Of a stretch of DNA of 64,000 nt, positions 1 through 64,000 are shown piece after piece. The translations under genes were made by a program, and so were the position numbers. Under the pieces are notes generated by a model that saw only the letters and a program-made list of their open reading frames with translations, was not told the origin of the DNA and made no database searches. The DNA is from Lepidostoma basale (Eukaryota; Arthropoda; Insecta; Trichoptera; Lepidostomatidae): contig JAHDVF020000892.1 of the NCBI GenBank assembly GCA_022606425.2, positions 927,106 to 991,105 of the forward strand, written 5' to 3'. The first letter of the stretch is position 1. Each line of letters opens with the position of its first letter.

Positions 1-125
1 AAAGTCACCCCAGTTATCGCCGCGGCCCATCGCCCCCGTCGCGCGCCGGCCGCAGGTAAAGCGCGCGGCCCGGGCAAAAGGCGTCGAGCATCCCCGCCGC
101 CCGGCGTTAACCCCACCGCATAATG
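1..125. other. GC/CpG-rich island, apparently unique
   Basis: Very GC- and CpG-rich sequence in an otherwise AT-rich window. No open frame with a recognisable product and no second copy seen in the window. It may be a fragment of a larger island cut by the window edge; a regulatory role is only a guess. Confidence 0.5.
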
Positions 126-1053
126 GATTCAACACTTTGATTAGTTCTATAATGCTCCAAGTTGAATTTGTTATGTAGGGGACTAAATTTCGGGGTAAAT
201 TTGGTCACTGGACATCCGGAAAAACAAAATTATATCGTCAAAATTGTTTTGTTTGCTTCTGACATCATTGTTTTTGTTTATTCGTTCAAAGAAAGATCGA
301 TAAAGCATACGCTAATTCATTAGATGTTTTGGAACACAATTAAACTTATGTAAATATTTATGCCCGGAAATTTGTGAGAAATTTTATTGTATACGATGAA
401 ATTTACGATCATCCATATATATGAGTACATTCGTTGTAAATTGTAAATCGTGAAATTCGCAGTGAACTGAAAACAGAATAATACTTATCTTAAAGTTTTT
501 TAGATTACATTCAATATGATGAGAAGGTTTCAGTAATTTTAAATCACACCCATTAGTGCCTGTGACTACTTAACCTTTCCCTTACGGTGCTAAAATAAAA
601 ACGTGCGTTCCGGTGTAGGGTAGTCAGTACGCGTTAAAAAATTAACGATTTTAAATCGGAAAAATAGGAACATTCATAGCTAATCCCTTAATATAATTAT
701 AATTGAAGTCAAAAATTATAATAATTGAGATTTAATTGCTAAAAACATTAAAAAAAAACATCTGGCAACGATCACGGAACGGGCATAGGTCCGCTCTGGT
801 TGCAAGCCCGAAAGCAACTACCGGCGCGGCGGGACGGCGAGAGTGAGAACATTGAGCTAGAACATATGCAAGAGTGAGATGCGAATATAGTGTGACGCAC
901 TCAAATCGCTGTTTATACGCGAATTTGTTTTCGATTTTCACAAAATACATCCGATGTACCCAAAAAAAACTCTGATTATTATTAATATTATTTTTTAAAT
1001 CAATGCGTTAATATATTTTGGAAGAATACCTAAAATCTTAACCTTGTATTTAT
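126..1053. other. AT-rich stretch, nothing recognised
   Basis: No repeat family, RNA gene or credible coding frame seen. A short GC-richer patch lies near 780-850. The 72-codon frame on the minus strand here has no recognisable motif. Confidence 0.5.
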
Positions 1054-1128
1054 TATATCTATAGATCTATAGATTGTATATCTATATATAGATCTATAGA
1101 TGTATATATATCTATAGATCTATAGATT
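1054..1128. repeat. ATCTATAG-type low-complexity palindromic repeat
   Basis: Imperfect reiteration of ATCTATAG / TATATAGATC, self-complementary throughout, so it can form many alternative hairpins. No transposon ends are visible around it. Confidence 0.85.
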
Positions 1129-1169
1129 GATGGTTTTTAAAAGCAACGTGTAAAAGATACCCATCATAG

Positions 1170-1365
1170 GGAAGGGAGGGTTAAACCAAAGGTCCCGTGT
1201 TCGATTCCCGGCGATGGCAGTGCGATTGTCACACTGTTTTTGGACTGGTACAGAATTCACGTGACAATAAAATCGTGATAGATAATCTATCACATGTCAT
1301 GATAATGAATAGTTTAAAAGTTGTGTACAGTAAATTGGGTCTAAATAATTTGTTGTATGCAAATG
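1170..1365 (+). repeat. SINE1 copy (tRNA-derived), 5'-truncated
   Basis: Contains the box B-like GTTCGATTCCCGG, then the SINE1 body (GTGATTGTCACACTG, a CTGGT segment, GAATTCACGTGACAATAAAATGG-like, TATCACATGTCATGA) and the tail TGGGTCTAAATAATTTGTTG. The box A half is eroded. The family is defined from at least seven copies in this window, on both strands. Confidence 0.75.
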
Positions 1366-1870
1366 TTGAAAGCAACGAAAAACTGCCACATTAAAGGCCT
1401 AAGTAGCATCCTAATGTTACATTTTGCAGCAAACCAATCCCTTGGATTAAAATTAGCAAGCAGAATAAACCAAAATAAAATATTTTTGTACCATAAATAA
1501 ACTATTATAATTATCACTAAAACTGCAATAAATACTTTTTGTATCGACGCAAATTTATGTATAATAATATAATTCTTAAAATAGAAATTCAATAAAATGT
1601 ATTCATTGTTCCAGTAAAATAAAATAAATAATATATAAGCATTTATTGGCACTACTCGATAGTTGCTGATGAAACTTTCAATAAGAATGATGGCATACTT
1701 AAAGAGAAAACCGATGGATATCCCCGTATAATGTTTTATCCCCGAAACACAAGTTATTAGATATGATAATAGATGAAAAATGACAGATTTTCTTCAGAAT
1801 AGTACTCAAATGATAAAAATTTTAATATTATTTAATTACAAATTTAAAATCTTAACAAAAGATTAAGAGG
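1366..1870. other. AT-rich stretch, nothing recognised
   Basis: No supported gene or repeat. The 103-codon minus-strand frame is a hydrophobic translation of AT-rich DNA and overlaps the SINE1 end, so I do not count it as a gene. Confidence 0.45.
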
Positions 1871-1871
1871 C

Positions 1872-2075
1872 GGAAATACCACCTCCTTCGACTGATATTA
1901 ATGGGTAAAGTGGAGGGACGTCGCGGAGTTGGTAGAAGGCAGCTGTTATGGCTGCGGAACATCAAAGAGTGGACAGGAATAACAAGAGTTCAGAACCTGT
2001 TCCAAGTGGTGCAGGATAGAGATGTTTTTGCTGCAGTGATCGCCAACGTTGGGGTACTTAAAACGGAAAGAACAG
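1872..2075 (+). pseudogene. RTE1 non-LTR retrotransposon, C-terminal RT fragment
   Basis: Translates as GKVEGRRGVGRRQLLWLRNI followed by KEWTG and a DRDVFAAVIANVG segment. This is the basic C-terminal tail found after the reverse transcriptase domain of insect RTE-like elements. Only the last 70 or so codons remain, a typical 5' truncation. Copies at 10947-11425 and 61005-61560 share the same WLRNI...DRD arrangement. The clade name is from family knowledge, not a search. Confidence 0.75.
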
Positions 2076-2115
2076 GAAAAACAAAAGATTTTTTTGATAC
2101 GATGAAAAAATAAAG

Positions 2116-2865
2116 AATAAACTATTTTGAAAACTTGTTAACACTTTTTTTTAATCTCGATATGTTCTGAAAATTAAACACCTGAACAAGAGGACAATGT
2201 AATTAAAAAGTTATTTATTACAACAACAAACATGTTATGTATTCCATAACAAGCCTATAGTTATCGATTGCTGTAAAATAGGCATTGCTTGAACACTAAA
2301 CTTTTAAAACAATGCTTAGATTTTATTAAGAAAAGAAAAAACAAAATTTAAAATCGGATCGGAGCTCTGACATCTCATTTTATAAAAGATAAAAATATTT
2401 CAAATAATATCTACATTTAAAGGATATTAAAAGTCCTTTGATTCTTCTCCCAGTGATCTCCCGTCTCCTCCGCGAGTCTGTCGATGTCAGAAGAGAAATT
2501 GGTTAAAAGGGCGGAAAAATAATACAGTAGAAAAAAAATAAAAAAAGGATCAAGGAAATTAGATTCCCACAAGCTTTGTTCGAGCCTAATTTCCATTCTG
2601 TTTCCCTGGCAGAATTTCCATCAAGTAATATTTTTAAGTTTTCACAAACCCCCGACAATAGTTGAAACTCGGCGGTTCGAGAAGAGAGAGGAATTAATAC
2701 GAATGCTTTGTCGGAAAATAAAAGAAAAAAATATTTTGTCTATCAAAAAAGATTATAAAATAGACGTTTTACTCAGACTAGAATATTAGATAAAATTAAG
2801 ACGTCACGGACATTGTCGTCTGCACTTGTAACCATATATAATACATATTAACTTATCATCAGCGT
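2116..2865. other. Unannotated stretch
   Basis: AT-rich with scattered mixed-composition sequence. No repeat shared with the rest of the window and no coding signal recognised. Confidence 0.4.
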
Positions 2866-2867
2866 TA

Positions 2868-3005
2868 CAACCCTTGGTGGGTCTTAACTTCCTCTAAGAA
2901 ACGTCCTCATCCTGTCCTGTCTCTGATCGCACCGTCCCAATCTTGGCCTATCGGTCTGCCCCGACACCATCGACTTGCCAACACTTCTTCGACCTGCTGG
3001 GTTGT
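2868..3005 (-). pseudogene. Non-LTR retrotransposon 3' end fragment
   Basis: On the minus strand it reads RDRTG, a stop, then GRFLEEVKTHQGL and a stop: the classic final residues of an insect LINE reverse transcriptase (DRxxWRxFLEEVKTHQGL). It is 5'-truncated and has an in-frame stop where Trp is expected. Confidence 0.65.
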
Positions 3006-3088
3006 TAAACAGCACTCTTTGATCCTATTTCATATGGAGCCATTCCAAAAATTAAATGAATGACAGAGACATGAGTAGAGAACTGTGA

Positions 3089-3740
3089 AGATGTAAGGAT
3101 TGGCCAAGAGGTAAGAAAGGGTTGCAAAATGTCTCCAGCATTGTTCAATTGCTACATATAACGGGACTGTATATGATATTAGAAAAGAAATGAGTGTTAA
3201 TCTGTGTGGCATTAAACAGATCAGAGAGTTTATATATCTGAACACTGAAAGAACTTAAGATAGGCCTTCAAAAACAGAAAATATAAGCAGGGTGCAGCAA
3301 GACAAAATAGTCTTCAACAAAAATTTTAAAACATTTTAATCAACTTACATTAATATTAGGATTAGGAAAAATCTAATCAAGATTTTGTCTGGAGTGTGCT
3401 GCTGTATTGCTTGTGAAACATGAACCATAGGCCAGAGTGAGCGAAGCTGCTTTTTAAATTTACTACAGACCAATGATGAATAGGACGTAACGTCAGGCAC
3501 CCAGGCCTGCTTATGTTGAGAGTGAGAGAAATACTCCTGATGTCGCCCAAGGTATCTAGCCTTTATGGACCACGTGATTATAGACATACGCTGTAGCAAT
3601 TACATACAGATGGAAAACCCGTCTGGAGACAGAACTGATTGGATGGACTGAATAAGGCTTGTACCAGACCAATCCCCAGGACTGTAACCAGAAAGATGTG
3701 AATATCAGAAACATATTTTTACTGCGATGTTGAATGTCCA
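3089..3740 (+). pseudogene. Decayed LINE reverse transcriptase remnant
   Basis: Plus-strand translation gives VRIGQEVRKGCKMSPALFN, the RQGCxLSPxLFN block of non-LTR reverse transcriptases, then REFIYLN (thumb-side FxYLG block) and later NLIKILSGVCCCIACET and TIGQSE, matching the WSVALYGCETWTIGKAE region. The YADD block is missing between them and there are many stops, so this is an internally deleted, inactive copy. Confidence 0.7.
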
Positions 3741-3744
3741 TATT

Positions 3745-4740
3745 AAATTGAATATATAAAAATAAAAATATCGATTTTCAAGTTTGCATATTCGTTTTAG
3801 AGCTACTTTCATAACCATTTTTGGATTAATATTATACATAAATAAACGACAAAAATAACTTAAAATAAGTAAATGGGTGTTTCTATTATTTTATTATTAA
3901 TATAAGTATTAAAATTTAATATCATTGTTCAAAAAATTATCAGCATATGTATCTGAAGGTAAAAAAAAAAGTCACGAATAATTTCAATGCCTTGATTTTA
4001 TCCGAATTACAATTTTTAAATCTACATAATAAGAAAATTCCAGAATCTGTGTACGCTTATAAAAGCAGTAAAAAAGCAAATTCCTTTAAAATCGTGTACA
4101 GTATTAAGGGTTTAAACTGTCTCTTAGCCGCGGGGGTGGGTCGGGCGCATAGATCAACCCTTATCTGAAGGATCTGACGGCAATAACCGGCATAACTGTT
4201 GACTACTACCCCCGCTGAAGCTCGCCACCCCGATTTACGGAAAAATTTAGGGGTGAATTTATAAACTGGCGTATTTTTTGCTGGAACTAGATGGCTATCG
4301 CCGGCGGACACATTGTACAGCTTAGGAGATAATTTTGGCGTTTATCTGGAGAACATTCATTAGCGAGGTTTTCCGTTAACTTAAGGGAGTCGAGAGATTA
4401 AGATATATAGGTTAAGTAATTGTTCTTTATACCATTAGGAGCATAACGAGTAAATTGCACGTAATGAGATTCCGAGGTATATTAGGAAATATCTATACAT
4501 CAAATGTTGCCATAGTAAAGAAAAACCAAAAAATAAAAAGTTTGATTACTTTACAGAGATTCCTATTGTATACAAGCGAAGAACATATTTGTTGTTCAAC
4601 TGTGTCTATACGTAGAAAACTATTTAAAAACAGAAATATTTTCAGTGAACTAACAAGTAAGCATTTTGTAATATAAGTTACAGAGATACTTACTTAAGTA
4701 TAGGTGTCGGATAGTCTATTTAAGGGGCAGATAATATTTT
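3745..4740. other. Mostly AT-rich; small GC patch at about 4125-4310
   Basis: No repeat or gene recognised. The patch at 4125-4310 is GC-richer and single-copy within the window. Confidence 0.4.
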
Positions 4741-4744
4741 TATT

Positions 4745-5105
4745 GAAAATATAATAAGTGAATGCGGTGCGAATGATGGTGTTATGAACAAAATAATGAA
4801 AGGATCATTAAATTGGTTTGGACATATGGAAAAAAATGAATGAAAAAAGAGTGTTAAAAAAATTATATGTTAACGATGTAAATGGAACCAGAAATAGAGG
4901 AAGACCGAGGAAAACGTGGCACGATCAAATAAATCAAATATTGAATGTCGGCCATGTGAGAAGTCTAAGAAATCGTGCATGACGTGCATGACACGATGTA
5001 TGAATGTTGAGAAAGCGAGAGAAATATGTCAGGAAAGAAAAGTGTGGCAGTCCATTCTTTCTGCTTACCCCTTCGGAGAGACAGCGTGATGGTTAGTTAG
5101 AAATA
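4745..5105 (+). pseudogene. N1 LINE 3' end (TTAG-type tail)
   Basis: Translated pieces read NKIMKGSLNWFGHME, then VNDVNGTRNRGRPRKTWHDQ and INQILNVGHV, then CMTRCMNVEKAREICQ and a SILSAYPFGE-like end. This is the RT C-terminus of a family repeated more than ten times here. The 3' end is GGCGTGATGG (here AGCGTGATGG) followed by TTAG repeats. Frameshifts show it is dead. Confidence 0.8.
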
Positions 5106-5750
5106 TTTTTAGGTTCCGAAACTAGTTCCAAAATGTATATAGAAAACAAAAAAGAATTGGAGTATAAAGCGATCTAGAACATTCCATGCGCTATATCTCT
5201 ACAAACATAATAACAGTTAACCTACATTAAAACGTCACGAAAATTATAATATCCCTCTGTAAGTGAAATTCGCTCAAAAAGTGAGTTTTTCCACCCTCGC
5301 GCCCTTCTGCTGCCCTGTCATATCACTTTTCCTGCTGCCATCACAATTTCCTTTTATTTGCTGACTTCGGAGAGGGTTACAATAATACTTGAGGGTGAAA
5401 ATACACACCCCACCATGGTCCACATCTACAATGCTGAAGTCAGGAGAGTGCCACAATAACTTGTTAACATTAACAAGATGTGCGGATTTAGGTACGAGAG
5501 TAAAAACAACGAAAAGTTTATTCTGATCCTGTATATGATTATTGTAATTAATGTTTTGTTAATTTTTCTTCCCTACTGGAACAGTTTTTTTTTCTAAATA
5601 ATTTTATTGTAGAACTGTTAAGTACCATATACTGGTTTTCTTATGAAAAAAAAAATTATATCGTGTTCAGGACTTTATTAGTGACAAAGAAAAGATGAAC
5701 TGACAAATCTTATTTAATAAGTTAAACATTTATTACCTCTAACTTTTTTT
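5106..5750. other. Unannotated stretch
   Basis: AT-rich with a mixed patch at 5270-5460. Nothing recognised. Confidence 0.4.
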
Positions 5751-5753
5751 TTT

Positions 5754-5912
5754 TGGTAAACTTGAGGCGTTGACACTGTGAAACTCCATAATGACGATTT
5801 TTTTATGAATTATAACATTATTTTTTCCACTTTTAAGTTTAGTTTTCTTGACAGGTTTCGAAGGCTTTACACCTTCATCATCGTTTATATCGTTCTCGCG
5901 AATAAAGATGAC
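5754..5912 (-). repeat. Family F hammerhead-like element, single arm
   Basis: Read on the minus strand: ATGATGA (5875-5881), hairpin AGGTGTAAAGCCTT, CGAAACCTGTC (5850-5860), then a tail with AAAAGTGGAAAAAA and a 3' module CATTATGGAGTTTCACAGTG. The layout matches a type I hammerhead but C3 of CTGANGA is A in this family. Other family F copies lie at 48160-48376 and 58437-58670. Confidence 0.65.
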
Positions 5913-6218
5913 TCCCATTTTCTCAATACTGGCTATGAAAATATGAATAAATGTTACGGCTTATATAATAATTCTAGGAATGTAGGATATGTTCGTATCT
6001 ATGATCGACGAGTCGAAAATCGTTGCAGCATCATTCTGAAGGGTAGTTTATGTGTGTGTTAAATGATTAAGATGTTTAAAGATTTGTAGATAACTATCTC
6101 TCAAATCCATTTTTAATGCTTCATGCATAAGTCATGTCTGTGACATGACGAAGTAAACAAATGAAATGTGCCTCATATAGCCATATGCATTTTTTCTAAA
6201 TCCCTCAACATATTTAAA

Positions 6219-6695
6219 CTAACTAACTAACCATCACGCCGTGTGTCAGTGGTAGGCAGAGAGAATCAACCGCCACACTGTTCTATCCTAACAGAACTCT
6301 CGCGAATCTTTTACATTTACACATTGTGACACACACGCTCGTCGATTGTTCTTACTTCGAAAATGACCGCCTTTCAGTATTTTTTAATTTGGTCATGCCA
6401 TGTCTCCTTTGGCCTTTCTCGACTTATTTTTCCATTCACACTATTTGTAAATATATTTTTAACCATTCTTCCTTTATTCATTTGTTTCACATGTCCAAAC
6501 CATCTAAGTGACCCTTTCTTAATTATATTTAAGGTGCATTCATCCGCCTTTCATTATTTTCTTATTGAATATTATATCATACATTGCTTTATCGCACATT
6601 CTTCTTAATAACCTTATATCTACGGTATTTATCATACTAATATCCTTCTTCTGCCAACTCTAAGGTTCACTTTTATTCACAAGGGTCGTACATAT
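6219..6695 (-). pseudogene. N1 LINE 3' portion, minus strand
   Basis: Starts (3' end of the element) with inverted TTAG repeats and CCATCACGCCG, then the reverse complement of the SILSAYP end, the CMTRCMNV segment and the WFGHM segment. Longer than most copies, reaching upstream RT-tail sequence near 6600. Many stops. Confidence 0.7.
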
Positions 6696-6739
6696 TTTAA
6701 ATATTATTAATTGTAGATTGGGCATACGAAGATACAAAA

Positions 6740-7335
6740 TAGTTTTAAGAGTATCGTTAATAAACGAAAAGTGTCTCCATACAACACAAACAAATGCTAC
6801 GTTACCCCGCAGATCTGGGTCAAGACGCTAAACCACTGCAAACTGCGGACACGCAAAAACTTCATCTTAAGATCTTAACTGTGTTATTGGATTTCCTTTC
6901 CGCGTTAGGAATGGTCTTAAAACCTCCTCCCTGGACCGAGGGACAAATCTGTAATACATCAAACAGACGACTTCCCCTCTCAGTCGTCTGTTAAATCTAA
7001 TACGGAAGTGTAAGTCCATCCAGCCAGATTTGTGACCCTCTGAGGAGAATTGGATCTCGCGTGACGTCAGAACACGTTTAGCCCTTTGTCCGGCTTAGGC
7101 CGATCTAACACATACGAAGGATTTTTTCAAATTGTACATAATACAAATAAAGTTTCTAACGACATTACAATCAGATTTTATGAGATTCGCGATGTTACGA
7201 TTTGACATGTATCGCCTTATCAATTGATTATTAAAATTATTATTCTTGCGAGGCTTTTTCTACTGTACTATGATCTACAAAAGGTTTTTAACCATGGCAG
7301 GCAGCTAACCTTACCTTGCAAAGGTTAGGTGTATG
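6740..7335. other. Unique mixed-composition stretch
   Basis: No repeat shared within the window. The 66-codon frame at 6794 has no recognisable motif. Confidence 0.4.
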
Positions 7336-7339
7336 CCAT

Positions 7340-7765
7340 GTAAAAATAAAGTCGAGATATACAAGGCATACGTCCGCCCCATCGTGACGTATGGAATAGA
7401 ATTCAGAGCCGATACCTATAAGACTAAGAACCATCTTAGAGTAGCAGAAATGTGAACCCTACCCTTTTTCGCAGGCAAAACCCTCAGAGATCGGATCAGA
7501 AATAAAACGATAAGGTCCGTTTGTGGTGTTGAGGACATAGTAAGATGGGAAGAAGCAAAAGACCCTATTGGAGAGACCACATGGACCGCATGGAGAATAT
7601 AAGTTTTAAAAAAAAATTAAAGATGAAAACTCAAACAGCAAGAGATTACCAGGAAGGCCACCAAAAAGATGGAGAGATGGTTGGACACCATCATCCCAGA
7701 ACAGCTCACCATCATAAACAGGTCATACAACCTAAACCAAGAGGAAGAAGAAGAAGATTATCCTT
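7340..7765 (+). pseudogene. RTE2 LINE C-terminal RT fragment
   Basis: Encodes KAYVRPIVTYGIEFRADT, then KTLRDRIRNKTIRSVCGVED and IVRWEEAK with a shifted frame, followed by GRSKRPYWRDHMDRM and a run of RRRRR codons. These are the VRPILTYxxETRADT and LRDRIRN..VxDVVRWGRxRRxxWNDHVDRM blocks of an insect RTE-like element. Same family as 31235-31600, 35020-35912 and 47400-47655. Confidence 0.75.
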
Positions 7766-7926
7766 GCTAAACTCGTCGCCTTGTTTTTTTTTCAAATAAA
7801 AGCAGTTTATTTTTCTCAAAAAACATTATAAACATATTTACAGTTTAAAGCATATCTATTTGAGAACAGGTAAAATACCAGAGATAGTTCGACTTAAGGA
7901 AGACAATATACTCTCTAAACCTAAAA

Positions 7927-8265
7927 TTAATTGTCTTCTGAACGTACTTTCGAAGAGATTGTGTTCAGCAGACTGATTGATCTATCCAGTGGGGTTATCA
8001 GAGGCATGTTGGTTCTGGCGGACGGTAGGTAAAACAATCTATGCTGACGCTGTCGGAGATCGTATAAGATATCTATTAATCGAAATAAACAAAATGACCA
8101 ACACTCTCCAGCATGGCCGAGTTCTCGAAATATCTCATAATTAATCGAAAGAAATGGGTTATGAGAAACCCGTATCTTCGAAGCTGCAGAGAGTTGGTCA
8201 CCAACATTTCCAAAATAAATGCCGTGGGATCTGCCACGCATAACATTTTCAAAAGAGACTATCAA
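7927..8265 (-). pseudogene. LINE-J reverse transcriptase C-terminal fragment
   Basis: Open minus-strand frame of 112 codons containing SHNPFLSINYEIFRELGHAG, CWSFCLFRLIDIL, PSARTNMPLITPLDRSISLL and NTISS. The ARTN...P..R.I..LN pattern corresponds to the conserved C-terminal block of CR1/jockey-type reverse transcriptases. Similar copies on the same strand at 45160-45475 and 52070-52375. 5'-truncated, so not functional. Confidence 0.7.
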
Positions 8266-8269
8266 AAAG

Positions 8270-9030
8270 TATAAGATATGAAGAAAAATCGGAATTTTAT
8301 TATTATAGAACTAAAAGCCGCGATTCTAAAGAATGTTTTGGAATATTTTGAAACACAATTTTAGTAGCGTACCTACAGCCAGCGAATTAAAGACCACTTA
8401 AATAATTTCGAAGTCGGTGAAGCCTACATGAAAACAATTTTCTGAAAATGAAACAATTCACTCACACAAAAGGAAACCCATGAGGACTTCTTTATTTACT
8501 AAAAAAATATTTTATGGTTCTATTATTAAAAACCGTACGAAGAAATCACAATAATAAAAAAAACAATTTTTTATTTTACTTGGTGGATACAGAAAAAGAT
8601 TGTTTTTTTTTCTGCAAAATTTAATATTTATTGAGGCATAAATCAAAATAAAATCAAAAAGATGCTTTTGAATATTACACGAGAATCTGAAATTTTTATT
8701 TTATGAGGAGATACGAAACCTCTCTTACAAGAAAGGCAGCCATTTCGAATAATCGTGAAAGACACGCCCCGGGATAGAAAATTGTAAGGATCGCAGGATG
8801 ACCAGCAGAAAGAAAGGAGAAGATAAATAGAAAAAGGAAATGGAAAAGACGACTTCGATACACCCCGTGGCAAATCTGAGAAATATTTAAAGGGCGAATT
8901 TAAATACAGGGGTACCTACCCCCCAAAGGACATTTTAAATTTTATTCTAAAGGTGACAATGAATATTAAATTGGCTTTAGAAAACAAGTTGAATAATCTG
9001 GTCTAGAGTCGTTGGTATAATTAATACAAA
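8270..9030. other. Unannotated stretch
   Basis: AT-rich. The 76-codon minus-strand frame around 8643-8873 lacks motifs. No shared repeat seen. Confidence 0.4.
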
Positions 9031-9034
9031 TATG

Positions 9035-9300
9035 TTTTGAATGGTTAAGAAAGTATACGTTAATGATGTAAATGGAGTACGGAGTCGAGGCAGACCGTAG
9101 AAAACATGGCATGACCAAATTAATCAAAATTTAAAGGTTGGCCATGTTAGAAGTCGGAGGAATTAACGTGCGTGTATTACTCGTTGTATGAATATGGAGG
9201 AAGCTAGATAGGTTTGCCAGGATAGAATAGTGTGGCGGTCCATTCTCTCTGCCTACCCCTGCGGAGAAACGGCGTGATGGTTTGTTTGTATGTTTTTTGA
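9035..9300 (+). pseudogene. N1 LINE 3' end (GTTT-type tail)
   Basis: VKKVYVNDVNGVRSRGRP-like translation with stops, then a VWRSILSAYPCGETA-type end and GGCGTGATGG followed by GTTTGT repeats. It belongs with the copies at 38340-38625 and 46925-47395, which share the GTTT tail, as opposed to TTAG-tailed copies. Confidence 0.75.
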
Positions 9301-9571
9301 AAAATTTTGATAAGTATTTTATTTTTTTAATCTTAAGGGTCTTACTCCTATTATGAGTAAAGGTTCTAGTATCGTCTGTCTGAACAAAAAAATCCCATTT
9401 TATTGTTTAATTGCAAGTCATGTTTAAAAAATATTAATTCATTTTTATTCTAAATAACTAAACAAACTCAAACTAATAGGACTGGAATATAAGCCATCAT
9501 TTAAACAACATTACTTCAGTGCAAAAAACAAAAGAAGAAGAAATAATAAAAGGCGATATATTAGCTACCAA

Positions 9572-9655
9572 TAACGTGTCATGAGAATCAATATAATAGC
9601 TTAAAAAATATGTACAGTGTTTAGGTTTAATGGAACTGCTGTATTGTATATATAC
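9572..9655 (+). repeat. Possible SINE1 3' end fragment
   Basis: TGTCATGAGAATCAATATAA followed by TAGCT and a degenerate copy of the SINE1 tail. Short and diverged. Confidence 0.4.
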
Positions 9656-9889
9656 ATTTAAAAAAAATTAATGATAGATAGGCAGAAAACAACAATTATT
9701 TTTAGAACAAAAAATATAAAATACTCAAAAGCATTGCGAAATTTAACATATAATATAATAAATGTGTGCTCTTTTCATTATTTTCAATTGAACTGGACTG
9801 AGCAATAGCAACGCGTGGCCGAGTACAGTTAGTATAATATAAATATCTATCACACATTTTCTCAAGACTTTTATTTTTTAATCTACACA

Positions 9890-10085
9890 AATGAAAACGT
9901 ATTTCGTCTTGCTAAGGCATAATCAAATGTGTTAAGCATTTGATTATGCCTTAGCAAAGCGAAAGAAGTCATTTCCATAAATTATAATACAATAAAACTT
10001 CTAGGAAACAGACTTCTAGATCAAATTTGAAGTTTTACACTATTGTTAAAGAAACAATAAACAAGTTCTAATTTAAACCATATTT
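9890..10085 (+). repeat. Family A hammerhead-like element, short inverted pair
   Basis: Two arms around 9930: GCTAAGGCATAATCAAAT and its complement ATTTGATTATGCCTTAGC. The plus arm reads TTGATTA, hairpin GCCTTAGCAAAGC, GAAAGAAGTC, then the family A tail AATAAAACTTCTAGGAAACAG and the 3' module GAAGTTTTACACTATTGTTA. Core positions are mutated (CTGANGA to TTGATTA), so cleavage is not expected. Confidence 0.7.
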
Positions 10086-10239
10086 ATTTTGCTTTCATCT
10101 TTCATTATCAATGTCATGCTTTTTTTCATTCACAAGTGTCGTTATAATAATGAAATTGCGCTACTCAAAATAATGTCAAGGACTTTTAACAAACTATTTC
10201 TCAATGCAAATCAAAAAGAGGCTTTCTTTTAGCAAAGCT

Positions 10240-10440
10240 TTCACCAAAGTTGTCCTTGCGACTTAAATACCCGGGTAATGTTTTGATTCCATCCCTCCCG
10301 GTCCACCAGCGCCCCTGGCGGCGGATTAGGGAACTTCAGATGAACAAATTTTCACGGAGAATCTTTGTGAAGAAGGGGGAGGGGGTGGAAGAATTTGACT
10401 TGGACCTTGTACACCAAACTCTGAATTAGGCTAATTGGAT
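10240..10440. other. Unique GC-rich patch
   Basis: Contains a CGCCCCTGGCGGCGG stretch and a purine-rich GGGGGAGGGGGTGG run. No coding frame or repeat copy recognised. Confidence 0.35.
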
Positions 10441-10604
10441 AGAATCTTGGGTACATACTTTCGCATTGTGTTAAAAAAATTCAAATATGTTAATTGTTCG
10501 CAATTCTTTGAAAGCATTCTACAAAACTTTTTTTAAAGTCCGAACGAAGATTTTTTTTGGAAATATAAAAACAATTGTAAAAAAAAAATTAATTAAAGAC
10601 AGTA

Positions 10605-10905
10605 AGTAAGTTAGTTTAGACGGACCGTCACACTGTTCTTTCTTCACATACATCCTCAAGATTTATACACCGTGTCATACACGCACGTCGATTTTACCTA
10701 CTATACTTGCAGACTTTCATATGTGATCGATTTGATCGTTTCACGTTTTCTTTAATCTTTCTTTATTTCTTGTTCCGTTTACATCTTATGGAGGACAGGA
10801 CACGGAAAGAAGAAAGAAATCTCGAGAGGTATTTCAGGACGGAGTAGTAAGACGGTCCATCCCATCTGCTTATTACTCCGGGAAAACGGCGTGATGGTGA
10901 GTTAA
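10605..10905. repeat. Two N1 LINE tails in inverted orientation
   Basis: The left half (about 10605-10770) is the minus-strand N1 end (CCGTCACACTGTTCTTTCTT, then CACGCACGTCG); the right half (about 10795-10905) is a plus-strand N1 end closing with AACGGCGTGATGG. Their 3' ends face outward. It could be two insertions or an inverted retrotransposition product. Confidence 0.6.
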
Positions 10906-10946
10906 TTGGTTATTTTTTTAAAATAATTACTTCTCCATTTATTCTT

Positions 10947-11425
10947 TTGATGTGTTTAAACCTGATACTCCGACAAAGAATGATTGAAGGTTTTATATGG
11001 TATAGTCTACTATATGTCTGTGAAACTTGGACTCTGAAAGTGAACGTAATGAACCGGTTGGAGGCGTTTGATATGTGGATATACCGCAGAATGCTCCATA
11101 TACCGTGGACCGATAGGGTCAGTAATGCAGACGTGCTACAGAGAGCCAGAGCCAATAGAGAGCTGTTGTCGAGTGTGAAAGTTAGAAAGGTCTCATATTG
11201 GGGTCATGTGGTAAGGGGAGAAAGATACCACGTCCTTTGACTGATATTCATGGGTGAAATAGAGGAACGTCAAGGAGTTATTAGAATGCAGTTGTCCTGG
11301 CTGCGGAACATAAAATAATGGACAGGAATGACTAGAGTTCAGAACCTGTTCCAAAAGGCGCAGGACAGAGATGCCTTTGCTGCAGTGATCCCCAACGTTG
11401 ACATCTGACACGACACCGGAAGAAG
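10947..11425 (+). pseudogene. RTE1 LINE C-terminal RT fragment
   Basis: Encodes YVCETWTLKVNVMNRLEAFD, MWIYRRMLHIPWTDRVSNAD, then SYWGHVVRGERY, followed after a frame change by GEIEERQGV and LSWLRNI with a DRDAFAAVIPNV end. These are the ETWT/WxYRRML and WLRNI...DRD blocks of RTE-like elements. At least one frameshift near 11240 and a stop near 11320. Confidence 0.8.
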
Positions 11426-11427
11426 AA

Positions 11428-11700
11428 GATGTGTTCAAACCATCTTAATGACCCTTTCATTATTTTGTTCAAAACACTTTCATAAGAGATTAGATTTCTA
11501 CTACGTTTATTATACTTTCATCCCTTATTTGCCAGTTACATGCATCACTTCCATGTGTCGGTACAAGAACAATACTGTAGACTTACATCTTAGCTTTTTG
11601 GGTAGGTTTTTGTTTGCGATGATAAATTTAAGAGCACCATTCACTAGATTTATTTTATTGCTAAAATTGCATATGAAACATGTTGAAAAGATTAATTCAT
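11428..11700 (-). pseudogene. Probable upstream N1-like LINE fragment
   Basis: Resembles, on the minus strand, the N1 region upstream of WFGHM (GTTCAAACCATCTTAATGA is close to the 6490-6515 sequence). The 84-codon plus-strand frame is most likely an antisense shadow. Confidence 0.4.
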
Positions 11701-11939
11701 AAAAACGACGGTCTGGAAATCGGGTGAATTTATTATTATTAATAATAAAAGAGCGAAGTTGATCATGTGCCAGCAGAGTAAAGTGGGGTTATTGCGGGTG
11801 TCGATCATGCACCATCACGGCAATCCCACAACTCGTGAAACTATTCTCCTATAAACGAAAATCATAAATAAAGCAAGGCTCAAATAAAAAGAAAACAATA
11901 CGATTCAACACACACGAATAAAGCAGAGTGCTCAATACC

Positions 11940-12170
11940 TCCCGAGCCGTGAACTGCGATAATATTCATATTTCCCGGTCGTAAGAGCGGAGTGTCGAGT
12001 GCGGGAAAAAATCCAGCCCGCTTTTACGAGAGGGATGAAATTTCAACAAGTCACTACAGACAAAACAAGTAGTGATATCTGGAGTCATCTGGCGGGGCGG
12101 GCGAGGGGGCGGACGTGACAAACATGGCACACCACATTCGCGAACATTACGACTGAGGGATGCTCAGAGC
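11940..12170. other. Unique GC-rich island
   Basis: CpG-rich sequence including GGCGGGGCGGGCGAGGGGGC. Not repeated in the window, no coding motif. Candidate conserved noncoding DNA. Confidence 0.4.
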
Positions 12171-12283
12171 CAGGGGATGGAGTGTTAGTATCTACAACGT
12201 GCTCTGATTTGATGGCATCTGTTTTTTTTTTTCTTATTAAAAATACGGATATGCCTTTACAGTATCTTCGTCAATTTTTATAA

Positions 12284-12430
12284 ACGATAGTCAAATGATT
12301 GTACTAAAATCTTTAGATGTAGTTCATTTTTAATTACATATGACTGGTCCAGTATTTTGATACCAGTGAGCCTGGCGAAACCGATCGCTATCGAAATAAA
12401 GACAAAAGTGAAAGCAGTTCTTAAATAACA
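12284..12430 (+). repeat. Family C hammerhead-like element, rearranged
   Basis: An inverted family C 3' end (TCAAATGATTGTACTAAAAT) joins a plus-oriented remnant CCAGTGAGCCTGGCGAAACC with GATCGCTATCGAAATAAAGA and the GACAAAAGTGAAAGCAGTT tail. The core box upstream of the hairpin is TTTTGAT, not CTGANGA. Confidence 0.6.
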
Positions 12431-12439
12431 ACGTATTAT

Positions 12440-12720
12440 TGAATAATTAATTTTAAACGTGTCAATTTTACGAATAAATAATATTTTATTTCCCTTGAGA
12501 TATGTTTCGGACAACCAGTCGTTCTTCACTGATACATATTATAAAGATACATATTTGAAATATTATAAAAAATTTTACAAATATGATCAATTTTGACAGA
12601 TGTTACAAAAATTTCTTTTGGAACGTTTATTTAAACGTCTGTCTGATGTGTGATTTTAATAGTATTGTATTGTATATACAAAGTATAAAAAAAATTTAAA
12701 AGACAAATAAAACATCTACA
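12440..12720 (-). repeat. Family D hammerhead-like element plus body
   Basis: On the minus strand: GTGAAGA (12523-12529), hairpin ACGACTGGTTGTCC, GAAACATAT. One change at C3 and one in helix III. The 12545-12650 sequence (AAATATGATCAATTTTGACA, GGAACGTTTAT) reappears next to the family D' motif at 39828-39895, so it is likely element body. Confidence 0.6.
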
Positions 12721-12769
12721 ACACAAAATATAGCGAATATAGAAGAAACATTATTTATTTATTTATTTT

Positions 12770-12990
12770 TTCTTGAACAATGGTGTAAAACTCTATATTA
12801 AATAATTAATATGATTGAAAAGGTCTGTCTTCTAGGAGTTGTATTATATTTAAGATAAAATGACACGATTCGATCTTCTAAGGTCCATTATCAAATTGTA
12901 AATCAAAACATTTGATAATGCCTTAGAAGGGCAAAATTTCAAAAATATAATAAAACTCCGAGAAGACAGACTTCATTCATATTAATATTT
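12770..12990. repeat. Family A inverted pair
   Basis: Starts with the inverted 3' module TTGAACAATGGTGTAAAACT, then TCTAGGAGTTGTATTATATT. The ribozyme-like axis has AAGGTCCATTATCAAATTG and CATTTGATAATGCCTTAGAA; it ends with AATAAAACTCCGAGAAGACA and TTCATTCATATTAATA. Core in both arms is TTGATAA-like, so C3 and G8 are changed. Confidence 0.7.
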
Positions 12991-12994
12991 ATTT

Positions 12995-13829
12995 AATTAT
13001 TTATTATCCAAAGGGTAGAATTATTGGGGTATTTTTGTACAATCCATCTTATTGTTTTTAAATATCGATTAATGTTCAATTTTCGGTAGTTTTCAATAAA
13101 AACGGACAAAGATAAAGGCTTGGGCAAAACCAAATTGGAAGCTTGTATGTCATCGTAGAGAGAGCGAAAGAAATCGTGATGAAGCAAGACAGGCTTCAAT
13201 CGAACTATCTAAATCAACATTATATGGAGAAATTTAGGACGTCACTCTTATTTTAATAGTTTATACTTGGCTTAAACATACAGTTCTATTAAAGTGCTTA
13301 TTTAATTTATGCCACAAAACATTTCTTATTAATTGTAAGAGCTATGCCTAGTCTTATCCGTACATAATTAAAATGCTGATATGATACACATAAAATGAAA
13401 TGATATGATAATGTACACGAAAATAATAAATGTATACGAGTACATCACATAATACGTTAATACCATAAGCTACAAATCTTTGTATAAAAGGCAAGATAGA
13501 TTATTTCCTTGTGATTATGTTTTTACTCAAGTACTTAAGAAAATTCTAGCAAGATTGCGCAAATATGAATAATTTTATTATTAACTCCCATAAGCAGATA
13601 ATATTTCAACGATAATAAAACCGTTTTATTGAAGATTTCAACACTGAATTTAGGGCTTTAACACAATTACAATGCTCGCATAAACATCTCCCGCCATCCG
13701 AACACTGCGCCATTATAAATAAAACGAGACATCCCGCGTTAAAACTCGCGCCTCGGAACAATAGCGTTATCTTTACGTCTTCATCCAGGACTAAGACGGA
13801 CCGAAAGCGTTTATTTACTGCCAAACCTT
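12995..13829. other. Unannotated stretch
   Basis: AT-rich, grading into mixed composition from about 13600. No repeat or gene recognised. Confidence 0.4.
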
Positions 13830-13930
13830 TCGAGGATCCTCAAGCGCCGAGATCGACGCCGTTAGGAGTGACGGCAGGGGGCGCCCTAGACGGCGTCGTC
13901 GCCGGCGGAACGGTCGCTTGGAATGCATCG
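13830..13930. other. GC/CpG-rich island
   Basis: CpG-dense patch (GGCGCCCTAGACGGCGTCGT and neighbours), single copy within the window. Confidence 0.45.
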
Positions 13931-14129
13931 CCGTAATATAATAACAACTAACAACAACGGGAGATCAAATCATTGTTTATGATATGACGTAACTACGTAT
14001 TAAATTGTTACTATCAATATTATAACGACAATTTCAGTAAGCTGTTATATTTGCATCAAAACTTCAGAACAACAGATGACATAGAAAAATATTATCTATG
14101 GCAGTAAAAGAAAACGAATATTAGAAATG

Positions 14130-14720
14130 GCAATTTTTTTTTCTTTTTTTTGTGAATGTATACTTATACTTGTATACGAATACTGGATTTCACCTATGGT
14201 AGGTGATTAATTCATGAAATTCATTTCAGTACATTCACAAAAAAAATATTTGTAATCATTCTGGTCAATTCTTTGGCATATGGATAGGAGTGATATGTCC
14301 AGGCGGCTTCTAAACAATGCGCTAATGGCGACAGCCTTCACATTGTGTTAATAAAGTATTTTGCTAAATGCTAAAAATTAATCTCCATAGATGGCGTTAG
14401 TGTGTGGATTATATAGATTAATCTTAAAAAGATTAACATATGTAATCAAATCTACATAGATGGCGTATTGAAACTGACATGTGAAGTTAAGTATAGATTT
14501 GTAACATATATACAACCTCCAAAAATTTGTCTCATAAAGAAATAGGTGGAATGGGGAATGTTGTAATTACATAAAACGTGCGCTTAACCCAACCAATGAC
14601 AGGTCATAAGTCCTGTCAATACCATGATCAGCCATATTCAGTTTCCAGTTTGCATCTTCGTCTCTATCAAGATACAATTAAATTAGAAATGGCATTTAAT
14701 ATAAACTATTAGACATTTTC
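14130..14720 (+). repeat. R-A repeat (unclassified, about 400-590 bp)
   Basis: Shares with 58880-59280, 59985-60310, 62830-63195 and 31603-31770 the blocks CATAGATGGCGTTAGTG, AATGGGGAATGTTGTAATTA, CCAACCAATGACAGGTCATA and CTTCGTCTCTATCAAGATAC. At its left a 105-bp minipalindrome (14143-14247) has ends TTTTTGTGAATGTA / TACATTCACAAAAA and contains ACGAATACTGGATTTCACC, which follows R-A in other copies. No coding capacity. Confidence 0.7.
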
Positions 14721-14724
14721 TCGT

Positions 14725-15925
14725 ACATATACGAATAATATAATTAAATGTAACATAAAAAACAAATCCCTTCTCCTTCTTCTATTTGGCATCTCCCACT
14801 TTAAGTTATGAATACAAAAACAAAATTAAAATTATTATAATATATGACATAAATTCATTTTCATTTTTAATTATTTAATAAACACACTAACCAGTTCAGT
14901 GAGCAACGATCCGTTCTATTGATTGTCTTCGCTGTTTTTTATCTGCTTTCAAAACTTGGCCATCTGCAAAAAAACGAAACAAAAATTAAGTTATTGTAAT
15001 AACATGTTAACAAGAACATAAAATATAAAATAATGTAAAAGCAAAATACACAACCCAAAATATATTCAATGAATCAAAATTTAAATTAAGAACAGTTGTA
15101 CACATTGGATATGTTCATACATAATATTTCAAATCAAATCTAATCAGTTAAATTCCTCAACAGACATTTCAAACATTAGTAATTAAGACATCTCAGTAAA
15201 GTACATATATAATATAATAATATATATTTAATAGGACTATCTCACGTAGAAACATTACATTTCACTCTCTAAATCTATATACGCGAACGCAAGAGAGAAA
15301 AATTATTAGTCTTGTTCAAATAAATCGATTATTGCTTCAATCGGTTTTAGGTAATTTTTGTGAGTGAAACTATCGTCCTGAAAGTTTATTCAATAATAAA
15401 AATATTACAATTTTATCAATTTCTTTGAAATATCTCACGAAAGTTCCATTTTCCGATTTGAAACCCTCATTATAAAGTGTGTAGTAAGTACACAGCGTCG
15501 TTACACACGATATTTCTTAACCACACCAACGAAATGTTTAAGGAGTTGCCTAGGTGATGAGCGCTCTTGAAAGGAATTTTTAGTAGAAGGTGAGAAGATA
15601 TAAGAGGAAAACAAATAAATTAATTGAGCTAAAAGATAGATAGGTTCCTGAAACTAGAAAATGCAAGATCAATGGAAATAGTGAAATGACACGTAAGCTC
15701 TTAAAAGTTAATAAAAATTGAATGACCAATGAAACCGATCACAAACGAGAATGTGGCATTTTTTTAATGTTTCAGTCCTAAGGATTGGTTTGCAGCAAAG
15801 TCTATTCACATCTTTATTGGCTATTAAGATGCCATTTCGGGTTTTAAATGTGGTTGTTTCCCTGTTGTTTTTCACATTTTTGTTTACAACAGGTTACATG
15901 ATCCCAATTACTTTATACATGGTTG
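14725..15925. other. Unannotated stretch
   Basis: AT-rich, no shared repeat or RNA gene recognised. The 66-codon hydrophobic plus-strand frame at 15751 has no support as a gene. Confidence 0.4.
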
Positions 15926-15929
15926 TAGA

Positions 15930-16112
15930 TTTTGATTCTCATGACATGTGATAAGAACCTAGGTGACAGTAGCATTTATATTGTCACGTGAATTTTATCA
16001 GAGTAAAAACAAAGTGATAATTTTTTTTACACTGTCATTCCCGGGAATCGAACACGGTGTAGCAGTCAGATCTGTTGCCAAACTGCCACGAAGGCGGGCC
16101 GTGGCATCTAGT
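15930..16112 (-). repeat. SINE1 copy
   Basis: Minus-strand SINE1: box A region GGCAGTTTGGCAACAG (diverged), box B GTTCGATTCCCGGGAATG, then the GTGACA...TCACGTG...TTGTCAC body and TCACATGTCATGAGAATC. The head has CGTGGCAG as in the other copies. Confidence 0.75.
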
Positions 16113-16149
16113 AACAATGTAATCACGAAAGAGCTATAAAAATTAAAAC

Positions 16150-16510
16150 AAAATGAAATTACTCATCGCATTAAAAAAGTTTTATTGTTCGTCTCGCTCC
16201 CGTGCAGCTTTACGGCGGGACACATTTTTAAAACGCTGTAATAACGTTTCTGGTGCTCCTGAAGAGGGAGGCTCATTTGGTGGGAATTTGCATTCAGCAT
16301 CGTTACGGGCGCCGCGCCCCGCTCCCACCCCTCGCACCGCAATCTTTGCTCGTCTCGTGTCAAATCAAGTCCCCGACAGCTTTTATTACTTCTCTCCGAT
16401 TGTGTCTGCAGGAGGTCTATAATTCTAATAAAACGCGCCGATGTATGGTATTGCGATTTTAGGGATGGCTGAATGCGGGAGAAAATCAATTTCAAGTTTT
16501 CCAGCAATCA
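16150..16510. other. Unique GC-richer island
   Basis: Both strands have 70-114 codon frames because stops are rare in GC-rich sequence. No motif supports either as a gene. Includes CGGGCGCCGCGCCCCGCTCC. Possibly conserved noncoding DNA. Confidence 0.4.
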
Positions 16511-16549
16511 ATTTGATTTTCACGTTAATTTTCATTTATTAATGGTCCA

Positions 16550-16618
16550 TACTCTATTATTTATTATTTCTTTAACAATGGTGTAAAACTTCATATTACA
16601 TATATGTAATAATACTGA
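16550..16618 (-). repeat. Family A 3' module fragment
   Basis: TTCTTTAACAATGGTGTAAA followed by ACTTCATATTA matches the inverted 3' module seen at 12770 and 23700. No ribozyme core attached. Confidence 0.5.
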
Positions 16619-16619
16619 T

Positions 16620-16790
16620 GACCGTGGACGGCAAAGAGAAGTGCAGGGCGACCGCAACTACCGTGGAAAGATGACCTGAACAGACATGTCAGAAAAACCT
16701 GGATGCAATCTGCACAAGACACAGTGAAGTGGAAGCAAATGGAGGAGGCCTTTTTCCCGGGGTAAACGGGAATAGGCTAAAGAAAAAGAT
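16620..16790 (+). pseudogene. LINE RT C-terminal tail
   Basis: Reads KRSAGRPQLPWKDDLNRHV, RKTWMQSAQDTVKWKQMEEA, FFPG and a stop. The GRPxxxWxDD...WMxxAQDxxxWKxMEEA pattern is the typical end of an RTE-like element. 5'-truncated. Confidence 0.75.
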
Positions 16791-16794
16791 AATA

Positions 16795-16985
16795 TTGATG
16801 ACGACCTTCATGGCAAGGTGACAAGAGCTATGACGGCCATACCGAAGGTCCCGAATTCGATACCCGGTGATGGCGGCTTGGTTGTCACGCTATCTTTGGT
16901 CTGGTGTGGAATTCGAGTGACAGTAAAATGGCGATAGATTGGCTACCTATCACATGTCACGATAACCAATATAACAGTTTAAAAA
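16795..16985 (+). repeat. SINE1 copy
   Basis: Head GACCTTCATGGCAAGGTGAC (box A-like), GAAGGTCCCGAATTCGATAC (box B-like), GGTGATGGCGGCTTGGTTGT, TCTTTGGTCTGGTGTGGAAT, AAAATGGCGATAGATTGGCT and ACCTATCACATGTCACGATA. Nearly complete. Confidence 0.8.
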
Positions 16986-17439
16986 AAACATGTTGTATAG
17001 TTTTTTATGCAAAAAATGACAAAAAAAAATTATAACAATATTAAATATATCTATTGTTAGAAGTAGATCGTTTTCGTTAGGTGCCAAACGCAAACAACAA
17101 AACAGAAGGGTATGTGAAAACTTTTTTTTAAATAACGTTGTCAAAGTTGACAACTAGCAATCCATCAGTTTCGGATCAGGAAAAACACAATTAATAAATA
17201 AAATATATAAATTAAAACGCTGTTTGTTAAAAGAAATCAGTTAATTGTTTTTGAAATGTTTCGAAAATATTCAATAAAGCATCACAATTTATATATTCGT
17301 AATTGGATTTTCATGATCATACATCTGGACATATTTTTCTCGTGAAATAAAAAAATTCATATCTGCGATTGATGTCGAAATAAATAAATATGATAAAGCA
17401 CACCAGTGAGACAAGCAGTGAGTTAAGTTTGCACTGAAA

Positions 17440-17990
17440 ATAATTATTTTTAAATAATCCCTAAGAAAACTAAAACGCTATCGTTAATAAAAACGTTAAT
17501 CAGGAGCCTCAAAATTTTTAAAACATATAGAAGGATCTCCAATAATCATAGAAATAATAACTACATCTCTGCTTGTGAAAAACAAAAAGCTAGGGTTATA
17601 TCAAATAAGTATAAAAATGTAAGAAAAATATACAATCTATTATGAAAGAGGTCAATAAAAAATATTATTATAATTATAGTAAGAATTATAAAATATTCCA
17701 AAAATCAATAATTGTCAGAAAAATGTTTTGTTATGATTCCAGACCTTAGCAAATCTAACATGGACTAATGGATGGAAAAAAAGGGGGAGGCCAACCAGCG
17801 AGCCAAAATAAATAACATACTATATTTAAATTCAGTAATATTATAAATATAAGTATCCATTTTTCAAACATTGTTTATAAATATGTCAGTTGTAATCAAT
17901 TTAATTAAAAATATAATTCTCTTAAATAACTTTAATATCAATATTTAAATTCAGTGAATTTTATATACTCATATTAATATTAGTTTTAAT
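17440..17990 (+). repeat. R-D diverged repeat
   Basis: Shares GATTCCAGAC.TTAGCA, TTTTTCAAAC.TT...ATAAATATGTCAG and AATATTTA.ATTCAGT.AATTTTA with 24950-25300. Both copies end within about 50 bp of a ribozyme-element end (family E here, family C there), so R-D may be older element body. No coding frame. Confidence 0.45.
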
Positions 17991-18093
17991 TAAATAGTCC
18001 ATTGTTTTGGCCGAAACACTATGATACCTTAACCTTTTAAACTGTTGAATTAAAAATAACTTTGTTTTTGTATCACAATTGTATTTTATTTAA

Positions 18094-18135
18094 CGCGACA
18101 GCTGTTTCATCAACCTATGTTGACATCATCAAGTG
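18094..18135 (-). ncRNA. Hammerhead-like motif, family E left arm
   Basis: Minus strand: stem I strand TAACAC, core TTGATGA (18126-18132, C3 replaced by U), extra U, stem II GTCAAC/GTTGAT with loop ATAG, GAAA (18105-18108), palindromic helix III ACAGCTGT, C17 at 18097, then GCGTTA, which pairs with TAACAC except one A-C mismatch. Near-consensus; the C3 change should impair cleavage. Confidence 0.6.
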
Positions 18136-18142
18136 TTACATC

Positions 18143-18184
18143 ATGACTGATGATTTCAACATAGGTTGATGAACCACTGTCGCG
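18143..18184 (+). ncRNA. Broken hammerhead motif, family E right arm
   Basis: Consensus CTGATGA (18147-18153) and stem II TTTCAAC/GTTGAT, but GAAAC has become GAACC and helix III CACTGT. Predicted inactive, the mirror partner of 18094-18135. Confidence 0.6.
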
Positions 18185-18299
18185 TAAAATAAAATACAAT
18201 TGTGATACAAAAACAAAGTTATTTAATTTAACAGTTTAAAATATTAGTTTTGTATATAATCATGTTGAACACCCCTGAACAATATATAGATAAATCAGT

Positions 18300-18360
18300 T
18301 AATAACAGTGTCACCAGTCTGTTGATGCCAGCAAACCTAGCGAAACCGGTCACTCACATT
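18300..18360 (+). repeat. Family C hammerhead-like remnant
   Basis: CACCAGTCTGTTGATGCCAG, then CAAACCTAGCGAAACCGGTC. The core reads CTGTTGA: A6 is U, as in other family C copies. No tail retained. Confidence 0.6.
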
Positions 18361-18529
18361 CTATTTAATTATTATTTAAATTAAAACGAAACACAGAAAA
18401 TGTAAGCATGCTTGAATGAAATGACATCGAATATTTTATAATTTATAATAGAATATTGTTGCTTACATAGATATAAGAAGAAAACATATTCGATTTAAAA
18501 TTATATATATCACACATTAAGAGAGCAGT

Positions 18530-18840
18530 AAGCCAGGTACCACCTCCCGCCCAATTAAGAAATATAGCCCCCCGGACCGGGCGGAGGCAGAAGTTACCTC
18601 GGGATCTCATCGATCACCTTATTAACTTAGCAACAATCGGAGAGGTAATCCGTAAATAACGTCGTTAGTGCGGTTTTTATCAGTGGAAGCTAATGGCTCA
18701 CATCTCTCCTAATAGGAGCTCCCGCCATCTGTCCGCGGCGCGGGGAGGGAGCGGCGCGGGGTGGGTAGCGCCGCCGAGAAGCGGGAAAAGCCCTTTAGAT
18801 CGCGCGAAAGAGCGGGAAACCGAAGCTCTCACAAGTAAAG
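18530..18840. other. GC-rich unique island
   Basis: About 310 bp of high-GC, CpG-rich sequence including GGAGGGAGCGGCGCGGGGTG. No repeat copy and no coding motif; candidate conserved regulatory DNA. Confidence 0.45.
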
Positions 18841-19225
18841 AGCATTACCGTTTATAATGCAAATATTGTTTTCTTTAATAAATTTATTTCTTTAGTATTT
18901 GAGAGCGCACAATGTGCATCAACGTCGATTAAACATGTATAAGTAAGGATAACGGATGCATTTTTAACAAAAAATTTAAATTTTGTTTTAATACGCAAGG
19001 ATCATTATAATGGATAGAACACGTGAAAGAATGTTTATTGTTTATTGAACAATAATGTATTAACAAATGTATGAACAACGTTAATTCATATTTTTATATA
19101 ATAAATATTTTTCCCTAATGATCATGACTCACCGTTCTAACATTCCAATCGTCCTCGCGCACACTTTCTCCTACCCCTCTTTCTTCCATCCATTTTTTCA
19201 TATGTTGTTTTCTGATTTTATGTTT
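18841..19225. other. AT-rich, nothing recognised
   Basis: No feature supported. Confidence 0.4.
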
Positions 19226-19228
19226 AGT

Positions 19229-19325
19229 TTATTCTCTCACCCTGACGAAGCTCCGGCGGAAGCGAAACCGGTTGGTGTTACCAAATAAAGTGGTTAAGAT
19301 ACAAATACGAGTACTAAAAGTTTAT
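19229..19325 (+). repeat. Family B ribozyme element, single arm
   Basis: TAGTTTATTCTCTCACC, ribozyme, then TGTTACCAAATAAAGTGG and TACAAATACGAGTACTAAAA. The same tail occurs in both arms of 53196-53384. Confidence 0.75.
19238..19277 (+). ncRNA. Hammerhead ribozyme candidate, family B
   Basis: Stem I CACC (19238-19241) pairs with GGTG (19274-19277). Core CTGACGA at 19242-19248, one extra A, stem II GCTCC...GGAAGC, GAAA at 19264-19267, helix III ACCGGT (self-complementary, 19267-19272), U17 at 19273, so the predicted cut is after 19273. All invariant residues C3-A9, G12-A14 and U16.1 are present. The extra A before stem II occurs in several of these families. Confidence 0.75.
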
Positions 19326-19329
19326 TTTT

Positions 19330-19900
19330 GATTATTTATTTAATGATTTCAATAAGAAATTAATTTGTAAATAGAATAAAAATCTACACCCCAAAACGCG
19401 AAGGAATTTTTAAAATAACTAAAAAAGCATCTAAAAGAGATTAGGAATACAACATTTTTAGAATTCGAAACACATTATCTATAGATCACTTGAACCACCA
19501 TTTTGTTCAAACTCGAATTTCAAACAAATTATTAATCCATCCTGACTTTATCCGTCGGAGTCGACTCCCTGACAAATATCCCTCTCCCTCCGTCTCAATG
19601 GCGCAGATAAGGACAGAGATAAATGTGTTTCCATCCATTCCTCGCTTCCTCGTTCACTTACCATATTCTCTTCCCGATAAGCCGGCTACAGATGTAGTAC
19701 CTCCGCCGCTTCTGATCGCGCCCATTACTCTTAAAATTTCAGCATAATAGTGCGCCCTAATACGCTAATAACTTCCCCCTCTCCCAACACGTACCTACAC
19801 TACTTAGTATATATATATATATTTATGGATTATTTCTTTATATTTATACGTTGTCTAATTCGTATCATATTTTGCTTAACATTTAATAACATTCTCCTTA
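19330..19900. other. Unannotated, mixed composition
   Basis: The 85-codon plus-strand frame at 19490 has no recognisable motif; 19540-19760 is GC-richer and single-copy. Confidence 0.4.
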
Positions 19901-19904
19901 CATA

Positions 19905-20150
19905 ATCAAATGATTTTACTGAAATCTCTTGATGGAAGTTCATTTTAAATAATAATTAAATAAAACGAAAATTTTTAACTACTTCCACTTTTGTCTTTAT
20001 TTCGACAGCGACCGGTTTCGCCAGGCTCGCTGGCATTCACCAGTCTGTCGATGCCAGCGAGCCTGGCGAAACCGTTCGCTGTCTAAATAAAGACAAAAGT
20101 GGAAGTAGTTAAAAAATATCGTTTTATATAATTATTATTTTCCTTACATG
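19905..20150. repeat. Family C inverted pair
   Basis: Arms of about 100 bp: AACTACTTCCACTTTTGTCT ... complement, closing on a short axis near 20040. Each arm has a hammerhead-like motif: the minus one around 20007-20045 (TGGTGAA then GCCAGCGAGCCTGGC, GAAACCGGTC), the plus one around 20044-20080 (CTGTCGA, same hairpin, GAAACCGTTC). A6 of the core is lost in both. Left end carries the inverted family C 3' end (TTTTACTGAAATCTCTTGAT). Confidence 0.8.
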
Positions 20151-20764
20151 TTGTAAATAATGGATTGACTAACCGAATTTTCTAAAATAAAGGTAACATA
20201 AAATTGATCTTATAATTAAAATTGCATTAGATTGCCGAAGTCTGTTTTCAAATAAACCCCAATACATTGTTTCAAATTGATAAATCTAATACAACTAATG
20301 TTTTAATTTTACGTATTCTTTAAGCTTCAAAAAAAATCTCAAAAAATATTATTCCATTTTTTGCCAGTATAATTTTATTTTATTTTAATAAATATAATGT
20401 GACCCAATATTTTTCGAAATACGACGTACAAACAAAAAAGGGGTGGAATTATGTATAAAGGTGGAGGGGTACAATTAGGATTGAGTAGGTGGAACGGATA
20501 ACGGGAACATTTCGAACATGGGTATTAAATTTCAATTTTTTTGGCTGTTTATTTTATTTTCATTATTGTTGGTGGCTTTTTATAATTTATAAATTATTAA
20601 ATGTTAGATTTTTATCAATTATATACAAAATTTCGATACCGTTTTCTCTGTTAAACGTTTAATTATTTTCAATTAAACGATTAACGAAAGTCGTCTAATA
20701 TGTATGTTCTTTCATTCTTTTGTTAAAATTACGCGTTGTGAAATAACGTGAATTCGTTTAACTT

Positions 20765-21120
20765 AATTTGCAAGATGATTTTACTAAAATCTCGTGATGG
20801 AAGTTCATTTCTAATAATAATTAAATAAAACAATGTTTTTTAACTACTTCCACTTTTGCCTTTATTTTGACAGCTTCGAAATAAAGACAAAAATGGAAGT
20901 AGTTAAAAAAAACATCGTTTTATTTAATTATTATTATAATTGGTAAATAATAATTAAATAAAACGATATTTTTTAACTACTTTCACTTTTGGCTTTATGT
21001 TGACCAGCTTCGAAATAAAGACAAAAGTGGAAGTAGTTAAAAAAAACATCGTTTTATTTAATTAGTATTTAAAATGAACTTCCATCAAGAGATTTCAGTA
21101 AAATCATTTGATTATCTTTT
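20765..21120. repeat. Two nested family C palindromes without ribozyme cores
   Basis: Two successive foldbacks (about 20815-20930 and 20945-21070), each formed only by the TTTAACTACTTCCACTTTTG tail arms meeting at CAGCTTCGAAATAAAGAC. The hairpin and GAAAC box are missing. Flanked on both sides by family C 3' ends in opposite orientation (TTTTACTAAAATCTC and GAGATTTCAGTAAAATC). Confidence 0.8.
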
Positions 21121-21369
21121 AATTTGTAGACTCCCGACTGAATAAATTTATTAATGATTTATTATTGTTTAGTATGTTTTTTGTTTGCAGACGATGGTGA
21201 GTTAGTTTTTTTTAACTGAATGGTTAGTGTTTTTTTTACAGATATGCATAAAACATTATTTAACATGGCAACATCTGAAGTAGCGTTTTTTATAATGTAG
21301 ATTTGAAAACTTGTTGTTGAACAATTTTTGTATATTGTATACTGTACAACTATAATATTCAAAATCTAT

Positions 21370-21690
21370 TGGCCCCAAACAGTGTCAAATGCCGTTCTCT
21401 GGACCATGGCAGGCGAAAAGCCAATTAGAGAACAAGTCGCTAGGCGAAAATGGCAGTGGATCGGTCACACTCTGAGACAGAACCCAGCCTGCATCGCTCA
21501 GGGCGCACTAGACTGGTCCCGTATGGGGGGAAAGAGAAAGCGAGGCAGACCTAGAACCACCTGGAGAAGAACCCTGCAGGACGAGGTTAAGGCAGCAGGC
21601 CTCACTTGGGATGATGTTAAGCATCAGGCACGCGATAGAGTCGGGTGGAGAAGATTCCTTGAGGCCCTATGCACCACGGAGGTGTGACAG
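21370..21690 (+). pseudogene. LINE RT C-terminal fragment (GHTLRQ type)
   Basis: Open frame encoding PIREQVARRKWQWIGHTLRQ, then GGKRKRGRPRTTWRRTLQDE and VGWRRFLEALC with a stop. This is the C-terminal tail of an RTE/CR1-type element family that ends RRKWxWIGHTLR...KRGRPRxTWRR. Unusually intact reading frame over about 100 codons, suggesting a younger insertion. No endonuclease or RT core. Confidence 0.8.
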
Positions 21691-21694
21691 GACA

Positions 21695-22540
21695 AAAAGA
21701 AGAATAAGAGACAACTATATTATAATATTAGTTATTTTTTTAAAAACAGTAATGTTAAAGTACTTTAATTATTTGCCGAACGTAAATAATACCTCGAGAA
21801 TTTAGTTAAGGAGTTGAAGGCAGATGTAGGCAGTAACATTCAACTAATAAAGCGCAAGCTAAGCTACAATTAATGTTACGAAACTGAATTCTAGACCATA
21901 TACCAACTCATGTGTACACATGTACCTACCCCTATATACCGTAAAGAGATTAGGTAGTCTGGGGTACGTTTAACTTCACGGGGAGGCTGAAAGGCTTTTA
22001 CGGGTTTATTTACACACAAAACAGTACATGCTAAGGGTAGCCACCCCTTCAGTACACCTGAGAATACAGCTAATAATATCGCGCAGTCACTCTAGGGGTA
22101 GGTTGAGATTTCTTATTACAACTACCTTCCTTGTTCTGGTTTGGAATAGAATTTTAAATGATTAAATAATTAAAATGATTTGGGATTGAAGTTAGAAAAA
22201 AACTCGCCATGGGTCTGGGAAAGGGACATCCATATGATAAGTAATTATTGAAATATAAATATACCAACTATGGTGGGTTAGGTTAATCATAAAATATATT
22301 ACTTTATTCAGGTCAAACATAATGAATAGACTTAGGAAAATCTCGTGACATCGTTGAATCGGTGAATAAAAAAATGTCTTAGCTCCGATACACGAAGGAG
22401 CAGACCTTCACCATATCTTCAAAACTAATGTAGTTTAAACAACATAAGACAATGCGTGTCGTGAAAAGAAGAAAAAAAATTACATCAAAAAGCATTTTCA
22501 TCATTAAACAAGCAAAAGCTTGATCTAATAATAAATACGA
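21695..22540. other. Unannotated stretch
   Basis: Mixed composition; no repeats shared in the window and no coding motif. Confidence 0.4.
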
Positions 22541-22544
22541 ACGA

Positions 22545-22735
22545 AAACATCTGTCTTCTAAAAGTTTTATTATATTTTTTGGGATTTTGATATTTCGCCT
22601 AGCTGGGATCAAAGACTTCTAAAAAAGGCCTTAGGATATAATAAAACTTCTAGGAAACAGACGTCTTCATTGGGTTTATATATTTAACATGGAGTTTTAC
22701 GTCATTGTTCATGAAACAATAAATTAAAGATTTAT
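22545..22735. repeat. Family A inverted pair, degraded
   Basis: CTGTCTTCTAAAAGTTTTAT and TATAATAAAACTTCTAGGAA face each other around TTTCGCCTAGC. Ends with the 3' module ACATGGAGTTTTACGTCATT and GTTCATGAAACAATAAA. Confidence 0.65.
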
Positions 22736-23129
22736 TTTTAAATAATAGTTTTAACGTAAAAATTTTATATCAAATGTTTAAATAGAATTTGTTAGTATAA
22801 TAACAGTTATATGACAACTAATTTACCTCACTTGCAATTGAAGTTAGAATAAAAGGATTTTGGTTTTTTGCGTGTTTGTTAAAAAACACACACTCATGTG
22901 TAACATCAATTTAAATTTTTTTAATGATTAGTATCGAATAATTTTATGAACCTAAAACCCGAATTCTGCATTGCGGTGTTAGCGGTTAATCAACGTGAAC
23001 TTTATCAACTGAATGTGATTAAATATCACTCGCGAACGGGAACTACTGCATGTTTGAGAGCACCATGTATACACTTGTATATCACTGACTCTGCCGCTAC
23101 TGATGCTGGTAAAGACTATAACATAATCC

Positions 23130-23222
23130 AGTGACGTGGGACGCCCCTCGCACCCCGCACCCCGCGCCCCGGCGGGGGTGCACCCGGCCGCCCCGCTGCA
23201 GAGGGCGCCACTGCAGTCTCTA
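23130..23222. other. GC-rich island
   Basis: Very GC-rich (CCCCGCGCCCCGGCGGGGGT and surroundings), single-copy here. Confidence 0.45.
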
Positions 23223-23526
23223 CATATTTTATTTTAAGCTCGACTCGCTACCGTTCACTATGCAAAGCGAAACATTATGAAAAATACATTATAAAACGCT
23301 TCCCTTAATAAATATTTTAAACGTACTTTGTTACGTACTTTGCAATGCTAACAGTGGACTTATAAATTATTCAAAATTTTCAATTTCAACATGTTCTCGT
23401 TACTACATATATTCGAAAACAACGCTAAACGAAATTATTGGTATTAATTAAATTTTCGTACGAAGCATTCACTTTGTGGTAAAAGATAATTTTTATTTTA
23501 TTTTTATATTTAAAATTAAAATACTG

Positions 23527-23665
23527 CACTTTTTTTTCACCACTATGCGGTTATTTTAATTGCCGACTAGTTTCGCTTGTACCCAAGCTTCCTCAGGGCT
23601 TCGTAATAACGTTTATTACGAACCGCATAGTGGTGAAAAACAAAGTGCGTGTTTTTATTTCTATT
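23527..23665. repeat. Family I ribozyme element, asymmetric inverted pair
   Basis: Arms TTCACCACTATGCGGTT / AACCGCATAGTGGTGAA face each other. Only the left arm keeps a ribozyme; the right arm goes straight from the axis (TAATAACGTTTATTA) into the outer arm. Confidence 0.75.
23562..23600 (-). ncRNA. Hammerhead ribozyme candidate, family I
   Basis: Minus strand: stem I GCC pairs with GGC (23562-23564); core CTGAGGA (23590-23596), extra A, stem II GCTTG/CAAGC with loop GGTA (five perfect pairs), GAAA (23571-23574), palindromic helix III ACTAGT (23566-23571), C17 at 23565. All catalytic-core residues are consensus; predicted cut between 23565 and 23564. With 19238-19277 one of the two best-supported ribozymes in the window. 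Confidence 0.78.
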
Positions 23666-23699
23666 TTATTTTAAATATAAATACTTAAAAGTTTGGTAT

Positions 23700-23925
23700 T
23701 AATTGTTTCTTGGTCGATAGCGTAAAACTCCATATTAAATCATTAATCTGTTACTAGAAGTATCATTATTGTTTATGGAAATCACATATTCCGCCTTTCT
23801 AAGGCATTATCAAATAATTAACATTTGATAATGCCGTAGAACGGCGAAACATTATGTCTTTCCTAAAAATTATAATTGAACTTCTACAAAACGGAAGTTT
23901 TCATTCATATTAATTAATGAAATTA
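23700..23925. repeat. Family A inverted pair
   Basis: Begins with inverted 3' module GTAAAACTCCATATTAAAT and TACTAGAAGTATC, axis GCATTATCAAATAATTAACA and TTTGATAATGCCGTAGAACG with GCGAAACATTATGTC, then CTTCTACAAAACGGAAGTTT and TTCATTCATATTAATT. Hairpin retained with compensatory change (GCCGTAGAACGGC). Confidence 0.7.
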
Positions 23926-24819
23926 TTTTCTGAAAAGTGTGCCTTTCTCTAAGCAAAATGGAAGCAGTAACTATGTATACGAGTACAAAGAGAACTAAGA
24001 TTTTAATCAATTAATTCAACTTTATATTTTTTGTTCATTCCTAATTGTAAAGTAAATAATAGCTTATTACAATGAAAAATGATCACAATGGCGTCAAAAA
24101 TTGAACCCTAGCCACCGTTCCGCCGCGTTCCACCGTTCTGGGCTAATGTTCAAATCACGAATAAGAGTTTATTTAATACAAAAAAAATATGCTATGGTAT
24201 TATATATCTATTCACTATCAATGAATGCATGATAACCATTTTTTATTGAAATTATAAACAATATTTTATCTATAACATTATTAGAAAGCGGATTTCGGTA
24301 CCCAATAAATAAAATCATAAACAAAATTTGAGTCAGATCAAGGAACTATTTATATTTATTAAGGAGATAAAATCCAAAATCTGCTCTTGGGTAGAAATAT
24401 CCCGTATTACTTAAGTAAGGCATTGCTTTATGCGGAGGTAGTCCGTAAGACGGGGAGGATAATAAAAAATCCTTTTTCTTTAAATTTGAACTGACATTAA
24501 TACGTCTTGAAGGGGGAGATAAAATAAATCTTTTTCGCGAACAAAGAAAATATCCAATAATTCAATCTCCAGAACTCAGAAATTACGGTACACTGCCTAT
24601 TTATACACGGTGTTCACGAACAAGAAGCGCTTCCTTGAATTCAACACAATTATCTAACACAATTCAATGTTTTATCTTCAATTACGTACATAAATAATCA
24701 CATTTGACTTTTTTTTTTACCAGAGAGTTGTAAATATGCATTTGGGCCCCCGATACCTGTAAACTACCTATTTACAAAATAGTCTGTATTTCAGGAATGA
24801 ACCAATGGATTGTTTTGAA

Positions 24820-25310
24820 ATTTTGCATGCTTTTTATTTATATAATGATGCATCAAACATTAGTTTAACATTGTTTATATATACATAATATTGACACCGA
24901 AAAATCTGGTGTTCTATATAAGGGCCAAAGTAATCATCCAGGAAAAAAAGTAAAAGGTATAACAGACTGACGTCAAAATATAAAAATACAGAAAATAAAT
25001 TATGACTAATATTCCTGGAATTGATTACTGCCGAAAAAATGTTTTGATTGATTCCAGACATTAGCAGCTGTATGGATAGGGAAAACAGAATAAGGCTATG
25101 CCAACCTTATAGACCAAGAACTATAACATATTATATTTAAATTCAATAATAATAAAAACAAAAGTACCACTTTTTCAAACGTTATACATATAAATATGTC
25201 AGCTACAATACTTTTTTTAATCCATTGAATTGAAAATTGATCTTCTTGAATACCTGTAATACCAATATTTATATTCAGTAAATTTTACATAAATATATGA
25301 AAATTATTTT
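24820..25310 (+). repeat. R-D diverged repeat, second copy
   Basis: See 17440-17990 for shared blocks. AT-rich, no coding content. Confidence 0.4.
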
Positions 25311-25332
25311 TGTATAGAAAATATATCGAATA

Positions 25333-25400
25333 GTCTGGCGAAACCGGTCGCTGTCGAAATAAAGACAAAAGTGGAAGTAGTTAAAAATCATCGTTTTTTT
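25333..25400 (+). repeat. Family C right-arm fragment
   Basis: GTCTGGCGAAACCGGTCGCT, GTCGAAATAAAGACAAAAGT and GGAAGTAGTTAAAAATCATC. The core box and 5' half of the hairpin are missing. Confidence 0.7.
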
Positions 25401-25409
25401 AAAATAATT

Positions 25410-25635
25410 ATTTATGTTAATGATTTGGAATGGAACCAGAAATAGAGGAAGACCGAGGAAAACGTGGCACGATCAAATAAATCAAATATTGAATGTCGGC
25501 CATGTGAGGAGTCAGAGAAATCGACGCGCGTGCATGAGGAAGCGAGAGAGAAATATGTCAAGAAAGAAAAGTGTGGCAGTCCATTCTTTCTGCCTACCCC
25601 TTCAAGGAGACGGCGTAAGGGTTAGTTAGTTAGTT
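25410..25635 (+). pseudogene. N1 LINE 3' end (TTAG-type tail)
   Basis: GTRNRGRPRKTWHDQINQIL, then NVGHVRSQRNRRACM and a SILSAYP-like end in another frame; closes with GACGGCGTAAGGGTTAGTTA. Inserted directly after a family C fragment. Confidence 0.8.
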
Positions 25636-25919
25636 AACTTAGAACTGAAAACATATATAAAGTATAATGTACAGTTAAAGATTCAAAATGTTACGGAATG
25701 CGGTGCGGAATCAATCTTATTAAAAGAATAGTAATTTTGAAACCACCGTGTGGCGTGTGTACGTCCCGTTGGCTTATTTCTGCTCATTTAAACGTAGCTT
25801 TTTGTAACATAATCGAGTCAATTGTGTCTCCTGGAATCAAGAAACAAAATAAAACAATGATTGATGAAGGCGGCGGCCTGTTATTGTGGAAATTAACATA
25901 TTTTGAATGATGGTCGCAC

Positions 25920-26210
25920 TTAATGGAGACGTTTTTAAACTGTTTTTAAATTAACGTTCGAACAAAACAAAAACACCCTTCGGAAAAATACTTCACACCC
26001 GCGCCACGCGTTCTATCAAATTAAAAATAATTATATTCTCGGTCTTTCATTTCGGTAACTACCTATAAATCATAAGACTCGAGTATTACAATCTTTTGAA
26101 AGGGAAAATTCGTCATAATTTGAATGTAATTAGGGTTAATGCAGCGGTGAATGATCGCCTTCCAGTGAACGACCCGCAACTCGTGAAGGGAAATGCTTTT
26201 ATTTTAACAT
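25920..26210. other. Unique mixed stretch
   Basis: Contains a CpG-richer segment near 25975-26015 and 26130-26190; no feature recognised. Confidence 0.35.
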
Positions 26211-26379
26211 GAAAATAATTTTAAGAACAAAGAAACTACAAATATAAAACATATTTTTTAAAAGTTTTAAAGTTTATGTGAATGTTTTTGTTTATCAAAA
26301 AAGCTGGTAATTTTCTGGTAATTTCAGCAACTAGCTGTAAAACCCAGAAGTATACGCCATCAAACAGACAGCATATCCT

Positions 26380-26960
26380 GTACATAAAGAGAGGGGGCAT
26401 AGAAGGACTCCAACCGTTTACCCGACGCTGTTATAGGACGCAGCAGCGCCCTTTCGTCAGCTTTGCTCTCGAGATCTCTAGGCCCGTACCCCGTTCACGC
26501 GGGACTTACGTTATACGTAATTTTGAGGAAAACAAAAGGGAACCCAGGTCATTTTTTTACAATCTACATTCACTTTATTTCTTACTCTCATATAAAAAAA
26601 ATACGTGTTAAATATATAATACAAAATACAAAACAGTTAAACGACGTAGGAGATAGCTTGCGCCCTATACTCCGCTGAGTCTATCTTGCATATAATAACA
26701 AAAAATGGCCGAGCCATAGAGGGCTCCGTTCGCTAAACCGAAGCAGTTAGCTTTCGTTAGCTTCGGTCATGCACTCCCTTAGCCCGTTCCCCGCCCATGC
26801 GGGACTTATGTAGAAGAGAAAATTTATATGTATGCAATGAAAGGGGATCCAGGCCAAATTTAAACTACGCTACTCTTCCCAATTATTTCCTCTGTCCCAT
26901 CTTTTATTTTCATGTCATATGTCCATGAGTCTGCTTGCCATATAATCCCGTGTCCCTTTT
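26380..26960 (+). repeat. R-C unclassified repeat, two tandem partial copies
   Basis: Two diverged units share CGCGGGACTTA / TGCGGGACTTATGTA, a GGGAACCCAGGTC / GGGGATCCAGGCC block and a CTACGCTACTCTTCC-type segment. A third, inverted unit is at 27330-27510. The 109-codon frame at 26282 overlaps but has no motif. Confidence 0.5.
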
Positions 26961-27039
26961 TATATTTTGTTACGCATATTTTAAGTATAATTTTTAAATT
27001 TGCGTGTACGGCGGGACATTGAGGAAAATAGTAGTACAT

Positions 27040-27330
27040 TAAATATGGAAAGAATGAATGAAAAATGAATGGTAAAAAAATTATATGTTAACAATGTAAA
27101 TGGAACCAGAAATAGAGGAAGACCGAGGAAAACGTGGCACGATCAAATAAATCAAATATTGAATATCGGACATGTGAGGAGTCAGAGAAATCGACGCGCG
27201 TGCATGACACGATGTATGAATGTTGAGAAAGCGAGAGAAATATGTCAGGACAAAAAATTTTAGTAGTCCATTATTTATGCCTACCCCTTCGGGGAGACGG
27301 CGTGATGGTTAGTTAGTTAGTTAGTTAGAT
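27040..27330 (+). pseudogene. N1 LINE 3' end (TTAG-type tail)
   Basis: VKKLYVNNVNGTRNRGRPRK, TWHDQINQILNIGHV, CMTRCMNVEKAREICQD, then GACGGCGTGATGG followed by four TTAG units. It sits between R-C copies of opposite orientation. Confidence 0.8.
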
Positions 27331-27510
27331 TAAATGTGGTCTGGGTCCCCCATGACTTCATATATATATTATTTTTTCAAACGTTAGTCCCGCATGGCCG
27401 AGGGGCGGATATAGATATTGAATGAGCGACGCTGATGAAAGGCGCCGTTTGCCTATAAAAGCTACGAATAAATAGTGGGATTCTTCTACGTCTACGCTAC
27501 TCTTCCGCGA
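27330..27510 (-). repeat. R-C unclassified repeat, inverted copy
   Basis: Contains GGTCTGGGTCCCCC and GTTAGTCCCGCATGGCCGAG, the reverse complement of the R-C blocks, and GCTACTCTTCCGCGATG at its end. Confidence 0.45.
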
Positions 27511-27639
27511 TGTACCGCCGCACATTCATGACAATACAACAGCAAGAGAAAATACAAGGCAATGATAGATACAATAGATAGCATGTTACAAAAAAATGCA
27601 CTACAGGGGGCACATGAGGAGATAACGAATGAACAATTC

Positions 27640-27990
27640 ATTTATTCAATCAAATTGCAGCCGTGAGCCGTGACCGACATCAGAAATCTGAGGTGCTCAC
27701 CGGTATCCTGCACTTCGCCATCGTGAAGCCGAGTTGATTTAAAATGTTTACGAGTGGCGTAGTCCCTCGATGTACATATCCTCCGCGGGAGAGTGGCCTA
27801 TTCTCCGCGAGGCCCTCCGCGGTGCCGGGGCCGGAGGCGGAAGAGGGGAAACGAAGCCCGTCGGCGACACGGTACTTGAAATTTATTGGGCGCATGCAGC
27901 TGAAATATCCTCCGAACTCAATTTACGGAACTATTTGACCCGGACACTTTTATATCGCGTTAAATCCATTGTAAGCCGGAGGGTAAATGA
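27640..27990. other. Unique GC-rich island
   Basis: GC-rich around 27770-27870. Four overlapping frames of 64-77 codons occur on both strands, as expected by chance in GC-rich DNA; no motif. Confidence 0.4.
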
Positions 27991-28154
27991 TGCAGAAACG
28001 TAAACTGGAAAAAGTAAAAACAATTTTCTATTAAAGTGGTATGTGCTCGAAAATGTATTAGCCCCATTGTCGGTATATGGACACTCGCGTACTAGTTCTT
28101 TCCACAAAAGTTTAAAAGTAAAAAATAGTAATGTTGTTAATAGAAACTTCTTTA

Positions 28155-28320
28155 AATTGTCCATTGTTTTGGCCGAAACACAATGATACTTTAACATTTT
28201 GTAACTGTTAATGAAAAAACTTGTAACACCTGATGATCTCAACATTGGTTGATGAAACAGTTGTCGTAAAATAAAATACAATTGTGATACAAAAACAAAG
28301 TTTTTTCATTAACAGTTATA
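28155..28320 (+). repeat. Family E ribozyme element
   Basis: Outer end CCATTGTTTTGGCCGAAACA, then TTAACA..GTAACTGTTAATG and one plus-strand ribozyme with its AAAATAAAATACAATTGTGA tail and AACAGTTA end. Left arm lacks a ribozyme. Confidence 0.75.
28224..28268 (+). ncRNA. Hammerhead ribozyme candidate, family E
   Basis: Core CTGATGA at 28230-28236, stem II TCAAC/GTTGA with loop ATTG, GAAA at 28254-28257, helix III ACAGTTGT (self-pairing with G-U), C17 at 28265, predicted cut after it. Core fully consensus. Stem I is weak here (CA/TG only) because the GCGTTA strand seen at 18094 is shortened to GTAAAA, so activity is uncertain. Confidence 0.65.
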
Positions 28321-28487
28321 GAAATTTCTTTGTATAAATTCTTTGTTAAAAAATTAAAATTAAAATGAAAATTGCAAAAAGATAACATTTAGAACCATCT
28401 AACACTAATGGATTACATAGAATCATTAAATTTCAGGCTCCACCATAAACATTTCATATCAAAGCATAACAAACTTTGATGTAGGTA

Positions 28488-28575
28488 CTGGAAGATGGCA
28501 GCAAGCTGCTGAAATAGGTCGAAACGTAAAATCAAGTGGAATTAAACTAAATACATATTATTAATAAATATATTT
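28488..28575 (+). repeat. Family G hammerhead-like element
   Basis: CTGGAAGATGGCAGCAAGCT, GCTGAAATAGGTCGAAACGT, then AATCAAGTGGAATTAAACTA and AATACATATT. Same tail as 60420-60580. The layout resembles CTGAAGA-hairpin-GAAACGT, but the hairpin is disturbed. Confidence 0.55.
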
Positions 28576-28589
28576 AATATCAGTCTCGT

Positions 28590-28700
28590 GAGGAGTTTGA
28601 TAAATAGACGTGGGTGCCTGACACGATGCAAGAAGAAAGAATAGTGTGGTGATCCATTCTTTCTGCCTACCCCTTCAGAGAGACGGCGTGATACTTATAT
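28590..28700 (+). pseudogene. N1 LINE 3' end fragment
   Basis: CGTGAGGAGTTTGATAAATA, GCCTGACACGATGCAAGA, then the TGTGGTGATCCATTCTTTCT and GAGACGGCGTGATAC end. Internally deleted. Confidence 0.65.
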
Positions 28701-29124
28701 TAAAAAGTATTTATTATTTTAATATTTAAAAAGTACAAATATTATTCGTATGAGTTATTAAACATGTGTTAAGATCATATCGGATAAAAATATACATATT
28801 TTAGTGAATACACAATATGGATAAAAAAAAAACTTATCGCCGCTTAAAAACCCTGTTTCTGCTTCCTTTTACTAATATATAATTGTAGCTATTATCAACC
28901 ACTTTGTACACTGCCATATCCTCATCCGGCCAATTACCAAAATTACGGCTTTCACGTATTTAAAATATCTTTTCACGACCTAAAAAATAAATATTCACTT
29001 GTCAAAGATTAAATCGCGTGTGACGTATACAATGGAGAACCCTACAGTGTTCGAGTTGACACGCTTTTAAATCAATACGAATAAATAAAAAGTTACAAAA
29101 AAGACGTTTACTTAGTTACTGATT

Positions 29125-29175
29125 CTTAAACAATGGTGTAATGCTCCATATTCAGTATTTATAAAAACGTTTGTT
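29125..29175 (-). repeat. Family A 3' module fragment
   Basis: ATTCTTAAACAATGGTGTAA and TGCTCCATATTCAG match the inverted 3' module of family A; no core attached. Confidence 0.5.
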
Positions 29176-29309
29176 AACTAAAAGTACCTTTATATTTCAG
29201 TGCTTGTTTTTGTCTTGTTTATTTCTAAATAAAAATCTTGTTGATATTTAAAATTTCATGGTAGAAGTTCATAGTAAAAATGAAAACTTTTAAAAACAAG
29301 TAAAAACAA

Positions 29310-29495
29310 CATAACAATTCCAGTCAGAGCCAATACAGCAAGTTTCTATGATCGTGCTTTCAGCGTTGCGGGTCCGTTGGCGTGGAATAGGCTCCATGTT
29401 AGTATTAAGTATGAGGATAGTGACATTACATTTAAGAAACTTCTAAAGACTGCACTGTTCGGTCAGCCATTTCCTAGTGGGCCCTTGGAATAATT
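29310..29495 (+). pseudogene. CR1/jockey-type LINE C-terminal RT fragment
   Basis: Translates as IPVRANTASFYDRAFSVAGP, LAWNRLHVSIKY, then DITFKKLLKTALF. The P.R......SF.V.GP..WN.L...FK..LK..LF block is the conserved C-terminus of CR1/jockey-like elements. Short and 5'-truncated. Confidence 0.75.
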
Positions 29496-29499
29496 GATA

Positions 29500-30685
29500 T
29501 TACAAAACTGCCCACTTAAAATATAAGTCATCAAAATAATAATGATAATTAATATGATATTTAAATAACAGTTTTCAAGACTTTTCTGCACAAATCAACA
29601 TAAGAATAAAGCCAGAACACTTTGTTTACTGTAAACAATTCAATGTCTTTGTGCAATGCACCAGAATTCTAATATTCCTAAGTCAAACTTGCAACTATCA
29701 TACGCCTACATAACATAAAACTCACTCATACTCTTGTGTGACGTAGTTTGGCATACCCTGAAGAGGCTTTTACGTTATTTAAATACGGGGGGCGCTTTCG
29801 GCCTTTAACGGCTCTGGATACAGCCACCCGCGCTCCAGCAGGGCCGCCTCTGCCTCCGGCCCGAGAGGAGGGCAGTAAAACCATTTTATGTTCGCCGTAC
29901 TCACATCTGATGATGGAAACAAGATCGAATAAACAATAAAATAGCAACGTTAAAATTGTTTAATGTTGCGGACGCATTGTTCATTCACTCATTCATGATC
30001 CGGAGTGCGTAAGCAACGATGAAGCAAGTCGTAAATCATAATCAGCGGTGGCTGCAATGTTTTTATATTTCATTACAGAAATGACAAAATATTAATAAAA
30101 ATACATTCTTTCTTTCAATTTTATCAACTGCGGTAAAAAATATAATAATTTGATAAAGCCATCAATTTTTAAAAAGATGAAAAATCTTTTGCATGTTGTC
30201 TTTTAAAAAAAAAACGTTTTTGAACGATTTCATTAAGATTTATTTAAACCGTAGATCAACCGTCATATATATGAATAGGGTCGTATGAAGGTTAATACGC
30301 AAGAAAATAAAATAAAAATGCTTTTGTAGTTGTCCTGATTAGGACACGCTTAGTGATACGTAAAAAGTAATTTGTGATTGAAACCAAATCAAAAGTATGA
30401 ATAAATAATATTATAATTCTTTGCATAGCAAAACAAGGCCTCTTAACTCGATAGCTGTGACTATAAACAAATAAGTAAAATAAGATTGTTATTATATCAT
30501 ACATTTTAAGTATGTGTGTACACTTATAGAAGCCTTGAACAAAATGCAGCTTGAAGACAGACCCTACGCGCCTTTGCACTCCCCAGAAATTATCAAAATC
30601 TGTAGCAATGATGTAATGGCACATGAGTAATTCTCTGAGGTTCAGTCATCGGTCCTGACAGGATGTACACAACCGTCTACTATTC
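29500..30685. other. Unique stretch, GC-richer at 29780-29880
   Basis: No repeat or coding motif recognised; opposing 63-73 codon frames occupy the same GC-richer patch. Confidence 0.4.
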
Positions 30686-30689
30686 GCGC

Positions 30690-31075
30690 ATTAATAAGCT
30701 CGACTCGCTTGTTTCAATAAGCATTTATTACTCGGTCTCACCTGTATAATAAACAAATTCTCTAAAACAGTACTTCGTGCCATCATTCACTCCGATCATA
30801 TAATCCACCCTACCACACACTTAAACACATGTGTCCGCGTGTGTATTACTATGCAGCAAGCAGAGCTTTCGGTGAAAGCCCAGGAAGGAATCCCGTTCGT
30901 CTCGGCTTCGGGTATTTCCGGCACCATTCGGTTAGTTTGGGAGCAGTTTATCACTTCCGCGGGGAAGTAATTACAGGAAACCAGTGAAACGAACTGCGCC
31001 CCAGAAGCTGGGCCCAACCGGCGCGGCGCGGGCGATACCTTTCCGTCGGTAATGGCAACCCACTTTACCCCTCAT
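30690..31075. other. Unique GC-richer island
   Basis: Long stretch of balanced to GC-rich sequence with no family members here (GCCCAACCGGCGCGGCGCGG near its end). Good candidate for conserved noncoding DNA. Confidence 0.4.
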
Positions 31076-31234
31076 TATTCTAAACTACTTTAAACACAAC
31101 AATTAATACATATTTTTTAGTATAGAGAAAACTCATAGTTCATTACTAACAAAACAGATTTTCCAAATAAAATATATAAATAAAAAAAAACTGTTTATTA
31201 ACTAATAATTGGAGAAAAAAAAACCCGGGCAGAC

Positions 31235-31600
31235 ACAGTAAGGACCAAACAAGTTTTGAGGACTTCCGAAATGGAGACACCGAGGACGATAGCAGGCAAG
31301 ACACTGAGGGATCGCGTGAGAAACACCAGAATAAGAGAGTTATGTGAGGTGGAGGATATTATAAGATGGAGCAGACAGCGAAAAAGGGACTGGTACGGTC
31401 GTGTTCAAAGAATGGACACCATTGCATAATCAACCTCATGGGACTCGTCCTCGTGGAAGACCTCCTAAAAGATGGAAGGACAGCTGGGAATCTACCTCAC
31501 AGGAGGAGCAACACTCTGGAGAACAGACCACATAAGTCTACTATAAGGAAGACGAAGAAGAAGAAGAAGAAAAAACTGTTGACACCACTTATTTCTATGA
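31235..31600 (+). pseudogene. RTE2 LINE C-terminal RT fragment
   Basis: VLRTSEMETPRTIAGKTLRD, RVRNTRIRELCEVEDIIRWS, RQRKRDWYGRVQRMDT with later frameshifts and a poly-AAG-rich end. Same blocks as 35560-35912. Confidence 0.75.
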
Positions 31601-31602
31601 AT

Positions 31603-31770
31603 TAAAAGGTCATAAGTCCTGTAAACACCTTGATCAACAATATTCAGTTTCCAATTTGCATCTTCGTCTCTATTGAGATACAATTAAGTCATGAATTCAT
31701 AACCCGCAATGGGTGAAATCCAGTATTCGTATACAAGTACTCGTATATGTATAAATTCAAAAAATATTTT
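31603..31770 (+). repeat. R-A repeat 3' end
   Basis: GGTCATAAGTCCTGTAAACA, CTTCGTCTCTATTGAGATAC, then ACCCGCAATGGGTGAAATCC and AGTATTCGTATACAAG. Shows the R-A end also seen inverted at 59985 and 63100-63195. Confidence 0.7.
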
Positions 31771-31794
31771 TAAAAAATTAAAAATTGCTCATAA

Positions 31795-31882
31795 TTATGA
31801 ATAAGAAATCGGGTCGTGTCCAGGCTTATTCCATAGTCCCCTAGATCAGGAGCTACGTTAGGATTACATCACCGCAATTGTA
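31795..31882 (-). repeat. SINE2 (tRNA-like) fragment
   Basis: TATGAATAAGAAATCGGGTC and GTGTCCAGGCTTATTCCATA, then CCCCTAGATC. Matches on the minus strand the SINE2 end GGGTTCGAGGC...GACCCGATTCCTTCTTCATA. Box B region diverged. Confidence 0.5.
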
Positions 31883-32350
31883 ACTTCATAGTGTAGTTTG
31901 TATGTTTTCCCTTTAATAGCAAATACAGCAGATAAAACTAACATTACCCACATACAAAACAAACCGAAATCACGAGAAACTGCCTAATTATAATATTAAC
32001 CCACACAGCACACACTGACAAAGAAACTAAGAATATTACCTGACGAACTTGAAGCATATTTACATTGAAACGAGATTCAATTAAAAGTTTTGCGAATCCT
32101 ACCAAGACGCGAAATTACACAGTGAGGAACATACTAAGCTTCTGCAGCCGATGATGAGCTGCTTCACCAAGCTTTGGCTCAACCAGGGGTGGTCCGTGAC
32201 CAACAATCGAAATATTCAACGTAACATAATTCGAAACTAAACTACATCTAGCGAGACTCTTAGTATTTTAATTTTACACAGCTTTATTAACTGTAACGCT
32301 TATAGCGCAGTATATTTTTAAAAAATACTATGTGAGTTTTAATTATCTAT
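31883..32350. other. Unannotated stretch
   Basis: No feature recognised. Confidence 0.4.
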
Positions 32351-32359
32351 GGTAAATTT

Positions 32360-32500
32360 GACTGCTACCCCGAAGGTCCCGAAATCGATTTCTGACGATG
32401 GCAGTGTGATTGTCACATTGCCTTTGGTCTGGTGCAGAATTCACGTAACAACAAAATGGCGATAGATTAGCTAACGATCACATGTCACATGTATCAACAT
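32360..32500 (+). repeat. SINE1 copy, 5'-truncated
   Basis: Starts at CCCCGAAGGTCCCGAAATCG (degraded box B), then TGATTGTCACATTGCCTTTG, GGTGCAGAATTCACGTAACA and AAATGGCGATAGATTAGC with the CACATGTCACATG end. Confidence 0.75.
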
Positions 32501-32571
32501 GATAGCTATACCCTTTACATAGATTTGGCTTGCGCTGTAATGATGTAAAGAGCGATTCAACAAAATAATTC

Positions 32572-32735
32572 ATTAATACGAATGAAAACGTCAGTTTTCT
32601 AGAAGTTTTATTATATTTTATGTATTCAAATGTTTAAAATATAATAAAACTTCTAGAAAACTGACGTTTTCATTCGTATTAATTATGTAATATGGAGTTT
32701 TACATCATTGTTCAAGAAACAACAAATAAAATAAT
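32572..32735. repeat. Family A near-perfect palindrome without ribozyme
   Basis: Arms of about 48 bp: 32572-32620 (ATTAATACGAATGAAAACGT ...) and 32637-32683, its near-exact complement, with a 16-bp spacer. The core and hairpin are gone. Followed by the 3' module ATATGGAGTTTTACATCATT and GTTCAAGAAACAACAAA. High arm identity suggests a young or gene-converted copy. Confidence 0.85.
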
Positions 32736-32929
32736 TAATGATTCAGTTGCAACACAACATCCTTGTTAAGAGCTGCTGTATCAAAATAAAAATAGCCATA
32801 TGTTGTCCAACCTCCGATAGAAGTACGTTCCGGGGACAAATACTCTTGACTTTAGAAAGCATATTGTCTTCCTAATGTCGAATCATCTCTAATGAGTCCC
32901 TGATATAATGTTGAATGTATATATCATTT

Positions 32930-33016
32930 TACCTGTATTCAATAAAAGCCATAAACATTTATGCAGTTAGTAATGTCTTTTGAGTAAATAAACTGAATTG
33001 ATTTGATTTGATTTGA
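32930..33016 (+). repeat. LINE 3' end with GATTT tail
   Basis: AAAAGCCATAAACATTTATG, TAATGTCTTTTGAGTAAATA, AACTGAATTGATTTGATTTG. Same block at 58370-58437. This matches a CR1/jockey-like 3' UTR ending in a short tandem repeat. Confidence 0.65.
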
Positions 33017-33340
33017 AGTAGAAAAAGAAGAATGTGAGTTTTACTACATTAATAGTTCATCTAATTATATGTTGGTTGTTGTATTTTAAATTTCGTTTCC
33101 TCTATTTTCATATACCTGACGATCGGAAAGAAACAACGATAATAAATAACGCATTTAAAGATAGCATAAAAGGGGATAGTCTACCAGCCATAAGTTGAAC
33201 AAAAATTAACAAGTGTTTTGTTTCCTAGATCAAATAAGATTCAAGACAGTTTGACGGGGGAACTTATTAAAAGAGTAATTAATTTAAAATGTTATCCTAC
33301 GGCGCTGGTTCTGACACAGTCCGCGGCACCCACTCGTGTA

Positions 33341-33371
33341 CGAGGTCTGTTCAAAAAGTATCGCGAATTTT
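33341..33371 (+). repeat. mariner terminal inverted repeat, transposase 3' side
   Basis: 31 bp beginning CGAGGTCTGT directly after the TA at 33339-33340; identical to the complement of 34630-34660. Confidence 0.95.
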
Positions 33372-33394
33372 ATAGTTTTTCAAAAAGTATTTAT

Positions 33395-34454
33395 TTATTC
33401 ATGAATATCTATTTTGTCCCCTTCAAAATAATTCCCCTCGGATATAATACATTTATGCCAACGTTTTTTCCAATCCTCGAAGCACTTAAAAAAATCATTT
33501 TTTGTGATCTTGTTCAGCTCCTCCTTCGATGCCGTCTTTATCTCCTCAATCGTGGCGTAGCGTCGTCCTTTCATGGGCCTCTTCAGTTTTGGAAACAGGA
33601 AAAAGTCACAGGGGCCAGGTCTGGGGAATACGGTGGCTGCGGCACCATTACTGTGTTGTTTTTGGCCAAATATTCGCGCACAAGTAACGATGTGTGAGCA
33701 GGGGCGTTATCATGGTGCAAAAGCCAGTTTTTGTTCTTCCACAAATCCGGGCGTTTCTGGCGGATTGCTTCGCGCAAATTGCGCATAACTTGCAGGTAAT
33801 ATTCCTTATTGACCGTACTACCCTGTGGCAAGAACTCATGATGCACCACGCCCCTGCAATCGAAGAAAACTGTGGGCAAAACCTTCACGTTCGACCGAAC
33901 TTGGCGCGCTTTTTTGGTCTTGGCTCATGCGGCAGCTTCCATTGGGATGATTGAGCTTTGGTTTCCACGTCATAACCATAAACCCATGATTCTTCACTAG
34001 TTATGACCCTCTGGAGCACATTTGGGTCGTCACGGACCGAGTCCAACATCTCCTGAGCAATGTTAACTCGATGCTGTTTTTGGTCGAAATTGAGCAATTT
34101 TGGCACGAATTTCGCGGCGACCCGACTCATGCCCAAATCATTGGTTAAAATCGAATGGCACGAGCCAATCGATATGTTTAGGTCCTCAGCAACTTCTCTA
34201 ACGGTGATTCGACGATTGGCTAATACTATTTTCTTCACTTTATCAATGTTTTCGTCTGTTGTTGACGTGCTCGGGCGTCCGGCACGCTCTTCGTCGTTCA
34301 TATCTTCTCGGCCCTCTGAGAACATTTTGTACCACCGATAAACGTTGCTTTGGTCCAAGGTAGCTTCACCATATGCCACAGTCAACATTCGAAATGCGTC
34401 CGCGCACTTTATTTTGTTTTTCACACAAAATTTGATACAGATTCTTTGATCCAT
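33395..34454 (-). pseudogene. mariner transposase pseudogene (D34D type)
   Basis: Start chosen at 34454 (MDQRICIKFC), because the 15 codons upstream are not mariner-like; about 353 codons if frame is ignored. Residues 1-110 form the two helix-turn-helix DNA-binding region (SNVYRWYKMFSEGRED, RRITVREVAEDLNISIGSCH); WKLPHEP is the linker motif. Catalysis would need three Asp. The first, usually in TGDExW, is here Glu164 (ITSEESW). The second is in HHDNAPAH. The third lies 35 residues on, just past a frameshift. Two single-base losses break the frame: in the T run at 33910-33915 and the G run at 33612-33615. The reading continues to a stop at 33395. Confidence 0.93.
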
Positions 34455-34629
34455 TTTTTGGAATAGGCAAAAATCGAAGACGAGCCAAAACACATCCAAG
34501 CAAAACAGCTGTCAAAAATTAACTAAACATTCAAAATGGCCGACCTTGTCAGCATAAGTAAGGGACATGAGTACCAACATAACGCTACAAAAAAATCAAA
34601 AATCAAATATACGTAGCCAGCGGAAATTC

Positions 34630-34660
34630 AAAATTCGCGATACTTTTTGAACAGACCTCG
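34630..34660 (-). repeat. mariner terminal inverted repeat, transposase 5' side
   Basis: 31 bp ending ACAGACCTCG directly before the TA at 34661-34662. Confidence 0.95.
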
Positions 34661-34734
34661 TACGCTGAACGGCATCATACACAATGTTCGTACTCCCAGT
34701 CTGATGACAGGTAAATTTCATAACTTGCTTATTG

Positions 34735-34820
34735 CCACGTCAAAATAAAGCGACGGGGATGTGACGTGGTGGGGTGAGGGGAATCGGCGCCACGGCGCGG
34801 TAGGGTGGTCAGGAAGAAGT
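34735..34820. other. Small GC-rich patch
   Basis: GTGGTGGGGTGAGGGGAATC and GGCGCCACGGCGCGG. Unique, no feature recognised. Confidence 0.35.
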
Positions 34821-35019
34821 ATGTCTTACAATCCACGGCTCAAGTTATATTGCATTTTGCGACATTTTAAAGTTCAACGTACATTTTTAGGATTGAAATA
34901 TTTTTTTAAATTTAATAAACATGTCTTTTGAATAATAAAACGAAGGAAAATATGTAAAGTGTCATTTTATTTTAGAAAGATATCCATTTACTATACGAAA
35001 ATTCAATACAAATACAAAC

Positions 35020-35912
35020 ACTAAAATAAGAGTAGGCATAAAACAAGGAGACAGTTTGAGGCCATTTCTTTTCAACCTCATTTTGAGGAAATAATATATG
35101 TCACATCACTTGGTTTAGGATACTGCATAGGGAAGATGTAGTGAGCGTCATATGCTACGCGGACGATGCTGCACTGATAGCAGAGTCGGAAGACGAACTG
35201 CAAAGACTCCTTAATAGATTTCAGACATCGACCGCCAACTTCAATATGATGATCTGAGTTGAGAAAACTAAAACCATGACATTCTCAAAAGAAAACATAG
35301 GATGCAGGTTATATTTAAATGACAGAATGCTGGAACAGGTTGCAAAGTTTAGATATCTGGGAGTTGATCTGCTCAGTCAAAATGGTCTTGTCAGTGAAAT
35401 ATTGGGACAATCAACAAGGCTTCGGCGGTATCAGGTTGTCTCAAGGAGATCATATGGAAAAACAAGTATATGAGAACTGACAGTAAGGTCAGAATATACA
35501 AAAGCTGAGTTGAGCTGAGGCCTATACTGACTTATAGCATTGAGACCAGAGCAGATACCAAAATAACGAAGGCCAAAATGCGGGTGGCAGAGATGCAGAC
35601 GCTGAGGATGATAACAGGAAAGACTCTTCGAGACCTTGCTGAGGAATACGGCTATCTGCAAAATCTGCAAGGTGGAAGGTGTCGTGAGATGGGGCAGACA
35701 ACGCAGAAGATACTGGAATGCGCACGTGCAGAAGATGGATCCCACCAGAATCCCACACGCTGTGGCGCATCAGATTCCTGCCGGCTACCGTCCCCCGAAA
35801 GAGCGCCAAAGAGATGGAAGGATACCTGGGAGTCTAACCTCCCAATAGAAACCAGCCTTAGTACAGGAATAGACCGAAGGTCTAAAAGAAGAAGTAGTAG
35901 AAGACCCATTTA
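35020..35912 (+). pseudogene. RTE2 LINE reverse transcriptase, longest copy
   Basis: Covers the palm to C-terminus: IRVGIKQGDSLRPFLFNLIL (about 35027-35090), VICYADDAAL-type active site, here SYATRTML frame-shifted to YCADDAALIAESEDELQRLL (35150-35215), FSKENIGCRLYLNDRMLEQV, AKFRYLGVDL, then MRVAEMQTLRMITGKTLRDL and RWGRQRRRYWNAHVQKMDPT. The two Asp of the catalytic YADD box are retained (CADD), but stops and frameshifts occur at several places. 5' part with endonuclease missing. Other RTE2 pieces: 7340, 31235, 47400. Confidence 0.8.
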
Positions 35913-36061
35913 CTAGATGCATGGCGTCTGATTAGCTATTCCAAATTAAAATGGATTATAAGTTGTTTTTTTTATTTCTTAGGATGTCGTGATTTTTAAA
36001 AATGACGTATGCGTATGACGTATCTACTGATAAATAGTTTATTTCAAGGTGCAGGTCCTGC

Positions 36062-36175
36062 AATATTTTTCTTCTTATCAGTCGTCTGTCGTCAACTGCT
36101 GAACGTAGCCCTCTGCCAAAGTACGTCATTGCCCCCTATCCATTGCCACTCTCATCCATCTGGGTAGGGGGACAT
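36062..36175 (-). repeat. LINE 3' end fragment
   Basis: ATCAGTCGTCTGTCGTCAAC, TGCTGAACGTAGCCCTCTGC and CATCTGGGTAGG: in the minus strand this is the common insect LINE ending (QMDESGNG...SAVDDRRL-like). Too short to place in a family. Confidence 0.45.
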
Positions 36176-36359
36176 TCGACTCTACAGAATGCACTCACAA
36201 AAAGACATTTAAATAAAATATGGTATCGTTAAAAAAATATCAATTTGTTATTAATTTCAAACCATCCTGCACAGCAAACTCTCCATATTCATATCCATCA
36301 GATGTTCCCGCGAATCACCTGGTATTACTGCATCAACTAATCTGTCATTGTTCAGCGAA

Positions 36360-36650
36360 TCAACTAGAGCCCGGAACGGGGAAGCACCCCCTCCCGGGTC
36401 TGTCCGACCCCACCCCGGGCGCTAATTAACCCCTCGTGTCGGGGTGACGAGAATACCCGATAATGACTCGCGATATGACAAGCTCCCGTAAACGAACTGG
36501 AATTTTCCGGTGACCCGCGTAATTTTTATTGCAATTTTATTAGTTCGAATTTTGAAACAAACATATTCCGTAATTCGAACGTGTTTTGCGGTCGGGGCGA
36601 TAAATTGGACAAGAGACACAGATTTTCCTACCAGTCTAACGAACAAACAC
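36360..36650. other. Unique GC-richer island
   Basis: GGAAGCACCCCCTCCCGGGT and following CpG-rich sequence. Two antisense frames, no motif. Confidence 0.35.
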
Positions 36651-36769
36651 TTGGCTCCTAATCAAGTGGTGTTTTAACATAAGAATAAAGTATGAATAAT
36701 TTAATAAGCAATTTTTCAAAAAAAAATTATTAAAAACACTTCTATATTTTATTTTTTACTACACATTAT

Positions 36770-36840
36770 TGTTTTAAACGATCCAACCGGTTTCGCTCTC
36801 GCTGTAGCTTCGTTAGGGTTACAGAAAAAAAAGTAAATAA
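36770..36840 (-). repeat. Family B-like hammerhead remnant
   Basis: Minus strand: CTAACGA (36810-36816, G5 changed), AGCTACAGCGAGAGC, GAAACCGGTTGG. Helix III ACCGGT retained. The core mutation should abolish cleavage. Confidence 0.6.
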
Positions 36841-36924
36841 TGTCTAATAATATAAATATTAAATAATATTTTTAATATCTGTCAATGCTGACCACATTCG
36901 TGAAAATTTTGTTATAATATTTCA

Positions 36925-37190
36925 AATATTCCATTGTTTTGGCCGAAACACTATGATACTTCAACATCATAACTGTTAAAATTTATAGCACTGTTATAAT
37001 ATCACAATTTACTTTTATTCACTGAGAGTGTCGCGACAGCTGTTTCGCCAACCGATGTTGGCAAACTTAGAATTTATTGTAATACCTGATGATGCCAATA
37101 TCGGTTAGCGAAACAGCTGTCGCGACACTCTCAGTGGATAAAAATAAATTGTAATATTATAACAGTGTTATAAATTTTAACAGTTTAATT
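36925..37190. repeat. Family E inverted pair
   Basis: Outer end CCATTGTTTTGGCCGAAACA; arms CACAATTTACTTTTATTCAC / complement; two opposed hairpins. The left-arm motif (minus, around 37031-37075) keeps stem II GCCAAC/GTTGGC and GAAACAGCTGTCGCG but its core is CTAAGTT. The right arm is consensus. Confidence 0.8.
37080..37124 (+). ncRNA. Hammerhead ribozyme candidate, family E
   Basis: Core CTGATGA (37086-37092), extra U, hairpin GCCAATATCGGTTAGC with one internal mismatch, GAAA (37110-37113), palindromic helix III ACAGCTGT (37113-37120), C17 at 37121. All core residues consensus. Stem I here is poor, so activity is uncertain. Confidence 0.65.
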
Positions 37191-37194
37191 TTTA

Positions 37195-37300
37195 TTTTTT
37201 ATTTATATAATATCACTGATGAAGGGCTTGTGTGTCCGAAACATGTTTGGTTTTTAATTTGTATTTTTTTTAATAAAATGTGTGTTGTATACAGTCTTAG
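37195..37300 (+). repeat. Family D' ribozyme element
   Basis: Ribozyme followed by GTTTTTAATTTGTATTTTTT and AAAATGTGTGTTGTATACAG. Immediately downstream of a family E element. The GTTGTATAC end is like the family D tails at 46480 and 58790. Confidence 0.65.
37213..37250 (+). ncRNA. Hammerhead ribozyme candidate, family D'
   Basis: Core CTGATGA (37216-37222), extra A, stem II GGGC/GTCC with loop TTGTGT, GAAA (37238-37241), helix III ACATGT (37241-37246), U17 at 37247. Core consensus. Helix I is short or absent. Confidence 0.65.
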
Positions 37301-37429
37301 AGATACCATACGAGAGAGTAAATGAGACTAAGGCTAGAGAAAATAAAAAGTCACATGTTTCGTATGCTTAGGTTTCGTTTTCGTATGTACACTTACACTA
37401 TATAATCTAATGTAATTATAATTAATTAG

Positions 37430-37535
37430 GTGGTGGTCTAGAGGACAGAAAGCTTGGCTCCCATATCTCAAGGGAACTTGGGTTCAAGACGGGTCACGAC
37501 CAGATTCCTTCTTCATAATAATGAGCTATTTTCTA
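37430..37535 (+). repeat. SINE2 copy (tRNA-like)
   Basis: GGTGGTCTAGAGGACAGAAA (box A-like TGGTCTAGAGG), then CTTGGGTTCAAGACGGGTCA (box B-like GGGTTCAAGAC), CGACCAGATTCCTTCTTCAT. Matches 63535-63640 on the other strand. I infer Pol III origin; no A-tail resolves the 3' end. Confidence 0.6.
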
Positions 37536-37574
37536 ATGCCATTGATTCAAATCCTTGGAGTGAGTTTTTTTTTA

Positions 37575-37750
37575 AACAATAAACGCTGTTTTTTAACTAC
37601 TTCACTTTTGCCTTTATATCGACAGCGATCGGTTTCGCCAGGCTCGCTGGCATCAACGTCGCTGTCGAAATATCGAAACATCGTTTAATAAAATTATTAC
37701 TTAAAATGAACATCCATCAAGAGATTTCAGTAAAATCATTCGACTATCTT
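37575..37750. repeat. Family C inverted pair, collapsed
   Basis: TTTTAACTACTTCACTTTTG, CGATCGGTTTCGCCAGGCTC, GCTGGCATCAACG: a minus motif with core GTTGATG. The right arm jumps to GTCGCTGTCGAAATA then the 3' end ATCAAGAGATTTCAGTAAAA. Confidence 0.7.
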
Positions 37751-37959
37751 AAAAAATCTAATATGAAACATTGCGACTTAATAGAGTTTTAGATTTTTCC
37801 TCAAGAAACAAAAAAATATACAATAATTTGAGGATTACTTTTTATTGAATGTCAGTAGATTATAGAATCAATTTTTAGAAGTAAGAGCGCGTTCGCATAT
37901 TCCACTGTCAAGGAATGGAACTAATTCAATAATAAATTGTAAGCGATGCAAATGATCTG

Positions 37960-38240
37960 AATTACATTCACACTAGAACAGGTCCCAGCAGGCTAGACGG
38001 TCGAACGAATGTCAACATTAATGTTGCGCAGCCAAGTGTTCGAATCACAGGAATGTGAGAATAAATCAGGGGAGCGGGTAACAGGTGTAGGGCGAAAGTA
38101 ACAAAACCGAAGGCTGAATAATACGACACCCTGATCTCAGCGTTTCTAAAATGAAGTGGCGTTTGTTCAATACATGCTGGACTACGTATCATCACAATTA
38201 TGATGAACGATTGCTTCTTCGGACTCCTCACGACGCTGTT
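37960..38240. other. Unique stretch
   Basis: 87-codon minus-strand frame without motifs. No repeat seen. Confidence 0.35.
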
Positions 38241-38339
38241 ACTTTCTTATTTATTTCACCGAGGAATTAACCACAAGGATATGACGGGCTGCAAGTATTT
38301 CGGCAATCCAACTCTCCTATTTACAAATAATAAAATAGA

Positions 38340-38625
38340 ATTAAAGAAATGGAACGCATGGATGGGAAAGAATGGTTGAGAAAGTATACGTTAATGATGT
38401 AAATGGGGTTCGGAGTCGAGGCAGACCGAGGAAAACATGGCATGACCAAATTAATCAAATTTTAAAGGTTGGTCATGTTAAAAGTCGAAGGAATCGACGA
38501 GCGTGTATGACTCGTTGTATGTATGTGGAGAAAGCTAGAGAGGTTTGCCAGGATATAGTAGTGTGGCGGTCCATTCTCTCTGCCTAGCCTTGCGGAGAAA
38601 CGGCGTGATGGTTTGTTTATTTTAA
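38340..38625 (+). pseudogene. N1 LINE 3' end (GTTT-type tail)
   Basis: MVEKVYVNDVNGVRSRGRPR, KTWHDQINQILKVGHV, KSRRNRRACMTRCMYVEKA and VWRSILSA with a stop; ends AACGGCGTGATGGTTTGTTT. This copy has an open frame over 71 codons, the least decayed N1 tail here. Confidence 0.85.
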
Positions 38626-38739
38626 TTAAATAATTGCATATTTTTGCCGTCTCTCTATCATTGATAGATAGCACGATAATACGTTGTGAAAATAATTCAA
38701 ATGTATTCATCTTATTTTTTTTCAAGGCAAGGAAGGTGC

Positions 38740-39560
38740 CTCCACGTGTGGTGTAACTATAACACCCGGCGCCCCTGGAAACAACAAAAAGTCAAGCAAA
38801 CTTTCAATTACAATGGCAAGAAAAAGAGACAAAGAGGAGAGCACTTTTTGGCGCCAACCGTGCGGTATATAAAGTTTTTTTGGAATTGACACGAAAAATA
38901 ACATCATGTTGTAAAAAAGAAAAAATAAACGTATTTCTTAGAGAAAAATAAAACAAATACAAACGTTGCATTTTCTGTGAGATGCAATCGTGATGACGCT
39001 TAATCACTTTCCATTGGGCATGTTTTTAGTTTAAAACTGCGGATGAAGAAATAACGGCGAACATTGAGAAGCGCCGTGACGCCTTATCAAAGGGGGTTAA
39101 AAACGCGCACCGTTTTGCGTACTACCCATACCTGCCGCTATACTTTCACGGCCGCCTTTTGTACCGCGCGATATTTTGAGAAAATTCTTTTATGTTGTTC
39201 GCATTCTTTTGTCGCCTTTTTTACCTTTAGCGGCGCGGATAAATAATAATATAGAGCGTGAGACGGGTTTAAATAAAATATCCATACACATCCGCGTGTA
39301 TTGCACACAAAAGCCGGTATTTCTCGCTGGAAGCCATTCGCGGCTCGGCTAATACGGAGATGCGCTCATATAATACGGTGGAAATTTATTCGCCAAGATT
39401 CGGCCGCATTTTCCCGCGTACAAGCGCGCGTTACCCGAGCCCTTTCGTACATACTCGTATAGTTCATATGCCCGGCTTTTACTGCGCTACAAGAACAGCA
39501 TTGCGTGGTTTGGGCCTGATATCCGTTTGTTTAAAAAATATCTTTACCATTAATTTTAGA
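38740..39560. other. Unique CpG-rich region
   Basis: Long stretch unusually rich in CpG for the window, strongest at 39070-39240 and 39290-39500. Small frames on both strands lack motifs. Candidate promoter-distal or conserved regulatory DNA. Confidence 0.4.
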
Positions 39561-39719
39561 CCGCCTTCCATCATGATCTCGTACAGTTGTTTCAGTTATA
39601 CTAGAATCGTAAAAAATTGAAATATACCTAGTAACAATCCTGCGGATTGGTCTGCAACAAGCTTCACTCGTTTCCTCCACTTAGCCCTGTCTCCAGCCAG
39701 TCATTTAACACAAAACACA

Positions 39720-39895
39720 ATAATTTATTATAATTTAAACACAAATATGTTTCAGGACACTGAAGCCCTTCATCAGCGTAAATTTTGACTAAATCATTAT
39801 ATGTATACGAAATACATATTTTTTATCACAAATATGATCAGTTTTGACAATGTTCAAATGCATTTTTGGAACGTTTTATGGGTTGTTACAAACTT
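39720..39895 (-). repeat. Family D' element with body
   Basis: Ribozyme motif at its left and AAATATGATCAGTTTTGACA / TTTTTGGAACGTTTTATG body shared with 12545-12650. Confidence 0.6.
39745..39780 (-). ncRNA. Hammerhead candidate, family D', helix III degraded
   Basis: Minus strand: core CTGATGA (39770-39776), stem II AGGGC/GTCCT with loop TTCAGT, five pairs including A-U directly at the core, GAAA (39750-39753), then ACATAT where ACATGT is expected. Core intact, but the T replacing G weakens helix III. Confidence 0.55.
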
Positions 39896-40496
39896 TTTAA
39901 TCAAATCTAAAATAATATTTTCACGAAACATGTTTGTATAATATTTAAATTACAATATGGTGTTATTTAATAATTCAACTATGAATTCACAACAAAAAAT
40001 GATGGTGAATATATAGAAAAAAAATCGTTAATCATTTGAATATATCAAATATTTTAATAAAACGAATAAATAGGCATGGCAATGCGTATACGAGTACATT
40101 GTTTTTCAGGTTCATGATAATATCAAGATAGTTTCGTGAGGATTCCTCAAGCATTGTACATCTCTCCTATTCTATTGTCATTGTGGTGAAAGGTTTAGCC
40201 GACTGTTTTGGTTATATCAACACCACACATGGAGGCACTCTACTTGACGTATACATGGAATCAATAGTCAATATTATAATACAAATATTTATCTACATTC
40301 AAGGAAAAAAGTGTAGCAAGGGGTCTCAAAGATTCCGTTATGGATGTGCAGCGATATAAGGGAAGGAGAGATGAAAATATGAAGTAAGTGGATATAGAAA
40401 AGTCAGGCGTGCAGTCAAAACGTGAAGATAAGATAATATATACTTAGGAAATTGAAAAACTTTGTTAATCCACTATTAAATAAGAAATATTAAAAA

Positions 40497-40541
40497 ACAC
40501 GACATATTTCGGAGGATACCTCCATCTGCAGGTGTAAAAAT
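40497..40541 (-). ncRNA. Hammerhead-like motif, family H left arm
   Basis: Minus strand: stem I ACAC/GTGT, CTGCAGA (40525-40531, A6 changed to C), stem II GGAGG/CCTCC with loop TAT, GAAATATGTC. Helix III changed as well. Probably inactive. Confidence 0.6.
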
Positions 40542-40786
40542 ATATAATATATGTAAAAATAAACAGTTTTTTTTATATTACAACGTTTTTTATATATTTT
40601 TTATTATCGTCATGTAGTATTATTATTTAATATTATTTAATAGTTCTTACTGTTAAAAAATAATTGTTAGTACCTAGTTAGTACTTATAACAAATAGGAC
40701 AGGTTAATTTTTAAATTTGAATTATTGTATCGAATTTTAAATGCGTTTTTTAAAAGTCTTTCTTTGTTAAGTTTTTATTATATTTT

Positions 40787-40827
40787 TACACCTAGAGATG
40801 GAGGTATCCTCCGAAACATGTCGTGTT
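40787..40827 (+). ncRNA. Hammerhead-like motif, family H right arm
   Basis: Stem I ACAC pairs with GTGT after the cut; core CTAGAGA (40792-40798) in place of CTGAAGA; stem II GGAGG/CCTCC perfect; GAAA (40813-40816); helix III ACATGT; C17 at 40822. Only the core box is scrambled. Confidence 0.6.
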
Positions 40828-40929
40828 TTTAAATATTTTTTTATTAAATAGTGGATTAAACAAAGTTTTTCAATTTTAAGTATATACTATGGAATTCCAC
40901 AGCACAATGCCTTAGCGTTCAATAAGTTG

Positions 40930-42540
40930 ATAAGATAATATATTGATATCCAAAAAAATGTAAGTGAATTTCCATATAAAAAATGAGAACATATGTAGGT
41001 ATATTGGTTTTAATCTTATTATTCTCCAGTACCTCGATACCATATTTTAGAAGATGGAAGCGTATTGTCATATTCTAAACTTCATATAAAAGCGATCAGA
41101 ATTAGAGTATTAATTATAAAAAAATACGAATATTCTGTATTTACAATAGACGTCTTAATAAGAAATCACAATTAAAAACGTTCAGTTTTTTTTTTTGGAT
41201 ATTGAGTATATTCGTGTAACCTGTTTTCTAGGCCGATGTTTCGGAGATCGTTACAGTTTCCATCTCCAAAGTTATATGGTAGGAGACTGTCAACGATTGT
41301 CGATCGAGAAAGACAAGTTAGACCAAATCCAAGATATCCAAATACAAGTTATCCAAGATCCCAAAAAAACACATTGTTACCAAAAGTGAAAGTTTATGCA
41401 ATTATTTAACTAACATTAATATTTTTTAAATGCCACTAAGAGTACAAATGCAGCATTTGCTGATTATTGTCATTACGTAATTCCGAGTTTCAATGTATAA
41501 TATTATCATGCGGAACATACATTGGCGTGCTAAATTTATGCTGCTTTAGTAAGGGTAAAATTTGAGCCACCGAACTAACTCCGGAACTACAAAAAAGCCC
41601 TCAACCCAAAATCAGATTTCCAAGAGCTCCAAACTTTCCCCGTCCAGATTTCAGTTGAAAATAAACCGTTAGAAATGTTGAAATGAATATTCTGGAAATA
41701 AAACCCGCTGACCTCTTGGCCGGACCCCCGGAGACCTCGCATTAACAACTCTTTCGTACTAAACTTTTCTCATATCTGACTGCAGTTCGGAGGTAGGGCC
41801 TTGCAAGAGGGAACGTTTGCTATTTTAAATAGGATGCATTTGAAGCCGTTTAAAGTGGGTTCAGAAAAGTTAAAATTGAATTCAATTTTATAAAACATTC
41901 ACGGTGGCCTCGTTTTAAGAATGTTGCTATATTTTTTACACTATTGCCTGAGCAATCATACTCGTAGATTTTCCATTCAAAATCGAATAAACATACAATT
42001 TTAGTATGTAATAAGTTGCACAACGGGCCATGTTCGGTACCTCGCTTAGAGACCGATAGTCCTGGCGCTCTGTAGCTGCCGGACGTTTTTTCAAATAGCT
42101 CCCCATTTAAATAAAATTTTGAGGGTCTGAGTACTCCATTTGCGTCTATTTAACATCTATTATCACCTTTTAATGAATCAAACAAATCTGTGTATCCAAA
42201 ATTAATTATTTACGAATAGTTTCAGTGAAAAGAACAAATTAAGTTGAAATACGTGAAAGTTTTAAATGTAAAGTGCATCGTGTAAACGTCTCTAAACGGC
42301 TATTTCCGAGTCGAGACCTCAAAGATGGTTGCCACATGTGTGTCCGACTGTCCGAGTGTCCAGTGAATTGTGTGAAGTGCAACAGAATGATTTATGAGGG
42401 AACGCCCAAATTCTTGGAAATAATTTGTGAACTTTTACTATGTGCCAAAACATTAAGATTGATAAAACGGAGCATCTTCTACGCGCTTTATAAATTATCC
42501 AATTTATTATTATTATTATTAAAAGACGCACCAGGATCAC
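40930..42540. other. Mostly unannotated; GC-richer at 41550-41800
   Basis: No shared repeats or coding motifs recognised. The 41580-41780 patch (CTCTTGGCCGGACCCCCGGA) is unique. The 64- and 91-codon frames lack recognisable domains. Confidence 0.4.
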
Positions 42541-42544
42541 CGAT

Positions 42545-42782
42545 ATAGGGATGCGCATTGCGAGGATAAAGTGGCAATGGAATGGACATATGTGCCGACG
42601 GGATGGTAGAAGATGGAGCCAGAGGGTTACTGAATGGAGGCCAAGGTTGGGCCGGAGAACTGTCAGGACACAGCCGGGAATGGCGGGAAGGGCCTGGAAA
42701 ACACTGGCAAGAGACCGAGAGTGGTGGCTTGGGGGTGGAGAGGCTTACGTCCAGCAGTGGATAGAGAAAAGCTGACGAAGAA
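42545..42782 (+). pseudogene. LINE RT C-terminal tail
   Basis: RIARIKWQWNGHMCRRDGRR, then with a frame change WRPRLGRRTVRTQPGMAGRA, ARDREWWLGGGEAYVQQW. Matches the KWQWAGHVxRRxxxRW...WRPRxGRRxVGRPxxRW...GEAYVQQW tail of insect LINEs. Related to 62240-62650. Confidence 0.75.
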
Positions 42783-42889
42783 TAAAATCCACTTGTTTCA
42801 CCTGACTAGGATTATTACAATAAAATATATGTGTCAGTTTTTTATTAATTTTTAATTATTTTAAAACATTGTTATACAAATAAAACAAT

Positions 42890-43142
42890 TTTTTTTTTTT
42901 TTGTACACAACAGGTCGTTTTTGGACCCAATTACCGTATACAATTATTATTTTTTTAGCTATTATATTGATTCTCGTGACATGTGATAGGTAGCCAATCT
43001 ATCGCCATTTTATTGTCACTTGAATTCTACACCAGACCAAAGACAGTGTGACAATCACACTGCCATCACCGGGAATCGAACCCAGGACCTTCGGCATGGA
43101 AGTCAGAGCTTGTAACCACTCTGCCACGAAGGTCGTATTGAT
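42890..43142 (-). repeat. SINE1 copy, complete
   Basis: Minus strand head GACCTTCGTGGCAGAGTGGT (box A TGGCAGAGTGG), GGGTTCGATTCCCGG (box B), GTGATTGTCACACTGTCTTT, AAATGGCGATAGATTGGC, CACATGTCACGAGAATCAAT and the TTGGGTCC...TGTTGTGTACAA tail. The best full-length reference copy. Confidence 0.9.
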
Positions 43143-43145
43143 TGT

Positions 43146-43222
43146 TATGAGGTTGTCGCGACAGCTATTCTGCTAAAGAACGTTGGAATCATAAGGTATT
43201 ACAAACAACTGATTTTTATTTT
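43146..43222 (-). repeat. Family E remnant
   Basis: GTTGTCGCGACAGCTATTCT and GAACGTTGGAATCATAAGGT ATTAC resemble the minus-oriented family E motif with GAAAC lost. Abuts the SINE1. Confidence 0.5.
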
Positions 43223-43603
43223 ATTTTATTTACTTATAATTTTATAATTCAATTCAATTTCTAATTCAAATATTTGCGTTTTTAGCTATATTTGAGAAAT
43301 GTACATATTTTTGAAATGACACATACTCGTACTCCCACCAAACTCGCAGTTAAGATTTGAATAAGAATACAAATATTTTTGAAGCACCGTACTTTAAATG
43401 CAATCTACCCAAAAGCTCCATAAAATATAACTGATTTTCACAATCGGAAAAAAAATAAACAAACAATAAATTGGCTAGTAATGATCGTACAATCAAAAAC
43501 ATCGTCCAATTTCCTTATTTTCTAAGACTTTCATTGCGTTGATCACATTGCGTCTTAATGCGCCCTTGAGGTGATTACATCATAAAAACGGCGCTTTAAA
43601 AGT

Positions 43604-43637
43604 TAGCATATTATTATTATTATTATTATTATTATTG
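43604..43637. repeat. ATT microsatellite
   Basis: About eleven consecutive ATT units. Confidence 0.95.
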
Positions 43638-43779
43638 TGAATCTAAAATAATTTCAATATAAATAGTTTCATAAAAGCGTAAAAAAATGTTTTGATTAAG
43701 GGTTATCCTGTTATTTTTACTTATTTCTCGTATAAAAAATGATTATTTAATGCAATCGTTCATTTCAACCATCCGCCGA

Positions 43780-44110
43780 CTTCATATTTTAAAATCGAAG
43801 CTCCTTTGGCGTAATCACGTCTGCCTCAGCTCGGAACCTTCTCCCCTGGGGGAGTGAAGCCATTGAGGTCAGCCGGGTGTTTTGGAAATAAGAAAATATA
43901 TTCGGGACTGCGCGTTTGCCAAATATTATACCGGAACTAAAGTAGGGCAGATTTTGCATGGGGCATGGGGGTGCAGGGATGTTATTGAAATTGATGTTAC
44001 CGTGTATAAAAATAGGCGCTTTAATCTCTTCAGCGATTTGGCGAATATTTGATTTAAATTTAGGGTGCCGAGGTAACATAAAGTACATTTACATTTATCC
44101 CCGCGGAATT
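43780..44110. other. Unique GC-richer island
   Basis: 99-codon minus-strand frame (MYFMLPRHPKF...) has no recognisable domain. No other copy seen. Possibly conserved noncoding. Confidence 0.4.
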
Positions 44111-44364
44111 TGAGAGCACTGATTCGTAAATCGCAACTTTTATCGTGTTATTTTATAATAATATATAATAAAATCGTACTTTTGCTTGTATTGTTTTTTG
44201 TGTGTAAATGTTAATCTATATGTTTTTTTTTCTTAATAGAGAGTACGAATTGTCATCACATTAACGTTTTTACTTAGGCGATCTTTTAACGAGGCTTAAT
44301 TATCATATATCTGACTATAGATTTTTTCTTCAATAATTTAAAAATAAGAAATGAACTAACTAAA

Positions 44365-44520
44365 CTAACAATGTCATAAAATAATGCTCCATCACGCCGT
44401 CTTGCCGAAGGGTTAGACAAAAAGAATGGACTGCCACACTTGAACCGATGCAGCCCTCCATTCTTCTCTTTTCGCCCCTGCGGGAGACGCGGTGTGATGG
44501 GTTGAGAACCTCATCGCCAC
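44365..44520 (-). repeat. N1 LINE 3' end, minus strand
   Basis: CCATCACGCCGTCTTGCCGA, AAAGAATGGACTGCCACACT, then TTCGCCCCTGCGGGAGACGC. Same composite as 58095-58260, where both share the unusual GCGGGAGACGCGGTGTGA block. Confidence 0.7.
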
Positions 44521-44924
44521 CAATAGGCATCTCCAGCGCACACTTCGAACGTCCAACGACTACAAAATAAATCACTCAGAATTTTATATGATTACGGTTG
44601 ATTTTTATATTAATTTTCGATTTCTATTTATATTTTGTCAATTTTGAATAATTTTTTCTTATTTCAACAATTTTACTTCTACCTTCGAACAAAATGTTTC
44701 TGTTAATAAACTTACAATAATAATAATAAGTATAATAATAAATTGAATGATTTGATTTATAGGGTGCCATTCTTATGAATTAGTTAGGTTATCTTAAGGG
44801 TACTATAGAAAATGCTCCATTTTATGAAAAATAAACCTATTAAGTATAAAGGATGCCACCTGACGCAGTCGATCAACATTAACATCAGGATAGGAGAATT
44901 TAAAAAGTTGCGTTTTGAGTCTAA

Positions 44925-45155
44925 CCACCAATTCGTCTCCCGAAGGGGTGGGCAGAAAGAATGGAATATCATACTGTTCTTTCCAGACATACATTACTCG
45001 CTTCTTCAACATTCATACAACTTGGTATGCCCGCAAGTCGATTTTTCTGACTCTACACGTAGCCAACATTAAAAAAAAATTGATTTTATCGTGCCAAATT
45101 TTCCTCGGTCTTCCTCTATTTCTTGACCCGTACACATCGTTACATAATCGAGATA
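44925..45155 (-). pseudogene. N1 LINE 3' fragment
   Basis: TTCGTCTCCCGAAGGGGTGG, GCAGAAAGAATGGAATATCA and the reverse complement of SRNRGRPRKIWHDKIN (45070-45125). Joins the LINE-J fragment at about 45155. Confidence 0.65.
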
Positions 45156-45475
45156 TATGTTGTTCACTAATATGAAAGACGTCGATCTCCGAGGAGACCG
45201 CGTTCAGCAGACTAATTGCTCTTCCCACCGGTGTTACCAGCGGCAGATTGGTTCTGGTGGCCGGTAATTAAAACAATTTGTGCTGTCGCTGTCGGAGAAA
45301 TCTATCAGGGACAAAAATACCAAAAGCCTTTAGTACGGCCGAGTTCTCGAAATGTCCCCCGATTAATTTTAAGAAATGGGTAATGGGATGCCCATCTCTT
45401 CGAAGCTGTAAAGAATTGGTTACGAGCATTTCCAAAAGAAATGCCGGATAGGACTAACGACATCTGAAAATTAAG
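45156..45475 (-). pseudogene. LINE-J C-terminal RT fragment
   Basis: Minus strand encodes GRAISLLNAVSSEIDVFHIS at its end, with NLPLVTP-like and LFRLIDL-like segments upstream. Homologous to 7927-8265 and 52070-52375. The frame runs across the junction into N1 sequence. Confidence 0.7.
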
Positions 45476-45479
45476 TTTT

Positions 45480-46225
45480 GTCGAATGTGTTAAAAATTAA
45501 AGTTGATTGTGGTACATTGCAGATTGATCTCAAAGAGCTTCCTCGTACATATAGAACGAGAACACGAAATTCGAAAGTGTCCGTAACTTCGTCAAGTGTG
45601 TTTGATTCCAGGAAAGATCGGGTTGGCAAAAAATCAAAGAGTCACTCGCCAATTGATTGAAGCGAAAATAAAAGAAGTAATCAGGGAAGTCTGGCGTAAA
45701 AAGTTAATCGTTCCGCCTTTCCCGCCCTTCCAGCCTTTCGGAGGGGGGAAGACAAATATGTCCCGAGTCTTTAATCATTCCATGCGAAACGTCCAACGAT
45801 TTAGCAGGGGTTGACCGCCACACCTTTCCGCTCGGATGGTTACAGCTGAATTTAATTTATTAACGAATACGGCGGATTACGGATAATAATTATTTGACTA
45901 AATAAAATATTGATCTGGTAAAGATATAAATACAATGTCGGATGATAACAGGAAAAATAAGGCATATGTCATGGTGGTACCAAAGTTGATCCTTGAGGCA
46001 TACCAGAATGGAAAATGTGTATTCAATACATGCTTGTGTATTATCATTATCCCCAATGAAAACAAATGTCGTTATTTTACAAGTTTTATATTCCCAACTT
46101 ACCATACGTATGGTATGGTTAGTATGAGGTGCTTTCAAGATCATGAAGCAAATTGCTTCGAATTTCAATTATTTATATTTGGAATTTCTTCTATATACGC
46201 CATACTTTGTTTTGTTATGGTGGTT
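45480..46225. other. Unannotated stretch
   Basis: The frames at 45478, 45596, 45890 and 45935 (up to 100 codons) overlap each other on both strands and have no family motif. No repeat seen. Confidence 0.4.
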
Positions 46226-46297
46226 TATTTCTATTGACATTTTTTATATACTTTGTATATACTCGTACAACACTTATATTTAAAATAAAAAAATTAT

Positions 46298-46335
46298 GTA
46301 GACATGTTTCGGACAAACAGTTCTTCTTCAATAAA
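46298..46335 (-). ncRNA. Hammerhead-like motif, family D left arm
   Basis: Minus strand: TTGAAGA (46325-46331, C3 changed), hairpin GAAC/GTCC with loop TGTTT, GAAACATGTC with intact helix III ACATGT. One core change. Confidence 0.6.
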
Positions 46336-46413
46336 GATACATACAAATCTTTATAGCATCTGTCAGATCATGTAAACAACAACAATTATATAATATTTTT
46401 ATAAATACGTATC

Positions 46414-46450
46414 TTTACTGAAGAAGGACTGTTTGTCCGAAACATGGCTA
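46414..46450 (+). ncRNA. Hammerhead-like motif, family D right arm
   Basis: Core CTGAAGA (46418-46424), extra A, stem II GGAC/GTCC with loop TGTTT (perfect), GAAA (46439-46442), then ACATGGC: U16.1 is G. The defects of the two arms are complementary: one lost C3, the other U16.1. Confidence 0.65.
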
Positions 46451-46924
46451 TGTAATTAATTTTTTTGAATATAAGTGTTGTGTATACAAAGTGTATAAAA
46501 AAGTAAAATAAAATTTTATATTTGGTTTTGATGCATTTTTTTTTCGTATACATGTTTTACTATACTTTATAGATGTGACATATTTCTGAAACTGAAACGT
46601 TCAATGTATATTGAATTGCGTACTTCCAGCACTGACATGTGGTGCGTAAACGCTTACCTTCACTAAGTTGACCAGAAGGAAACTTCGTGGATACACGAAA
46701 GAGCCATGCTACATGTAAGACTCTCATACCAAATAAGAAATACTAATATACGTAGAAGGTCGGGAGTAACGGATGGCATCGAAAGGGTCTCCTTTTACTT
46801 CTAATATCTTCGCAAGGTCTACATGCCACCACCTTGGTCTACCAGTCTGGCGACATATCACACAATTTATCATTTGAGCTTAGCAACCCTTTCGAAGATA
46901 TTCATATTCATTTTACTTTATTTA

Positions 46925-47395
46925 TAAAATTTACTATCTAAGACGTATGTGTGGTAGAACGACATACGACAGAATCTAAAAATGCTGATATAAGAAAGGA
47001 ATGTAGAGCGGAAGAAGTTATTATGAACAAAATTATGAAAGGATCGCTGCGTTGGTTCGGACATATGGAGCGCATGGATGGAGAAAGAACGGTTAAGAAA
47101 GTATACGAGTACGTTAATGATGTAAATGGAGCATCATTGACAAAATTAATTAAATTTTAAAGAACGGTTAAGAAAGTATACGTTAATGATGTAAATGGAG
47201 CATCATTGACAAGATTAATCAAATTTTAAAGGTTGGTCATGTTAGAAGTCGGAAGAATTGACGTGCGTGTATGACTTTCTGTATGAATATGGAGGAAGCT
47301 AGAGAGGGGTTCCAGGATTGAGTAGTGTGGCGGTCCATTCTCTCAGCCTACCCCTGCGGGGAAATGGCGTGATGGTTTGTTTGTTTGTTTATTTG
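46925..47395 (+). pseudogene. N1 LINE 3' end with internal duplication
   Basis: NADIRKECRAEEVIMNKIMK, GSLRWFGHMERMDGERTVKK, then a tandem duplication (47086-47160 and 47161-47229) and the CMNMEEARE / VWRSILSAYPCG-like end with GGCGTGATGGTTTGTTTGTT. The first unit has six extra bases, GAGTAC. Confidence 0.8.
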
Positions 47396-47399
47396 TACT

Positions 47400-47655
47400 A
47401 GGATAGTAAGAAATGTGTGAAGTTCAGGATGTTGTCAGATGGGGGAGACAAAAAAAAAGGTATTGGAGAAACCACGTGGAAAGAATGGACACTCAAAGAC
47501 CATCACACCTAGCGTAACATGGGAAACCAGATGAAAGATGGATACCTGGAAGACCCTCCAAAAGATTAAAAGACAGCTGGAGTCCAAATCGCATAGGCCA
47601 GGCCCTAGCAGTCTTCGGGCAGTATAAAACGGAGAATACTAAGATGGTCTTCTGT
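47400..47655 (+). pseudogene. RTE2 LINE C-terminal fragment
   Basis: KCVKFRMLSDGGDK frame plus RRYWRNHVERMDT-like codons and PGRPSKRLKDSWSP-like codons. Follows an N1 tail directly. Confidence 0.65.
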
Positions 47656-47699
47656 AATTATTAGAAATTTCCCATCATATTACACGACATTAATTTACA

Positions 47700-47985
47700 T
47701 GTTTCAGTATAGTATATAGCAGCATTCATTACCCGGTCTCCGCCTAACCTCTTCTCGTATTCTTCCTCGCTCCATTGAGTGTCGGGAGGCCGGGCCGATT
47801 GCATAATCTCCGGGTAACTGCTATCAATCATTCCTCGCCTCATTCTTCCCGCATCGCCCGCCCTCCTCCCCGCGCTTCCTGCCGCCCCACTCCACCAGAG
47901 ATTACGGTCGCCCCTCTTCCTCAGACTGTTTCTCTCTCCGCATCTTACACCTGACATCAGTCGGCAGCAATAAATATTAAGTATC
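47700..47985. other. Unique GC-richer island
   Basis: 111-codon minus-strand frame over a GC-rich patch; no recognisable motif and no repeat copy. Confidence 0.4.
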
Positions 47986-48159
47986 CGCGTATTCAATCAT
48001 TTCCCACTGTAAAATGTGTCATCAATGAAAAGCTTGTACCGTCACAACTAACCAATTTGCAACGTTAAGTGAAGGTGGTAAACTAACGTATGTTCTAATT
48101 TTAAAACGATATTTCAAATGCAACATCTATATGTATAAGGAAATAACTTACAATTGTTT

Positions 48160-48376
48160 TTTTTTTATGAATTAAAACTCTGTTTTTTCCACTTTTGAGA
48201 TTATTTTTCTCGACATGTTTCGAAGGTTTACATCTTCATCATCGAGAGAACGATATAAACTAGTGGTGGTAAAGGTGTAAGCCTTAGAAACGTGTCGAGA
48301 AAAATAAACTCAAAAGTGGAAAAAACAATGTTTTAATTCATAAAAATTCGGCATTATGGAATTACACAGCCTTAAA
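48160..48376. repeat. Family F inverted pair
   Basis: Arms TGTTTTTTCCACTTTTGAG / CTCAAAAGTGGAAAAAACA. Left motif (minus): ATGATGA (48236-48242), hairpin, CGAAACATGTCGAG. Right: GTGGTAA..., GAAACGTGTCGAG. Ends with GGAATTACACAGCCTTAAAT. The canonical core is absent from both arms. Confidence 0.75.
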
Positions 48377-48519
48377 TTTATCTGAAATTACAATTTTTTT
48401 GTTTTAATTTTATACTTATTCTATTATTTAACAAGTTGATTGTTGACTCCAGTCTGCATTCTATGCGGCAGCAAGACAGATAAGGATTTTCCGAAGAGAT
48501 GTTATAAAACACAGCATCT

Positions 48520-48740
48520 ATAATTAATACGAATGAAAACGTCAGTCTTCTAGAAGTTTTATTATATTTTATGGGAATGACATGTTTCGCCCTTCTAAGG
48601 TATTATCAAATATTATACGTTCGAAACCCGTTTTATTTTCAAAAACACTCCCATAAAATACAATAAAATTTCTAGAAAACTGAATATTTCGTAAAACTTT
48701 ATATGGAGTTTTACATAGATGTTCAAGAAACACTAAATAT
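48520..48740. repeat. Family A inverted pair
   Basis: TTAATACGAATGAAAACGTC, TTCTAGAAGTTTTATTATAT, GACATGTTTCGCCCTTCTAA (minus motif with TTGATAATACCTTAGAAGGG), right arm CATAAAATACAATAAAATTT, TTTATATGGAGTTTTACATA. Confidence 0.75.
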
Positions 48741-48989
48741 GATTTCAAATATGTATAATTATCAATGAAATTTTTACAATGGATATTACCGTTCAACAGT
48801 TTTTTTTATAAAACCTTTCAAAAGAAAAAAATGTTTGATATTATGTTATTATCTAGGTTCGTTATTGTTATTTTATATAATCGTGTCTTCCTATTGAATA
48901 TCTAGTTAATAAATGTTTAGATATGAAACGATACTGATTCACGTTGTATACAAATAAATAATCTATCAATGAATTGGAACAGTAAGTTG

Positions 48990-49650
48990 AAACTCCCCAC
49001 AATCGGCATTGAATGAAGAACAAAGTGCGATGATATCACTTCCTTGTGATTCACGATATACTTCCTGTATCGAACGCGCCGGGTCGGGCCCGGGAACATT
49101 CGAGAAGCACCCCCGCCCCGCGGAGGCCTAGGAAAGGGTGGAAGGAGCAATTAATCCCCTCAGCCACCCCGAAACATCCCCATTCTTCGCAGAGCGGCTA
49201 AATTATTCACGGGGACGGTGTTAAAATCATATTTACTGCATGCGTTTACAGGTAATTTTGCGGAATGTATGGAATGGTAATGGCCAAACAACGTATACTG
49301 GCTGCCTATAAATGCCGAGGAAATTTTCTTTACGGTATCGTCGCGATAAAACGGAAAGGCTCCGGAATATTGTGTGGATACGTTCAATTTGAAACACTTC
49401 GCATTACAGATAACTGAAGACGCCTTTCTCCGCGCGAGAGGGGCACGTAAGGACCGATATGCTTGAAAAATAAATTATAACAAATCTGAAACATCCATTC
49501 CAAGTTAATGCCGCAAATGGGTAAGCAGTTGTGAAGGGAATAACCGTAAACTCTTGTAAAGTACGGTACAAGATGGTATGATGAGTTTCACGAGGCGAAA
49601 TCGTTTCAAAGAAATATAAAATTTTAAACAAAGGTAAAAACACACAAAAA
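48990..49650. other. Unique GC-richer region
   Basis: GC-rich near 49075-49140 and mixed through 49640. Several 75-79 codon minus-strand frames without motifs. No repeat. Confidence 0.4.
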
Positions 49651-50260
49651 TTTCTAAATGTAACATTTACGTAACTGTATATTTTTCTCTCATGCTACTT
49701 TAGTAAACAAAAAAAGAGTTAATTAAAATCTCTGTTTTTTTTTAAATAATGAATAATTGAACGAAAATGTGTTGTATTAATGATCGGGCTTATAAGCGCG
49801 AGAGGGTGGATATTAAACAGAAGAAGGTTGGCATTAAAACAAGTTTATGATTTAAAACTGTTCGAACGAACATTCAGGAGTGGAGATTTAAATTCGTAAA
49901 TGAAGGATCGTTCTTATTATATTAAGTAACTAAATAATTATCGCATAGAATCATAAATGATTTTATGAGACTGTTTCAAGGTTGTCTTAATCTAAATTGT
50001 ATTCGTTATCCAGGTGACTAGAAAATATAAAAAATAAAAATCAAAAATGAACACATATAATGTTTACAAGATATTCATAATTAAATATAAAGCAAAACTT
50101 ATGATAATATCTCTTTAGATCCTAGAAATCTATAGATATTACAGAAATGTTACTATTTAATCATATAATATGATATTAAAATAACATCAAACCAGCACAA
50201 GAAATTTTATGTATTGTAGGAAAATCTTGAAGTTACTACTGTACTAAGTATTTTATATTT
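49651..50260. other. AT-rich, nothing recognised
   Basis: No feature supported. Confidence 0.4.
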
Positions 50261-50265
50261 CAAAT

Positions 50266-50490
50266 CGTTAATACGAATGAAAACATCTGTTTTCTAGAAG
50301 TTTTATTGTATTTTACGTGAAAAGCATGTTTCGCCTGTCTAATTATGATCAAATTTTCAATTAAAATCACTTGATAAAGCCTTAGACAGGCGAAACATTT
50401 CATTCACATAAAATAAAATAAAACTTCTAGAAAACAGACGCTTTCATTCGTATTGATTATTTTATATTGAGTTTTGAAATAATAAATATT
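50266..50490. repeat. Family A inverted pair
   Basis: CGTTAATACGAATGAAAACA, TTTCTAGAAGTTTTATTGTA, GCATGTTTCGCCTGTCTAAT / TTGATAAAGCCTTAGACAGG, CGAAACATTTCATTCACATA, CTTCTAGAAAACAGACGCTT. The hairpin change GTCT/AGAC is matched in both arms. Ends with a degraded 3' module. Confidence 0.8.
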
Positions 50491-50665
50491 TGAAATAATT
50501 TGATTCGTGTAAATTCTAATATACACATCATAATTTTCACGATTGCATATTGATCATATTGTCAATATTTTCCGTGATAATTTCTCTTGTCTCTGCTAGA
50601 AAAAGTTTAATACGTTTATTTCGAATAAAGATGTTTTCCGTTTAAATACAATAAATAATAACATC
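50480..50665 (+). repeat. R-E repeat: probable family A body
   Basis: Shares with 61600-61785 TTAATTCTA-type, TTTTCACGAT, CATATTGTC.ATATTTT, TGCTAGAAAAAGT and TTTATTTCGAATA.AGATG in the same order. Both follow a family A end, so this may be the internal part of the element. Confidence 0.65.
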
Positions 50666-50819
50666 AAAAAATATAGACACATAATCAGTAAAATTAACGA
50701 AAGTCACACAATTTATTTTGGGACAATGATATCACAATGCACGTGTGTATGTACAATACATATTAATAACGCTTTATATATTTAAAATATAAACATATAA
50801 ATAGACGCAAACTCGGGAT

Positions 50820-51195
50820 ATCCTCGTCATCATTGCTCAGCCTATCAAGGGAATTAAATTCTGCTACAAAAAGACAGGCAGACATTCAAAATGGCAGTCC
50901 CAATCCGTCAGACCGGATACAAAAATAATTAAGGGCGCTGCTCCATTCGCGAAATTACTGGAGAGGCGAGGTCCTCGGGATTAAAGTGAATATTTTTCTG
51001 CGATAAATAAAGGATGCCGCTATATTTTAAGGACGAATGTATTCGGGAAGTAGGTCGCGTGTCACGGAGGGACGCAATTGTCACATCCAGGACGAGCGGA
51101 CCCGACAGCCCCGCGAAGGACACATGTTACAGAGATCAGACCGGCGCGGCGCGGCGCGCGAGGGACGGCTCGTAAACATTCTTTCAAGAGCACAA
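50820..51195. other. Unique CpG-rich island
   Basis: CpG-rich near 51050-51175 (GACCGGCGCGGCGCGGCGCG). No repeat copy; opposed frames without motif. Confidence 0.4.
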
Positions 51196-51334
51196 GTGAG
51201 TTATGGGAATTTTTATAATTAACGAAAATATACATCTCCCTTACTATGATTCAAAATATATTATTTCGAAAAAAAAAATACGTTTACATAATCATTTATT
51301 ATTTTTTGATAAACTTAAGACAAAAAAAATAACT

Positions 51335-51795
51335 AACCATCACGCCGTTTCACTGGAGGAATAGGCAGAGGATGGACCGCCATACTGCTCTGCACTGACA
51401 TACCTTTCTCTACATTTATACATCGTCACATGCTCGCTCATCGACTTTTCCGACTTCGAATGTGGCCGACTTTCAGTATTTGATTAATTTAGTCATGCTT
51501 TCCTTGGTCTTCCACGGTTTCTCTTTCCACTCACACTGCTTGTATTATATTAATATATAACATTTTTATCATTCTTCTCTCGTCCATTCGTTCTATATGT
51601 CTAAACCATCTCAGGGATTATTTTTTAATTTTACTTATGATGGAATCATATGCCTTACATGTCTTCCTTATTCCCACGTTCGGTATTCTATCATATATCG
51701 TTTTCTTGAACATTCTTCTCAGTGATCACATTTCTACGGCATTTATTCTAATTTCATCATTTTTTGCTAGCTCCAAGTTTCACTAGAGAGTGCGC
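51335..51795 (-). pseudogene. N1 LINE 3' portion, minus strand
   Basis: ACTAACCATCACGCCGTTTC, AGAGGATGGACCGCCATACT, CACATGCTCGCTCATCGACT and GTCTAAACCATCTCAGGGAT, matching the plus-strand N1 codons for SILSAYP, CMTRCMNV, WFGHM. Extends about 460 bp. Confidence 0.75.
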
Positions 51796-51937
51796 ACTAG
51801 AACTCCACTAAATATTGCCATCCCTTTATCCCTTTATCCCTTGATGATATCCCTTTGATATATTTCTAAGGCATTGTAGAATTTCATAATAATAATTTTT
51901 GTGAATAAAAAACTTTTTTTCCTGATAATCTAATGAA

Positions 51938-51995
51938 TTTTTAAAAATTAAATAAAACGGTGCTTTTCAAAAACTACTTCCACTTTTGTCTTCTT
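51938..51995 (-). repeat. Family C tail fragment
   Basis: AAATTAAATAAAACGGTGCT then AAAAACTACTTCCACTTTTG. No core or hairpin remains. Confidence 0.6.
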
Positions 51996-52069
51996 ATGGC
52001 ATCGAAGGACTGATCTGACGTGGCAGGCCCAAGTTGACGTGGATGCACTCATTCAAATACTTTCAATTC

Positions 52070-52375
52070 GAACATACTTTCACTAATATGAAAGACGTCG
52101 ATCTCCGAGGAGACCACGTTCAGCAGACTAAATGCTCTTCCCACCGGTGTCACCAAAGGCAGATTAGTTCTGGCGGCCGGTAGGTAAAACAATATGTGCT
52201 GTCACTGTCGGAGATATCTATCAGGGACAAAAAGACCAACATCCTCCAGCACGGCCGAGTTCTCCTCGAAAAATCTCCTGATTAATCTAAATAAATGGGT
52301 TATTAGATGCCCATCTCTTCGAACCTGTAGAAAATTGAATCAAACGTAACCATTCCCGAAACAAATTTCTATTAC
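52070..52375 (-). pseudogene. LINE-J C-terminal RT fragment
   Basis: AAAGACGTCGATCTCCGAGG, GTTCAGCAGACTAAATGCTC, TTAGTTCTGGCGGCCGGTAG, GCACGGCCGAGTTCTCCTCG. Same strand and structure as 45156-45475; the latter part is frameshifted. Confidence 0.7.
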
Positions 52376-52379
52376 CACT

Positions 52380-52840
52380 ATATGGAACGCGGACGTTTGA
52401 AATAGAAAAAATATTTTGACTTTTCACAAAGGAAAACTCGCTAGCATGGAATCATACATTCACATCATTTTACCGGCTCGGCATAAAATTTTATTACGTT
52501 AAACTATTGCAAAAAATTGCATTTTGCTGACTGCATTTCAAATAGAATCCCATGTGAAAGGAAAATGCACACGATTCCAAAATATTTATTTTCAAGTATC
52601 GAAAACTTTGATATTAGCATTCACTTTATGGTGGAATATTTTTACCTTGGTACATATTTATTCAACTTCAACCAACGCCACCTATTCCGAATAGAAATAT
52701 GTATAAACCTTGTACGTAAATTTATTCACGGCATATAAACAAGCGATGCAAATTTTGGCAATAACGATTTATCGAATGTATGACTTTAACAATAATAACG
52801 TATTAGTTTATATCTAAATTAACCTTATTGTAAATTAACT
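52380..52840. other. Unannotated stretch
   Basis: 73-codon plus-strand frame at 52517 has no motif. No repeat recognised. Confidence 0.4.
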
Positions 52841-52844
52841 TACG

Positions 52845-52968
52845 AGCACGCCTTCTCCCGAAAGGGTAGTACAGAAATAATGGACTGCCACAATTTTCTT
52901 TCCTGACATCGTTTTCTCATACATCGTGTCATGCACGCACGTCATTTTCGTCATCGCTTTCTAATGTC
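52845..52968 (-). repeat. N1 LINE 3' end fragment
   Basis: CGCCTTCTCCCGAAAGGGTA, CATCGTGTCATGCACGCACG. Abuts a SINE1. Confidence 0.6.
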
Positions 52969-52971
52969 TTT

Positions 52972-53118
52972 GTTCTGGTGTAGAATACAGGTGACGTTTT
53001 ATTGTCACGTGAATTCTACACCAGTATAAGAATCACACTGTCATTACCTGGAAGCGAACCCGGGACCTTGGGTGTTGCAGTTATACCTGTTGCTGTGTTC
53101 TGTCACGAAGGTTGTGTT
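52972..53118 (-). repeat. SINE1 copy, truncated
   Basis: Contains TTATTGTCACGTGAATTCTA, CACTGTCATTACCTGGAAGC and GAACCCGGGACCTTGGGTGT; box B matches GGGTTCGCTTCC. Confidence 0.75.
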
Positions 53119-53222
53119 AATTTTAATCTTTCGTATAAAGCACTTTATTTGTGGTGTGACAGTATTAAATAAAATAATAATACACTTGTAGTAATTTGTA
53201 TTAATACCACTTTATTTGGTAA

Positions 53223-53262
53223 CACCAACCGGTTTCGCTCGCGACGAAGCTTCGTCAGGGTG
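53223..53262 (-). ncRNA. Hammerhead ribozyme candidate, family B left arm
   Basis: Minus strand: stem I CACC (53259-53262) pairs with GGTG (53223-53226); core CTGACGA (53252-53258); extra A; stem II GCTT/GAGC closing a CGTCGC loop; GAAA (53233-53236); helix III ACCGGT; U17 at 53227. All core residues consensus. Best-preserved family B copy together with 19238-19277. Confidence 0.77.
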
Positions 53263-53311
53263 AGAGAATAAACAAAATATCACGTATTTAGTCATATTTA
53301 GTTTATTCTCT

Positions 53312-53351
53312 CACCCTGACGAAGCTCCGGCGGGAGCGAAACCGGTTAGTG
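53312..53351 (+). ncRNA. Hammerhead ribozyme candidate, family B right arm
   Basis: Core CTGACGA (53316-53322), extra A, stem II GCTCC/GGAGC with loop GGCG (five perfect pairs), GAAA (53338-53341), helix III ACCGGT, U17 at 53347. The first base pair of stem I is lost (AGTG in place of GGTG). Confidence 0.7.
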
Positions 53352-53559
53352 TTACCAAATAAAGTGGTGTTAATACAAATCACTAAATGTGTATTATTAT
53401 TTTATTATATATAATTTGTGTTTATTTTTTATGATATTATTGATTGATATGATTCTTAAAAAAGTTTTATAATAATAATAATTTTGTCTTAAATAACCGA
53501 TGCACATAATATTCGTGGTGCTCACAAGATAACTGAATCTTTAACATTAAAAGCAGGGG

Positions 53560-53765
53560 CAATCCGTTAAGCGGTCCTTATATTTGTGGATAGCGTGGGC
53601 ATACTAAGAGCCTCACCCGTGATACAATATTCCTCTTCATTTACATTCAAATGTTCTCCGGTGCAAGCGGCCGGCGAACGGCGCTTTCAGGGGGCACGCG
53701 AGTGGTCCGAGTAGCTCGGCGGCCGAGACTTTCAAAGGAAACATTTAAGAGACCCCGTAAAAGGC
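53560..53765. other. Unique GC-rich island
   Basis: GGCGAACGGCGCTTTCAGGG and CTCGGCGGCCGAG. Single-copy; no coding signal. Confidence 0.4.
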
Positions 53766-53954
53766 AAAAGATTTTAACGTAACCATTCACTAAAGGTTAA
53801 AAACCATTTTACGAAAACCTTTTTGGCTTTATGTTGTTGCATGATGAAAACAAAAGCATTTTATTAATTCATGAACCGACTATATAAAATAATGCGTCGA
53901 CATCGACTATATAATTTTAATATTTTTTCCTGTTATGATGACTGTGCTGATACA

Positions 53955-53994
53955 TCGGGGAGACGGCGTGATGGTTAGTTAGTTAGTTAGTTCA
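53955..53994 (+). repeat. N1 LINE extreme 3' end (TTAG tail)
   Basis: GGGGAGACGGCGTGATGG followed by five TTAG-type units; nothing else of the element remains. Confidence 0.75.
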
Positions 53995-54009
53995 TTATTA
54001 AATATAATA

Positions 54010-54125
54010 TCAGTATGCTTTTAATTTTTTTTTTCACCACCTTATTTTTTTTAGTGTCTTTTGTAACCCTGACGAGGCAGGAGCGTTACCGGTTGGTTGT
54101 TGAAAATAATGGAAGTGATTAAATA
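54010..54125 (+). repeat. Family B-like hammerhead remnant
   Basis: TAACCCTGACGAGGCAGGAG, GCGTTACCGGTTGGTTGTTG. CTGACGA is intact, but GAAA is GTTA and the hairpin is deleted. ACCGGT retained. Closest to 36770-36840. Confidence 0.6.
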
Positions 54126-54284
54126 ACAAATGAAAATTAATTTATATTTAATTAATATATTTTAAACGAACTAATATTGAAAAAATCAAGCGATAAGGGT
54201 GAGATAACCTTTTGTTAAGAGCTGACGCCAATGAATTTTATCAATGATATTCAATGTTTTATAACATTTCTTAATTTAATAATA

Positions 54285-54345
54285 ATAATAAAATGTTTTT
54301 ATGAAAAAGGAACCCGGTCATGTCCGGAATTGAGTATACAGGTTA
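54285..54345 (-). repeat. SINE2 fragment
   Basis: TTTATGAAAAAGGAACCCGG and TCATGTCCGGAATTGAGTAT match the SINE2 end in the minus orientation. Confidence 0.4.
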
Positions 54346-54483
54346 TAGATAAAAAGTCAGTCAATATTACCCTATCTATAAAGCTAGGTTTATAGATATC
54401 TATTATATCCTATCATATAGGTTTAATTTATACATATTTATTTGTCTTTTCAAAAAATAAGCCAATTCTTTACAGATGTATAT

Positions 54484-54498
54484 TAGGGTGTCCCTTAT
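54484..54498 (+). repeat. Terminal inverted repeat, left
   Basis: TAGGGTGTCCCTTAT, preceded by the probable 8-bp duplication ATGTATAT. Confidence 0.85.
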
Positions 54499-54759
54499 TT
54501 TTCAAAGTTTTAATTTTACAACGCATAGGCTATTGTTTTATTCATTTGGGCCTAAAACATTCGAAAACAATTTTTTTCCTTATTCAGAACAGTGTAACCC
54601 GTGCCGACTTACGCGCAAAGATGTCCCATACAAATTGCGTCACAGGAGCGGCGCGTTGTCGTTGCTATTATCATTTAGTCTCGGCTTGTCATGTAATATC
54701 ACGGATTTTTTTATATTTCGAAGATGTCAGTGGAACTAAGAAGCAATTAAAAAAGTTTT

Positions 54760-56155
54760 TTCTTGGTTAATGAAGTAAATCACCAAATATCAGGTGTAAA
54801 CAACCATCTAATCGTCAAGTTCTCGCAGTTCTATTTTTCAACATACGTGAAGTTAATTCAACTGTTAATGAAAGCGCAAATCTTGTCATTCTGGAGTGCA
54901 ATATATTATGAAAAAAGGCTAGAATACCTACCAGAGCTGTTCCTAATTATGTTAAGAAGTTAGTGGATCTTTATCAGGTCTGACGAGAACTGCAAAAAAT
55001 AGCAAGAAGATTCAGGACTTACATAGGCGCCGCGAAGAGAACTTTCAACTTGAATTAGATCATTTATTTGATATCGCACACGCCGATGCTCTTGAATGTG
55101 CTGTGATACGACAGCATCTTATACAGAATGCTTAAACGGAGCTTGTGTGTAAAAACTAGAAAGAGATTTGTTACTCTTTGCTTGCCGCCATCATATATAC
55201 GAACTGATGCTCAAAAGTGCGTCTGAATCGCAAAATCGACTGTACGAGATGATTATAGCGAACTCATTGAGCTTGCTATTGTTTTTCTGGGTGAACGCAA
55301 TGAAAATAAAATAAAAATCAGACCTGCTGGCCCAACGCATCAAGCACGATGGATGCCAAGAGCTATTTACTCCTTAAAAATACGTTTACTGCAGTCCCAG
55401 TTTAAAATGTGCGCTAAGGACAAATAAGCTTAACGAGATGTTTGTTTATTTATTGTGGCAGTTTATGTGTAGCCCTGGCTTGAATGTAGTTTGGCGATAA
55501 AAGCTCCGAATCAAGATTTTTGTTTTTTAAGGACCTTATAAGATTACGAAGAAGTTGACAATTTCCAAAGCGGCTTTAAACAAGTTCAGTCAACATTTAT
55601 GGTACTTGTCAGAGGAAATAGCCGTACTTTTAATTTTTAATGATAACGTTGATGAGCAGACTAATGAAAACATTGTAGAAAACTTACAAAAAGAAAGTTT
55701 TGGTGATTCGGGAAAGAGATATGTTCCATCGAAGGAACAGATGTCTGGCTCTCTATATGGTACGTAAGTAGTGTTTAATCTGGTATTTAATTTAGAACTT
55801 ATTTGTTTTATTTATAGGTACTACAAGTATTTGTTACCTTGTTTTATGGAAATCTTTGAGTGATTTTGTTTCTGTAAAAAGTAAAGATTTATTTTCATTA
55901 CTGAAACTTGATAGTAATTTCCTTCGAGAAATTGTATCTTCATAGAATGACAGCGCGGCCTTTGTGGAAGCTAAAAAGAAGGTTACTAGCTTAAAAATAG
56001 TAAATGACAGAGCTGAAAGAGCTGTTAATCTAATGACAGACTTTCATGGTTCGATTACCGCAGATGTAGAACATAAGTAGTTCACATTATGTTGTGTGCA
56101 AGAACATAGAAAAATTTACCCAGACTGTAAAAAAAAGAGACTTCGAAGAGGAAAT
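54760..56155 (+). pseudogene. Transposase-like pseudogene of the 8-bp-TSD element
   Basis: Fragmented plus-strand reading: NSKKIQDLHRRREENFQLEL and FDIAHADALE (about 55000-55100); GPTHQARWMPRAIYSLKI (about 55330-55385); AIKAPNQDFCFL (about 55490-55530); KAALNKFSQHLWYLSEEIAV with a 70-codon open frame (55555-55767); then KIVNDRAERAVNLMTDFHG (about 55990-56045) and a Cys/Lys-rich end. The sequence order resembles a multi-copy insect protein family with HLWYLSEE and VNDxAERGV motifs that I recall but cannot name. A possible intron (GTACGTAAGT ... TTTATAG) lies at about 55757-55817. Stops in every section. Confidence 0.65.
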
Positions 56156-56445
56156 ATCCAAGTAAATAAATATAAATTTGGATCTTTTCTGATAATTACA
56201 AGAAAAGTATTACATAAATATACGTATTCATCAATATTTATCTAACATAATGGTTTTAAGTGTTCATCTACAACTTCATTTAAGAGACACCTAAAGCAGG
56301 TATTTTCTAATACTTTGAGGCCAAGTCGGCACGGGTTAGAATTATCGTAGGAAGTTGAAATTCTGTATTTGGGTAACTAGTAGGCTATTAAACACAATTA
56401 GGGGGTATGCGTTTCAATAATCCAAAAAAAAATTTTTTTGCCCAT

Positions 56446-56460
56446 ATAAGGGACACCCTA
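56446..56460 (-). repeat. Terminal inverted repeat, right
   Basis: ATAAGGGACACCCTA followed by ATGTGTAT, the second copy of the probable target duplication. Confidence 0.85.
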
Positions 56461-56559
56461 ATGTGTATACATAATAATAAAATATTTATGAAGCTCATTT
56501 TAATAACAGACTGCATTTAAACGTAAATATCTGCAGAGCGAACAATTAGTTAGAACCCT

Positions 56560-56870
56560 TGATATCAACGGTCCATCTCATCCGCAGATCTCAAGTTGGA
56601 AACTAGCTCAAACTTCGCTCCTTAATTAGGGACAAGAAGTAGTGTCATAGCCTTGCCCGCGTCCGGTGCTGGACGGGGGAGCGCGGAGCGAACACTTTTG
56701 GGCGCCGCGCCGTGTCCGGGGCGTCGGTCCGTTAGGCGCCCATTGTACGAGTGGGACGCCCGAAACTTTGGAGCGGTATTCAATCGCGACCTAAACACTA
56801 AACAGGACACGTGTCGCTGTCAACCACAGAGCACGTGGTTCTCATATAATATGAGCGCCACTCTATGCAT
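56560..56870. other. Unique GC-rich island
   Basis: CpG-rich at 56655-56740 (GGCGCCGCGCCGTGTCCGGG). Opposed frames of 62 and 80 codons, no motif. Probable conserved or regulatory DNA, unproven. Confidence 0.4.
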
Positions 56871-57141
56871 CATTAATACTCCAGCTAAAGTTTAAAAAAA
56901 GCATTTATTTTATCTGCGCAACGATGTGAAACTCCTTAGAAAAAATAAATTAAAATGAGTTACGAGTATCAAAGATTTAATTTCGTTTTCATGGCGATAA
57001 GCCTAACTGGGATATTATCAAATAATGAAGTGATGACATAACACGAGTATCAAAAAAATCTAAAAAAAAAAAATTAACAATATAATTTCAATGGATCTTG
57101 TACGATTCAAATAATTAACAAAAGAAATATTAACTTACATA

Positions 57142-57262
57142 ATTAATACGAATGAAAACATTCCCGTCAAATATAAAAAAATATGTAAAAAAACAGACGC
57201 TTTCATTTTTATTGATAATTTATTAGAGAGATTTACATCATTGTTCGAGAAACAATAAATTA
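57142..57262. repeat. Family A remnant
   Basis: AATTAATACGAATGAAAACA, AAACAGACGCTTTCATTTTT, GAGATTTACATCATTGTTCG. Internal part replaced by short AT sequence. Confidence 0.65.
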
Positions 57263-57307
57263 AATTTCCACATGACGTAATCATTAGCGATAAAACTATA
57301 AAAATGT

Positions 57308-57500
57308 TACTTAGGAAATTGAAAATAACTTTGTTTAATCCACTAAATATTAAAAAATATTAAAAAACACGACAGGTTTCGAAGGATACCTCCATCTTCA
57401 GGTAAATTCAGGTTTATATTACTATGGAATTATATTACTATGGAAGTATATTACTATGGAATTCCACAGTGTTAATGCCTTAGCGTTCTATAAAAATGTT
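57308..57500 (-). repeat. Family H ribozyme element
   Basis: CTTAGGAAATTGAAAATAAC, TTTAATCCACTAAAT, ribozyme, then three units of TATATTACTATGGA and the module ATTCCACAGTGTTAATGCCT, TAGCGTTC. The trailing module is in the orientation of the right arm at 40900, so it is the remnant of a lost second arm. Confidence 0.75.
57366..57405 (-). ncRNA. Hammerhead ribozyme candidate, family H
   Basis: Minus strand: core CTGAAGA (57395-57401), extra U, stem II GGAGG/CCTTC with loop TAT (one G-U), GAAA (57377-57380), helix III AC/GT around CT, C17 at 57371; stem I TAC/GTG (one wobble). All core residues consensus; the only family H copy with an intact core. Confidence 0.72.
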
Positions 57501-57504
57501 GTTA

Positions 57505-58085
57505 TACGAGTATTATACGAGTATAACATTCTAAAATACAGGTCTATATTTATACACTCGAATAAAAATGATTTCATATCCTAAAAGAATACACATATTT
57601 GAGTAGATATGTTAGATAGACAGGAACCGATCAAGACATATTTAAAGTGTAGGTTAAACCTATAATGAAAGTTGAATATCTGATTTCACCACGTGGATGT
57701 CAAAGTGTTTCAAACCGTGTGTGTACATCTGCTGCTTGAAAGATCTTATGCGTGCCCGTTATTCCGCTTGTAAGATCTAAATCCCAGGTCTGCTCCTGCT
57801 ATTCTCAGTTCCATACGCTTTGCATATTCTACGATGAAGTGGCGTTGAACTTCACAACCCATCATTTCTAATTCAAAACAAACAACCGAGGAAGGTTTTC
57901 GTGCCTGCTCCAAGTCTCGGGGGAAAAGTAGCTCTATGGAAAAGATGACAAAAATTTAAATAACCAAAATATACGTCTTATCTTGGAACCAGTAGCAATT
58001 TTGAACGGAGAGCCAGCGTTTCAAAAATAAGTCTTCAAAATTATAAATAAGAAATTTGATGGTGTGAACGTGAATATTTAATAAT
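57505..58085. other. Unannotated stretch
   Basis: No coding or repeat family seen. Contains TATACGAGTATTATACGAGT at about 57509-57530. The 57740-57860 part has mixed composition. Confidence 0.4.
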
Positions 58086-58094
58086 TTTAATTTG

Positions 58095-58262
58095 TTTAAC
58101 TAACTAACTAACCATCACGCCGTCTCCCCGAAGGGGTAGGCAGAAATAATGGACTGCAACACTTTAACCGATTCGGCACTCCATCTTTCGCTTTTCGCCC
58201 CCGCGGGAGACGCGGTGTGACGGATTGCGAACCTCATCGCCATAACCTGTTTATTTATTGAT
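58095..58262 (-). repeat. N1 LINE 3' end, minus strand
   Basis: Inverted TTAG repeats, CCATCACGCCGTCTCCCCGA, AATAATGGACTGCAACACTT, then GCCCCCGCGGGAGACGCGGT and CTCATCGCC. Same unusual composite as 44365-44520. Confidence 0.75.
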
Positions 58263-58299
58263 ACTAGCAATTTAAAGATTTGCAATATTTAGGAGTTTC

Positions 58300-58436
58300 A
58301 ATGCAATTCGGTTCATCTCTCATGCGTTCCTGGTATTGTGCTGCATATATGTAATATTTTACATGTACTCAATAGATGCCTTAAACATTTATGTTGTTTG
58401 TAATGTCTTTTGAGATAATAAACTGATTTGATTTTA
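58300..58436 (+). repeat. LINE 3' end with GATTT tail
   Basis: ATTGTGCTGCATATATGTAA, TAATGTCTTTTGAGATAATA, AACTGATTTGATTTTAG. Shares blocks with 32930-33016. Confidence 0.6.
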
Positions 58437-58672
58437 GATAAACTTAAGGCGTTAACACAGTGGAATTCCATAATGGCGAATTTTTAATTAATTAAAACAT
58501 TATTTTTTCCACTTTTAAGTTTATTATTCTCGACATGTTATCATCGGGAGAACGATATAATTTCAAGTTTATATGATTCTCCCGAAGCCTTCGAAACATG
58601 TCGAGAAAAATAACCTTAAAAGTAGAAAAAAACAGTGTTTTAATTCATAAAAAAATCGTCAAACAGATTAGA
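58437..58672. repeat. Family F inverted pair
   Basis: Inverted 3' module TAAGGCGTTAACACAGTGGA, then TTTTTTCCACTTTTAAGTTT, CTCGACATGTTATCATCGGG; right arm GATTCTCCCGAAGCCTTCG with AAACATGTCGAGAAAAATAA. TTCTC / GAGAA can form stem I, but the hairpin is truncated on both sides. Confidence 0.7.
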
Positions 58673-58812
58673 TTTGCATCTGTCAGATCATGTAAACAAT
58701 TTTATAATATTTCAAATATGTATCACGGAAGAAGGACTGGTTGTCCAAAACTTGTCAATGTAATTTAATTTTTTATAATGTAAGTGTTGTATATACAAAA
58801 GAAAAATAGACA
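58673..58812 (+). repeat. Family D remnant
   Basis: GCATCTGTCAGATCATGTAA, CACGGAAGAAGGACTGGTTG, TCCAAAACTTGTCAATGTAA, TGTAAGTGTTGTATATACAA. Core CGGAAGA and AAAAC: degenerate. Confidence 0.65.
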
Positions 58813-58879
58813 TCAAGCATCTACAACACAAAGTATGGCGAATATTGAAGAGATTTGATTTGTTTATTTGTGAAATGTA

Positions 58880-59280
58880 TACTTATATCTGTGAGGCGGT
58901 AGCCTCTTCGCATTGTGTTAATAAAGTAGTTTGCTAAATGCTAAAACAATCATTCTTCATAGATGGCGTTAGTGGGTGGATTGTATAGATTAATCTTAAA
59001 AAATTAATTAGTACAATCAAATCTACATAGATGGCTAACTGGAACTGACACGTGAAGATAGGTATGGATTTGGAGTATATATACAACTTCCAAAAATGTA
59101 TCATGCATGATCATAATAACAATGGTGGAATGGGGAATGTTGTAATTACATAAAGCGTGCGCTTAACCCAACCAATGACAGGTCATAAGTCCTGTAAACA
59201 CCTTGATCATCCATATTCAGTTTCCAGTTTGTTTCTTCGTCTCTATTGAGATACAATTAAAAATTTAGATTTGATTTGAT
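58880..59280 (+). repeat. R-A repeat, full length
   Basis: GTAGCCTCTTCGCATTGTGT, CATAGATGGCGTTAGTGGGT, AATGGGGAATGTTGTAATTA, CAACCAATGACAGGTCATAA, TTCGTCTCTATTGAGATACA. About 400 bp, no coding capacity and no clear terminal inverted repeats. Confidence 0.75.
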
Positions 59281-59449
59281 TCATGGATCAAAAAACAGCA
59301 GTAGATATTGTTTATAACTGTGTTGATAATCAATATGACTGAAAACCTGCATACGTTCTTTAAATTTTTTTTAAATATTTCGTTATTTGTTGTTTTTATT
59401 TAGGTCATTCGCAGAATAATCGGCCTAATCTGGAATGAATTGGGTTGTA

Positions 59450-59765
59450 CTAAAACATTAAGTTAGATATCCCAATATCCCATTCCATAAATCGTATATT
59501 AATTTCACGTTGTCGCAGGAAGAGGTCACGCGAGGCCCGCAGCGGTCCTCCGTATTGCGCACATTGCACAATCCGTCTCCTGAGCAAATATTTAGCTCCG
59601 CTCGGTCCCCGGCCCAAGTAGCTACCGTTATTTGTTCTGGGGCCCATCCCCTCCACCCCCTCTGTTATTAATCTCTCGGCAGGCCGATGCAATAGTGTCG
59701 GTTGTATTGCCTTATTAATAGCTATGATCGCCGATAAATCACTACAGCTGAACAATTTCTAAGAT
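59450..59765. other. Unique GC-richer island
   Basis: 101-codon minus-strand frame over GC-richer DNA, no recognisable motif. No second copy. Confidence 0.4.
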
Positions 59766-59984
59766 TTGCATTCAAAACCTAGCGCCGTCCGAGAAATTTC
59801 TGGAATTTATTCCAAGTCGAGTCGAATAATCTACAAAGAGATGACTATATAAACGTGGCAACATGGAGATCTTATATAAAATTATACTTTCAAAAACGTT
59901 ATTCCTGTAATACATATGAGATACAAAAAAATAGAACCGATTAATATACAACATTTTGAATGTATACAAATTCTTGTAGACAAT

Positions 59985-60310
59985 TACTGGATTTTACCTA
60001 TTGCGGATAAAGTATTTTTTTATAAGGATTAATTGTATCTCAATAGAGACGAAGATGTAAATTGTTTTCTGGGAACAGAATGTGGTGGCCGAGGCGCTTA
60101 CAGGACTTATGACCTGTCATTGGTTGAGTTGAGCGATCGCTTTATGTTTAACAACATTCCCCATTCCTCCCTTCTTATGACCACCACGTCTGACAATTTT
60201 TTGGAATTTAAATTTTTTTTATTTTTTGGAGATGCTAGAATCCTGCACTTATCTTTACACGTTTTAATTCACTGTACACTAGCGTCATCTATTAAGATTG
60301 GGAAGCATTA
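59985..60310 (-). repeat. R-A repeat, minus strand
   Basis: ACTGGATTTTACCTATTGCG, TTGTATCTCAATAGAGACGA, GGACTTATGACCTGTCATTG, CAACATTCCCCATTCC, ACTAGCGTCATCTATTAAGA. The 92-codon frame here is a shadow. Confidence 0.75.
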
Positions 60311-60419
60311 AGCAGAAAATCTTTATTAATGCACTTTGAAAGGCTCTGCAAATATATTTCTGTTAAATGAAATTCCTTGGTAGAATTACACTATCAATAA
60401 TGAAAATATTAAAAAAATT

Positions 60420-60580
60420 ATATTTAATATTTAATAATACGTATTCAGTTTTATTCCACTTGATTTTCAACTTCAGCCGGTTTCGGCAGTTCGCTTCCAC
60501 CTTCTGGCAGCGAACTGCCGAAACCAGTCATTCTAAAAATCAAATGGATTAAAACTAAATACATATTATGAAGGATGTTT
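60420..60580. repeat. Family G inverted pair
   Basis: Arms ATACGTATTCAGTTTTATTC, CACTTGATTTTCAACTTCAG / complement. Hairpins GCAGTTCGCTTCC (left) and GGCAGCGAACTGCC with GAAACCAGTC (right). CTGANGA is absent at the axis, so this copy is not a ribozyme. Confidence 0.65.
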
Positions 60581-60629
60581 TATTTAAAAAATATACATAT
60601 TTGTAATTAACAATTTATGTAGTATTTCA

Positions 60630-60872
60630 CAACGTGGCAGAGCTCTAGTGGTAAGAGCTACGAGTGACTCACAGAAGGGCCCTTGTTTTATTCCTGGCGA
60701 TGGCAGTGTGATTGTAACATTGTCTTTGGTCTGGTGGAGAATTCACGTGACAAGAAAATGGCGAAAGATTAGCTAATCATCACACGTCATGAGAATCAAT
60801 AGCTAAAAACCAATTGTATACATTAATTGGGTCCAAACGAACTGTTGTACACAAAAAATAAATAATTAATAT
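60630..60872 (+). repeat. SINE1 copy, nearly complete
   Basis: CGTGGCAGAGCTCTAGTGGT (head), TTTTATTCCTGGCGATGGCA, GTCTTTGGTCTGGTGGAGAA, AAATGGCGAAAGATTAGCTA, CACACGTCATGAGAATCAAT and the TTGGGTCC...CTGTTGTACACAAAAAATAA tail. Confidence 0.85.
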
Positions 60873-61004
60873 AAGAGAAGTTGAGGTTCGTTTCATTATT
60901 CTTGGTTGTAAAAGCGTTTTAATTCATAACAATTAAGAACTACGATATTTCATCTAAAATAAGTACTCATTTGTATTTAATCCCAAGTAAAATTTATTAT
61001 TTAT

Positions 61005-61560
61005 ACCTTGGACGGCAAGAAGAACAAACCAGTCAATCATTAGCCAGCTGGGTATCAGCACAAGACTTTCGCGAATGTGCTCTCAGAAAGTGTTGAAATA
61101 TAATATTTTGGATATATAGCCCGGAGAGATCAGAACAACCTTGAAAAGCTCATCAAAGCAAAGTGGAAAGAAGGCGACCACAAGGACGACCCCGAGCCAC
61201 TGGTCCGATCAAATCAGGGATCTGACTGGTCTCTCATTAACTGCAGTCTGGATTTACCAATACCGAAGTCCTGAGGCGAGCTAGAGTTGGCAGGGGGAGC
61301 TGCTGTCAGCTATCAAGGTTCGGAAGAATTCGCATCTAGGTCATATACTGCGCGGAGAAAAGTACCACCTTCTCCTGATGATATTTGAGGGGGAAATCGA
61401 AGGACGCTGAGGGCCCGGTAGGAGACAGATGTCCTGGCTACGGAACGTGAGGGAGTGGACCGGCATCCGAAATGTGCCGAAGGCGCAGGACAGAGACAGG
61501 TTCGCCGAGGTGATCACCAGCATTGGGGGACCCGAGAGAGCACTTGAAGAAGAATTATAA
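61005..61560 (+). pseudogene. RTE1 LINE C-terminal fragment, GC-rich
   Basis: RARVGRGSCCQLSRFGRI frame, then GEIEGR-stop-GPGRRQMSWLRNV, REWTGIRNVP and AQDRDRFAEVITSIGG. Third copy of RTE1, with more CpG than the others. Confidence 0.7.
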
Positions 61561-61564
61561 AACA

Positions 61565-61830
61565 GTCGATTTCATTCGTATCGTATTGTTTACAAAATTG
61601 TTCAAGAAACAGTAATATTTGTAATCATTTCTTTCGGGTTAATTCTACATATCATTATTTTCACGATCTCATAAATTATCTATCATATTGTCTATATTTT
61701 TCGTGGTAATTTCTCGCGTTCCTGCTAGAAAAAGTGTGATAAATTTATTTCGAATATAGATGCTTCCCGTTTAAATAAAACAAATAACAAAAATGGAGTT
61801 TTACAACTTGTTCGAGAAAAAATAAATATC
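61565..61830 (+). repeat. Family A end plus R-E body
   Basis: TTTCATTCGTATCGTATTGT, TTGTTCAAGAAACAGTAATA, then R-E (61600-61785), then AAATGGAGTTTTACAACTTG and TTCGAGAAAAAATAAA. A family A 3' module occurs on both sides of R-E. Confidence 0.6.
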
Positions 61831-61839
61831 GTATGAAAA

Positions 61840-62090
61840 TGGTAGTAAGCTTTAAGCTCGAGCGTAATGAGCCCACCAAAGACATACTCCCGTAGGAATC
61901 AGAAGTAGAGTAGTGGCTGGGCCGCTCTACATAATGCAGTAACGAGGAGCTCTAGCGTGGAAATTCGGTTACTTGCGGCAGATCCGCCTGCGGTGAGTAC
62001 CGCCCAGGCCCGGGCCCGGTATGAACGGCGGAGGGTCTCTATAAATTAAGTCCCGCCAGTGCGGAGATACAGCTACAGATGCAAATGGTC
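61840..62090. other. Unique GC-richer island
   Basis: GGCCCGGGCCCGGTATGAAC and neighbours. No repeat copy or coding motif. Confidence 0.4.
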
Positions 62091-62239
62091 GGGACGTGTA
62101 ATAATTACAACCTGCACTGCTTCTAGCGTTTTGCAACACTCACACTCGTCCTAACTCTCCGTAACAACTACCTTACTTATTCAAATTGTTACATTTATTA
62201 CTTTCATATTACAGTAGTTTACATTTGTAAATACTTCAA

Positions 62240-62650
62240 TACCTCTTCAATTCTTCGTCCACTGTTGGACATAGGCCTCTTCCCTTCCCTTCCACTCGTC
62301 TCTATCTCCTGCCAGCAGCAGCCACAATTCACCTTTTTTGCGGCCTGCCGACGTTTCTCCTATTCTCCCATGGTCTCCACCTTATTATTTTCTGGGTCCA
62401 TCTCTCCTCACTCTGTCTCGCCACATGACCCGCCCATTGCCACTTCAGTCTCGCTAGTCGTTCCTTGATGTCCATTATTTTTGTTCGGCGTCAAATCTCC
62501 TCATGTCTGATTTTATCTCGGAGACTGACGCCGAGCATATGTATTTCCATAGAACGCTGCGTGACTCTTAATCTTTCTACATTTCTCTTGGTGAGGGTCA
62601 TAGTTTCCATCCCATACGTCATCACCGGCAGTATGCATGAATCATAAATC
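62240..62650 (-). pseudogene. LINE RT C-terminal region
   Basis: Minus strand: ILPVMTYGMETMTLTKRNVE, RLRVTQRSMEIHMLGVSLRD, KIRHEEI, stop, RRTKIMDIKERLARLKWQWA, GHVARQSEERW. Typical YGxETWxLT...QRxMEIxMLGVSLxD...RLAxLKWQWAGHVARR block of RTE-like elements. One stop after HEEI. The plus-strand frames at 62265 and 62465 are shadows. Confidence 0.85.
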
Positions 62651-62689
62651 ATGAATGTAAATACACATATTTTAATTTATACGAATCAT

Positions 62690-62757
62690 AAAGTTTGTTA
62701 TTAAAGCATTATCAAGTGTAATACTGGCATAAAATATAATAAAACTGATTTTTTTAA
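62690..62757 (+). repeat. Family A fragment
   Basis: AAAGCATTATCAAGTGTAAT, TGGCATAAAATATAATAAAA and CTGATTTTTTTAAA. Core lost. Confidence 0.5.
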
Positions 62758-62829
62758 ATTTTATTTTCCAAAATTAAAGGTAGATCAATCTTATCCCCTT
62801 CAAAATGCTCCCCATTTTCAAATTTAATA

Positions 62830-63195
62830 TTTGATTGGATAAATTGTATCTCAATAGAGACGAAGATGCAAATTGGGAACAGAACATGGTAGTCGAGGTG
62901 TTTACAGGACTTATGACCTGTCATTGGTTGGGTTAAGCGCACGCTTTATGTGATACAACATTCCCCATTCCACCCTTATTACGACCACCATGTCTGAAAA
63001 AATTTTGGAAGTTGTATATATGGTACTATGTAACACCACACTTCACATGTTATATTTCAATCTACACACTAGCGCCATCTATGAAGATTGGATTTAATCT
63101 TCGTCTCTATTGAGATACAATTAATCCTTGAAATGATAACCCACAATGGGTAAAATCCAGTATTCGTCTACAAGTATTTGTATACACTAAAAAAT
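62830..63195 (-). repeat. R-A repeat with an inverted duplicate end
   Basis: AAATTGTATCTCAATAGAGA (62835-62860) and its complement CTTCGTCTCTATTGAGATAC (63100-63122) bracket an R-A copy (GGACTTATGACCTGTCATTG, CAACATTCCCCATTCC, CTAGCGCCATCTATGAAGAT). Right flank adds CCCACAATGGGTAAAATCCA, the normal R-A end. So both ends of this copy carry the same terminus. Confidence 0.75.
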
Positions 63196-63299
63196 GTTGT
63201 AAATATTTGATTGATTTGATAATGCCACGTATTCCTCGGTTTTTCTCGTTTTCTTGTTCAGTTTACGTATACTTCTGTGTATGTGTAAATTTACTTGTT

Positions 63300-63450
63300 T
63301 TAATTAATACGAATGAAAACATCTGTTTCTATATTTTTATTATATTTAATAGAAATATTTTCCGCCATGCTAAGGCATCATCAAATGTAATATTTGCATA
63401 CAATAAAATAACACTTCTAGAAAATTTGATTCGATAATTGAATTCATTAT
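63300..63450. repeat. Family A element
   Basis: TTAATACGAATGAAAACATC, TTTTATTATATTTAATAGAA, minus-strand motif TTGATGA (63378-63384) TGCCTTAGCATGGC GGAAAAT, right side ATAACACTTCTAGAAAATTT. Only C3 of the first box differs here, which shows that TTGATAA in other copies derives from TTGATGA. Confidence 0.65.
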
Positions 63451-63534
63451 TAATTTTTTTTAAGACTGTCAGCAAGAATGTAAATCAATGATAATGGAAT
63501 TTTTTATACAGTCTCTAATGTGAATAGAAAAAAG

Positions 63535-63640
63535 TTCATCGTTATGAAGAAGGAATCGGGTCATGTCTAGCCTCGAACCCAAATCCCCTGGATCATATGT
63601 CAACCGTTCTGTCCTCTAAACCACCTTCCGGTTATTAATA
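63535..63640 (-). repeat. SINE2 copy (tRNA-like)
   Basis: Minus strand: GGTGGTTTAGAGGACAGAAC (box A-like), TTTGGGTTCGAGGCTAGACA (box B-like GGGTTCGAGGC), TGACCCGATTCCTTCTTCAT. Same head as 37430-37535. Confidence 0.65.
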
Positions 63641-63644
63641 CGTA

Positions 63645-64000
63645 CTTTATGTCCAACTTATATCATGTAATAAATTTAAACCACGTGACAATTTTTCAAA
63701 ATTTTCCCTTTAGCGAAAGCAAAACACATAAAAGGAAATTCGAAACTTCATATAACCAATTTTGCTTAACCACAATGATGATTAAAAAAAAGTGAAAGCT
63801 CTGAAAATTCAACGGCATTGTATTCATTTCATCATTATAAATATGTTTGACTTCTTATGTGAAATAATCGCCACGAAATACAAAATAGATTTTTTTTTAC
63901 CTTAGCACTCACGCATAATTAGTATTATCGAAATATATATTGGTAATGTTACTTCCGTGCTTTTTTTTTTGTTAAATCTTCGTATACTACTCGTATATAC
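63645..64000. other. AT-rich window end, nothing recognised
   Basis: No feature supported. Ends with ACTCGTATATAC, another TACGAGTA-type motif. Confidence 0.4.

Follow-up and report, generated by a model that had tools for sequence, protein, structure and literature searches.

Cervera and de la Pena in 2014 and Lunse, Weinberg and Breaker in 2017 are said to have described minimal type I hammerheads with a tiny helix III, which lie in the pLTRs of Penelope-like elements (PLEs) and reportedly cleave as dimers. In PAc (Poseidon of Anolis), both strands are cut and extended, reverse transcription starts internally near the ORF start and a tail results, according to sections of PMC11167929. The Penelope copies of Adineta vaga have target duplications of 8-10 bp in the portions of PMC3846280 that describe them, and those portions mention neither 'ribozyme' nor 'hammerhead'. 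Animal retrozymes form direct tandem repeats of ~150-300 or ~170-400 nt, as given in parts of PMC7761336 and PMC7229834. The hammerhead-like sites in the window (the whole 64-kb stretch of Lepidostoma basale DNA analysed here) are probably, at a rough probability of 70%, dimer-type hammerheads in the leaders of about eight PLE families, inserted by two-sided priming and end joining, with cleaved RNAs as additional templates in family D.

The strict motif, CTGANGA and GAAAC separated by 14-17 nt, occurs at ten sites in the window, all of which had been listed in a preliminary description. The chance expectation of 0.1 per 64 kb given there agrees well with 200 dinucleotide shuffles, which average 0.125 sites with a maximum of 2, so that shuffled sequence does not reproduce the observed density. 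The minus-strand coordinates given there were 6 nt off the first base of CTGANGA, which lies at 23596, 39776, 53258 and 57401. As grouped here, the ten sites represent six families (B, C, E, F, F2 and G) rather than the at least eight claimed for them; eight is reached for the window as a whole with families A (48207-48249) and D (20005-20082), which were missing from the earlier list together with several partner arms. A custom covariance model (R1) was derived from 12 copies, none of them from the window, that represent families A, B, D, E2, F, F2 and G. With a threshold of E<0.01 the window contains 20 matches to it, and with E<=1 it contains 28; nine of the ten sites are recovered at E<0.01, the tenth (28230) being scored at E=0.093. 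The Rfam models give no match at the gathering score in the window and no hammerhead match up to E=10 in a search of 17000-64000; genome-wide, one match among the 73 scored of 94533 first-look candidates passes the gathering-score test. Several Rfam microRNA matches in 17000-64000 are palindromes read as hairpins.

On sequence evidence, the motifs are real hammerhead-type ribozyme sequences of type I architecture with a tiny helix III, as first proposed. In ten family representatives, which are copies picked for good preservation, helix I has 34.5 of 40 positions paired, compared with 16.7 in partner shuffles, helix II has 37.5 of 40, compared with 20.3, and helix III is self-complementary in all ten. 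In the 12-copy alignment 93.3% of cells are paired versus 63.0% in shuffles, with a covariation score of 0.79 versus 0.21. A single extra nucleotide, A or T, separates CTGANGA from helix II in all ten representatives, site 39776 being an exception. Because of this nucleotide, a first descriptor that placed helix II directly after CTGANGA failed, finding a stem of at least 3 in one of the ten sites and a full hammerhead in none. The core CUGANGA...GAAA and all three helices are kept in the representatives of families B, C, E, E2, F, F2, G and H, although helix I in family H has only 2.5 of 4 positions paired. At position 6 of the core, family D has U where A is expected (CTGTCGA in 32 of 39 pattern-matched copies, overlapping loci included), and one A6 form of D has 20 exact copies genome-wide. 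The A-family consensus core, CCGATGA (C4), deviates in one core base. Either the U6 or the C4 change should weaken catalysis. When three leaders were folded alone, the full hammerhead was the best fold in none of them, and of 200 shuffles, 181 folded as well as the leader at 19242, 49 as well as that of D and 20 as well as that of E.

Most copies in the window are inverted head-to-head, and those of families A, B and D have a PLE-type tail that reads into the ORF start; they are best read as leader-only (pLTR) products of PLEs. The family A insertion (48162..48387) consists of a minus arm (48162-48260, hammerhead 48207-48249) and a decayed plus arm (48272-48387), its left end untailed and its right end tailed, with TTACAATT present on both sides; an A-like head-to-head insertion lies at 58432..58661 (tail 58432-58472). 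Family B is represented by a head-to-head insertion at 53121..53406, with hammerheads at 53222-53262 (minus) and 53312-53352 (plus) and a left-side tail, by a plus-strand leader insertion at 19220..19363 (hammerhead 19238-19278) with no inverted partner among the copies listed, and by a decayed B-like hammerhead (CTAACGA) at 36780..36820 (minus, R1 E=0.00011). The unpaired copy is matched by the B unit from its 5' end, like the paired ones. In family D, the insertion at 19902..20140 has hammerheads at 20005-20047 (minus) and 20041-20082 (plus), a tail at ~19902-19943 and a near-exact duplication, ATTCTCCTTACAT on one side and ATTTTCCTTACAT on the other. A second D head-to-head junction (20775..21115) lacks the ribozyme half, and one of its left arms begins at 20874, exactly at +1, the nucleotide that directly follows the predicted cleavage site; this junction is locally duplicated in tandem (20813-21069, period 134). 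An older D-clade hammerhead with the core CTGTTGA, which matches the D reference, lies at 18315..18356 (plus, R1 E=1.2e-6).

Families C, E, F, F2 and G show inverted pairing only, and only in part. Family C has two head-to-head insertions, 18035..18241 (88% self-complementary; hammerhead 18092-18136, minus, R1 E=0.0031, with helix III ACAGCTGT and cleavage triplet GUC) and 36971..37185 (hammerhead 37082-37126, plus, R1 E=0.0015), and a weakly scored single hammerhead at 28226..28267 (plus, R1 E=0.093). The family E copy at 23513..23660 is partly inverted and has a consensus-core hammerhead (23560-23600, minus) with helix III ACTAGT and GUC. An unpaired family F hammerhead at 37212..37252 (plus) gives the best R1 score in the window (E=7e-13); another at 39739..39780 (minus, E=0.0016) has a decayed helix III, and an F-like hammerhead lies at 58722..58761 (plus, E=0.00033). 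Families F2 (46240..46502, hammerheads 46296-46335 minus and 46414-46453 plus) and G (40433..40890, hammerheads 40496-40535 minus and 40788-40827 plus) have one head-to-head insertion each, and G also has an unpaired hammerhead at 57366..57405 (minus, R1 E=3.8e-10).

The locus had been called unusually diverse. The flanks of 91 loci elsewhere contain 23 strict motifs in 236.6 kb, or 6.2 per 64 kb, and 23 in 218.4 kb, or 6.7 per 64 kb, when window-derived, overlapping and two bacterial loci are removed, a sample biased because the loci were picked near PLE or hammerhead matches. Since flanks elsewhere are similarly loaded, a special status of the window is unsupported.

In families A, B and D, which combine pLTRs, inverted copies, a tail at one end and target duplications, both outer ends of a pair are element 3' ends. 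The untailed end stops before or near the ORF start, while the tailed end continues for ~40 nt into the first ~13-16 codons of the ORF. Exactly one tail is present in 51 of 59 loci, two in six and none in two. Target-site duplications flank 18 of the 59 loci, compared with a mean of 2.0 and a maximum of 7 in 300 shuffles, and eight of 12 family D insertions, compared with 1.1 and a maximum of 4 in 200 shuffles. Locus L057, which duplicates L042, was dropped from the comparison with the D reference, from the tail and duplication counts for the 59 loci and from the 218.4-kb flank count, and kept in the 91-locus flank count and the first junction and tail readings. The junctions comprise 58 different strings in 59 loci (seven rows with a weakly placed anchor), some with filler or a templated insertion. 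For the A and the B query alike, 40 matches were scored and every one of them matches on both strands, a sample that favours palindromes because the queries are themselves palindromic. A query bias for short palindromes was considered as the reason why the A and B loci have sharp 5' ends, and it may still contribute; it is weakened as an explanation because the unpaired copy at 19220-19363 starts at the same place and A-family junction lengths cluster, at 55 nt in 14 of the 50 listed. The junction searches for A, B, C and D used exact anchors of 15, 12 or 14 nt, varying by search, with which younger families match more often, so that ratios between families are only rough.

Family D is the only family to which an RT gene was assigned. 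One D element (L092) has a single ORF with RVT_1 (302-478) and a C-terminal GIY-YIG domain (651-734), as in the definition of a PLE, flanked by two hammerheads, and the hammerhead in which RT- and GIY-YIG-bearing PLE copies end is of the kind present in the window. GIY-YIG matches form minus-plus pairs on five contigs, and hammerheads are arranged minus-then-plus in 11 of 18 D loci, representing nine distinct insertions. The predicted cleavage site is 66 nt upstream of the ATG. Among 157 short head-to-head D junctions, letter-level counts refer to the first places in contig order, 50 being listed and 32 with strings. Thirty of the 32 were used (two were second members of neighbouring identical pairs), of which 23 are distinct after exact repeats and reverse complements were collapsed by hand, and 21 when two palindrome point variants are removed; the 11 TCTAAA junctions were picked by eye. 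In the 21 distinct junctions among the strings listed, 11 of 42 arms end exactly at +1, and both arms do so together more often than expected by chance. The next commonest ends, in the 30 junctions among the strings listed, are +5 (7 of 60) and +6 (6 of 60). Copies other than the junction set are too few and mixed to reveal a +1 peak; in D they include one arm at +1 and, long copies aside, ends from -44 to -9 and from -2 to +13. This second class of D 5' ends, at the predicted cleavage site, suggests that ribozyme-cleaved RNAs probably served as reverse transcription templates in vivo too, though the D core is of the U6 type.

The +1 peak might instead reflect junction microhomology, a point at which the reverse transcriptase stops or a single insertion that was amplified, an explanation that is tenable but doubtful. 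The commonest D junction overlaps by the self-complementary dinucleotide GC, the D core is of the U6 type, and no peak at +1 appears in family A junctions, nor a clear one in family B with its consensus core (of 18 arm ends in nine junctions, two are at +1 and three at 0) or in family C, where two of 19 junctions have the +1/+1 length with a GC overlap. The exact palindromic D junction may stem from the amplification of one element and not from several independent events. However, +1 ends are seen repeatedly next to fillers that differ (AG, T and a 10-nt filler), and a longer self-complementary sequence just upstream, ACCGGT, which microhomology would join with an expected gap of 24, is absent among the 50 junctions listed. 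If the transcriptase stopped at the foot of helix I, the frequent +5 and +6 ends would be accounted for, but the predicted position is +5, not +1.

Self-priming, in which one strand snaps back on itself to make the head-to-head pair, is an unlikely substitute for two-sided priming and end joining. It was put forward for rotifer PLEs, in passages of PMC3846280, and it would suit the near-perfect palindromes and the several junctions with little or no spacer. It does not readily explain why the arms are trimmed independently, with filler and, by eye in L045 and L058, apparent templated insertions at the junction, nor why the tail is so regularly confined to one outer end while the duplications flank the pair. 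In addition, both strands are cut and then extended by a PLE protein in vitro, according to sections of PMC11167929.

In two-sided priming, the PLE protein would cut both target strands, and on either side reverse transcription would start internally on the RNA, close to the ORF start, with each cDNA extending to the 5' end of its own RNA. As the RNA begins beside the hammerhead, only the ~100-150-nt leader would be copied. The two cDNAs would then be joined by end joining into a head-to-head pair. In family D, cleaved RNAs would probably be templates too, often two in one insertion, as expected if the RNAs pair through the self-complementary helix III. More speculatively, a dimeric PLE protein might hold two PLE RNAs that pair through helix III; the RNAs might cut each other at +1 and both be copied into the two sides of one target break, in which case the genome would hold a fossil record of ribozyme cleavage, including that by the U6 core variant.

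The copies are very unlikely to be animal retrozymes, small non-autonomous tandem elements that spread via circular RNA. Type I hammerheads in short repeats of high copy number are common to both, and three D hammerheads, all plus-oriented, lie outside the window in locus L081, at 872, 2160 and 2843; two of these are ~80-83% similar to the D reference, and the three may be separate insertions or an old tandem. Retrozymes are described in parts of PMC7229834 as repeated in direct tandem, their type I hammerheads being mostly canonical, whereas here the pairs are inverted, helix III is tiny and the tails read into the ORF start. No direct tandem hammerhead monomers occur in the window, where a tandem finder shows only the local duplication of the hammerhead-less junction. 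Of the earlier interpretation, the link to PLEs holds, since their RT/GIY-YIG copies end in a hammerhead of this kind, and the label of non-autonomous ribozyme retroelements is unsupported in the retrozyme sense. Hairpin-forming DNA transposons (MITEs) carrying the motif by chance are extremely unlikely, since, despite long inverted repeats and first-look candidates in the thousands, the junctions are variable, the tails asymmetric and the duplications of varying length, and family D is continuous with RT/GIY-YIG elements.

Should the ends of inserts mark the cleavage site, genome assemblies could be used to read the ribozyme activity of each family. For inverted PLE copies, the data bear on the choice between self-priming and two-sided priming with end joining and lean towards the latter. 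A simple reason is also suggested for the length of the pLTR, which would be set by how far inside the RNA, counted from its 5' end, reverse transcription begins.

Hammerheads in PLEs are already known; the new point concerns the D insert ends at the predicted cleavage site. The sites share with the minimal PLE hammerheads a type I structure with tiny helix III and a PLE context, and differ in their leader-only head-to-head insertions, in the presence of eight families in one window, in one family whose inserts end at the predicted cleavage site and in the U6 core variant. As in the Adineta vaga Penelope families, in passages of PMC3846280, pLTRs are inverted, one of them is tailed and the head-to-head arrangement is most frequent; self-priming on antisense RNA is proposed there, while the junction fillers here favour end joining. 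The window copies resemble PAc, so far as sections of PMC11167929 describe it, in the internal reverse transcription start near the ORF start, the tail between two such start sites and the hammerhead at the leader. PAc is described there as tandem, with a hammerhead that overlaps the start of the ORF; its cleavage site had no reads, and the main template in vitro was RNA that had not been cleaved, whereas in family D the predicted cleavage site precedes the ATG and coincides with insert ends.

The motif CTGANGA-N14-17-GAAAC is present at all ten window sites named in the preliminary description, against 0.125 per dinucleotide shuffle. In ten family representatives compared, an extra A or T separates CTGANGA from helix II, helix III is self-complementary (ACCGGT, ACTAGT, ACATGT or ACAGCTGT), position 17 is C or T, and 2.5 to 4 of the 4 helix I pairs are formed, counting G-U as half. 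When partners were shuffled across families, the observed pairing of helix I or helix II was never reached in 5000 trials each. In a column test on 12 copies, 93.3% of the cells are paired and the covariation score is 0.79, versus 0.21. These 12 copies, which represent seven families and include none from the window, also served to build a custom covariance model. The preliminary description had proposed covariance searches of two kinds: the custom model matches 20 window sites at E<0.01, and Rfam’s own models give no hammerhead match in the window. The sole match reported in a genome search with Rfam Hammerhead_1 (73 candidates scored) is at locus L001, where two copies of a further hammerhead-like family, with ACACGTGT as its helix III, lie in inverted orientation at a distance of ~300 nt (~1500-1860).

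Many hammerhead sites of the window sit within mirror repeats with a self-complementarity of 75-91%, in which the hammerheads are oriented outward. These repeats are located at 18035-18241, 19947-20140, 20775-21107, 36971-37185, 40433-40890, 46240-46502, 48162-48346, 53168-53406 and 58474-58661, with a partial one at 23513-23660. A self-complementarity scan of the window gave no mirror partner of their own for sites 19242, 28230, 36816, 37216, 39776 and 57401. At 20813-21069, a head-to-head junction of family D that lacks the ribozyme half is duplicated in tandem with a period of 134. Two further long inverted repeats, at 50257-50467 and 32561-32694, in which no hammerhead was noticed, may be additional pairs of leaders or elements of an unrelated kind. 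The window also contains a broken Mos1-type mariner transposase at 33395-34511 on the minus strand, with 34-nt perfect inverted repeats on either side (33338-33371 and 34630-34663).

In the 769-Mb assembly, which includes the window, two mirror repeats used as queries gave 5034 and 3137 first-look candidates, and all of the best 40 scored of each set have matches on both strands. Across 236.6 kb of sequence flanking 91 loci there are 23 strict motifs, or 6.2 per 64 kb, and 6.7 once window-derived, overlapping and bacterial loci are removed. The window is therefore ordinary for this genome, and the earlier view of it as an unusually diverse locus is not upheld.

Junctions between the two arms (leader copies) were compared at 30 distinct loci of family A and 29 of family B, with the anchor weakly placed in 7 of these 59. 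There are 58 different junction strings among them, and each copy is a separate event. The arms are trimmed independently of one another, and some junctions contain filler or apparent templated insertions. Outer ends are mostly short or long, with some intermediate; on the arm consensus, the short ends lie at ~82-93 in A and ~96-107 in B, and the long ends extend to 131 and 142, respectively. One long end is found in 51 of the 59 insertions, two in 6 and none in 2. The long extension of A (MEFHSVNALSLSK), B (MSHHKLSASYESLK) and D (MNFHQEISVKSFDY) reads as a putative ORF start. Target duplications accompany 18 of the 59 A and B insertions (2.0 by shuffling) and 8 of 12 D insertions (1.1 by shuffling).

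Family D has an autonomous partner. A genome search for GIY-YIG domains gave 62 matches at E<=0.001, some of which form minus-plus pairs, on five contigs. Two of the best three matches look like bacterial UvrC genes; the contigs of loci L062 (C102) and L064 (C729), with apparent bacterial uvrC genes and bacterial neighbours, look like symbionts or contaminants. At locus L092, a 758-codon open frame, apparently 5′-truncated, carries both RT and GIY-YIG and is flanked by one minus and one plus hammerhead; a TATATAAAG box lies in its leader, 36 nt upstream of the hammerhead core. Of the 18 D loci, 11 show this minus-plus order of hammerheads and represent nine distinct insertions, and 6 others have one hammerhead of the element within the stretch. 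Locus L081 (872-2884, plus strand) has three D hammerheads, all in plus orientation and two of them diverged, which are either separate insertions or an old tandem Penelope-like element (PLE). An RT gene is assigned to family D alone; the other families are classed as PLEs by their hammerhead and pairing, with tail and ends as further grounds in A and B.

Where both arms begin upstream of the hammerhead core, with anchors <=30 nt apart, 383 D junctions were counted; anchors starting 8 nt beyond the predicted site of cleavage, at the same spacing, gave 157, with 0 in the reversed control. The matching counts are 212 and 5 in family A and 37 and 9 in family B, and are only roughly comparable since anchor lengths differ. 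None of the five A junctions has the length of two ends at +1, the first nucleotide after the predicted cleavage site. The length expected for two +1 arms sharing the dinucleotide GC is found in 13 of 50 D junctions listed. Letters were read for some but not all of 12 or more of these, and one junction so read (C91) has this length for another reason. Letters were given for 32 D junctions, and the 30 used provide 60 arm ends, with 22 at +1, 7 at +5, 6 at +6 and none at +2 or +3. Among distinct junctions, with two point variants dropped, +1 accounts for 11 of 42 ends and the next commonest positions for 5. Both arms end at +1 in 5 of 21 distinct junctions versus 1.3 expected under independence (p ~1e-4); for a single D subfamily the figure is 5 of 11, versus 2.6 expected (p ~0.007). 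The window has one such D end, at position 20874, in the locally duplicated junction. The +1 peak is absent from B and C arm ends.

The observed insertion anatomy, ends, duplications, junction variety and D peak at +1 would most likely arise from transcription of the PLE leader, followed by reverse transcription that starts internally, close to where the ORF begins, at each side of the cut. The cDNA would extend to the RNA 5′ end, that is, the transcription start or, as an alternative in family D, the ribozyme cut, and the two copies would be end-joined head to head. Two cut ends per D insertion would fit two RNAs joined via helix III. The main difficulty for cleavage lies in the cores. Most D copies seen read CTGTCGA, with U at position 6, which should impair hammerhead catalysis, yet B, with a consensus core, lacks the peak. 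Since diverged members of the D clade (window 18319 and locus L061) read CTGTTGA, the U6 core looks ancestral to the clade.

Insert ends at a hammerhead cleavage site were not recognised in any report within a mostly open-access literature, represented by listings and abstract openings, apart from a 2021 survey of PLEs and two key papers on their hammerheads. In the parts of PMC11167929 consulted, the ribozyme of PAc, the Poseidon PLE of Anolis, required its protein, and by analogy protein-assisted cleavage by the variant D core is possible. PLE hammerheads, inverted leaders (pLTRs), tails and internal starts are already in print, and insertion features such as those of A, B and D are known marks of PLEs in the portions consulted of PMC3846280 and PMC11167929.
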